A stretch of 37,758 nt of DNA from Fibrobacteria bacterium. GTDB lineage: Bacteria > Fibrobacterota > Fibrobacteria > UBA11236. Position numbers and translations under genes: made by a program. Below the pieces are notes generated by a model. It did not search any database. It worked only from the letters and a program-made list of their open reading frames with translations, and was not told the DNA's origin. The stretch spans positions 1 through 37,758 of the forward strand of contig JADGQO010000090.1 in the NCBI GenBank assembly GCA_017881725.1. Direction: 5' to 3'. Every line of letters begins with the position of its first letter. Position 1 is the stretch's first letter. Of the stretch, positions 1-37,758 are shown one piece after another.

Positions 1-482
1 GCGCGCCAGCCTTTTCCGGTGTTTGGAAAAGCGAACATAAAAGCCTGACGCGGAAAATTTCCGTAGCGGGCGTTCCGATCCTCATCGCGAAACCCCAGAC
101 CTTCATGAATCTTTCCGGCGAAGCGGCGCAATCGCTCATGGCTTTCTATAAAGTATCGCCCAAAAACTTGATCGTCGTGGTGGACGATATTTATCTCGAT
201 CTCGGCGCGGTGCGCATCCGGACGCAAGGCAGTGCCGGCGGGCATAACGGCCTCAAAAGCTTGCTGGAGCATTGCGGTGACACGTTCACGCGCATCCGCA
301 TCGGCGTGGGACCAGTGCCTCCCGAACAAGATCGCGCGGATTACGTTCTCAGGAAATACGGCGCGGACGAAGCGAAAATTCTCGCGTCGGTAGTATCGCG
401 ATTCCGCGCGATAATCGAAACCGGCCTCACGCAAGGATGGGAGCGCGCGGGCACGGAGTTCAATCGCAGCTCCCCGATTTGA
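1..482 (+). CDS. pth: peptidyl-tRNA hydrolase, 5'-truncated by window edge
   Basis: Recycles peptidyl-tRNAs released by stalled ribosomes by cleaving the ester between peptide and tRNA in the cytoplasm. The reading frame is open from base 3, so about 159 residues are present and roughly the first 35-40, including the catalytic histidine, lie outside the window. Visible Pth signatures are KPQTFMNLSG (the substrate-binding Asn), DDIYLDLG with the conserved Asp that activates the catalytic His, and GSAGGHNGLKS. An internal ATG at 105 falls in the middle of the conserved KPQTFMN motif and is not the start. The stop is followed by seven T residues (485-491) but I see no stem before them. Family assignment is secure; only the missing 5' end is uncertain. 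Confidence 0.95.
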   Translation, partial: APAFSGVWKSEHKSLTRKISVAGVPILIAKPQTFMNLSGEAAQSLMAFYKVSPKNLIVVVDDIYLDLGAVRIRTQGSAGGHNGLKSLLEHCGDTFTRIRIGVGPVPPEQDRADYVLRKYGADEAKILASVVSRFRAIIETGLTQGWERAGTEFNRSSPI

Positions 483-543
483 TGCTTTTTTTCTAGCTTG
501 CTTATTCTAGCTTGGTAAAGAACCTTCAAATCAGGTAGTCAGT

Positions 544-1260
544 ATGCAAGAGGATTTACAATACCTTCTCTCTCTTTCCGCAGTGGACAAGAAGGTCTAT
601 GAGCTCAAGCTGACGAAAAAGGACTTGCCCGTCCGGATTCAGAATCTCAAGGAAGAGATTGATCGGGAAAAGATCAACCTTGAAAAGATCAACTTGGCCA
701 TCACCGAGACCAAGGTCAAAATCGCGGAAAACCAGGATGTCGTAAACCTGGAAAATACTTCGCTCACGGAGAGCAATCACCGCTTAGAAGCGATCAGCAC
801 CAACCGCGAATACGACGCGGTGCATTTGGAAATCGCTACCCACAAACGCAATATCGACACGGCACAGGCCAACGTCATCCACCACCAGCAAATCCTAGAG
901 AACTTGCTCAAGGACAAGGAATCCGTGGAAGGGGTTTTCAAGCAGGTCAATGACGCCAATTCTCCCGAGTTGAATAAGCTCACCGAGGAGTTGAACGGCA
1001 TCGAGGATCGCATCGCGGAAGAAGTGGGCAAGGCGGACGCTCCCCGCGAGAAGATCAGCAAAAAGGTCTTGGCGGTTTATGACCGGGTCGTGAAGCGCCG
1101 TGGAAATCCCAACGTCATCGCCGCCATCAACCGCAGCCAAAAGGCATGCCTGGTCTGCAACCGCACCCAGACGCCGCAGCGTATCATCGAGATCAGCAAG
1201 AAAAACGCTTTGCTGACTTGCGAAAGCTGCGGAAGCATCATGGTCTGGAAAGAAGACTAA
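544..1260 (+). CDS. coiled-coil C4-type zinc ribbon protein (zf-RING_7 / CT398-like)
   Basis: A 238-residue cytoplasmic protein with a long charged helical region (about residues 10-180, rich in E, K, L with heptad-like spacing) followed by a C-terminal zinc ribbon with CLVC and CESC pairs about 25 residues apart. This architecture matches the widespread family whose Chlamydia member CT398 binds the sigma-54 factor and flagella/secretion proteins; a general function is not established. It starts 61 bp after pth, with a weak Shine-Dalgarno (CAGG). A 10-bp direct repeat (TTCTAGCTTG at 491-500 and 505-514) lies in the spacer. Family confident, role unknown. Confidence 0.85.
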   Translation: MQEDLQYLLSLSAVDKKVYELKLTKKDLPVRIQNLKEEIDREKINLEKINLAITETKVKIAENQDVVNLENTSLTESNHRLEAISTNREYDAVHLEIATHKRNIDTAQANVIHHQQILENLLKDKESVEGVFKQVNDANSPELNKLTEELNGIEDRIAEEVGKADAPREKISKKVLAVYDRVVKRRGNPNVIAAINRSQKACLVCNRTQTPQRIIEISKKNALLTCESCGSIMVWKED

Positions 1261-1308
1261 TTTCCGATTTCTACGGTGGACCCACGGGTTCGCAGGTCGG
1301 CGGGTTCA

Positions 1309-1325
1309 CGGGTCTTACTGACCCG
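1309..1325. terminator. possible bidirectional terminator hairpin
   Basis: CGGGTC-TTACT-GACCCG forms a 6-bp stem with a 5-nt loop between two convergent genes. There is no U-tract on either strand, so an intrinsic terminator is only suggested by position. Confidence 0.3.
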
Positions 1326-1331
1326 ACAAGC

Positions 1332-2006
1332 CTAATGGACCGCGCTTGAAGTCACTGGAGCCGGTGAGGCCGCCGCACCACTCGTGGCGGACACGGCCCC
1401 TATCGATATACCCATTTTATCATTCACCGCTTTACTAACCGCCCTGGCCGTTTCCTGCGCCAAGAGGGGAAGCATTCGTCGTAATAAGGCATCGCGTTCC
1501 AAAGGTGATTTCCGATCCAAATCCGCCGTCGGTTCTAAAAATAAATCTTTCTGCGGAATCGTAACCGTCACCGATGAATCTTCCACCACCCGACCCGTGA
1601 TTCCATCCACCAGGCGAAAACTCAAACTTTGCTTCCATTCCGATTTCACGGACCAGTAGGTGAGCCACTTTCTTTTGCTGGATACCGATAGAGCTTCCAC
1701 CCAACCGTAAGCGTAATATCGGGCCGCCAATTCCAATTTGAGCTTTGCAATATCGGCAGGCCCCACTTCGGTTTTTTGCAAGATTTGTTTATCCACTAGT
1801 TTCGCCAACTCCTCGGTCGTCACCGTCGCCAATGTCGAGTCGGATTCCAAATGCCTTTGAATCATGGCGGCCAGGGTTTTCGCGTACAGCGGATCGCTCG
1901 CATCCGAGATGCCCGTGAAAGCCAGCGAGGTCTTGGCCTTGGCGTCGATGGCCAACAGCCCAAGCCCCAAGAGCACGGCCAATAAAGTCTTGAGGATGGT
2001 CTGCAT
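1332..2006 (-). CDS. exported protein of unknown function
   Basis: A 224-residue protein beginning with a Sec signal peptide (MQTILKTLLAVLLGLGLLA, probable cleavage after AKA). The mature part starts with a beta-strand-like segment (TSLAFTGIS), then a region of helices and strands including YYAYGWVEAL, and ends in an Ala/Ser/Pro-rich tail. I do not recognise the family. The pattern of a short strand, a helix that could bind at the cell envelope and 'LATVTTEELAKLV' is loosely like CsgG/TolB-N type modules, but that is a guess. The ATG at 2006 has a GCGAGG Shine-Dalgarno 7 nt upstream, better than an in-frame start seven codons earlier. It lies downstream of mutL on the same strand with a 164-bp gap containing a hairpin. 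Confidence 0.7.
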   Translation of the reverse strand: MQTILKTLLAVLLGLGLLAIDAKAKTSLAFTGISDASDPLYAKTLAAMIQRHLESDSTLATVTTEELAKLVDKQILQKTEVGPADIAKLKLELAARYYAYGWVEALSVSSKRKWLTYWSVKSEWKQSLSFRLVDGITGRVVEDSSVTVTIPQKDLFLEPTADLDRKSPLERDALLRRMLPLLAQETARAVSKAVNDKMGISIGAVSATSGAAASPAPVTSSAVH

Positions 2007-2046
2007 GCCGGTACCTCGCGCTATCAAAATCGGTAGTTGTAAAGTG

Positions 2047-2073
2047 AACGAACCGGGACTGAACCCGTTCGTT
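2047..2073. repeat. 10-bp inverted repeat between mutL and the exported protein gene
   Basis: AACGAA-C-CGGG-ACTGAA-CCCG-TTCGTT gives ten base pairs with a single-nucleotide bulge and a 6-nt loop. It lies about 40 nt upstream of the start at 2006 and about 100 nt after the mutL stop. It has no U-tract, so it could be an operator or a processing/termination hairpin. Confidence 0.45.
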
Positions 2074-2170
2074 ATGTCCTTTCCATCATACCATGAGGAA
2101 TGCAGGCTTGGCGAGAAACCGAATATTACCCGCGTTTCTAAAAGTCGCTAACGTATTCCGAAAGCGAAAA

Positions 2171-4156
2171 TCAGGCGTTGAGGCCGAATTTTCGGTGGAT
2201 TTCGTCCATCGAGAGCCGGACCACGATGGGTGACCCGGACGGGGAAACATAAGGATTTTGGGTTGCAAAGAGACCATCGATCAAGGCGGAAACTTGGGCG
2301 TATTCCATCGGTTCGCCCAACTTAACCGAGGTTACCCGCGCATAGACGCGCGCCAGCCGCATTTGAAACTCTTCATGCTTGGCGCCGCCGGCACGTTCCG
2401 GTCGAAGCAGGCCCTGCACCATCTCGAAGACCAAACGTTTAGCTTGATCGGGTCGGACCTCCATGGGAAGGCCGCGCAATTGGAACGCGTTGCCGCCGAA
2501 AGACTCCAAGTCGAATCCCAAAGCCTGGATTTGATCCAGATGCTGCTCCAAGAACAGACTGTCCCCCGGCGACATTTCCAATACCTCGGGAAACAACAAT
2601 TGTTGGGATGAAAATCGACCGGGCCGCCGCATGTCTTCCAAAGCCTTTTCATAGAGGATGCGCTCATGCGCCGCTTGCTGGTTCACCATCATCAGCCCGC
2701 TCTCGACGCCGAAAAGAATGAACCCGTGATGCAATTGCAAGTACGGAATTTCCGGCGCCCGGGGCCGGGCCTGCGATTCCGCGCGCATGGGGCCTAATTG
2801 CGTCTGGGGCGTCTGGGCCGCATAGGAATTCGGGATGGCGGACCCCGTTGTCGCGACGGGCCGCGTCGTAACGTCGTACGCATTCTGGGTCGAAATCGGA
2901 AAAAGGCGGATTTGGTTGGAGATCCGTTCTCCGGACTCGACTGGGCGCATCGGCGACGGAGATCCCATTTCCCCGGCATCGGTTTGAAATCCATTGCCAG
3001 GCTCCCGTAACGTCTCGGTTACCGCCCCGGAAAATAAAAAGGGCGCGGCCAGGGAGACGGACTCGCCGCCGGTAGATGCGCCTGCGTTCGCCACCCGTCC
3101 GTCCGGATTTTCCGAGGTAACTTGTGGGTTACCTAAGGGGGACAAATCCAGTTCCGGCGCGGAGATGACGCGGCGCAATCCGTCTTTTACGGCCTGGTTG
3201 ATGCTCCAATAAATGCGGCTTTCGTTGAGGAAGCGCACTTCCTTCTTGGTGGGATGAACGTTCACGTCCACCTCTTCGGTGGGCATGGTCAGGTAAATTG
3301 CCGCCATCGGGAAACGGCCGGGCGGCAAGGCATCGTAGCTTTGGGACAAGGCGCGCGCCAGCAAGCCGCTGTGGATGTTGCGCCGGTTGATGTAAAAGTA
3401 TTGGTGCGTGGAGCGGAGGCGCGCCTGCTGCGGCGTGCACACGTAACCTTCCACGTGGACGGTGCCGTCGGTCCAATCCAGGGGCGCCAATTCGTTGGTG
3501 ATGTTGAACCCCAGGATTTCGCCCACGCGGTTCTTGAGGCTGCCCTCCGCGAGCGAAAGGATATCCTTCCCGCGATCGCTGATGCGGAAGGCCACGCCGG
3601 GATGAGCCAAGGCCACGCGGCTAACCATGGCCAGGATGCGGGCCAATTCGGTTTTGGGGCTGCCCATGAATTTACGCCGCGCGGGATTATGCAGGAACAG
3701 GTTTTTAACCGTGATCGTCGTCCCGGGATTGCGCGAAATTTCCCGCGTTCCCGTATGCGCCGAATCGCTCACCGCCACGGCCACGCCAGTCGCCTCGGAA
3801 GCGTGCCGCGTTTCAATCGTCACCTCCGCCACGGCCGCCATGCTACACAGCGCTTCTCCCCGGAATCCATAGGAGGCTACATGTTCCAAATCTTCCACCG
3901 CGTTGATTTTACTGGTGGTATGCGGAAGCCAAGCGATTAAGGCGTCTGCGCGGATCATGCCGCTGCCATTGTCGCCGACCTTAATCAAATCCAACCCGCC
4001 CTCTTCCAAAGCGATAGAAATCTTGGTCGCGCCCGCGTCCAAGGCGTTCTCGACCAATTCTTTGACCGCATTGGCGGGCCGTTCGATGACTTCGCCGGCG
4101 GCGATTTTATGAATGGTGGCCGGAGAGAGTCGGTTGATAATGGAAGGCGATGACAT
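2171..4156 (-). CDS. mutL: DNA mismatch repair protein MutL, endonuclease motifs missing
   Basis: A GHKL ATPase that links MutS mismatch recognition to strand incision. The N-terminal ATPase is intact: E36 in ELVENALDAGAT (the general base), DNGSGM at 62-67, TTSK, YGFRGEAL near 96-103. A Pro/Gly/Ser-rich linker spans about 335-465, and the dimerisation domain about 470-661. The C-terminal nuclease signatures of MutH-less MutLs are not preserved: the DQHAxxExxxxE site reads NQQAAHERILYE (492-503) and the CPHGRP site reads SPSGSP (638-643). Length of 661 is normal. It is divergent from the Rrf2 gene. Two copies of the dispersed GTAAC-N6-GTTAC palindrome lie in the linker-coding part. Identity certain; the loss of nuclease function is inferred from sequence. 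Confidence 0.96.
   Translation of the reverse strand: MSSPSIINRLSPATIHKIAAGEVIERPANAVKELVENALDAGATKISIALEEGGLDLIKVGDNGSGMIRADALIAWLPHTTSKINAVEDLEHVASYGFRGEALCSMAAVAEVTIETRHASEATGVAVAVSDSAHTGTREISRNPGTTITVKNLFLHNPARRKFMGSPKTELARILAMVSRVALAHPGVAFRISDRGKDILSLAEGSLKNRVGEILGFNITNELAPLDWTDGTVHVEGYVCTPQQARLRSTHQYFYINRRNIHSGLLARALSQSYDALPPGRFPMAAIYLTMPTEEVDVNVHPTKKEVRFLNESRIYWSINQAVKDGLRRVISAPELDLSPLGNPQVTSENPDGRVANAGASTGGESVSLAAPFLFSGAVTETLREPGNGFQTDAGEMGSPSPMRPVESGERISNQIRLFPISTQNAYDVTTRPVATTGSAIPNSYAAQTPQTQLGPMRAESQARPRAPEIPYLQLHHGFILFGVESGLMMVNQQAAHERILYEKALEDMRRPGRFSSQQLLFPEVLEMSPGDSLFLEQHLDQIQALGFDLESFGGNAFQLRGLPMEVRPDQAKRLVFEMVQGLLRPERAGGAKHEEFQMRLARVYARVTSVKLGEPMEYAQVSALIDGLFATQNPYVSPSGSPIVVRLSMDEIHRKFGLNA
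3006..3023. repeat. dispersed palindrome GTAAC-N6-GTTAC, copy 1
   Basis: CGTAAC-GTCTCG-GTTACC in the mutL linker region. The two 5-nt half sites are exact inverted repeats. This is the only exact copy whose half sites are out of register with the G-N-x-x-V-T codon frame seen at the others. Confidence 0.7.
3115..3134. repeat. dispersed palindrome GTAAC-N6-GTTAC, copy 2
   Basis: AGGTAAC-TTGTGG-GTTACCT, a 7-bp inverted repeat with 6-nt spacer, 110 bp from copy 1 and also in the mutL linker. Read in the mutL frame it encodes G-N-P-Q-V-T (342-347). Confidence 0.75.
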
Positions 4157-4219
4157 ACCACGTCAAAGTGCAAAATCCTTGCGACTCTGGTCAATTTGCT
4201 TGGAAAATCTTATACCATA

Positions 4220-4248
4220 TTGTCCCTATCAGTTTTATATGTTATTAT
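4220..4248 (+). promoter_or_regulatory. predicted promoter of the sulfur operon
   Basis: TTGTCC, 17-bp spacer, TATTAT. The -10 element ends 6 nt before the ATG at 4255 and no Shine-Dalgarno is present, so the transcript would start at or next to the start codon. The surrounding 4157-4254 gap is AT-rich and also holds the divergent mutL promoter. An alternative upstream start (TTGCTT-N16-TATTGT) cannot be excluded. Confidence 0.5.
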
Positions 4249-4254
4249 TCGACC

Positions 4255-4695
4255 ATGAAGGTGACCTCCAAAACCATGTACACCTTGCATTTCCTATGCG
4301 CCCTGGCCATCAAGAGCAAAGAGTGGCCCTTGAAGCCCATTCATTTGCGGGAAATCGCCAAGGAGTACAATATCCCGTTCAAATTCCTGGAGCAAATCGC
4401 CATTTTGATGAAGAGTGTCGGGCTGGTACGCGGGGCGCGGGGAAAGTTGGGCGGGTACCAATTGGCTGAACCGGCGGAGACCATCACCTTGTCGCGCATC
4501 ATCCGAGCGACCGAGGGTGAAATTTTACCGTGCTCGGATATCGAAGGGGGTAACGAGGTGGTTACCTCACTACTGCACCGCCTGTTTCAAGAGGGACGTG
4601 AATTGGTGGACAAGAAATTGGAGTCGGTCACGCTGGCGCAAATCGCAGAAAAGGCGAAACAGCAGCTAGAACCCGTGCCGATGTACTACCTCTGA
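4255..4695 (+). CDS. Rrf2 family transcriptional regulator of sulfur genes
   Basis: A 146-residue winged-helix regulator: MKVTSKTMYTLHFLCALA, then the recognition region LREIAKEYNIPFKFLEQI and the wing GLVRGARGKLGGYQLA, all typical of the Rrf2/CymR/IscR family. Only one cysteine (C93) lies where IscR has three Fe-S ligands, so a CymR-like sensor of cysteine-pathway enzymes fits better than an Fe-S sensor. In Bacillus, CymR works through CysK, and cysK is two genes downstream here. The ATG at 4255 gives the normal family length; an in-frame start 105 bp upstream would add a non-conserved extension and lacks an RBS. The stop overlaps the cysH start (TGATG). The loop after C93 carries a copy of the dispersed palindrome. 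Confidence 0.88.
   Translation: MKVTSKTMYTLHFLCALAIKSKEWPLKPIHLREIAKEYNIPFKFLEQIAILMKSVGLVRGARGKLGGYQLAEPAETITLSRIIRATEGEILPCSDIEGGNEVVTSLLHRLFQEGRELVDKKLESVTLAQIAEKAKQQLEPVPMYYL
4549..4566. repeat. dispersed palindrome GTAAC-N6-GTTAC, copy 3
   Basis: GGTAAC-GAGGTG-GTTACC, perfect 6-bp half sites, within the Rrf2 gene and encoding G-N-E-V-V-T (99-104) in the loop where related IscR proteins bind their cluster. Confidence 0.75.
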
Positions 4696-5408
4696 TGAAC
4701 CCTGACTTTATCGCTCAGGCCAAGCTGCTGGACGCGGAATTCGCTGCGCTGTCCGCCGACGCGCGCATCCAAAAAGCCTTTGAAATTTTCGGAACCGGAT
4801 TAATCGCCACGACTTCCTTCGGTCGGGACGCGGGATTGCTGCTGCACCATATCCATCGCTTGAAATTGCCCGTACGCGCCTATTTCATCGATACCGGCTT
4901 CCACTTTCCGGAAACGCTGGCCTATCGGGATACCTTGACTTCCACCTACCAAATCGATCTACGCGAATCGGCCTCCACGGACCCGTATCGCCGACGTTAC
5001 GCCGTTGAAAAGGGTGGCGCACTGACCATCACCGACACCCAGGCTTGCTGCGGAGTGAATAAGGTCGCCGTGCAGGCGGCTTTCCTGGGACGATCGGACG
5101 TGACCGCGTTTTTGGCCGGCTTGCGCCGCGACCAAAGCGAATCGCGCCAGGATACGCCTTTCGTCCACGTGCAGAAAGGCAAAATCAAGATTTGCCCTTT
5201 CGCCGACTGGCCCGCCGAAGACGTGGACCTTTATCTCAAGCTCTGGGAGGTGCCGGAACATCCTCTGGCCAAGTTGGGCTATACCAGCATCGGATGCAGC
5301 CCATTGACGTGCACGACTCCGCCGGTGGACGGCGCGGATCGCCGTTCGGGCCGTTGGGCAGGAGATTCCAAAACCGAATGCGGCTTGCACTTGGATTACG
5401 AGCCATGA
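4695..5408 (+). CDS. cysH: phosphoadenylyl/adenylyl-sulfate reductase CysH
   Basis: Reduces activated sulfate (APS or PAPS) to sulfite with thioredoxin. The 237-residue protein shows the nucleotide-binding loop TTSFGRDAG (39-47), the FIDTGFHFPET segment and the catalytic ECGLH cysteine (C229). It has a Cys-Cys pair at 118-119 (QACCGVN) that marks the 4Fe-4S, APS-type enzymes. The second ligand pair is unusual: GCSPLTC, i.e. C201 and C206 separated by four residues, whereas characterised APS reductases have CxxC. The start overlaps the Rrf2 stop, and the stop overlaps the cysK start (ATGA), so translation is coupled. No ATP sulfurylase or sulfite reductase genes are in the window. Confidence 0.93.
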   Translation: MNPDFIAQAKLLDAEFAALSADARIQKAFEIFGTGLIATTSFGRDAGLLLHHIHRLKLPVRAYFIDTGFHFPETLAYRDTLTSTYQIDLRESASTDPYRRRYAVEKGGALTITDTQACCGVNKVAVQAAFLGRSDVTAFLAGLRRDQSESRQDTPFVHVQKGKIKICPFADWPAEDVDLYLKLWEVPEHPLAKLGYTSIGCSPLTCTTPPVDGADRRSGRWAGDSKTECGLHLDYEP

Positions 5409-6331
5409 AGTACTGTAACGACCTGACGGAACTGATCGGCCATACGCCGCTCGTCCGCTTGAACAAGGTAGTGCCCCGCACCGACGCCTTGTTCCTTTTG
5501 AAATTCGATCAGCGCAACCCCGGCGGTTCGCTTAAGGATCGCATCGCCCTCAATATGATCCTGGAGGCGGAAAAATCCGGCAAACTGAAACCGGGAATGA
5601 CCCTTTTGGAACCCACTAGTGGAAACACCGGGATCGCGCTGGCCTGGATTGGGGCCGTGAAAGGTTACCGCACCATGCTCGTGATGCCCGAGGCCATGAG
5701 CATCGAAAGGCGCAACCTGCTCCAGGCTTACGGGGCGGAATTGGTGCTGACGCCCGCGCCCCTCGGTATGTCCGGCGCGATTGACAAGGCCAAGGAAATC
5801 CTCCGCAGCCGCAAGGATTGTTTCATGGCCCACCAATTCGACAATCCCGCCAATCCCGCCGCGCACCGGGAGTTCACCGCCGAGGAAATCTGGGCCGACA
5901 CCGACGGGGAAATCGACGTGTTCGTCGCGGGCGTAGGCACGGGCGGAACCGTGACCGGAGTAGGCGAAGCGCTCAAGGCGCGCAAACCCGGGGTCCGTAT
6001 CGTGGCCGTGGAGCCGGCCGCCTCCAGCGTACTCAGCGGCGGCAAACCTGGCTGGCATGAGATCCAGGGCATCGGCGCGGGATTCATTCCCAAGGTGCTG
6101 AACCAGAAAATTTATGACGAAGTGATCCGCATCACGAATGACGACGCATTGGACATGTGCCGACGGCTGGCGAGGGAAGAAGGCATCATGGCGGGCATTT
6201 CGACAGGCGCCAACGTGAAGGCCTTGCATATCCTGGGCGCGCGGCCAGAATTCGCGGGCAAGACTTTGGTCTCGCTGGCCTGCGACGCGGGGGAACGCTA
6301 TTTGAGTACCTTGTTGCACCAAGCGGGTTGA
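5405..6331 (+). CDS. cysK: cysteine synthase (O-acetylserine sulfhydrylase)
   Basis: A PLP-dependent enzyme making cysteine from O-acetylserine and sulfide. The 308-residue protein, starting at the ATG that overlaps the cysH stop, shows the PLP lysine K44 in NPGGSLKDR, the substrate loop PTSGNTG (70-76), the phosphate-binding GVGTGGT near 175 and a C-terminal CDAGERYLST. The open frame continues upstream through cysH, but those codons read in a different frame from cysH and are not conserved. CysK and CysM subtypes are hard to separate from sequence alone, and the moeB-like gene next door leaves room for a sulfur-carrier-dependent (CysM/CysO-like) route. The annotation as cysteine synthase is firm. 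Confidence 0.93.
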   Translation: MKYCNDLTELIGHTPLVRLNKVVPRTDALFLLKFDQRNPGGSLKDRIALNMILEAEKSGKLKPGMTLLEPTSGNTGIALAWIGAVKGYRTMLVMPEAMSIERRNLLQAYGAELVLTPAPLGMSGAIDKAKEILRSRKDCFMAHQFDNPANPAAHREFTAEEIWADTDGEIDVFVAGVGTGGTVTGVGEALKARKPGVRIVAVEPAASSVLSGGKPGWHEIQGIGAGFIPKVLNQKIYDEVIRITNDDALDMCRRLAREEGIMAGISTGANVKALHILGARPEFAGKTLVSLACDAGERYLSTLLHQAG

Positions 6332-6343
6332 GCGGCGGACCCG

Positions 6344-7171
6344 ATGCCGATTTTCAGCGAAGCGCAATTGCGGCGCTACCAGCGCCACCTGATCCTCAAC
6401 GACGTGGGATTCAAGGGGCAGATGAAACTGCGCGACGCAAAAATCCTGGTGGTCGGCGCCGGAGGCCTGGGCTCCCCGGCCTTGCTTTACCTGGCCGCCG
6501 CGGGCGTGGGTACCTTGGGCATCGCCGAAGCGGACGTGGTAGACGATTCCAACCTGCAAAGGCAGGTCATCCATTTTACCGCCGACGTGGGCCGCCATAA
6601 AATCGATTCAGCCGCGGAGAAAATCGCCCAGATTAACCCGGATGTTACCGTAACTCCTCATCGCGGATTCCTGGACGCGACCAACGCCCTCGACATCATC
6701 GCCCGTTACGATTTTGTCGTGGACGGCAGCGACAATTTCGGAACCAAGTTCCTGGTCAACGACGCCTGCGTCATTTTGAACAAACCCTATTCACATGCCG
6801 GGATCTTACGCTTCGAAGGCCAGGCCATGACCGTGCTGCCGCGCCGCAGCCGCTGCTACCGCTGTCTTTTCCGCGAGCCGCCTCCCGCCGGGGCCGTTCC
6901 CAACTGCGCCGAAGCCGGCGTGCTCGGCGTCGTCGCCGGAACCTTGGGCACGATTCAAGCCACCGAGGCGCTCAAGTTCATTTTAGGCAAGGGTGAATTG
7001 CTGACCGATAGGCTCTTGATTTACGACGCGCTGTCCATGCGTTTCCGCGAAAGCCGCGGCGCGCGCGACCCGAATTGCGCCGTGTGCGGAGACCATCCCA
7101 CCATTCTGAAGCCCATCGATTACGGACCGATCGCCTGCTCCGCGCCGGACGAAGGCGACAAGCAATCTTGA
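6344..7171 (+). CDS. moeB: HesA/MoeB/ThiF family E1-like adenylyltransferase
   Basis: Activates the C-terminal Gly-Gly of a ubiquitin-like sulfur carrier (MoaD, ThiS or CysO) by adenylation. The 275 residues contain the ATP-binding GAGGLGSP (38-45), the conserved DDSNLQRQ (67-74), D130 in VVDGSDNF, and two zinc pairs CYRC (171-174) and CAVC (245-248). There is no rhodanese domain. It lies 12 bp after cysK in a sulfur operon, so donation of sulfur to cysteine, thiamine or molybdopterin synthesis is plausible, but no carrier gene is visible nearby. Which of MoeB, ThiF or MoeZ-like roles applies is undecided; the symbol is by family. No terminator follows; 7172-7380 shows no gene. Confidence 0.85.
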   Translation: MPIFSEAQLRRYQRHLILNDVGFKGQMKLRDAKILVVGAGGLGSPALLYLAAAGVGTLGIAEADVVDDSNLQRQVIHFTADVGRHKIDSAAEKIAQINPDVTVTPHRGFLDATNALDIIARYDFVVDGSDNFGTKFLVNDACVILNKPYSHAGILRFEGQAMTVLPRRSRCYRCLFREPPPAGAVPNCAEAGVLGVVAGTLGTIQATEALKFILGKGELLTDRLLIYDALSMRFRESRGARDPNCAVCGDHPTILKPIDYGPIACSAPDEGDKQS

Positions 7172-7380
7172 TCGCGCTGGACCTGACCCAGAGGGACAGC
7201 TTTCGCCGGAAAATGGAGATAAACATTTGCGCGGATCGACGCGGCTCCTGGCCGCCCGGGCCCTGCGGTCTCGGTAGGCGTCCCGCTGGGAGCGATGGCA
7301 TTGCTGGCGATAAATCACATCCGGTGTCAGTAAGAAGAAATCGATCCGCCAAGGTATGAGATGGATCGATTCCAACGAAC

Positions 7381-7838
7381 CTACATTCCACCGAATGTTA
7401 AAGCCCTTTTAGCTGCTACGCGAACCCGTTCCACCGGGGACGATTCCATAATATTTTTCAAAATTGCTTTGCTTTTGGAATGACGAAGGTGGTTGAAGCC
7501 ATGGATCGCGCTTAATTGGCATGCAATATTGTCCCAGAACATATAACACGTCTGATCATTCTCATCCGCGTCCTTAAAAATCAACTTAAAAGCTAAATAC
7601 GAAGTTTCTATAAATTTATACTTGATCCGTTTATCCAACGATGGCTGTGCAAGTAAAATGCCTACTTCCACGGTTAGAAACGAAAAAATCGTTCCGATTT
7701 AAATACTGGAAAAACTCAGTAACGTAGGCCCATCTCGAAAAATATCGGAAATTATTTCCGCAAATCTTTCGTCAGGAAAATCGAAATCATTTTCATCTTG
7801 AAGAATCGAAAGAAGCAATTGTTTTTTTTCTCGGCACT
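7381..7838 (-). pseudogene. AT-rich gene remnant with in-frame stop (HEAT-repeat-like C-terminus)
   Basis: One minus-strand frame reads protein-like sequence on both sides of a single TAA at 7699-7701: upstream ...LLLSILQDENDFDFPDERF...LLSFSSI, downstream IGTIFSFLTVEVGILLAQ... to the end at 7381. The final part (AILKNIMESSPVERVRVAAKRAL) looks like a HEAT repeat. There is no ATG near the upstream end, which abuts the kinase stop; a TTG near 7820 is the only candidate. The base composition is clearly more AT-rich than the flanking genes, suggesting acquisition followed by decay. The 3' part alone (7381-7671) could be translated from a GTG without an obvious RBS. Nonsense-mutated pseudogene is my preferred reading. 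Confidence 0.5.
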
Positions 7839-10289
7839 TTAAACGCCCACGGATTCCATCTCCGGATCCGAAGACAACACCTCGCGAATTTTGGTCAACA
7901 AGGTTCCCAAGGCGAACGGCTTTTGAATGAAGTTGCGGCCGCCGCGGGCCACTTCGTCTCGGAAAACAGCGTCTTGCGTATACCCCGACATATATAAAAC
8001 CCGCAAGTGGGGCAGGTGCAATTTCAAGGCATCGGCCAATTCCTTGCCGCCCATTTCCGGCATCACCACGTCGGTCAGCAGCAGGTGGATCGGCTGCTCG
8101 CATTTTTCCGCCAGGGCCAGCGCTTCCACGCCCTGCTTGGCCTCGAGGCAATGGAACCCTTGCTGGTTTAACAGCTCGCGCACGATGGCCCGCACCTCAT
8201 CGTCATCCTCAACGAGCAGCACGGTCTTGGGGATTACGGACGAGGAACGTATGGCACGGCGCACCTCGGATTCTTCCGGAGCCGGCGTCTCGCACAAGGG
8301 CAGGAAGAAGGAAAACACGCTCCCCTTGTGGACCTCGGTTTCGACCAGGACGCATCCGTGGTTCTGGGTCACGATGCCGTAGACCGTGGAAAGGCCCAGG
8401 CCCGACCCCTTTCCCTTATCCTTGGTGGTATAGAAAGGATCGAAAATATGCGGAAGGTGTTCGCGTCCGATCCCCAATCCCGTGTCGGCCACGGAAATGC
8501 GCACGTGCGGTCCGGCATGCACGCGGCCGTATGCGCCCGGCACCTCGCCGTGTAAATCCACGTTGCCGCTGCTGACGATGACGCTGCCGCCGTTAGGCAT
8601 GGCATCGCGCGAGTTCAACACCAAATTCAGGATCACCTGTTCCATTTGCACCGGGTCCATGCGCACGCTCCCGGTGTCGTCGTCCATCTGGATGCGCAAT
8701 TCCACGCTTTCCTCCACGACGTGACGCAGCATCCTTTCCATGGATCGGACGATGAATATCGGGCTGATCACCTTCGGCTGCGGAATTTCCTGGCGGCTAA
8801 AGGCGAGCAATTGCCGTATCAAGCCGGCGGCGCGGTCACTGCCGTTGAGAATCTCGCCCACCTCGCGTCGGCAAGGGTGCTCCGGTTCCAAGCGGATGAG
8901 CATGAGTTCGCAATAACCCATGATGGCGGCCAGCAAGTTATTGAAGTCGTGCGCGATGCCGCCGGCCAACCGCCCTACGGCCTCCAGTTTTTGGGCCTGC
9001 CGGAGTTGCTCCTCCCGGCCCCGTAAGTCGTCCTCGGCGCGCCGGGATTGCGTGACGTCAGAGGTGGTGCCGATCCATTTACGGGGCGCTCCGGCGGCGT
9101 CCCAGATGGCCGTGCCGCGATCGGACCAGATGAGGTAGCTGCCGTCGCTGCAACGGATCCGATACTCCTCCAGGAAGGGTTGGCGGCTGCGCAAATGCTG
9201 ATCGATGGCCTTTTCGATGCGGGGACGATCCTCGGGATGCAACAGGCTTTCCCATCCGGCCTGGGTCCTGGGTGTCTCGCCGAGGGCATATCCCAGGCGT
9301 TGATCGAACGGCCCGAACCAATCCCGCCGCGACGTGGCGATTTCCCATTCATAAATCAATTCGCGCCCGCATTCGGCGGCGACGCGCAGCCGCTCCTCCG
9401 ACTCGCGCAAGGCCTCCTCTTCGCGTTTCCTGGCCGTGATGTCGACGAAAATCCCCATGGAGCTTTCCATCCGGCCATCCGTACCCATGATCGGGGAGCC
9501 GTACACCATCATGCGCGTGCGCTTTCCCCATCGTCCAATCAACTCCGCCTCGTAGGCCGAGGTTATGCCCCGCTGTCTGCGCGCGAACTCCGCTTTGATG
9601 GCCTCTTGGCTTTCGGGCGAAAAAAAATCCCCGTAATGCGTCTGGGTGCCGACCAAATCATCGATATGCTCGAGCTCCAGAACGCCCGCCATCACGGGGT
9701 TCAAGTACAAAGTCCTTCCTTCCGGATCGATTTGCCAGATGCAAATGGGGCTGGATTCAGCTAACACGCGGTACCGCTCGTCGCTGCGCCGCAACTCCTG
9801 GCGCGAGGATTGGTAGCGGCCCACGTCGACGGCGAGGAATACGGCCCAACCGGGATAATCCCGGCGAGACTCGGCGATGACCAGCAAATACGCCGTGGTC
9901 CCATCGCCCTGACGCAACTCAATTTCGGCGGGTCCGAAACTCCCCGTAGCCAGCAAACGCATCGGATCCATTCCAGGCACGAGCGGTTGGGACAGTCGGC
10001 AGGGAATTCCCCCGGAAGGTGCCGGAGCCGGGACCGCCATTCCCATCATCTCCAGGAAGGCCCGGTTGGCCAGGCCGGACCACGAACCGTCCAGGCGGGC
10101 GAGAAATATTCCCAACCACGGGGAGTCCGCGAAGGGTTGATCGGAAAGATCCGGCTCGGCGTTATCGGGGATCAAAGCTTCGGAAGGAAACGGCGGCATT
10201 TCGGACCGCCGGCGCGCGACGACGAGGTATAGGAGACAGGCGTTCGCCAATACGCTGGCGCCCAAACCCATTAGCAGCGGTATCATCAT
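7839..10289 (-). CDS. hybrid sensor histidine kinase with PAS domains and C-terminal receiver
   Basis: An 816-residue membrane-anchored hybrid kinase. One N-terminal transmembrane helix (about 3-25) is followed by three PAS-type sensor segments (about 55-160, 170-290, 300-415, the latter two ending in the PAC-like DIT and DVT motifs), a short coiled coil, a HisKA domain with the phospho-acceptor H447 in [11 protein letters not shown], and an ATPase domain with [10 protein letters not shown] (N-box near 555-564), DTGLGIG (603-609) and a GxGSGLGLS lid. The receiver (about 688-806) has its acidic pair at 694-696, acceptor D740 and K790. The last domain makes it a phosphorelay protein, but no histidine phosphotransfer or output partner lies nearby. 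Signal sensed is unknown. The ATG has a TATTAT element 8 nt upstream and no Shine-Dalgarno. Confidence 0.93.
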
Positions 10290-10466
10290 CGGATTCTATA
10301 ATAAATAATTCGCACCCGCCACGGAGTTTGCCTGAATTGGGAAGTCCGGTATCGGATTGTCGGGAACTTTCGATGAGAGGGCTATTGCGGAGCCAAAGAG
10401 ACACAATATCCTCGTTTTCGCGTATACGCAGAAATTGCCCGCAATTCCAGGCGCGGCGAGGAAGGT

Positions 10467-11204
10467 TTACCCAGCGAGAAGCTGCACCGAAGTAATCAAC
10501 AACAATACGTAAACCAAAATTTCGAACGCTTTTTTCGGCAAGGCCCGGTTGGCGAGCCACCCGACGAAAACGCCCAAGGGGATCATCGGCAAATATCGCA
10601 AATCCTGAATCAGCGTAAATCGCGTGATTAGGCCTGAGGCGACGTAGGGAGGCACTTTAATCAGGTTCAGCGCCGTGAAGAAGATGGCGTTGGTGGCAAT
10701 GAATATTTTTTTGTCCACGCGTTGAGCCATAAGAAACAGAACCATGATGGGGCCGGCGCCGTGGGCCAAGGTGGAGGCAAAGCCCGCAGCGACTCCGACC
10801 AGCAAGGATTGTAACGTTCCTGGCGCGTAGGTCCGCGTGGGAAACCATACATTCCGGATCAAAAGCAAAACCGTGAGAACCAGCGCCGTGGCGCCGATGG
10901 TCACGCGCAGCAAATGCTCGGAAATGGAATTGACCAGCAACATGCCTAAACCCACGCCCACCATCGCACCGATAAAGGGATAGCGAACCAATTTCAGATC
11001 CCACTTTTTCCAAAATGCCGACAGGGTGACCAAATCGGCGCAACACAAAAGTGGCAGGATGATGCCGATGGCTTGCCGCGGCGGCACGGCGGTGGCCAGC
11101 AACGGAGTGGTCAACATCCCTAATCCGGTGGCGAATCCAGCTTTGGAAACGCCGATCAAAAACGCGCCTAAATAGGGATAAAGCCATACGGGCAAGGCGG
11201 GCAT
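10467..11204 (-). CDS. TauE/SafE family permease (sulfite exporter-like)
   Basis: A 245-residue inner-membrane protein with seven or eight hydrophobic helices. The start LGAFLIGVSKAGFATGLGML and the mid-protein repeat GVAAGFASTLAHGAGPIM are the characteristic duplicated TauE/SafE (DUF81) motifs. Members move sulfite, sulfonates or other small anions; substrate cannot be told from sequence, although the cysteine operon about 4 kb away makes a sulfur anion attractive. The frame is open much further upstream, but that part overlaps the next gene and is arginine-rich, so the ATG at 11204 was chosen. Confidence 0.85.
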   Translation of the reverse strand: MPALPVWLYPYLGAFLIGVSKAGFATGLGMLTTPLLATAVPPRQAIGIILPLLCCADLVTLSAFWKKWDLKLVRYPFIGAMVGVGLGMLLVNSISEHLLRVTIGATALVLTVLLLIRNVWFPTRTYAPGTLQSLLVGVAAGFASTLAHGAGPIMVLFLMAQRVDKKIFIATNAIFFTALNLIKVPPYVASGLITRFTLIQDLRYLPMIPLGVFVGWLANRALPKKAFEILVYVLLLITSVQLLAG

Positions 11205-11233
11205 GGATGAATCGATTCTCCGGTTTATCCAGT

Positions 11234-11785
11234 TTAGCGGGCGACGATGCGGCGACGGACGTCTTCGGCGGCGTCCCGGCCGAGCAATTCCGCGATGATG
11301 GCCAAGGCGAATTCCTCGGAGCTGCCGGCCCCGCGCGAAGTGATGAAGGGTCCGTCGACGACCACACGGTCCTGGGAATATTCCTTGAGCGACGGCTCCA
11401 ATTCCTCTTGGGATCCCGGGAAGGACGTCATGACGCGGCCTTGGATCAAACCCGCATCGAGCAATACCAATGGCGCGGCGCAGATGGCGGCCAAAGGTTT
11501 TCCCAGGGAATGGTTGCGGCGCAGGAGTTCCAGCACGCGGGGATCCTTCCGCAAGCCATCCACGCCCGGCCCGCCGGGAACGACGATCATATCGTAATCC
11601 TGGAGGAGGCTGGCATCCAGAGTGGCGTCGGCCTGGATGCGTATGCCATGGCTTCCCTCCACCCAAAGTTCGGGCGTTGTCGAGGCGGAAACGACCTCAA
11701 TCCCGGCGCGGCGCAGCAAATCGAGCGGGGCCACGGCCTCCAATTCTTCGAATCCGGGAGATAGCAGTAAAAGAACGGTTTTCAT
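11234..11785 (-). CDS. DJ-1/PfpI family protein (YajL/DJ-1 subgroup)
   Basis: A 183-residue single-domain class I glutamine-amidotransferase-fold protein. It has the conserved acidic residue in GFEELEAV (E13/E14), the dimer-forming VVPGGPG loop (68-74) and the reactive nucleophile-elbow cysteine C102 in AAICAAPLVL, with a distal GSSEEFAL segment. DJ-1 relatives act as redox-sensitive chaperones, glyoxalases or debated deglycases. It sits 29 bp upstream of the permease on the same strand and only 30 bp from the divergent hslO start, so a shared redox-stress context is plausible (inference). Confidence 0.9.
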   Translation of the reverse strand: MKTVLLLLSPGFEELEAVAPLDLLRRAGIEVVSASTTPELWVEGSHGIRIQADATLDASLLQDYDMIVVPGGPGVDGLRKDPRVLELLRRNHSLGKPLAAICAAPLVLLDAGLIQGRVMTSFPGSQEELEPSLKEYSQDRVVVDGPFITSRGAGSSEEFALAIIAELLGRDAAEDVRRRIVAR

Positions 11786-11807
11786 ATTTTATCCCTGACC
11801 TTAAAAT
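11779..11807 (+). promoter_or_regulatory. predicted hslO promoter
   Basis: TTTTCA, 17-bp spacer, TAAAAT, with the -10 ending 8 nt before the hslO ATG. The -35 overlaps the first codons of the divergent DJ-1 family gene. No Shine-Dalgarno is visible, again fitting a leaderless or nearly leaderless transcript. Confidence 0.4.
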
Positions 11808-11815
11808 AATCAGAA

Positions 11816-12721
11816 ATGCCAGACCGTATCATCCGTGCAACCGGAGAAATCGCCGAACTCCGTTTCGTCCTGTTGGATGCGACGGAGTCGGCCAATGCCA
11901 TCTGCGGATACCATGGCGCACACTCGTTCGCCCGCGTTTTATTGGGCGAATCCATCGCCTCCGCCCTGCTGCTGGCCTCGGGGTTAAAATCCAACGGAAC
12001 CGTACAGGTCAAATTCCAATTTTCCGGGGACGTGTCCATGGTCACGGCCGACGCGACTCCGATGGGACTGGTGCGCGGCATGATCCCGGTGGAAGAAATC
12101 AAGGCCATCGGGGATTTCGAACCTTTGCTCTCGCCGCAGACCATGTCGGTACGCAAGCTGGACGACCGGGGCCTCTCCCTGTCAGAGGGCATCGTAGAAA
12201 TGGCCTCTGAAAACATCGGACCGAGCACGGCCTATTATCTCTTGCAAAGCGAGCAGACCAAATCCGCAGTCGGCATCAAGGCCAAATCCAATCCCGGTGG
12301 CGCCACCCTTGAGTTCTGCGGAGCATTCCTGGTGGAAGCCTTCCCCAAAGCGGACGAAAAAACCCTGGCGATTATGGAGCAGGTCGTACGCGGGATGCCG
12401 ACCATGGAGACCTACCATCGACCCGGCAGGGGGTTGGACTTGGAAGCCATGCTGTCCGATCTGGCTGGGCCCTTTCGTTATACTGTTCATCGCGAAATGG
12501 AAATCCTCCCTTTTTGCCCTTGTTCCGAAGCGGGCATGCTCAAAGCCATTTCCGGGTTGGGCAGGGAGGAGTTGGAGGAACTATTCCTTAGGCAGGAAAT
12601 CATGGAATTGCATTGTGATTATTGTCGCAAACGATATTTGGCGACTCCGGCGCACATTCGCGGCGTGCTGGACGCGATGCAAGGCCGCACCGAGGTCGGC
12701 GGAGAACCGGAAGCGTCCTGA
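11816..12721 (+). CDS. hslO: redox-regulated chaperone Hsp33
   Basis: A holdase chaperone activated by oxidation and unfolding. The 301-residue protein has the typical N-terminal domain (MPDRIIRATG, then GESIASALLLASGLK and ADATPMGLVRGMI) and ends with the zinc-binding redox switch: CxC in FCPCSE (about 239-241) and CxxC in HCDYC (about 271-274). All four thiol ligands are present, so the switch should be functional. The divergent neighbour encodes a DJ-1 family protein. An inverted repeat lies 20 nt past the stop. Confidence 0.95.
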   Translation: MPDRIIRATGEIAELRFVLLDATESANAICGYHGAHSFARVLLGESIASALLLASGLKSNGTVQVKFQFSGDVSMVTADATPMGLVRGMIPVEEIKAIGDFEPLLSPQTMSVRKLDDRGLSLSEGIVEMASENIGPSTAYYLLQSEQTKSAVGIKAKSNPGGATLEFCGAFLVEAFPKADEKTLAIMEQVVRGMPTMETYHRPGRGLDLEAMLSDLAGPFRYTVHREMEILPFCPCSEAGMLKAISGLGREELEELFLRQEIMELHCDYCRKRYLATPAHIRGVLDAMQGRTEVGGEPEAS

Positions 12722-12741
12722 ACACAAGGCCGCTCCCATGG

Positions 12742-12766
12742 TAGTCTAACCCAGGTTTGTAGACTA
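12742..12766. repeat. 7-bp inverted repeat downstream of hslO
   Basis: TAGTCTA and TAGACTA arms separated by 11 nt (which contain AACC/GGTT). The element lies between the hslO stop and the next gene, followed by an AAATTTAG stretch. It may be a weak terminator or an operator for the downstream gene. Confidence 0.4.
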
Positions 12767-12812
12767 AATTTAGGATTCGTGTCCGGGGCCCTTCATCGCG
12801 AAGGAGCCGGAG

Positions 12813-13811
12813 GTGGAATCCCCAGTGGGGACTATGTCGCGGTTGTTGGGGATAGGGAGCCAGCCATTTGAAGATTCGGTCATTCCCCGAAAGGGCTTCT
12901 GCTTGAGCCTGGAATCCAAGACCCTCCTTTTGTTGGAGTCCGATGACGGCATCCAGGAAATGGTCCAATCCATCGTGCTCGATCATGATCTGGCGATGGA
13001 ATCGGCCTATAATGCACAGGACGCGCTGCGGCTGATAGCCAAGGGAAAAACCTTCGCCTTCGCGTTTAATTTGGGTTTAGTCGGTGGCTCGCCTCTGGAG
13101 TTCATCCGCAAGTTCAAGCAAAGCAATCCCGACCTGCCGTTGATCGCCATCGTCGATAAAGCCCATGACGGCATTTTGGTGGAACTGCTCCAGGCGGGAA
13201 CCTACGCCTGCCTCACCCTGCCGCTGCAAGCCAACGACCTGGCTTACAATCTGAGCAAGATCATCGCCAATAACACCGAGACTTACAATCCTTTCGCGTT
13301 GAAATACGAGGAACGCATCCTCATCCTGCCGAACGATTTTTCCTTGGTGATGCAGGTGTCCAAGAGCCTGGTGGAAAGTACCTTGCCCATCCATGAAAAA
13401 AACCGTTTCCACATCATCCTCGGACTGTCCGAAATCATCAACAACGCCATTGAACATGGAAATCTCGGCATCACGTTCGAAGAAAAAAGCAACGCCCTGA
13501 AAGCCTCGCGCTTCTATCCGCTCGCGATTGAACGGTCGCATAAGGAACCCTTCCGTGATCGCGTGGTCACCATCCGTTCGCGCGTCTTCCCCAACCTGCG
13601 CCGCATCGAATATTTCGTCGCCGATCAAGGCCAGGGCTTCGACTGGCGTTCGCTGCCGGATCCGAAAAACAAGGAAAACATCCTCAACCGCAATGGTCGG
13701 GGAATCATGATGGCCCGCTACGCTTTCGACGAAATGATTTACAACGAAACCGGGAACGAGGTGACTTTGGTGGTAAACCTCGATCTACCCTACCGGGGCA
13801 GGAGGACCTGA
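12813..13811 (+). CDS. pseudo-receiver fused to RsbW-like anti-sigma/ATPase domain
   Basis: A 332-residue two-domain signalling protein. Residues about 35-155 have a CheY-like pattern, with acidic D44/D45, but the acceptor aspartate is an asparagine (N86, AFNLGLV) and the conserved lysine before Pro is leucine (LTLPL), so phosphorylation is unlikely. Residues about 165-330 form an HATPase_c_2 domain with N-box SEIINNAIEHGN, a DQGQGF ATP-loop and GRGIMMARY, as in RsbW/SpoIIAB-type kinases. The GTG start at 12813 has AAGGAG 6 nt upstream; an ATG eight codons later is possible. The stop overlaps the dnaX start (TGATG), coupling a signalling protein to the replication clamp-loader gene. No sigma or anti-anti-sigma partner is visible. 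Confidence 0.8.
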   Translation: MESPVGTMSRLLGIGSQPFEDSVIPRKGFCLSLESKTLLLLESDDGIQEMVQSIVLDHDLAMESAYNAQDALRLIAKGKTFAFAFNLGLVGGSPLEFIRKFKQSNPDLPLIAIVDKAHDGILVELLQAGTYACLTLPLQANDLAYNLSKIIANNTETYNPFALKYEERILILPNDFSLVMQVSKSLVESTLPIHEKNRFHIILGLSEIINNAIEHGNLGITFEEKSNALKASRFYPLAIERSHKEPFRDRVVTIRSRVFPNLRRIEYFVADQGQGFDWRSLPDPKNKENILNRNGRGIMMARYAFDEMIYNETGNEVTLVVNLDLPYRGRRT

Positions 13812-15745
13812 TGGCTTATCTGGCCATGGCGCGCAAATGGCGGCCCCGTAATTTCGAAGAGATGGTCGGACAGGACCATATCGCCCAGACCATCCGCAAC
13901 GCCATCGACGGCAAGCGCATCTCGCACGCATACCTGTTCACGGGCACGCGCGGGGTGGGAAAAACCACTTCGGCGCGCATCTTGGCCAAGGCGCTGAATT
14001 GCGAGAAAGGCCCCACGCCAACGCCGTGTGATGCCTGTGACAATTGCAAGGCCGTGAATAACGGCAGCAGCATGGACGTGTTGGAAATCGACGGAGCGTC
14101 CAACAACAGCGTGGACAATATCCGCGATCTTCGCGAGCAGGTGAAATACGCCCCCATGCACGGCGGCTACAAGATTTACATCATCGACGAAGTGCACATG
14201 TTGTCGAAGGCCGCGTTCAACGCCTTGTTGAAAACGCTGGAAGAACCGCCGCCGCATGTGGTGTTTATCTTTGCCACCACCGAATCCGGGAAAGTCCCGC
14301 ATACCATCCTTTCCCGCGTGCAACGCTTCGACTTCAAGCGCATTTCCGAGCCGGACATCCGGCAACGCCTGGAATTCATTTGCGCCCAGGAGGCCATTCA
14401 GCCCGAACGCGAGGCCCTGGAGGCGATGGCCCGTAAGGCCGACGGCAGCATGCGCGACGCCTTGTCGCTGTTCGATCAGGTTTACGCGTATTCCGGCGCG
14501 GAGCTCACCTTCGAAGCCGCCCGCAAAGTGCTCGGCATCCCGCGGGAAAGCCTGTTCGATGATTTGATCAACGCGCTGATTCGGCACGATCAAAAAGCCT
14601 GCTTCGATATTTTGGAAAACGCCCATCGGGAAGGCATCGAAACCTCGGAGTTCCTGGTCGCCTTCGGCGAATACCTGCGCAACCTGCTCTTTTCCCGTCA
14701 GGGAGTCAGCGCAGCGGCCTTGGGACTCAGCGAGGCGCGCCATGGCGAACTCTGCGACGCCGCTCCGGAATTACGGGATGGCGACATCCTGCGGTTCGCC
14801 AAATTGGTTTCCGATCTCCTGGCGCAAATCAAGACGGCCTCCAATCCACGACTAGCCGTGGAATTGGGCTTCGCGCGTATGGCGAGTTTGGATCGCGTGG
14901 TGACGCTTTCCCAGGTCCTGGGCCAGGAATTTCAACCCGCACCCAGCGGCGCGCAAGGGACGATGGGCCTAAAGCCCGATTCGCAAGCGCCGTCTCCGGC
15001 GCCGGTGCCGGAGACGGTGATGCGGAAGCCCGCGCCGGAAACCACTTCTGCCTTGCGCGACGACGTTGCGCTCCCCGGTTCGCCCGGGGAGTCAAAAAAA
15101 AAAAATCCCTCTGAGCCCCTGACTCCGCGCTTGGAGCCGCCCCGCGATAACTCCTGGGAACACCTTACCGAGATACGCGTCGACTCGGCCCTCATGGCCG
15201 CAGAAACCGCAAGCCAGGAGGCGACGCTCACGGACGAGGATGCAGACTCCTCCGGGATGGCGGATGACTCGGATCCCGATCCCGAGGACCCAGAGATGAT
15301 GGCGGCCCTGGAAATCCCCGTGCCCCGCCCTACGGAACCGCCGGATCCGCAGCGGGTTCCCGTCCAGGCCGGTCCGGCGCAATTGTCCGGCGTATGGCCA
15401 ATGCTGGTCCGCGAGTTCATTACGGCGCGTCCGCTGCTCGGCTCCAATTTGGCTCCAACCCGGCTGGAATATTCGGACGGGGAAACACCGGAGTTACGGG
15501 TCATGTTTCTGGAACGCTCGGCTTTCCAGCTGATTGGCGACGACGCGGATTTCAAAAAGACCATCCAAACTTTTCTGTATTCCAAGGTAGCGGCGGGTGA
15601 CTTCCAGGTGCGTTTCGCCCTGGATCCATCGGCGCCGGAAACGCCCGCCGGTCCCGTGGCGTCCCTGATGCCCGACGACCCGGTGCGCAGCGAGCCCATC
15701 GTCGGTTTTACGGTGCATTTATTCGACGGCAGATTGATCCATTAA
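13811..15745 (+). CDS. dnaX: DNA polymerase III subunits gamma/tau
   Basis: The clamp-loader ATPase, 644 residues as tau. Motifs in order: Walker A GTRGVGKT (45-52), zinc module C64-C73-C76-C79, Walker B with DEVHML (126-131), the sensor region TTESGKVPHTILSRVQRF, then domain III to about 370. A Pro/Glu/Asp-rich linker and the tau-specific C-terminal domain follow. The linker codons include twelve consecutive A, where slippage would give a short gamma form (see separate entry). The Walker A and all four zinc cysteines are intact. It is followed by ybaB as in many genomes, but the usual recR does not come next. Confidence 0.96.
   Translation: MAYLAMARKWRPRNFEEMVGQDHIAQTIRNAIDGKRISHAYLFTGTRGVGKTTSARILAKALNCEKGPTPTPCDACDNCKAVNNGSSMDVLEIDGASNNSVDNIRDLREQVKYAPMHGGYKIYIIDEVHMLSKAAFNALLKTLEEPPPHVVFIFATTESGKVPHTILSRVQRFDFKRISEPDIRQRLEFICAQEAIQPEREALEAMARKADGSMRDALSLFDQVYAYSGAELTFEAARKVLGIPRESLFDDLINALIRHDQKACFDILENAHREGIETSEFLVAFGEYLRNLLFSRQGVSAAALGLSEARHGELCDAAPELRDGDILRFAKLVSDLLAQIKTASNPRLAVELGFARMASLDRVVTLSQVLGQEFQPAPSGAQGTMGLKPDSQAPSPAPVPETVMRKPAPETTSALRDDVALPGSPGESKKKNPSEPLTPRLEPPRDNSWEHLTEIRVDSALMAAETASQEATLTDEDADSSGMADDSDPDPEDPEMMAALEIPVPRPTEPPDPQRVPVQAGPAQLSGVWPMLVREFITARPLLGSNLAPTRLEYSDGETPELRVMFLERSAFQLIGDDADFKKTIQTFLYSKVAAGDFQVRFALDPSAPETPAGPVASLMPDDPVRSEPIVGFTVHLFDGRLIH
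15092..15122 (+). other. probable slippage/frameshift site producing DnaX gamma
   Basis: Twelve A (15094-15105) follow codon S428. In the tau frame they encode three Lys and the start of Asn. Gaining one A (or a -1 ribosomal shift) reads K-K-K-K-S-L and stops at TGA 15112-15114, giving a 434-residue protein. Losing one A stops at TGA 15120-15122. E. coli gamma is 431 residues, and Thermus makes gamma through slippage on nine A. A GGGGAG stretch at 15086-15091 lies just upstream. Product not demonstrated. Confidence 0.7.
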
Positions 15746-15752
15746 CTCAACC

Positions 15753-15776
15753 CCGGCTTCCGCGCACGCGGGCCGG
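15753..15776. repeat. GC-rich hairpin between dnaX and ybaB
   Basis: CCGGC-TT-CCGCG-CA-CGCGG-GCCGG: two 5-bp stems separated by a 2-nt bulge. No U-tract. It could attenuate or stabilise transcript between the two genes; function unproven. Confidence 0.4.
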
Positions 15777-15796
15777 AGGCGCGAAAGGAACGACGC

Positions 15797-16102
15797 ATGA
15801 ACATGCAGAAAATGATGAAAGAATTGCAAAAGATGCAGGGCAAGATGGCCAAGGTCCAAAGCGAAATGGAAGGCGCCATTTTTGAGGCCGAAGCCGGAGG
15901 CGGCATGGTGAAACTGGCGATGAACGGCAAGTACGAGGTACAGTCCGTGAAACTCGCCAAGGATGCGGTGGACCCGAACGATGTCGAAGCGCTCGAAGAT
16001 CTCCTCCTGGCCGCCTTCAACTCCTGCAAGGCGAAAGTGGATGAAGCCTCGCAGGAAAAAATGGGGGGACTGACCAAGGGAATGGGTATCCCGGGCATGT
16101 AA
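15797..16102 (+). CDS. ybaB: nucleoid-associated protein, YbaB/EbfC family
   Basis: A 101-residue DNA-binding protein that forms dimers with a helical N-terminus (MNMQKMMKELQKMQGKMAKVQ) and the family core with AGGGMVKLAMNGKYEVQSVKL, then a C-terminal helix and a Gly/Met-rich tail (LTKGMGIPGM). AAAGGA lies 8 nt upstream of the ATG. It follows dnaX by 51 bp, the usual neighbourhood; recR, which commonly follows, is absent here. Confidence 0.93.
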   Translation: MNMQKMMKELQKMQGKMAKVQSEMEGAIFEAEAGGGMVKLAMNGKYEVQSVKLAKDAVDPNDVEALEDLLLAAFNSCKAKVDEASQEKMGGLTKGMGIPGM

Positions 16103-16168
16103 AGCTCGGGTAGGAGGGATTCGCCTGCCTTATTGTCAGAACTTCACGAATTTGCGCTTTCCGAATAC

Positions 16169-16174
16169 TATAAT
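16169..16174 (+). promoter_or_regulatory. -10 element upstream of the heme operon
   Basis: A consensus TATAAT lies 72 nt before the hemX start in the 144-bp gap after ybaB. I see no good -35 at 16-18 bp, so an activator or another upstream element would be needed. A weak imperfect hairpin (16111-16130) follows ybaB. Confidence 0.35.
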
Positions 16175-16246
16175 ATTGCAGTGCGACAAAACGGCAAAGC
16201 CGGGAAATGGGCAAACCCAACGTGTGTTTTTAGGTTTAAATAGACG

Positions 16247-17053
16247 ATGGAAATCCTGATTCTCGGTTTGAAATTCCTCGTGCCTTTGGCCTATTTGGCA
16301 ACGACTGTCACTTATGCCAAGCTTTTTTTCGCGCCGGACGAGGGTCCCTTCGCGCGCAAAGCCCGCACGGGACTGGGAATTTCCCTCGCCCTCCATACTT
16401 TGATGCTGGTTACCCTAGGCGCCCAGCTTAAGCGTTGCCCTTTAGGCACCATCGGAGAGGGCCTGCTATTTTTATCCTGGTTCCTCGGGACCATCCAATT
16501 CTTATCGGAGTGGTTGGCCGATTACCGACGCCTGGGATTATTCACCTTGCTTCCCACCACCTTGTGCGTCGTGGCTGCCGCATTCTTCCAGCGTCCGGAT
16601 TTCGCCTTGCCGCCGGAATTGCGCAGCTCGTTCCTGGTTTTCCATATCGTCGCAAGCCTGGCATCCTACGCGTGCTTCAGCATGGCCTCCATTCTGGCGG
16701 CCCTTTATTTGGTTTTGCACCGTAAGCTGAAAAACAAAAACTTCGACATCACCTTCCGCAAATTGCCGCCGCTCGATAAGCTGGATAAGCTCTCGGCCAC
16801 CTGGTCTTTCCTGGGCAGTACCACCATGGTCGTCGCCTCGGTGATCGGAATCGTTTGGGTGCGCAAGGACAGCCTGGCCGGGATGACGATGCGCGAACTG
16901 GCCATCTACCTCGTCCTCATGGTATTCCTTACCGCCGGGGCGGCGCGGCGGCTGTTCGGCATGCGCGGACGCGTGCACGCGATTTTGGTTCTGGTCGGCT
17001 TCGCCGTTTTGCTTTTGACCAACTTAATTGGTGCTCATGGGTTCCGCGGCTGA
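16247..17053 (+). CDS. hemX: HemX/CcsA-like cytochrome c assembly-type membrane protein
   Basis: A 268-residue membrane protein with about eight hydrophobic helices. It resembles the CcsA/HemX group: LHTLMLV with a conserved His near 50, then the tryptophan-poor segment GLLFLSWFLGTIQFL, FHIVASLASYACFSMA with a second conserved His, and a C-terminal NLIGAHGF. The full WGxxWxWD heme-handling motif of CcsA is missing. It lies directly before hemA and overlaps it, like Bacillus hemX, which lowers HemA protein level, so HemX is a better name than CcsA. Substrate or regulatory action is inferred from context. No Shine-Dalgarno is obvious. Confidence 0.8.
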   Translation: MEILILGLKFLVPLAYLATTVTYAKLFFAPDEGPFARKARTGLGISLALHTLMLVTLGAQLKRCPLGTIGEGLLFLSWFLGTIQFLSEWLADYRRLGLFTLLPTTLCVVAAAFFQRPDFALPPELRSSFLVFHIVASLASYACFSMASILAALYLVLHRKLKNKNFDITFRKLPPLDKLDKLSATWSFLGSTTMVVASVIGIVWVRKDSLAGMTMRELAIYLVLMVFLTAGAARRLFGMRGRVHAILVLVGFAVLLLTNLIGAHGFRG

Positions 17054-18455
17054 TTCGCAACGCGAGACGAGCCGAACCTCCCGCCCGGAAACGGCGGTGC
17101 CCCAGCCTTTTGTGGTAGGCGCAAACCACCTTACCGCCTCCGTCTCCTTGCGCGACCGCCTGCTCATCTCGGAAAAAGATCTGCCCGAATTTTGCGAACG
17201 CCTGTTGGGACTGCCCGGCGTTCGGGAAGTCGTCGTACTCTCCACCTGCAATCGATCGGAAATCTACGGCATCGCCGATCAACCCTCGCAAGGCCGCGCG
17301 GAAGTGGAGAAAATGTGGGGCAACGCCAAGGGCGTCAGCGAGGATGAAATCCGCACGCACGGCTATTTCCATTCGCAAGGCGACGCCGTTCGCCATCTGT
17401 TCCGCGTGATCGCCTCCCTGGACAGCATGGTGCTGGGCGAGATGCAAATCTTCGGGCAGATCAAGGAAGCCTACCGCGTGGCGGTGGAAAAGCGCAGCGC
17501 GGACTTCTACTTGAACCATCTGTTCCAATCCGGCATCCATGTCGGCAAGCGCATCCGCACCGAAACCACCATCCACGAAGGCGCGGTGAGCATCAGCTAC
17601 GCGGCCGTCGAACTGGCGAAAAAAGTGCTGGGCGAATTGAAGGGCAAAACAGTCGGCGTGGTCGGCGCGGGCGAAATGGGCGAACTGGCCGCGCAGCATT
17701 TGCATAAGGCCGGAGCCGGGAAATTCATCTTCTTCAACCGCACCCTGGCAACGGCCGAAAAACTGGCGGCGGAATTCGGCGGCGAGCTGTGCCAATTGGC
17801 CGAGCTGGACAGGCGCATGGCGCATTGCGATATCGTGGTGTCCGCGACAGGCGCGCCCAATATCGTCATCACGCGCGCCCAGGTGCAGGAGGCCGCGCGG
17901 GCTCGTCAAGGGCGACCGATATTCCTGATCGACATCGCCGCACCGCGTGACATCGATCCCTTGGCCGGAGAGGTGAGTAACGCCTTCCTGTTCACCATCG
18001 ACGATCTCAAGAACGTGGTCAACGAGAACGTGGCCCTGCGCAAAAGCGCCAGCCAAAAGGCCCTGGACATCGTCGAAGAGGAAGCGGCCAAAGTGGAAGG
18101 CTGGATGCAGGGGTTGGACATCATCCCCACCATCAAGAATCTTCGTGAGAAATATCAAAGCGTAACCGAACGCGAAATCGCCAAATGGGCGGCCGGGCAA
18201 TCGGAAGCGACCCGCAAGCAAATGGAAGCCTTGGGTCGCAGCCTGCTGAATAAATTCCTGCACGAACCCACCATGGGTCTTAAGATTCTGGGTGAACGCG
18301 GCGAGGGTAAACGGGCCAGTTGGTTCGCGGGTCAACTCTTCGATTTGGCCAATGCGCGTTCCGGGGAAAAGTCGAAGGTCCAGACCAGCGATGCCCCGGC
18401 GACGAAAAGCGTTGCGGCCAGCGGCGACAACACGGAAAGCAAAAATCATGGCTAA
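17037..18455 (+). CDS. hemA: glutamyl-tRNA reductase
   Basis: First enzyme of the C5 heme pathway: reduces glutamyl-tRNA to glutamate-1-semialdehyde with NADPH. The ATG at 17037, inside the end of hemX, gives 472 residues. The catalytic cysteine is C71 in LSTCNRSE, followed by the conserved LDSMVLGEMQIFGQIK, the NADPH-binding GVVGAGEMGELAAQHL and a C-terminal dimerisation helix region. Compared with classical HemA there are about 22 extra N-terminal residues and a Ser/Lys/Asp-rich tail after about 430. The stop lies inside the hemC start, so expression is coupled. Regulated stability through the N-terminus, as in enterics, is possible but not shown. Confidence 0.95.
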   Translation: MGSAADSQRETSRTSRPETAVPQPFVVGANHLTASVSLRDRLLISEKDLPEFCERLLGLPGVREVVVLSTCNRSEIYGIADQPSQGRAEVEKMWGNAKGVSEDEIRTHGYFHSQGDAVRHLFRVIASLDSMVLGEMQIFGQIKEAYRVAVEKRSADFYLNHLFQSGIHVGKRIRTETTIHEGAVSISYAAVELAKKVLGELKGKTVGVVGAGEMGELAAQHLHKAGAGKFIFFNRTLATAEKLAAEFGGELCQLAELDRRMAHCDIVVSATGAPNIVITRAQVQEAARARQGRPIFLIDIAAPRDIDPLAGEVSNAFLFTIDDLKNVVNENVALRKSASQKALDIVEEEAAKVEGWMQGLDIIPTIKNLREKYQSVTEREIAKWAAGQSEATRKQMEALGRSLLNKFLHEPTMGLKILGERGEGKRASWFAGQLFDLANARSGEKSKVQTSDAPATKSVAASGDNTESKNHG

Positions 18456-19791
18456 GCACAAAGCAGGCGGAAAAAAGTCGGGTTCGGCGGGAAAAAAATC
18501 TGCGGGCCATCCTTCGGGTAAAACGACGAAGAAACCACCCGCGAAATTCGGAGCGAAGCCCGCGAAGATGTTCGGCAATCGAGCCGGTGGAAAATCCTCG
18601 GGTAAACCCTCAAGCAAACCCACCACCATTTCTGCGGCGAAACCCGCACCAGGTAAACAAGTTTCCGCAGCTAAACCTACGCCTGCCAGAAATGCTTCCG
18701 GGGCGATGCTTGCCGGAAAATCCGGGACCGCGAAGAATTCGCATTCGGCGCCGGCGAAGCATCCCAACTCCGCGCCGACGAAGAAACCGAACTCCGTTGC
18801 GGTCGTCAGCGATTCCGGCGTAAAAGGGAAACTGATCATCGGCACGCGCGGGAGCGCCTTGGCGTTGACCCAGAGCAATATGATGGCCGACGCCCTGCGC
18901 AAAGCCCATCCCGGCTTGGACGTGCAATTGACCGTGATTAAAACCGTGGGCGACACCGATCAAAAAACGAAATTGAACGCCTTCGCCGGCATGGGCGTTT
19001 TCGTCAAGGAGTTGCAAGCCGCCTTGCTGGACGGATCCATCGATTGCGCCGTGCATTCCCTGAAGGACGTTCCGGAGGACGAACCCGAGGGGTTGATGCT
19101 GGCCGCTTTTCCGGAGCGGGAGGATCCGCGCGACGTGATGGTTTCCGACGGCCGGAATTTCCGCGCCCTACCGGCCGGGTCCAAAATCGGCACAGGATCA
19201 CCGCGCCGCGTGCTCCAATTGAAAGCCTTGCGTCCTGATTTGGAATACATTCCCGTGCGCGGCAACGTCGACACGCGCATCAATAAAGTCCGGAACGGCG
19301 AGTTGCAAGGCGTCATCCTGGCGGCCGCCGGCATGCGCAGGCTGGGCCGGACCGAAGAAATCACCCATCCCTTTTCCTACCAGGATTTAATCCCGGCCAT
19401 CGGCCAAGCCTCCTTGGGCATTGAATGCCGCGCCGGCGACGCGCGCGTTCGTAAAATCCTAGCGGCCGTGGATGATGATATCACGCATGATGCCGTGACT
19501 TTGGAGCGCATGTTCATGAAGCGCATCGGAGGCGGTTGCAAAGTGCCCATGGCGGCGCATGTCTATCCTTACGGTGAAGGCATGCGCATGCTGGCCGTCC
19601 TCGGCAACCCGGAAACCGGATCCATGGCGCGCGTGGAACAAACGCTGGAAGAGGGCGAAGAGGAAGAGATGGTCGAGGAATTGGCCCTGCGCATGGAAGA
19701 GTTCTGCCGCGAAAAGGGCATCCCGCTTCCCCACGATTTGCCGGAACACCATCTGCTGACCACCAACCCCGAAGCCAACAGCGAGTCTTGA
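18448..19791 (+). CDS. hemC: porphobilinogen deaminase with lysine-rich N-terminal extension
   Basis: Polymerises four porphobilinogen molecules to hydroxymethylbilane. The ATG at 18448 overlaps the hemA stop and gives 447 residues, against a usual 310-320. Residues 1-126 are a low-complexity Lys/Ala/Ser/Pro/Gly tail resembling histone H1-like or AlgP tails, with no Asp or Glu until the very end; no start codon better placed near the enzyme was found. The core begins at KGKLIIGTRGSALALTQ and has VHSLKDVP, GTGSPRR and the cofactor-binding C364 in GGGCKVPM. The enzyme appears intact. What the tail does (nucleic acid or membrane contact) is unknown. An alternative internal start at codon 87 would keep 40 tail residues. 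Confidence 0.9.
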   Translation: MAKHKAGGKKSGSAGKKSAGHPSGKTTKKPPAKFGAKPAKMFGNRAGGKSSGKPSSKPTTISAAKPAPGKQVSAAKPTPARNASGAMLAGKSGTAKNSHSAPAKHPNSAPTKKPNSVAVVSDSGVKGKLIIGTRGSALALTQSNMMADALRKAHPGLDVQLTVIKTVGDTDQKTKLNAFAGMGVFVKELQAALLDGSIDCAVHSLKDVPEDEPEGLMLAAFPEREDPRDVMVSDGRNFRALPAGSKIGTGSPRRVLQLKALRPDLEYIPVRGNVDTRINKVRNGELQGVILAAAGMRRLGRTEEITHPFSYQDLIPAIGQASLGIECRAGDARVRKILAAVDDDITHDAVTLERMFMKRIGGGCKVPMAAHVYPYGEGMRMLAVLGNPETGSMARVEQTLEEGEEEEMVEELALRMEEFCREKGIPLPHDLPEHHLLTTNPEANSES

Positions 19792-20627
19792 GGGTGGCCT
19801 TGGTCGTCAACACGCGCCCGGCGGACCAAAGTCAGGAACTGACGGATTTGCTGCAGCGGGCCGGTTTTGAAACCACGGAAATTCCCCTGGTGGAAATCAT
19901 GCCCGACGAAGAGGGCTTGGCGCGGTTGCGGCGACTCCCAACCACTGGCTTCACGGGAGTATTCCTTTCCAGTCCCAACGGCTTGCGCCACATGGAAGCC
20001 GGGCTGCTTCCCATCGAGCTGGAAGCATGGATGGAGAAACCGTTTTATTTGGTCGGAGGAAAATCCGCCTCCCTCGTCGAAAACCTGGGCGGCCGCGTCG
20101 CGTTTTACCCGCAAAAGGCGTCCTTGGAGGGCTTCCTGGAGGAATATTCCCCCACCGAGGCCATGCATGCCCTCGGCGCACGTAACCTGTCCGTTACCGG
20201 CCTCGTCCTGGCGCAACGTTGGATGCATCCTTGTTCGGCTTCCACGCGCTTGGAGCCGACCGCGTTCAAAGCCAAAGGCATCGGGGTCGAAAACGTAGTC
20301 GTCTACAGGCCGGGAATGCCCCCGCAAGCCGCCGCAGCGCTGGGCGCTCAAGCGACGTCCGTGGACGCGGTTGTATTCTGTTCGGGATCGGCCGTCACGA
20401 ATTTTTTTCAGGCCGCCCCGGAATTGGGCGCTCGTCTGGGCCGAAAGGATGGGATCCTGGCCGTTTCCATTGGTCCGTCCACGTCTAAGATTTTGATTGA
20501 AAAAGGCGTCGAGAATTACCGCGAAGCCGTGCATGCGGACAATTCCAGCCTCGTCGACGCGCTTAAGCAGGCCTTCGGAGGGCAAGCCACCAAGGTATTC
20601 ACCAAGCAACCGGAGAAAAAACCATGA
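19788..20627 (+). CDS. hemD: uroporphyrinogen-III synthase
   Basis: Closes hydroxymethylbilane with D-ring inversion. The 279-residue protein has the weakly conserved two-lobed HemD pattern: VVNTRPADQSQELTDLL, IPLVEIMP, the SSPNGLRHM and VGGKSA segments, a second lobe with VVVYRPG, and VVFCSGSAVTNFF plus SIGPSTSKIL near the end. It uses a TTG start overlapping the hemC stop (TTGA) or a GTG two codons later; I prefer the TTG. HemD is fast-evolving, so gene order strengthens the call. It overlaps hemL by an ATGA. One copy of the dispersed palindrome lies inside. Confidence 0.9.
   Translation: MRVALVVNTRPADQSQELTDLLQRAGFETTEIPLVEIMPDEEGLARLRRLPTTGFTGVFLSSPNGLRHMEAGLLPIELEAWMEKPFYLVGGKSASLVENLGGRVAFYPQKASLEGFLEEYSPTEAMHALGARNLSVTGLVLAQRWMHPCSASTRLEPTAFKAKGIGVENVVVYRPGMPPQAAAALGAQATSVDAVVFCSGSAVTNFFQAAPELGARLGRKDGILAVSIGPSTSKILIEKGVENYREAVHADNSSLVDALKQAFGGQATKVFTKQPEKKP
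20181..20198. repeat. dispersed palindrome GTAAC-N6-GTTAC, copy 4
   Basis: CGTAAC-CTGTCC-GTTACC in hemD, encoding R-N-L-S-V-T (132-137), a linker-like stretch between the two HemD lobes. Confidence 0.7.
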
Positions 20628-21907
20628 CCGCAGCATCGCATGCCAGCCGCCACGAACGAGCCTGCAAAGTCATACCCGGCGGCGTGAATTCGCCCGTGCG
20701 CGCCTTCCAATCGGTGGGCGGAGCCCCGGTTTTTGTCCGATCCGCCAAAGGGCCGTTTATCACCGACGCCGACGGCAAGCAGTACATCGACTTCGTCTGT
20801 TCCTGGGGCCCCATGATTCTGGGCCATGCCTTCCCGTCCGTGATCGAAGCCATCGTCGAGGCCGCCGCCCATGGAACCAGTTTCGGGGCCTGTACGGAAG
20901 CGGAAACCGAAATGGCCGAGGCCATCCGCGACTGCGTGCCTTCGGTGGAAAAAGTCCGCTTGGTGTGCTCGGGCACGGAAGCCACCATGAGCGCCGTGCG
21001 CCTGGCCAGGGGCTTTACCGGCCGGGAAAAAATCCTGAAGTTCCGCGGCTGCTACCATGGCCACGGGGACAGTTTCCTGATCCAGGCCGGATCCGGCGCG
21101 CTGACTTACGGAAACCCTTCCAGTCCGGGCGTAACCCGGGGTAGCGCGCAAGATACCCTGCTCGCCGAGTACAATGATCTGGAATCGGCCCGCGCCGTAT
21201 TCCAGGCCAATGCCGACTCCATCGCCGCCATCATCGTGGAGCCCGTCGCGGGCAATATGGGCGTTCTGGTTCCTGAGAAAGGCTTCCTCGAAGGATTGCG
21301 GTCCCTGTGCGACGGCAAAAAAACACTTCTCATTTTCGACGAAGTGATCACGGGATTCCGCCTTGGCCTGGCGGGGGCCCAAGGCTATTACGGCGTTAAG
21401 CCGGATTTGACCACCATGGGAAAAATCATCGGTGGCGGCTTGCCGCTGGCGGCCTATGGCGGCCGCGCCGACATCATGGATCAATTGAGCCCGGTGGGAC
21501 CGGTCTATCAAGCGGGCACCTTGGCCGGCAATCCCCTGGCTACGGCCGCGGGCATGGCCATGCTGCGCCAGGTGCGCAAGACGGGGTTCTACGCCACCCT
21601 TAACCAGCGCGCCGAAGCCTGGGAAAAGGAAACGCGCGCGGCGCTCCAAGGCGCTTCCGTCCCCTGGTGCATTAACCGTGTCGGATCCTTGATGACGATT
21701 TTCTTCACGGCCGGCCCCGTCCGGGATTACGCCTCGGCTCTGACGTCGGACACCAAGATATATGGTCGTTTTTTCCATGCCATGCTGGATCAGGGAATCT
21801 ATCTCGCGCCCTCCCAGTTCGAAGCCGCATTCCTTTCCGCCGCGCACGACGACGACGTAATGTCCCGTACGGCGGAAGCCATTCGCAAAGCCGCCGCCAC
21901 GCTCTAA
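20624..21907 (+). CDS. hemL: glutamate-1-semialdehyde 2,1-aminomutase
   Basis: A PLP enzyme that converts glutamate-1-semialdehyde to 5-aminolevulinate. The 427 residues match the family length. Diagnostic segments: PGGVNSPVRAF near the start, the aldehyde-binding SWGPMILGHAFP, CSGTEATMSA, the cofactor lysine K267 in TTMGKIIGGGLPLAA, and GTLAGNPLATAAG. With hemA it supplies ALA by the C5 route; hemB and later genes are not in this window. Start overlaps hemD, so it is the last gene of the hem operon. No clear terminator follows within the 30 bp before the next gene. Confidence 0.97.
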   Translation: MTAASHASRHERACKVIPGGVNSPVRAFQSVGGAPVFVRSAKGPFITDADGKQYIDFVCSWGPMILGHAFPSVIEAIVEAAAHGTSFGACTEAETEMAEAIRDCVPSVEKVRLVCSGTEATMSAVRLARGFTGREKILKFRGCYHGHGDSFLIQAGSGALTYGNPSSPGVTRGSAQDTLLAEYNDLESARAVFQANADSIAAIIVEPVAGNMGVLVPEKGFLEGLRSLCDGKKTLLIFDEVITGFRLGLAGAQGYYGVKPDLTTMGKIIGGGLPLAAYGGRADIMDQLSPVGPVYQAGTLAGNPLATAAGMAMLRQVRKTGFYATLNQRAEAWEKETRAALQGASVPWCINRVGSLMTIFFTAGPVRDYASALTSDTKIYGRFFHAMLDQGIYLAPSQFEAAFLSAAHDDDVMSRTAEAIRKAAATL

Positions 21908-21937
21908 TCAGGAACAGAAAAATTCCGGAATCCGAAC

Positions 21938-22993
21938 ATGGCGCGAATTGGCCCACGCTTCTTCATCGTTAACGTATTCGCGGAAAGGAAATTTTCGGGC
22001 AATCAACTTGCGGTCGTGGAGATGGAAAGAACCATGACTTCCCGGCGCATGCAGGAAATCGCCGCCGAGTTCAACTTTCCCGAAACCGCATTCGTGCGCC
22101 AACCCGCGAAACCCAACGCTGATTGGCGCGTCAGGATTTTCACTCCCAAACAGGAAATTCCCTTCGCGGGACATCCGACCTTAGGCGCCGCCTACGTCAT
22201 CCGCAGGCACCTCCAAAATTCGACCGGAAAAAAGTCCGGGGTCCCCAAGAAGAATCCACACGTTGCCGACCGCAAGAAGAATCCCGGCAATGACGCCCGT
22301 GGATGGTCGGACCCAGATTACTTCCATCTTGAATTGCAAGCCGGAAGGATTCCGGTCTGGTTCGAAGAAAAATCGGATCTGATCTGGATGCGCCAGAATA
22401 AACCGACGTTCGGTCCCGTCCATCCGCCGGAATCCATCGCGGAAATCCTTTGCACCTCCGAAAGAAATCTAAGGACAGGCTTCCTGACCAAGGAGGCGAA
22501 ACTCCAAGAGGTATCCACCGGTATCCCATTCCTGATGGCGCCGATGAAAAACCTGGAATCCGTTCGCAACGCCTATTTGGACATGGCGGCGTACAACCGG
22601 TATTTTCAGTCCCGGCCAACATTGCCGATTTACATTTTCACCGCCGAGGCGCTTTCGAGGAAAAATCAATTTCATGCGAGGATGTTTGCGCCGCACTTCG
22701 GCATCCCGGAAGATCCGGCCACGGGGAGCGCCACCGGCTGTCTGGGTGCGTACTTGGCACGCTATGGAATAACCAAGGGAAAAGGTTCGGTTTTTGCACC
22801 GGGCGCGGACCCTTTTGCCCTGGGCACGGATCCAATTCTTGATTTACGCATTGAACAGGGCTTCAGCGTGAATCGCCCCTCCCTCTTGAGGTTGCAAGTC
22901 AAGGCTCCGGCCGAAAATTCCGAACCGGACGATTTAGGTGATATCCTGGTGGGTGGCCGGGTTGTGGATATCGCATCCGGGGTATTAGCATAA
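21938..22993 (+). CDS. PhzF family epimerase/isomerase-like protein
   Basis: A 351-residue PhzF-fold protein. It carries the family catalytic glutamate E49 in FNFPETAFV, FTPKQEIPFAGHPTLGAA (GHP at 78-80) and EDPATGSATGCLGAYL, so it could catalyse isomerisation or proton-transfer chemistry. No phenazine genes are nearby; most PhzF homologues have unknown substrates. A Lys/Asn/Asp-rich insertion at about 92-130, absent from typical 260-300-residue members, splits the first lobe. It starts 30 bp after hemL on the same strand and is convergent with fdhD. Family assignment is firm, substrate open. Confidence 0.88.
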   Translation: MARIGPRFFIVNVFAERKFSGNQLAVVEMERTMTSRRMQEIAAEFNFPETAFVRQPAKPNADWRVRIFTPKQEIPFAGHPTLGAAYVIRRHLQNSTGKKSGVPKKNPHVADRKKNPGNDARGWSDPDYFHLELQAGRIPVWFEEKSDLIWMRQNKPTFGPVHPPESIAEILCTSERNLRTGFLTKEAKLQEVSTGIPFLMAPMKNLESVRNAYLDMAAYNRYFQSRPTLPIYIFTAEALSRKNQFHARMFAPHFGIPEDPATGSATGCLGAYLARYGITKGKGSVFAPGADPFALGTDPILDLRIEQGFSVNRPSLLRLQVKAPAENSEPDDLGDILVGGRVVDIASGVLA

Positions 22994-23010
22994 CCCGATG
23001 CTTGCGAGTA

Positions 23011-23904
23011 TTATCCGGTAATCCCCACTTTTTCGGCGTGCGTATAAATGGTCGCGTCCCCACCGCGGCAAAATCCCACCAAGGCGATTCCCGCCTCGTC
23101 GCATAATTTGACCGCCAAAGTGGAGGGCGCCGAAACGGCCAACAGGATTTGAATCCCGGCTTTCGCGGCCTTGGAAACGATCTCGTAAGACACTCTCCCG
23201 CTGATGAGGAGGATAGTCGCTTCGCTCAACCGGCCCTCGCGCAAAAGGCAGCCAATCGCTTTGTCCACCGCATTGTGCCTGCCGACATCCTCCTTCAAGA
23301 CCAAAAGGCTGCCTTCCAAGTTGAACAATGCCGCGGCATGCGATCCACCCGTCTTACGGAACAGCGACTGCGCCTTCTGCATTTGGTTTTCCAACCAGGG
23401 TAACATCGATGATACGGTAACCCCGCGCTGTCCTCCGGCGACGACGGATTGCACTGTCGATAAATCTTCGGCGGAAATCATCCCGCAAGCGCCGCAAGAG
23501 GCATTGGAGGCCAGCCTGCGTCGATTTAATTCCGGTCCGAGTCGGCCGGTTCTCAAGACCACGTCCACGCAGCCGTCCGCGCCTTCGTCCCGGACCGCGT
23601 TCCCATCGGTGACAGAGTTTCCCTCCGGGCCCAATTCGTCCCGGTCCAATACGCTTTGTATCACGCTTACCGCGCAACTCATCACGGAATCGATTCCATC
23701 GATGACGCCCTCCGCGAACAACAACCCGAGCGCCAGATTTTCATCGTCTCCCGGCGTCCGCATGGTCACGGAATAAGGCTCTCCGGAAATCCTGATTTGC
23801 AGGACACCCTCGACTACCAAATCGTCGAATACGGGATTCACACGGCCGGACCGCAGCTTAAGAGCCGGTGTCGTTTGAAAATCAGGCGGTGCCGTCAATT
23901 GCAT
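23011..23904 (-). CDS. fdhD: formate dehydrogenase accessory sulfurtransferase FdhD
   Basis: Transfers sulfur from the cysteine desulfurase IscS to the molybdenum cofactor of formate dehydrogenase. The 297 residues show the family entry DDLVVEGVLQIRISG, NASCGACG with the catalytic CxxC (C137-C140), KEDVGRHNAVDKAIG and the C-terminal GFCRGGDATIYTHAEKV. There is an extra loop of about 25 residues (roughly 88-112) before the CxxC. No formate dehydrogenase or other molybdoenzyme gene is in the window, so its client lies elsewhere. It is 33 bp downstream of... the large lipoprotein gene lies after it on the same strand; co-transcription with fdhD first is possible but functionally unlikely. Confidence 0.94.
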   Translation of the reverse strand: MQLTAPPDFQTTPALKLRSGRVNPVFDDLVVEGVLQIRISGEPYSVTMRTPGDDENLALGLLFAEGVIDGIDSVMSCAVSVIQSVLDRDELGPEGNSVTDGNAVRDEGADGCVDVVLRTGRLGPELNRRRLASNASCGACGMISAEDLSTVQSVVAGGQRGVTVSSMLPWLENQMQKAQSLFRKTGGSHAAALFNLEGSLLVLKEDVGRHNAVDKAIGCLLREGRLSEATILLISGRVSYEIVSKAAKAGIQILLAVSAPSTLAVKLCDEAGIALVGFCRGGDATIYTHAEKVGITG

Positions 23905-23937
23905 GGAGCGCCTGTAGAATTCAGGTTGGCCGCCGAC

Positions 23938-26900
23938 CTAAGGCACGGCGCTTGGAGCCGCCGTTTCCGAACTAATTGGGGGCGTTACCGACGTCGTTGG
24001 AGAGATTGTCACCGGCGTGGAAGTTACCGGAGTGATGATAACGCAGCATATTACAAAGCATTTTGCGCCACAATAGTCCGCTCTATATTTGGCATCGCCG
24101 GCAGTTAAGGTGACTGCCGCCGGATTTCCGGATGCTGTCGGAGGGCCGCCGACCCAGCTCTTAAACGAACTAGTATCCGTACTTGAAGCTGTATTTGAAG
24201 TACTGATGTTATATGAAACGCCATAATTCACAGTAACGGTCACAGAATCGGGTGGCACCAAACACCCCTTCCCTGGAATACACAAGATTAAGCAACTTTG
24301 CCCAGTCGGGCAAACACTGACTCCATGACCTACCACGGTCAGATGAAAAGTTTTAATCCCAAACGTCGCCTTTATCACATGGTCCTCAGAAATCCCGGTC
24401 AACGCATAGTTCGACACCGCCATTGGAGGTCCGGTCAGGCTTGCCGTCACATTGGTTCCATTGTCCGTCAGGGTATTCAGGTTGTTTCCCGTGCCCGAAG
24501 TGGTGAATGTAAACGTGTAATTCGAGTTCGAGTCTACGGTGGCAGGCGGTGGGGTTACCGAGCCGGTACCGGTATCCGTGGCCGTGAGTGAATAGGTGCG
24601 CAGAAATGTCGCGGCCAGTGAGTGGGTTTCCTTCACGGTGAAGATGTACTTGCCGCCCGAAATCGAGGCCAATTTGTCCGTCCCATTGTCGGTGAAACTC
24701 AGCAGCCGATAACCCGCCAACGGCGCGACCGTGGCGGTATCCTGATCGCCGTAGGCTACGGAATCCTTGGCAGTGAGCACTCCGCGGCCGTCAGTGGAGG
24801 TTTTAACCGAATAGGTGTTGATGGCGAAAATAGCCGCAGCCCGGACGAACGGCGATTTCACCAAAAGCACGGTGGTATCCGCCAGGCTGTCGGAAATGGT
24901 GGCTTTACCATCCAGCAAGGTCCAGTTGGTGAAATGCGAGCCTACCACAGACGGAGCGGAAATCGGCACGGATTGCCCGATGGCATAGTCGGCGGAGTCG
25001 AGACGGACCAAGGCGCCTGCGGGCGTGCGGCGCGCCAGAATAAGACGGGCCTTGCGCACCACGGCCACGGCGTAGGTGGACTTGCTCTTTCCGTCTTGGG
25101 CTGTGACCACGACATTGATCAAGTTGTCGCCGACAATCAGGCTTTCCGGGGGTGAGAAGGAACCGGAAGCCGTCGCGGAATCCCCTACGGTAACCTTGGC
25201 GTTACCTTGCTTTACCGTAGGCTTAAGCCGGATGGACGTGACGGGGTTTTCCACCGTGTCCGCGTAGGTGAATACCTTCGGCGCGAAACTCGGCTTGAGG
25301 GTAATGCCTTCGGTTTCCAATTTGCTCAAGCTCGCATCCGAGCTGGGGGCCCGGGTCACGGAAGCGGAGTAGACTTTCTGCGTCCCATCTTGCGCAGTGA
25401 CCACGATCTGAAAAACGTTGACCGTGGTGCCGACCGGCACCGATACCGGGTCGGAGGCAACGTCGGCTTTAACCGGCTTACCATTGATGGCAAGGCTGGC
25501 GGCCGTGTCCGAGGGCGTGGCAACGACGGATACAAGGCTGTCTGAGTAACCGACGCTGAGGGAGTAGAAGAGCGTTACGGGCTTGAAGACCGGCGTGAGC
25601 GTCCCGGCCGATGCGGCGAGTCCCGAAAGGTCGGCGTTGGCTTTGGAGGGAGCGCGGACGTTGACGACCATGGTGTCCAATGCGGAATTATCATAACCGT
25701 TGGTGACGCGGACTACGATGACAAGCGTTCCCGAATCGGAAGGCGCGCGCAAGGTGGTGTCTTGCTTGGAAAGAGCGGTGAAGGAACCGGAGCCCAGCTT
25801 TATTTCGCGCTTGGCGATAGCGCTATGCGCGTCCGTGCCTTTCGCGTGAACGTGGATGAGCGAGCCGGCAATGACGGTGGTATCGTTGCCGGCATCGGCG
25901 ATGGGCAAGTCGAGGATGACGTTTACCTTCACCGTATCGATGCTGGGCTTATCATTATCATCGACGACTTTTAAAATCGCGTTGAATTTTCCCACCTTGG
26001 CATATTTGAATTTACCCTTGATGGCGGCGATGGAGTCGTTGACCAGAACAGTGTCCGAGAACGTTCCTTCCCCGAGGTAATCCCATGCGTAGCCGGCCAC
26101 CTTTCCATCCGGATCGACCGCCTTGGCCGAAAACTCCAGGGAATCGCCCGCCACAATGGTCGTATCCGGCGTTATGGATAAGATATCCGGCGGTTGATTT
26201 CCGATGCCCGCGTCTATTTCCGCTATCGCTTCATTGCCTTCGGAGTCGCGTACATAGAAATACAAGTGATGCACCCCGACCGTATTGAATTTAGCCGTAA
26301 TTGAAGGCAACGCGACCTTGGTCCCGTTCCAAGGCCCAGGGAGCGAGTCGTCCCACGTGCTGTCGCCGTTCAAGTCCCATTTGAACATGACGATGGACCC
26401 GAATTGCTGGGTCACGCTCGGCGTGTAAACAATGGGTTTGTTGACCGCCGCGCCCGGCCGGCCCGCGATGGTCAAGACGGGAACGTCCAGAATGACGTTC
26501 ACCTTGGCCGCGCTGGACACATCGAAGGCTTTGGAGAGGGCGCGAATGTGGGTCGTGCCGGAAGCGATGCCCTTCACGCGACCGCTTGAATCGACGGTCG
26601 CAATCTTGGGATCGTCCGAACTCCAAGACACTTTTTGACTCGCCGAATCGGGAAGCACCGAAGCCGTCAGCGAATCCATCGAGCCACCGACGAATATGTC
26701 CATGGAATCGGGAACCAGCTTCACGTGGCCATTGGTCGTGGTGGATGCGATCATGACGATCAAGGAATCCACCAAGTTCGTGTCCTGTTTGGCGCGCACG
26801 CGAATCTTGACCGTGCCGGTTTTCAGAGCCTTGAGCGTTGCCTGCCCGGCGAAAGAGCCTCCCGGGAACTCGACATTCGCTGCGTCGGCGCCTTCCACGG

Positions 26901-27378
26901 ACCAGAGGAAAAGTTGCGAGGCATAGGCCGGTTTCAACGTCGCCGTCAGGAGCGCCGGACTCGATCCGGGCGTCAGCGCGAGCATATCCGGTTTGAGGGA
27001 AATTGAAACGGGCTTGACTCCGGGTTGGAAAGCCGTGTCCACGGTTACCGTAACCTTGCCGTTACTGTCGTTGAAAGAGCGGGATTGTTCAAAGCAAGGC
27101 CCGCCGGCTTTGGTACCCCGGATATATACGGTGGCATCGCCGCCTTTGTATTTGTCGGCGGCCAGGCGCTTCAGTTGATCCAGGCTCTTTAGCGAGTCGT
27201 TGTACAAAGTGTCCAGGATTTTTCCGGATCCATCCTTGAGCAGGATAAGCACGCTGTCGCACTTCGTCCACGTGGAATCGCCTTGGATGTCGAAGGAGTC
27301 CTGCGAATCAACGGTATGGCAAGCCCAGAAAAGCGAAAGCAAAAGGAAGGCACTGACGCCGAGTATTTTCATTTTCAT
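23938..27378 (-). CDS. giant PKD/Ig-like lipoprotein (module gene B1)
   Basis: A 1146-residue surface or periplasmic lipoprotein. The signal peptide ends in a lipobox-like LFWAC (Cys near 20). After a conserved N-terminal domain (about 30-130) come a Ig-like domain, a BIG_2-type domain (PDSMDIFVGGSMDSL... near 215-300), PKD-like domains with WDLNGDSTWDD and ADAGNDTTVIAG, two cadherin-like beta-sandwich repeats (SLSKLETEGITL, VTAQDGKSK), several ATF-type 'bacterial repeat' units and a Cys-rich, Thr/Ser/Pro-rich end. Its N-terminal and PKD parts resemble the shorter gene B2. The 27378 ATG has GGGGA 6 nt upstream. It follows gene A1 by 67 bp. The last 600 bp are more AT-rich than the rest. A role in adhesion is the family expectation, not proven. 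Confidence 0.85.
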   Translation of the reverse strand: MKMKILGVSAFLLLSLFWACHTVDSQDSFDIQGDSTWTKCDSVLILLKDGSGKILDTLYNDSLKSLDQLKRLAADKYKGGDATVYIRGTKAGGPCFEQSRSFNDSNGKVTVTVDTAFQPGVKPVSISLKPDMLALTPGSSPALLTATLKPAYASQLFLWSVEGADAANVEFPGGSFAGQATLKALKTGTVKIRVRAKQDTNLVDSLIVMIASTTTNGHVKLVPDSMDIFVGGSMDSLTASVLPDSASQKVSWSSDDPKIATVDSSGRVKGIASGTTHIRALSKAFDVSSAAKVNVILDVPVLTIAGRPGAAVNKPIVYTPSVTQQFGSIVMFKWDLNGDSTWDDSLPGPWNGTKVALPSITAKFNTVGVHHLYFYVRDSEGNEAIAEIDAGIGNQPPDILSITPDTTIVAGDSLEFSAKAVDPDGKVAGYAWDYLGEGTFSDTVLVNDSIAAIKGKFKYAKVGKFNAILKVVDDNDKPSIDTVKVNVILDLPIADAGNDTTVIAGSLIHVHAKGTDAHSAIAKREIKLGSGSFTALSKQDTTLRAPSDSGTLVIVVRVTNGYDNSALDTMVVNVRAPSKANADLSGLAASAGTLTPVFKPVTLFYSLSVGYSDSLVSVVATPSDTAASLAINGKPVKADVASDPVSVPVGTTVNVFQIVVTAQDGTQKVYSASVTRAPSSDASLSKLETEGITLKPSFAPKVFTYADTVENPVTSIRLKPTVKQGNAKVTVGDSATASGSFSPPESLIVGDNLINVVVTAQDGKSKSTYAVAVVRKARLILARRTPAGALVRLDSADYAIGQSVPISAPSVVGSHFTNWTLLDGKATISDSLADTTVLLVKSPFVRAAAIFAINTYSVKTSTDGRGVLTAKDSVAYGDQDTATVAPLAGYRLLSFTDNGTDKLASISGGKYIFTVKETHSLAATFLRTYSLTATDTGTGSVTPPPATVDSNSNYTFTFTTSGTGNNLNTLTDNGTNVTASLTGPPMAVSNYALTGISEDHVIKATFGIKTFHLTVVGHGVSVCPTGQSCLILCIPGKGCLVPPDSVTVTVNYGVSYNISTSNTASSTDTSSFKSWVGGPPTASGNPAAVTLTAGDAKYRADYCGAKCFVICCVIITPVTSTPVTISPTTSVTPPISSETAAPSAVP
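25189..25206. repeat. dispersed palindrome GTAAC-N6-GTTAC, copy 5
   Basis: GGTAAC-CTTGGC-GTTACC, perfect 6-bp half sites, inside the B1 gene; on the coding strand it encodes G-N-A-K-V-T. Confidence 0.75.
27049..27066. repeat. dispersed palindrome GTAAC-N6-GTTAC, copy 6
   Basis: CGTAAC-CTTGCC-GTTACT inside the B1 gene, encoding S-N-G-K-V-T on the coding strand. An adjacent GTTACC half site at 27044-27049 makes a tandem of three half sites. Confidence 0.7.
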
Positions 27379-27445
27379 CGGAATTCCCCTGTGCCGCCAC
27401 GGCGGCGCATGCAACTAGAAATCAAGTTCATCCTAAATCCCATTT

Positions 27446-28231
27446 TTATTTGGAAGTCGCCGACGATTGGTTGGAAATCACGATGGATTTTCCGGCCGGA
27501 GAATCGGACTGCTGGGATGCGATGTAGACTGCGGCCACGCCGGCGATGGCCAATCCCGCGCCACCGGCGATCCAAAACCCGTTCCGCTTCCAAAAGGTTT
27601 GTCCTTGCGTTGCGGATGCAGAAGCGCCTGGGGAAGCGGCAGCGGAGGACTGGCCCGCCAGGGGCGAGGCCGCCTGGGACCCCGACGAAGCCGCGGCCAT
27701 TGACGACGTGCCCGGCGCGGGTTTGTCCGGCATGGAAATTTGCGAGCTGTCGACTCCAAATCCTTTTTGACGGGCGAGAAATTCCTTGCGGACCTTGTCG
27801 AAAATCCGATCGATCTCATCGCTGACGAACATGTCCACCAATTCCGCGGACGGCAGCATCTCCAAGAGGCGATACATATAGTACTTGCCCTTTTCACGCG
27901 TTTTCGGATTGGCCGAATAGACCACCGCCAGATGCTTGGATATGAAAATGCTGTCCGCGCGCGAATAGGTTTTGTTCGACTTGGTGAAATTTTCAATCAA
28001 GGTGATCACCTTGTCGAAATCGCCTTCGTTGTAGACGGAATGGATGTCGCGCTGATTCAACGTTGAGCCCCCGTTGGTCGCCACGGGATTGGCTGGGTTC
28101 GCCGCTGTGGATTTTGACGCCGAGGTCGTGGAAACCGTGGAACTTGCGGCTCGTTGGCCAGCATACGCGATCCAAAACGAAAGGCCGCACAGGAGGAGGA
28201 TTTTGTTTCCACTCGAAATGGATTTCAGCAT
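27446..28231 (-). CDS. exported helical-domain protein with C-terminal membrane anchor (module gene A1)
   Basis: A 261-residue envelope protein I do not recognise by name. It has a signal peptide (about 1-25, hydrophobic ILLLCGLSFWIAYA), a Ser/Thr/Ala-rich spacer, a conserved helical domain (58-152) with DSIFISKHLAVVYSANP and a TPR-like YYMYRLLEMLPSAEL, a long low-complexity Ser/Ala/Pro linker, and a transmembrane helix (about 219-238, WIAGGAGLAIAGVAAVYI). The helical domain matches that of gene A2 without gaps at about 51 of 95 positions. The partner lipoprotein B1 follows 67 bp later. An inner-membrane protein with a periplasmic domain is inferred. The 262-bp gap before it holds no other gene. 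Confidence 0.8.
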   Translation of the reverse strand: MLKSISSGNKILLLCGLSFWIAYAGQRAASSTVSTTSASKSTAANPANPVATNGGSTLNQRDIHSVYNEGDFDKVITLIENFTKSNKTYSRADSIFISKHLAVVYSANPKTREKGKYYMYRLLEMLPSAELVDMFVSDEIDRIFDKVRKEFLARQKGFGVDSSQISMPDKPAPGTSSMAAASSGSQAASPLAGQSSAAASPGASASATQGQTFWKRNGFWIAGGAGLAIAGVAAVYIASQQSDSPAGKSIVISNQSSATSK

Positions 28232-28493
28232 GTGAGTCCCAATCAGGAAAATTTATGTAAGTTCGGCAAAATCTAATCATTTCCAGGAGTCGGCTTGCCC
28301 CTAGAAAAACCACAAACCGGTAAAATCTAGGGAATCGTTGTTACGGCCTACACGCCATATGCTAAGGCTTTAATTTTAAAGGAGAATGTCACTTATTGGA
28401 AATTTTTAGACGGTATTCGGTAACTCGTGAAGGTTGGGAAATTAGGGTGAGTATGCGGAACCAGAATACCCAATTTCGGATGAATGAGGTGAT

Positions 28494-29582
28494 TCAGGGC
28501 CGATTGGATAAGACTGCTAGGCTATCCGTTGCCGAAGCGGTAATGGTAACGCGCAAGGTATCGAAGGTCGAAAGTGAGTCTGAATCCGTGATCCGCAGGA
28601 TACATTGGAGTTCTCCCGGAGTATTCGGTGCCTGCATGGTGGATTCCTGTTGCTTCGCAAAGACGAATGGTTCTTCGCCGCATTGCCACGCGCGGCTTAC
28701 CACCGGTCCGAGCCCGTCTTCGCCCTTTGCATGCAGCCGAATCAGCGTGCCCGCAGTTACCGTAGTGTCCGCACCGGCATCCGCAGTCGGCGGGTCGAAA
28801 AATACCTGCGCGAGAAAACTCGCCGTGGTTTTCCTCCCAACCCTGTCCCAAACTTTTATTTGGCAGGAGTAATCGCCCGGATCCGAAAATGCATGCCGAT
28901 ACCGAATCGTCTCTCTCGCGCCCGAAAGGAAACCTGAATCCACGGTCGCGCCGTTGCACGTCCAACTAAAACCGGCCAAGTCGCCGTCGATGTCGGACGT
29001 TTCCGCGTCCATCACGATGGTATCTCGAATGGACACCGAGGTATCCGAAGGGTGCGCGATCAAAATCGGTGGACTGGGAAGCGGAATATTCGCCGAGTCC
29101 GGCGCCGGAGTGGGCACGGATTTGGATGTGATCGTCGGATCGACCTTGGGGGTAAACGGATTCTGCGCGTCATAATGCGCGACATTCATGGCGATCACCT
29201 TTTGCGATCGCCCGTCGTAAACGCGCACTTCGCGGTAGACCATGATGCCCGCTTGAAAGCCCATGATGACGATGTTCGTGGTATCTCCGGCATACCTGTT
29301 GAGAGCCAAATGATAAAGCCGCGAGGGGGATGTAAGGGTATCGTTGAATACCGTATCTTGCCGGTTACCTAGGGTGTCTCCCACGGTAATTACCAGGCGC
29401 GCATAGTTCGACAATCCCGGGCTCGGTTCCAACCGCAGTATCACCGCGTCCTTGGGCCCCGCCGGGTCGCAGGATGCGATTAAAAAGGTTAAGGACGCTT
29501 TGATGAATGGCGCCCAGAATGCACGGTTCAGGATTAGCGACAGGCTTGTTCGTGTTTCGATCGGGGCCCGATCGGCCGCCAT
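28494..29582 (-). CDS. PKD-domain lipoprotein (module gene B2)
   Basis: A 362-residue lipoprotein with lipobox LIASC (Cys near 38), an N-terminal domain similar to B1 (QDTVFNDTLTSPSRL...YAGDTTN..., cf. LDTLYNDSLKSLDQL in B1), a Pro-rich stretch, then two PKD-like domains (DAETSDIDGDLAGFSW and ADAGADTTVTAGTLIRLHAKGEDG, matching B1 closely). It lacks the cadherin-like and repeat domains that make B1 large. The ATG at 29582 has GCGAGG 4-5 nt upstream and starts 31 bp after the A2 stop; an in-frame start 60 bp further up would overlap A2 and give an unlikely signal peptide. Paralogy with B1 is by hand alignment. Confidence 0.8.
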   Translation of the reverse strand: MAADRAPIETRTSLSLILNRAFWAPFIKASLTFLIASCDPAGPKDAVILRLEPSPGLSNYARLVITVGDTLGNRQDTVFNDTLTSPSRLYHLALNRYAGDTTNIVIMGFQAGIMVYREVRVYDGRSQKVIAMNVAHYDAQNPFTPKVDPTITSKSVPTPAPDSANIPLPSPPILIAHPSDTSVSIRDTIVMDAETSDIDGDLAGFSWTCNGATVDSGFLSGARETIRYRHAFSDPGDYSCQIKVWDRVGRKTTASFLAQVFFDPPTADAGADTTVTAGTLIRLHAKGEDGLGPVVSRAWQCGEEPFVFAKQQESTMQAPNTPGELQCILRITDSDSLSTFDTLRVTITASATDSLAVLSNRP

Positions 29583-29613
29583 GCGGCCTCGCGTGGGATT
29601 TTTCAACGCCCCG

Positions 29614-30429
29614 TTACCGCGCGACTGTGGACGGAACCACATAGGTTTTCTGGCCCTGGTTTGGATGGCTGGTGGAATAATAAACCGAGATGGCCGCCAG
29701 GGCTAAGGCCGCGCCGCCGCCAATCCAAGTCCCGGAGTTTTTCCACATCGGGAGGTTTTCGGTTTCCTCCCCGACGGACGCGAGACCCGCGCTTGCCGGG
29801 GCGGGAACTTCCGGAATTAAACTCGCCCGGTTGGCTGCGGTATCCTTCGCAAGCGGTCCGGAATTCGGCGTCGGCCTGACCGCAGTCTTGATGGGGGGAG
29901 GTCGCGGGGCCGAGTCATTGCGTTGCTGCCGAGTGGGTGCGGGCGGAGGGGAATGGGTAACGGCAAATTCCAATTTTACTTTTTCGAAAATATTATCAAC
30001 CTCTTCCCCGACGAATAGGTCAATGAGATTCGCATTAGGCGCCAAACCCAGGAGTTTGAACATGTGGTAGCGGCCCAATTCGCGAGTTCCCGGGTTGGCG
30101 GCATAGACCACGGCCAAGTGTTTTTCCATGAAAATACTGTCCGACAGGCTCAGGCGGACGCGCGACTTTTGCACCAAAGCGAAATCGGACAGCACCTTGT
30201 CGAAATCGCCATTGTGATAATGGGCATGGATACGAGCTTGATTCAGCGCCCGCGGCGGCTGCGGAGAATCCGATGAAAAAGACTGAGGGCGCGAAGCCGG
30301 GGGCACAACTTGAAGAGTCGCGGGATGCGCAGGCGACGAATCGGCCGGAATACGCACGGGAGCAGCGGCCAACATGAGAGCCATCGCCCACGCGCCCGAC
30401 GATCCGATATGTAATTCCTGAATCTTCAT
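29614..30429 (-). CDS. exported helical-domain protein with C-terminal membrane anchor (module gene A2)
   Basis: A 271-residue paralogue of A1: signal peptide (hydrophobic WAMALMLAAAPV), Pro/Ser-rich spacer, helical domain at about 62-156 with DSIFMEKHLAVVYAANPG and LIDLFVGEEVDNIFEKV, Pro-rich linker, and a C-terminal membrane helix (about 234-251, WIGGGAALALAAISVYY) with a short tail. GGAAGAG lies 3 nt before the ATG. The upstream 182-bp gap (30430-30611) contains an inverted repeat CGCGAA/TTCGCG (30530-30547) and a one-mismatch copy of the dispersed palindrome. It is the first gene of the A2-B2-A1-B1 run. Function unknown. Confidence 0.8.
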   Translation of the reverse strand: MKIQELHIGSSGAWAMALMLAAAPVRIPADSSPAHPATLQVVPPASRPQSFSSDSPQPPRALNQARIHAHYHNGDFDKVLSDFALVQKSRVRLSLSDSIFMEKHLAVVYAANPGTRELGRYHMFKLLGLAPNANLIDLFVGEEVDNIFEKVKLEFAVTHSPPPAPTRQQRNDSAPRPPPIKTAVRPTPNSGPLAKDTAANRASLIPEVPAPASAGLASVGEETENLPMWKNSGTWIGGGAALALAAISVYYSTSHPNQGQKTYVVPSTVAR

Positions 30430-30548
30430 TTACTCTTCCATCCCGCAGCATCGCATGGGACATGACCCGCGCGGATACCGACTCCGCGCAATCATCATAC
30501 GCGTGGCAAGGCGACAACGGCAAGCGCCGCGCGAAGACAAATTCGCGG

Positions 30549-30566
30549 GGTAATCTGGAAGTTACC
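30549..30566. repeat. one-mismatch copy of the dispersed palindrome (intergenic)
   Basis: GGTAAT-CTGGAA-GTTACC. This is the only copy I find outside a gene, 46 bp beyond the stop of the dehydrogenase gene and about 120 bp upstream of the A2 start. Confidence 0.5.
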
Positions 30567-30611
30567 GTGGAACTTAAAGCATCTTAACAGGGTGTTGAAA
30601 AAATCCGAATG

Positions 30612-32342
30612 TCAATCCGCCTGGAAAACAAAATTGGCGCGATAGATCCCTTCGCCCATGGACGCAGGGATGGAAATTTTCATTCCGTACTCGCGGTTCA
30701 TATCGGAGGAACGGAATTCCCAAGCCATCTTTCCGGTTAAATCGTACAGCTTGAATCCGTAGGCTCCGAAGGGAAGCGTGACGGATCGTTCGCTTAAGAT
30801 CCCCAAATTGATCAGGTTGGTTTTTCCGGCTACGGATTTTACGAACATCCTATCCTTTATGGAAATGGGTTCCAGGCAGGAAGCCCCCGAGTATTCCAGG
30901 CGGGATATGGCGGTGGAATTATCCGCTCCGGTGCCGAGGGGGGTAACGCCGCCTTCGAATTTGTAACCCGTTCCGTATTCCATGATATAGAGTACACCGT
31001 CCGGGGCGATGAACAATTCCAGCGGATGCGATAGGGCGTTCAGCAACGTATTTTTCGCGGTGACCTTGGTGTTGGTGGCGCTATCCAACGAGATGACTTT
31101 GAGATTTCCGGTAAGCCAATCCGTGACCAACCACTTCCCGTCAAAGTGGGGCGGAAGCTTTTTGGGGTTAGTTTGCGCAGCCGTCCAACGCACGATCGGT
31201 CCCGTGATCGCGCAGGCTTCCACATACCCGATGGCCGCTCCAACTGCGGGAGGAAGTTTTTGGACGCCGGTGTTCCACTTGCTCATGTTCATAGCGCCGG
31301 CCGGATCCTTGTTCAATCTGTACCGGTAATGGGGGTTGTTCTCCGCGCCCACAAAATACGGCCACCCCATGAAACCGGGTTTCGCGATCAGGTTGTACTC
31401 TTCCGTTTCCCATTGGTTGTCCGGGCCGACATCGCCCCAGGTCAGTAGCCCCTTCACGTCATCGACGGAAATCGTGTAGGGATTCCGATGGCCCATGGAA
31501 TAAATTTCCGGACGAATCTTGGCCAGATCCTCGACGGAATACATCGTCGCCACGGCATCCTTCAGATTGCCCGCCGGTATGGTGTAACTCCCGTCAGGCA
31601 GCGGGTGGATCCGGATGATTTTGCCGCGCAGATCGTTACTGTTCGCGGCATGGCCCTGATCGTCGGCGGCGGATCCGTCCGTCGACCCGGTAGCCAGGTT
31701 TTCGTTCACGTAGGCTAAAGTGTCGGCGTCGGTGTTGGCATTCATGGTATTGTTGCCGATCGACATCCACAAATCGCCTTTGGCGTCGAAGCGGATGTCG
31801 CCGCCGGTATGGCAGCAATAGTCCTGCTGAATCGTCCAGCTTAAAATCACCTTCTCCGACGCAGGGTCGAGCACATCGCTATTCACCGTGAATCGCGATA
31901 GGTTTGAAACTGCGGCGGTATTCGATTGATAAGCAACGTAGATGTAATGGTTGGCCGCGAAATTCGGATCCAGCGCCAGGCCTACCAGGCCGTATTCGTT
32001 ATTGTGGTTGCTTTGCAAAGTCGGTTTCGGGGTCTTGAGGGGGCTGCTGGGCGGATAGACGTTTATTTTACCGAGCTTTTTTATTTGCCCACCCGGTTTA
32101 ACCACTTTCAGGTTTCCGTTTCTTTCATTGAAATAGACGGACCCGTCCGCCGCTACAACGAAACGGACGATTTCGTCCAAGGTCGGATCAATGGATTTAT
32201 TGAGCACCGGAACCTTGGTGAAATTCGACCGCGTGACGTCCGTGCATCCGGTGTATTTGAAAACGTCCTGCGCCCAGACCGCGCCGGCCAGAGCCAGGCC
32301 CAGCACGGCGGAGATAACACCTGATTTCCTCTTAAAAAACAT
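30612..32342 (-). CDS. exported PQQ-dependent glucose/sorbosone dehydrogenase-like protein
   Basis: A 576-residue secreted protein with a six-bladed propeller of the GSDH type, expected to oxidise sugars using PQQ. Signal peptide MFFKRKSGVISAVLGLALAGAVWAQ; then a propeller including NNEYGLVGLALDPNF, CCHTGGDIRFDAKGDLWMSI, RPEIYSMGHRNPY and HPLELFIAPDGVLYIMEYG. After about residue 500 a separate beta-rich domain (YGFKLYDLTGKMAW... GEGIYRANFVF) resembles C-terminal sorting domains of type IX secretion. The start at 32342 is favoured over the ATG two codons earlier because GGAAAGGG ends 6 nt before it. No PQQ synthesis gene is present, and a cofactor requirement is inferred from family. Confidence 0.85.
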   Translation of the reverse strand: MFFKRKSGVISAVLGLALAGAVWAQDVFKYTGCTDVTRSNFTKVPVLNKSIDPTLDEIVRFVVAADGSVYFNERNGNLKVVKPGGQIKKLGKINVYPPSSPLKTPKPTLQSNHNNEYGLVGLALDPNFAANHYIYVAYQSNTAAVSNLSRFTVNSDVLDPASEKVILSWTIQQDYCCHTGGDIRFDAKGDLWMSIGNNTMNANTDADTLAYVNENLATGSTDGSAADDQGHAANSNDLRGKIIRIHPLPDGSYTIPAGNLKDAVATMYSVEDLAKIRPEIYSMGHRNPYTISVDDVKGLLTWGDVGPDNQWETEEYNLIAKPGFMGWPYFVGAENNPHYRYRLNKDPAGAMNMSKWNTGVQKLPPAVGAAIGYVEACAITGPIVRWTAAQTNPKKLPPHFDGKWLVTDWLTGNLKVISLDSATNTKVTAKNTLLNALSHPLELFIAPDGVLYIMEYGTGYKFEGGVTPLGTGADNSTAISRLEYSGASCLEPISIKDRMFVKSVAGKTNLINLGILSERSVTLPFGAYGFKLYDLTGKMAWEFRSSDMNREYGMKISIPASMGEGIYRANFVFQAD

Positions 32343-32525
32343 GTTCATCCCTTTCCAAGGGTTGAGGCATTCGCGAATCCCGGCTTTCCAATCCACGAGC
32401 GGTGGAATGACATGGATCAGCACTGGTTAGTTGAAACCCAAGGTTGATTAGTTCTCTGGATCCGGACAATAATTTTAAGTTTACGTTCCCAATATCGACA
32501 TCGTTGGGACAACTCCGGAGGTTCG

Positions 32526-33365
32526 GTGCGCAAATCCATCGCCTTGATTTACACCGCCATAATGGCGACCATTCTTCCCGCTTCCGCCGCTAAGGTCGCT
32601 AAAGCCGAATTCGGACGGTTCGTGGGAATTATCGCCTGTGGTGATGCCGAAGGGGATTGCAACGGCGCGTCCCAAGGGTTTATCCAGCAAGGCCTCTCGG
32701 GCGAGGGGGACTTCACGGAACCGTCCTCGGCGCAATTGGCCAAAGGCGGTAACGTGGTATTGGGGTTTCTGGAGGGTAAACCGTTTAGTTGGCAAAGGTA
32801 CTCGGTGGACTTTCCGGGCCCGCGCGCCAAGTGGGTCGTTCTCAACGAACTGACGGTGGGCGAAGGCAACCGGGCTTTCCTCACCTTATGGAAAAGTTCC
32901 GGCGACAGCCTGGAATGCATGCGGGTTTTCCCGCACTATTTCCCGCTCGCCCTGGGAGAAATGTCCGTGCACACGCAAACGCCATTACCGGACGGATCCA
33001 TGCTGCTCTTGCTGAAAGGCGAAGGGTCGGACGCGGGAGTGAACATCCAGGATTGGAATATCCTACGCTTGCAAACTCCGGACAAAGCCGCTCAAGTGGA
33101 CCACCGAGTGAACCGAAGCGAAATTCCCGTTCAGGAAATCCTCAACAAAATCAATGCCGACGAGACGGTGGAACCGGTTCAGGATTCCAGCCTCATGTGC
33201 GAGGTGGCGCGGGGAAAGAAAGCACCGTCCGGCGGTCCGTTGCTGCGATACATCATCTCCCGGACGCATCTCCTATATACCAAAGCGGGTCCACAAGAAT
33301 CCCCGGGACGCAAGGATACCCTTCTCTATGATCCGTGGAAATCGCTGCGCGGCAAGGCTCATTAA
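32526..33365 (+). CDS. secreted protein of unknown function
   Basis: A 279-residue protein with a Sec signal (MRKSIALIYTAIMATILPASA, cleavage after ASA). The mature part begins AKVAKAEFGRFVGIIACGDAEGDC and has a beta-rich pattern with LLLLKGEGSDAG and a C-terminal basic segment; five cysteines could form disulfides. I recognise no family. The GTG start has GGAGG 5 nt upstream. It is divergent from the dehydrogenase gene, with a 183-bp shared upstream region that shows no clear promoter consensus. Confidence 0.7.
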   Translation: MRKSIALIYTAIMATILPASAAKVAKAEFGRFVGIIACGDAEGDCNGASQGFIQQGLSGEGDFTEPSSAQLAKGGNVVLGFLEGKPFSWQRYSVDFPGPRAKWVVLNELTVGEGNRAFLTLWKSSGDSLECMRVFPHYFPLALGEMSVHTQTPLPDGSMLLLLKGEGSDAGVNIQDWNILRLQTPDKAAQVDHRVNRSEIPVQEILNKINADETVEPVQDSSLMCEVARGKKAPSGGPLLRYIISRTHLLYTKAGPQESPGRKDTLLYDPWKSLRGKAH

Positions 33366-33451
33366 TCCCCAGTTCCGCATGCGGTCCTAAACCTCAAACC
33401 GCTTCCACCCGCCCAAAACCCCAGTCTCCAAGGGGTATTCAGCCCTTCGCA

Positions 33452-33480
33452 TTGACCCCCCGGCCGGTCAGCCCTATAAT
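33452..33480 (+). promoter_or_regulatory. strong sigma-70-type promoter of the fapA/HD-GYP operon
   Basis: TTGACC, 17-bp spacer, TATAAT: the best promoter match I find in the window. The spacer contains the inverted GACC...GGTC that might bind a regulator. The predicted 5' leader of about 85 nt begins with a perfect hairpin GCCCG-ACAA-CGGGC (33489-33502). Confidence 0.75.
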
Positions 33481-33570
33481 GATTTGAAGCCCGACAACGG
33501 GCCGATACATTGATCGCGTGACACGGATGTAAACGGGAATTTCCGGTTGTTCCGGGTTGGAAGGATATTT

Positions 33571-34953
33571 TTGCGCCAGGATAAACTGGAATTGCGCATT
33601 GATAAAGGCGGCATGGAAGCCCGCATTACCTTGGTCCCGGCGTCCAAGGAAACGGGGGGCCATTACGCGCCCTCTTTGGCCGAGATGGAAGTCTGGATGC
33701 GCGAGCAGGGTATCCAGGCGGATCTGGATCTTAACGTGATGAAACAGTTGCTGGAAAAGGCCGGAGAGGGTTTGACGGCCGAAGGCGTCGTCGCGCGCGG
33801 AACCCCGCCGACCTCCGGTAAAGACGGCTATTTGGAATACCTGGTTGATTTCTCGCACGTCCAGCCCACCGTGAATGAAAGCGGCGAAGCCGACATGCGC
33901 GCCTCCCTGATCCAAAACGTGTCGCCCGGCGACCCCCTAGCCATCATCCATGCGCCGACCGGAGGCCGTCCCGGCCTGGACGTGTGCGGCAAACTCGTGG
34001 CGGGCGTGGCCGGCAAGACCTTGGAACCGCGTCTGGGCTTGAATACGCAGCGCTCGCCGAACGACCCCATGCTCATCATCGCGTCGGCGGCCGGGCATGT
34101 CCGATTGCACGACAAGGTCGTGGAAGTCCAGGAATTCTATACCGTGGAAGGGGACGTGGATTACGCCACCGGCAATATCACCTTCGGCAAGTCGGTATTG
34201 GTGCGCGGGGACGTGAAGGGCGGCTTCAACGTGGACGCCGGGGGTGACTTGGAAGTTACCGGATTGGTCGAGGATTGTAATATCAAGGCGCAGGGGAAGG
34301 TCATGATCCGGGGCGGATTCACGGGCCAGGGCAAGGGGCTGTTGCGCGCGCGCGGGGACGTAACCGTCGGATACGTACGCAACCAGGCGGTGAAAAGCGA
34401 AAAAAACTTAGTGGTGCTGAAGGAGGCCGTGAACAGCCGGCTACAGGCCCGGCAAGCGGTCACCATCAACGGCATGTTGGCGGGCGGGAAGGTACAGGCC
34501 CGGCAAACCATCATTTGCCAAACGGCCGGAACCGAAACGGGCACGCCCACCCACTTGGAGGCGGGCTTCGATTATACCGTGGCGGAGGAAATGTCCGACA
34601 TCCGCACACAAATGGATCAGCTGGGAAAGTATTCCAAAAAACTCGGAGATTCCCTGCGCCATATCCATGACATGGAGCGTTTGAATCGGGGCATGGAACC
34701 TTGGACGATTGAAATCCTGTTTCAAATGGAAAGCGCCCGATCCAAAGTGGAGGCCAAGTCCAAGGACTTGCGGGAAAGATTTTCACGCCTGGAAGGGCAG
34801 TCGGCCAATCCGGATAGCGCAACCATTACGGTTTTTAAAAAAGCCTTTCCCGGGGTATGCGTAAAAATCGGTCACGAAATGTACCTGGTTCAGGAGCCGA
34901 TGACCGGACCGAAAACGTTTTTCGTGCATGAAGGCGCAATCCAGGTCCGATGA
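33571..34953 (+). CDS. FapA family protein (DUF342)
   Basis: A 460-residue cytoplasmic protein of the FapA/DUF342 family. The N-terminal domain carries the family pattern (LELRIDKGGMEARITLVP, then the helical LAEMEVWMREQGI). The core is a long right-handed beta-helix-like part with repeated GDV, GG and ARG turns (for example VLVRGDVKGGFNVDAGGDLEV) and a C-terminal coiled coil (about 360-430). Members form polymers and are linked to cell-surface or motility organisation; no exact role is established. A TTG start at 33571 is preceded 5 nt by GGAAGGA; a start 24 bp upstream (TTG) lacks an RBS. Its stop overlaps the next start, so it is coupled to an HD-GYP gene. Confidence 0.88.
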   Translation: MRQDKLELRIDKGGMEARITLVPASKETGGHYAPSLAEMEVWMREQGIQADLDLNVMKQLLEKAGEGLTAEGVVARGTPPTSGKDGYLEYLVDFSHVQPTVNESGEADMRASLIQNVSPGDPLAIIHAPTGGRPGLDVCGKLVAGVAGKTLEPRLGLNTQRSPNDPMLIIASAAGHVRLHDKVVEVQEFYTVEGDVDYATGNITFGKSVLVRGDVKGGFNVDAGGDLEVTGLVEDCNIKAQGKVMIRGGFTGQGKGLLRARGDVTVGYVRNQAVKSEKNLVVLKEAVNSRLQARQAVTINGMLAGGKVQARQTIICQTAGTETGTPTHLEAGFDYTVAEEMSDIRTQMDQLGKYSKKLGDSLRHIHDMERLNRGMEPWTIEILFQMESARSKVEAKSKDLRERFSRLEGQSANPDSATITVFKKAFPGVCVKIGHEMYLVQEPMTGPKTFFVHEGAIQVR

Positions 34954-36164
34954 ACCCAGCCCAGCAAAAACCGATCATGCCCTGGGATTCCCGCCGGGAA
35001 AAAGATATCCGGCAAATCCTGGGCGAATTGAAAGCCCTGGAGGAGTCCGGTTATTTCGACGGCTTATCGCCATCGGCCGACCTTCCCGAAGAATTGCAAG
35101 CGGTAGGCGCCACGGATGCGAAGCTCGTGAAGTCCGCGCCGTTCATCCGGAAGGTTTCGCGATTTAGGCCCTTGGACCATCCCGTCCAGCCGTCCCTGCA
35201 TCAGTTCATGTCGCAATTGTCCGTGCATGATCGGACCGAAATTCATAAAACCGAAACGCATCGCAAGTTCCAGGACGCCGTGGGCCAGGTGCGCATTCTT
35301 TTCGGAAAATTGATGCGTGGGGAAATCGCATCCAATGCCTTGATCCGATCCATAGTCGGCTCCTTTATGGACACGTTCATGAAGGACAGGAACCTGATCG
35401 TCAATTTGGCCGCTGCGCCTTACGTGGGCGATGATTATCTCTATGATCATGCGCTTAAGCTTTGCCTCCTCTCCCTTTCCCTGGCCTCCTCCGTGGGCTA
35501 CTCGCGGGCGCAAGCCATCGAAGTGGCCCAAGGCGCGTTGCTCGCCGACGTGGGCATGATGCTGGTGCCGGAAAGAATACGCAACAAACGCGGGAAACTG
35601 ACCGACGGCGAACTCTTCGAAATCAAAAAGCATCCGCAACTGGGACTTACCCTGTTGGAACACGTGCACGGCCTTTCCGAAGCGACCCTGCTGGTGCCCT
35701 ACCAACACCATGAACGTCTGGGCGGAACGGGCTATCCGGATAAACGAGCGGGCAATAACGTCAGCAAATTTTCCCGCATCGTGAGCATCGCCGACGTATT
35801 CACCGCGCTGATTAACAAACGCACCTACCGCGAGTCCGTCGTGCCTTACCAAGCCATGGTCAGCCTTTTGTCCTTGGGCGGCCAGGGCCAATTGGACAGC
35901 GAGCACATCAAACATTTCCTGAAAGCCGTATCCATTTTCCCCCTGGGCTCTCTGGTACGTCTGGACAACGGGCGGGTCGGCAAGGTGATTGCTCCCAATC
36001 CCGTCGAGTTCACCAAGCCCTGGATATCGGTGCTGACGTCGGAGGACGGCGTCCTCCTCCAAAAAGACCGGGTCCACCAATTGGATTTGTCCTCATCCCA
36101 GGAAAAGATTATCGAAGCCCTGACGCCCCACGCCATCACCCATCACGTCCTGGATGGGTTTTAG
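34950..36164 (+). CDS. degenerate HD-GYP domain protein
   Basis: A 404-residue cytoplasmic protein. About 150 N-terminal residues of uncharacterised sequence precede an HD-GYP domain (about 155-320) with first His H167, H228, the HHE at 253-255, GTGYP (259-263) and a final Asp in VSIADVFTAL (D282). The HD pair reads AD (A199-D200, GALLADVGM), so a metal ligand is missing and cyclic-di-GMP hydrolysis is doubtful; the protein may instead bind the nucleotide. A C-terminal domain with SH3-like pattern (GSLVRLDNGRVGKVIAP) follows. Coupled to fapA (ATGA overlap); a terminator ends the operon. Confidence 0.85.
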   Translation: MNPAQQKPIMPWDSRREKDIRQILGELKALEESGYFDGLSPSADLPEELQAVGATDAKLVKSAPFIRKVSRFRPLDHPVQPSLHQFMSQLSVHDRTEIHKTETHRKFQDAVGQVRILFGKLMRGEIASNALIRSIVGSFMDTFMKDRNLIVNLAAAPYVGDDYLYDHALKLCLLSLSLASSVGYSRAQAIEVAQGALLADVGMMLVPERIRNKRGKLTDGELFEIKKHPQLGLTLLEHVHGLSEATLLVPYQHHERLGGTGYPDKRAGNNVSKFSRIVSIADVFTALINKRTYRESVVPYQAMVSLLSLGGQGQLDSEHIKHFLKAVSIFPLGSLVRLDNGRVGKVIAPNPVEFTKPWISVLTSEDGVLLQKDRVHQLDLSSSQEKIIEALTPHAITHHVLDGF

Positions 36165-36198
36165 CGGAAAACTCGCTTATCTTTTGGCTTAGGCCTGC

Positions 36199-36221
36199 CG
36201 TTGACGCCATCAACGTTTTTT
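36199..36221 (+). terminator. intrinsic terminator after the fapA/HD-GYP operon
   Basis: CGTTGA-CGCCA-TCAACG (6-bp stem, 5-nt loop) followed directly by six T, 35 nt after the HD-GYP stop. It is the clearest intrinsic terminator in the window. Confidence 0.8.
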
Positions 36222-36243
36222 AAGGCTTAACAAAGGGTAATGC

Positions 36244-36954
36244 ATGCGAGTGCTTTTTCGATTCCCGGCCGGAATAATGGCCTTTTCCGCTTTGGCGATT
36301 TTATTCGGTTGTCTCTCCAAGGAAAAAGGCAAACCCTTGAATTCCGGCGGCATGGTTCCGCCCTGGGACTCGGCGCATTTCCAACCCAAACGCCTGGAGG
36401 CCTTTAGATATGCCGGGCCGGACAGCCTTTTCGCGGTTTTCAAATCCATCGCCGAGATAGACAGCCAAACCGGTGATCAACGTTCGTGGGCCGCTTCCGA
36501 AAATCCGGTCGATACCTTGGGCATCGCGGCCGTATTCGACACAGGTTTCATTTTCCCGTCCACGCCGGAAGCTTCGCTACCTTATGCGTATGACGATTCC
36601 TTCCGGGACGACACCTTGTTCCGCAACGCGTTTGGAAATGGATTGTTCATGCAAGACCATCCCTGCGCGGCCATGTACGTACTCTCCGGTCAATTTCTCC
36701 ATCCCGCGCGGTGGCTGCGAGCGGGCATGAAAATGAACGAGGTGATAAAGGAGTTGGGTACGCCCCTGTACCGGCAAAACGGTGTGGTACGTTATCTATC
36801 CCGGCATGCCGGGAGTGGACTTGTGGAAAAAGGGGATACCGGTAACGTCTCAGTTACCCAGGGTTCGCCGCCCGTATTCGAGGGAATTAATTTCTATTTC
36901 CGATCGGACAGCCTTTTCGCGGCCGTGCTGCAGAAATCCCAGCCTTGCCATTAA
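36244..36954 (+). CDS. lipoprotein of unknown function
   Basis: A 236-residue lipoprotein; the signal peptide ends in lipobox ILFGC (Cys near 23). The mature part is polar and contains VDTLGIAAVFDTGFIFPST and a short helix with AGMKMNEVIKELGTPLYRQNG, which looks like the SmpA/BamE-type 'small lipoprotein' segment, though this is only a resemblance. AAAGGG lies 6 nt before the ATG. It is convergent with perR (9 bp apart). A copy of the dispersed palindrome lies inside (200-205, G-N-V-S-V-T). Confidence 0.75.
   Translation: MRVLFRFPAGIMAFSALAILFGCLSKEKGKPLNSGGMVPPWDSAHFQPKRLEAFRYAGPDSLFAVFKSIAEIDSQTGDQRSWAASENPVDTLGIAAVFDTGFIFPSTPEASLPYAYDDSFRDDTLFRNAFGNGLFMQDHPCAAMYVLSGQFLHPARWLRAGMKMNEVIKELGTPLYRQNGVVRYLSRHAGSGLVEKGDTGNVSVTQGSPPVFEGINFYFRSDSLFAAVLQKSQPCH
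36841..36858. repeat. dispersed palindrome GTAAC-N6-GTTAC, copy 7
   Basis: GGTAAC-GTCTCA-GTTACC with perfect 6-bp half sites, inside the lipoprotein gene. Confidence 0.75.
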
Positions 36955-36963
36955 CTTGGCGCG

Positions 36964-37422
36964 TTACTTGGGATTCGGCTTGGTTTTCTTTTTCAGCCTG
37001 GGGGCCGAACCCGCGACACGCGTTTCTTCACTGCGCGGTTTGGTCTTGCGGCAACCGCCGCATACGCCGACATAGTGGATGGTAACTTCATCGATTGCAA
37101 ATCCGTTCACGCCTTGGAGCCCTTCCGGAATCGCCGGGGATGCGGTTCCCAAGGCGTCATCGATGCGGCCGCATTGCCGGCACACCAAATGCCCGTGATT
37201 GTCCAGAAGCGGATCGTAACGGACCGCGTCGTCGCCAAAACGGATCAGCCGCAATTCTCCGGACTCGGTCAAATGCTTCAGGGCGTTGTAAACTGTCGCG
37301 AAACTCAAGCGGGGCGAATGCTTGGCCGATCGCTCATAAACTTCCCGCGCCGTGGGATGATCCAAACTGGCCCGCATGATTTCGAGTACGGTTTGCCGGT
37401 GCGGCGTGAGTTTACGTCCCAT
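36964..37422 (-). CDS. perR: Fur family peroxide-type regulator (PerR-like)
   Basis: A 152-residue metal-dependent repressor. The DNA-binding winged helix (about 1-65) includes TPHRQTVLEIMR and the recognition region RLSFATVYNALKHL. The dimerisation domain has D70, H76 and H78 (NHGHLVCRQC) for the sensing metal site and the structural zinc pairs C81-C84 and VCGGC, as in PerR/Fur proteins. I call it PerR from the aspartates around the sensing site, the operator it carries and its overall length; a Fur role is an alternative. A basic C-terminal tail (KKKTKPNPK) is extra. Peroxide oxidation would inactivate it, derepressing target genes. Likely autoregulated through the box in its promoter. Confidence 0.85.
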   Translation of the reverse strand: MGRKLTPHRQTVLEIMRASLDHPTAREVYERSAKHSPRLSFATVYNALKHLTESGELRLIRFGDDAVRYDPLLDNHGHLVCRQCGRIDDALGTASPAIPEGLQGVNGFAIDEVTIHYVGVCGGCRKTKPRSEETRVAGSAPRLKKKTKPNPK

Positions 37423-37428
37423 GGTAGT

Positions 37429-37457
37429 ATTTTAGAATTATTCTAATCATAAGGCAA
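37429..37457 (-). promoter_or_regulatory. perR promoter, leaderless geometry
   Basis: On the minus strand TTGCCT, 17-bp spacer, TAAAAT; the -10 ends 6 nt before the ATG, with no Shine-Dalgarno, so translation probably begins at or close to the transcript end. Confidence 0.55.
37432..37446. promoter_or_regulatory. PerR box overlapping the perR promoter
   Basis: TTAGAAT-T-ATTCTAA is a perfect 7-1-7 inverted repeat, the architecture of Fur/PerR operators (Bacillus consensus TTATAATNATTATAA). It covers the spacer and first bases of the -10, so the bound protein would block RNA polymerase. Confidence 0.75.
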
Positions 37458-37758
37458 TCAAAGAACTTGCATCAGAAAATCAAAGACCTTGCCATGAAGG
37501 CGGGAAACGGGAGTGGGTCCGACGCCGGTCCCGGCACGCGCTGAGTCGCTGCGACCCACGCCGACACGACGCCCGCACGGCCTTTTCAACACCCCGGCAC
37601 CCGGTTAGAGCAATTCCGCTTTTTATCCGAGCTAGTGTCTCGACTCCAAAATTTCGAAACGAAGGCGGCGAGGAATGGGGGTTCAGGGAAAGGCGCGCCA
37701 ACGCCGGAATAGCGGGACTATTCCAAGGAGGCGCAACGCAGCCCTGGGCCCCCAGGCC
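37458..37758. other. terminal stretch without recognised features
   Basis: No gene, RNA or repeat is supported. A 73-residue minus-strand reading frame (37480-37701) is Arg/Ser-rich, has no RBS and no conserved pattern. The extreme end contains a short palindrome, CCTGG-GCCC-CCAGG (37743-37756), near the window edge. Confidence 0.5.

What the first reader, a model, noticed from the sequence alone, without database searches (positions are those of the whole stretch)
3006..36858. Dispersed 16-18 bp palindrome GTAAC-N6-GTTAC, seven exact copies in 37.8 kb
By reading the whole window I find GTAAC, a 6-nt spacer and GTTAC at 3007, 3117, 4550, 20182, 25190, 27050 and 36842, often extended to GGTAAC-N6-GTTACC. 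The spacer sequences differ, but its length is always six. A rough estimate from about 58% GC gives about 0.02 expected copies. Further sites with one changed base are at 6632 (moeB), 23400 (fdhD), 29352 (B2), 30549 (intergenic) and 34243 (fapA). The half-site/N6/half-site architecture resembles that of CRP/FNR family operators (TGTGA-N6-TCACA) but the half sites differ, and the copies lie mainly inside genes. I know no described element with this sequence. Candidates are a nucleoid-organising or chromosome-segregation protein site, or a CRP-like regulator with many intragenic sites.
Basis: partly seen in the sequence, partly recalled or inferred. Interest (0 to 1): 0.82.

Follow-up and report, generated by a model that had tools for sequence, protein, structure and literature searches.

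The report
Genus-specific dispersed gapped DNA palindrome
One genus of uncultured Fibrobacterota carries hundreds of scattered near-identical copies per genome of a short mirrored DNA sequence that looks like the binding site of an unidentified paired protein, placed preferentially where facing genes end and rarely where genes start.

Summary
The window has 7 exact GTAAC-N6-GTTAC sites. Its genome has 513 (reversed control 4), while the 20 other spacers from N0 to N20 together give about 30. With one mismatch allowed there are 1,569 (control 135). All six genomes of the genus have it (60-513 exact), one sister-genus species weakly (23); the other 160 Fibrobacterota genomes searched have 0-6.

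The bases behave like the recognition pattern of a dimeric DNA-binding protein: tolerance is position-specific and not mutation-like, and mirror positions do not covary, so it is not an RNA hairpin. In orthologous genes 6 of 30 sites recur in place, against 0.19 expected from synonymous recoding, or 0.32 after calibration on control palindromes. Exact sites are 30-fold denser between convergent than divergent genes.

Best reading: sites of an unidentified homodimeric protein acting chromosome-wide, most likely nucleoid-organising. A shared adenine methyltransferase, a ParB paralogue and GlnR-type direct repeats were tested and are unlikely. A DNA-uptake or self-recognition signal remains open. 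The binder was not found.

The parts
3007..3022 (.). exact site, inside mutL (ORF 2171-4156, -)
   Evidence: gene name recalled from the ORF sequence
3117..3132 (.). exact site, inside mutL
4550..4565 (.). exact site, inside an Rrf2-type regulator gene (ORF 4150-4695, +)
   Evidence: name recalled from the ORF sequence
4985..5000 (.). one-mismatch site GTATC...GTTAC, inside a cysH-like gene (ORF 4695-5408, +)
   Evidence: name recalled
15482..15497 (.). one-mismatch site GAAAC...GTTAC, inside a dnaX-like gene (ORF 13811-15745, +)
   Evidence: name recalled
20182..20197 (.). exact site, inside a hemD-like gene (ORF 19788-20627, +)
   Evidence: name recalled
25190..25205 (.). exact site, inside a 1158-aa ORF (23938-27414, -)
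27050..27065 (.). exact site, same ORF; a further GTTAC lies one base before it (27044-27048)
29353..29368 (.). one-mismatch site GTATC...GTTAC, inside ORF 28494-29642, -
30550..30565 (.). one-mismatch site GTAAT...GTTAC between two co-directional genes; its centre is 54 bp from the upstream stop and 128 bp from the downstream start
36842..36857 (.). exact site, near the 3' end of ORF 36244-36954, +

Best explanation
Each copy is a binding site for a homodimeric, sequence-specific DNA-binding protein of this genus. The protein reads two inverted GTAAC half sites whose centres lie 11 bp (one helical turn) apart, with weaker preferences reaching about 13 bp to either side of the centre and in the spacer. 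About 1,500 sites in the window's genome (one per 3 kb, near-copies counted) are kept wherever they do not disturb coding, promoters or the 5' parts of genes. Most likely the protein is a nucleoid-associated or chromosome-organising factor that sits all over the chromosome and therefore settles where transcription ends. Shown: enrichment, inverted order, position-specific tolerance, lack of covariation, recurrence at orthologous positions above expectation, context bias and genus limit. Inferred: that a protein binds, that it is a dimer, and its organising role.
For: 513 exact against 4 control and about 1.5 per other spacer; 1,569 with one mismatch or fewer against 135. Not mutational decay: of 122 one-mismatch sites in 558 kb, 61 change the fourth base of the half site, 24 the second, 20 the third, 12 the first and 5 the fifth; G>A at the first and C>T at the fifth base together are 4. 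The motif matrix at score 10 or more finds 411 places against 55 in the reversed sequence, the matrix having been trained on the same sequence. Pairing of mirror positions outside the core equals independence (127 observed, 127.3 expected at -1). GTAAC-N6-GTTAC 98 against 6, 3 and 2 for the other orders of the same half sites. Orthologues: 6 of 30 own sites recur in place, 0.19 expected from synonymous recoding; reverse direction 6 of 20, 0.07 expected. 59 control half sites of the same composition gave 20 of 150 against 12.1 expected, so the calibrated expectation for the motif is 0.32, P about 1e-6. Context: exact per kb 0.817 convergent, 0.153 co-directional, 0.078 coding, 0.027 divergent (convergent against divergent P 1e-6). 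Within genes of 600-2400 bp 31, 47, 48, 68 from 5' to 3' quartile, P 0.003, while half sites outside motif sites are flat. Six pairs of sites lie 16-18 bp apart, where 2.0 were simulated for all gaps under 20 bp.
Against: No binder was identified. No ParB-type paralogue: exactly one such protein in each of 11 genomes, motif-free ones included. Spacing is random (gap CV 1.01, simulated 1.01) and no ori/ter or domain pattern could be tested in a genome of 235 contigs. The context bias could come from promoter and 5' constraint alone, whatever the sites do. All 6 recurrences are one-mismatch sites: 0 of 5 projectable exact sites recurred. As raw fractions the motif (6 of 30) and the same-composition controls (20 of 150) do not differ (P 0.39), and other-spacer pseudo-sites at a looser criterion recur in 4 of 65 (P 0.07); the excess appears only after allowing for codon usage. 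The pooled relatives show the convergent excess only weakly (2 exact in 12.2 kb, 0.24 expected from their coding density).
Confidence: 0.55

Rival explanations
1. A self-DNA signal, either an uptake sequence read by a competence receptor or a recombination signal, accumulated by molecular drive; the sites mark conspecific DNA.
For: Copy number, random spread with few pairs at 20-400 bp (26 observed, 37 simulated, P 0.013), a halo of near-matches and the genus limit resemble uptake sequences (almost 1,500 copies in Neisseria; PMC2346458, first of three parts read). ComEC is present in all 11 genomes searched.
Against: ComEC is equally present in the motif-free relatives G160, G162, G163 and G154. 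The uptake sequences described in that paper are continuous and asymmetric. Promoter and 5' avoidance needs an extra cause.
Confidence: 0.2
2. A transcription roadblock or terminator protein site that limits read-through at gene ends, mainly between convergent genes.
For: Convergent enrichment and 5' depletion. In L118 no site lies inside the ribosomal protein genes (12.6 kb, 3.6 expected by length), and the only site of that 20-kb stretch lies 23 bp after the last of them.
Against: 74 of 98 exact sites lie inside genes. Only 21 of 149 convergent pairs have a site within 30 bp. Scaled by isolated half sites only 2.3 sites were expected in the ribosomal genes; from lowest to highest codon-adaptation quintile all sites fall 1.5-fold, isolated half sites 2.1-fold and exact sites 3.4-fold, so there is no clear link to expression.
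Confidence: 0.1
3. A conventional global transcription factor (CRP-, GlnR- or TyrR-like) with many sites.
For: 5+6+5 architecture with one-turn spacing and a graded matrix as for regulators. The GlnR box is similar in letters.
Against: Divergent, promoter-bearing regions are the poorest context (1 exact in 37.5 kb). Direct repeats are not enriched. CRP-type proteins read keep the usual recognition helix and have similar proteins in motif-free species. TyrR-type HTH_50 gives only sub-threshold hits in the genus and none in G161. Not all regulator families were tested.
Confidence: 0.1
4. A methylation-linked highly iterated palindrome of the HIP1 kind, or a Type I-like recognition site.
For: Elhai 2015 finds a predicted matching methyltransferase in every cyanobacterial genome with HIP sequences (PMC4390886, abstract and first of three parts of the Discussion). 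A gapped site suits Type I-like enzymes (recalled).
Against: N6_Mtase (PF02384) and N6_N4_Mtase (PF01555) gave no match in G155, G157 and G158, which hold 210, 252 and 60 exact sites; PF00145 and PF02086 were not searched. The tolerance is graded, and flanks and spacer carry information.
Confidence: 0.04
5. A structural RNA or cruciform element (stem-loop).
For: Inverted repeat, dense between convergent genes.
Against: No covariation of mirror positions in 321 sites, nor in the 41 convergent and co-directional intergenic ones. Half-site letters are nearly fixed, whereas a stem would allow paired changes.
Confidence: 0.01

Closest known systems
Actinomycete GlnR box (GTnAC-n6-GTnAC; gTnAc-n6-GaAAc)
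   Same: 5 + 6 + 5 bp layout and very similar letters
   Different: Parts in direct order, bound by an OmpR-type regulator of nitrogen genes; here an inverted repeat, 1,569 near-copies in one genome, rare in divergent promoter regions
HIP1 and alternate HIPs of cyanobacteria
   Same: Palindrome iterated far beyond chance, limited to certain clades
   Different: HIPs named there are ungapped or near so, at 1,000-2,000 per Mb, and tied to methyltransferases; this one has a free 6-bp gap, about 300 per Mb counting near-copies, and no shared methyltransferase of the two families searched
HcpR2 (CRP/FNR family) operator GTAACnnnnGTTAC
   Same: Identical half sites, inverted
   Different: Spacer 4, not 6; found upstream of hcp genes
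DNA uptake sequences (DUS/USS)
   Same: Hundreds to thousands of dispersed copies, many within genes
   Different: Asymmetric and continuous; no uptake evidence here
MatP/matS, SlmA/SBS, Noc/NBS chromosome-organising sites (recalled, not looked up)
   Same: Short inverted repeats bound by dimers at many intragenic places
   Different: Tens of copies in chromosome domains; other sequences; no ParB paralogue here

Membership tests
HIP1-type highly iterated palindrome | palindrome strongly over-represented genome-wide | tested here: met
   513 against 4 control and about 1.5 per other spacer
HIP1-type highly iterated palindrome | matching methyltransferase in every genome that has it | tested here: not met
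   no PF02384 and no PF01555 match in G155, G157, G158; PF00145 and PF02086 not searched, so a cytosine or D12-type enzyme is not excluded
GlnR box | direct order of GTnAC/GaAAC with n6 | tested here: not met
   inverted form 98; GTAAC-N6-GTAAC 6, GTTAC-N6-GTTAC 3, GTAAC-N6-GAAAC 1
GlnR box | located in promoters | tested here: not met
   1 exact site in 37.5 kb of divergent intergenic DNA
HcpR2 / CRP-FNR operator | GTAAC half sites at N4 | tested here: not met
   N4: 0 exact and 5 one-mismatch in 419 kb; N6: 50 and 94
HcpR2 / CRP-FNR operator | CRP-type protein with an altered recognition helix (Pro at 181) | tested here: inconclusive
   R-E-T-V-S-R in the 4 of 6 genus proteins read; the own copies, G158's and most other paralogues were not read
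DNA uptake sequence | clade-specific, hundreds to thousands of dispersed copies | tested here: met
DNA uptake sequence | raises DNA uptake in a competent strain | not testable with these tools
   needs a culture; ComEC present in motif-bearing and motif-free genomes alike
ParB/Noc-type site | a ParB paralogue in motif-bearing genomes | tested here: not met
   one ParB_N protein per genome in all 11
EbfC/YbaB site (GTnAC, recalled) | third base free, fourth base A fixed | tested here: not met
   the fourth base is the most tolerant (61 of 122), the third less so (20 of 122)
nucleoid-associated protein site | bound in vivo genome-wide by an abundant protein | not testable with these tools
   needs ChIP-seq or affinity capture

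The most novel reading that the evidence does not exclude
A genus of Fibrobacterota has a chromosome-wide, sequence-specific architectural protein unlike known nucleoid proteins. Its gapped-palindrome site has been built into the chromosome some 1,500 times and is kept by selection even inside coding sequences, so that the chromosome carries a built-in lattice of dimer sites that spares promoters and the starts of genes.
Probability: 0.45. Interest if true: 0.85.

Novelty: new variant of a known kind. Interest (0 to 1): 0.72.

Why it matters
In the window's genome the motif is about 340 times commoner than the same half sites at the average other spacing up to 20, and the better-known iterated motifs (HIP1, uptake sequences, chi; partly recalled) have no free gap. 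The genome itself reports the recognition matrix, spacing, tolerated variants and preferred context of an unknown, probably dimeric protein. That protein could be fished out with one oligonucleotide, which would make the open question of why some genomes accumulate dispersed palindromes directly testable outside cyanobacteria.

Tried and rejected
RNA stem-loop or terminator: no covariation. Decay of one ancestral repeat family: spacers are unrelated and the substitutions are not transition-like. Direct-repeat OmpR/GlnR type. EbfC/YbaB, whose gene appears to be in the window at 15797-16102 (recalled from sequence): tolerance pattern does not fit. CRP/FNR: spacing and the recognition helices read. 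ParB paralogue. TyrR-type HTH_50: sub-threshold in the genus, above the cut-off only in motif-free G163 and G154. Type I or N6/N4 methylation shared by the genus. An autoregulated binder next to intergenic sites: ten proteins scanned, none with a DNA-binding family, four with no family at all. A list of basic proteins gave no binder but exposed a ribosomal operon. A viral origin: the extended consensus occurs in 1 stretch of the viral collection, its reversed control in 14. A link to high expression: not separable from codon usage. Even spacing: not seen. Sparse sites in acquired islands: a Type I restriction protein and a DUF3987/Toprim protein lie on two low-density contigs, but only 10 proteins of low-density and 10 of high-density contigs were hand-picked, so no claim is made. 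A first raw comparison of recurrence with control palindromes showed no difference (P 0.39); calibration by codon usage restored the excess. In one search sites varied at the fourth base in both halves are commoner per Mb in the genus (12-26) than in the sister genus (1-5.5) and G154 (5), but the tool's reversed control exceeds them in all ten genomes of the family, so this is weak. Literature searches for the motif or for a gapped iterated palindrome; the only paper found to hold the half sites at N4 or N6 in the spellings tried was the HcpR2 paper; the GlnR box came. PMC12616744 (predicted USS receptor) was seen as abstract and outline only.

Full report
Observation. Fourteen sites exist with one mismatch or fewer, against 0.32 expected. 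In the window no other spacer from 0 to 20 gives a single copy.

Whole genome. The window is one contig of a 5.22-Mb genome in 235 contigs. That genome has 513 exact sites and 4 matches to the reversed control. Allowing every spacer from 0 to 20 raises the count only to 543, so the 20 other spacings average about 1.5 each. With one mismatch there are 1,569 sites against 135 control. Shuffling synonymous codons within 493 kb of called genes gave a mean of 0.45 exact N6 sites (maximum 2 in 20 shuffles) against 40 observed, and 11.7 one-mismatch sites (maximum 18) against 99.

Distribution. In 167 Fibrobacterota genomes (G000 included) the six of the same genus have 513, 210, 311, 252, 60 and 83 exact sites. 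One species of the sister genus, G161, has 23. The other 160 genomes have 0 to 6. With one mismatch the five other genus members have 655 to 1,506 and G161 has 77 (control 15), while G160, G162, G163 and G154 are below control. MutL relatives from a named collection come from uncultured Fibrobacteria MAGs (RYN_348, RYN_349, nzgw217, 336R_metabinner_36); three of those four fetched pieces carry exact sites.

Anatomy. In 1.08 Mb of own sequence (window plus stretches) the half site reads, from -5 to the third spacer base: C, C/T, n, not T, G/C, G, T, A, A, C, n, T/C (not A), G/C; both strands were pooled, so the mirror image is by construction. Scanning with the matrix at 10 bits or more finds 411 places against 55 in the reversed sequence; the matrix was trained on the same sequence. 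Tolerance is position-specific: of 122 one-mismatch sites in 558 kb, 61 change the fourth base of the half site, 24 the second, 20 the third, 12 the first (11 of them G>T) and 5 the fifth; G>A at the first plus C>T at the fifth base make up only 4 of 122. Mutational decay would favour just those transitions, so the variants look like accepted sites. Mirror positions outside the core pair no more often than independence predicts (at -1, 127 observed and 127.3 expected; at the other seven positions within ten counts; 321 sites), also among the 41 convergent and co-directional intergenic sites. The symmetry therefore belongs to whatever reads the DNA, not to a hairpin. Only the inverted order is enriched: 98, against 6, 3 and 2 for the other orders of the same half sites. 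Half-site centres are 11 bp apart, one helical turn. Six pairs of sites lie 16-18 bp apart, four of them exactly 17, which suggests side-by-side dimers.

Selection. Among 130 reciprocal-best orthologue pairs between sampled own and relative sequence (median identity 68%), 6 of 30 projectable own sites recur at the same position in the other species, against 0.19 expected if the relative's peptide were recoded with its own codon usage; from relative to own it is 6 of 20 against 0.07. The six are five distinct own sites, one shared with two species. All are one-mismatch variants whose ten half-site bases are unchanged while spacer bases changed in five of the six. Codon identity at conserved residues is 0.50 against 0.42 expected, so the pairs are near synonymous saturation. 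Against this: 0 of 5 projectable exact sites recurred, and 59 other half sites of the same composition at N6 gave 20 recurrences of 150, not different from 6 of 30 as a raw fraction (P 0.39). Other-spacer pseudo-sites at a looser criterion (two mismatches) recurred in 4 of 65 (P 0.07). The control palindromes, however, are built of commoner codons: 12.1 recurrences were expected for them by recoding (observed/expected 1.66). Scaling the motif's expectation by that ratio gives 0.32 against 6, P about 1e-6. I read this as selection on sites, resting on few cases.

Context. Exact sites per kb: convergent intergenic 0.817 (14 in 17.1 kb), co-directional 0.153 (9 in 58.7 kb), coding 0.078 (74 in 947 kb), divergent 0.027 (1 in 37.5 kb); 15.9 kb at stretch ends had none. 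Convergent against divergent gives P about 1e-6. With one-mismatch sites included the contrast is smaller: 1.168 against 0.240 per kb (P 5e-5). Inside genes of 600-2400 bp the quartiles from 5' to 3' hold 31, 47, 48 and 68 sites (P 0.003), while half sites outside motif sites, obtained by subtraction, are flat at 118, 118, 118 and 124 (P 0.97). In five genus members and the four named MAG pieces together the convergent excess is only suggestive: 2 exact in 12.2 kb where their coding density would give 0.24, and none in 22.3 kb of divergent DNA. Sites are otherwise spread at random (gap CV 1.01, simulated 1.01), with a mild lack of pairs 20-400 bp apart (26 against 37, P 0.013). A ribosomal protein operon in L118 has no site inside 12.6 kb of its genes and one 23 bp after the last of them, but codon usage could explain the absence (2.3 expected by half sites).

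What reads it. Adenine methylation shared by the genus is unlikely, since neither N6_Mtase nor N6_N4_Mtase gave a match in G155, G157 or G158; other methyltransferase families were not searched. There is no ParB paralogue. TyrR-type HTH gives only sub-threshold hits in the genus and none in G161. CRP-type proteins exist, but those read (4 of 6 genus members, plus some others; not the own copies) keep the common R-E-x-x-x-R helix, and similar proteins sit in motif-free G160 and G163. ComEC is present with and without the motif. Ten proteins next to intergenic sites showed no DNA-binding family.

Comparison. The GlnR box of actinomycetes has the same 5+6+5 layout and similar letters (PMC10704036, passages), but in direct order. 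HcpR2 has the same inverted half sites at N4 (PMC1274295, passages). HIP1 is the closest phenomenon, but without a free gap and methyltransferase-linked (PMC4390886, abstract and part of the Discussion). Uptake sequences match in number and dispersion (PMC2346458, first of three parts). That nothing like this was found in print rests only on the searches in an open-access library.

Verdict. A real, strongly enriched, genus-specific dispersed motif with the anatomy of a dimeric protein's binding site and signs of selection. A nucleoid or chromosome-organising role is the most likely reading (0.55), an uptake or self-recognition signal the main rival (0.2).

Noticed in passing
window 15797-16102: A ybaB/ebfC-type gene (recalled from sequence) follows a dnaX-like gene; EbfC of Borrelia is recalled to bind GTnAC, but its tolerance pattern does not match this motif.
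   Followed up: partly
L118:1-14830: An operon whose products look like EF-Tu and many ribosomal proteins (recalled from sequence); no motif site inside its genes and one 23 bp after the last ribosomal gene.
   Followed up: partly
L021, L031, L032, L034, L113 and one more in the larger sample: Six pairs of motif sites lie 16-18 bp apart, four of them exactly 17, suggesting side-by-side dimers.
   Followed up: partly
G161 (sister genus); L059: A single sister-genus species has 23 exact sites in 2.6 Mb while three sister species have 0-2; the sampled contig with an exact site has a G+C like its other contigs, so contamination is unlikely but not excluded.
   Followed up: partly
L131: A 12-kb contig with a Type I restriction protein and an N6_Mtase match and no motif site, as expected for recently acquired DNA.
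   Followed up: partly
window 23938-27414: A single 1158-aa ORF carries two of the seven exact sites.
   Followed up: no
L024 near 7839 and L029 near 8151: At these convergent sites the TAA of GTAAC appears to be the stop codon of the left gene (gene calls).
   Followed up: no
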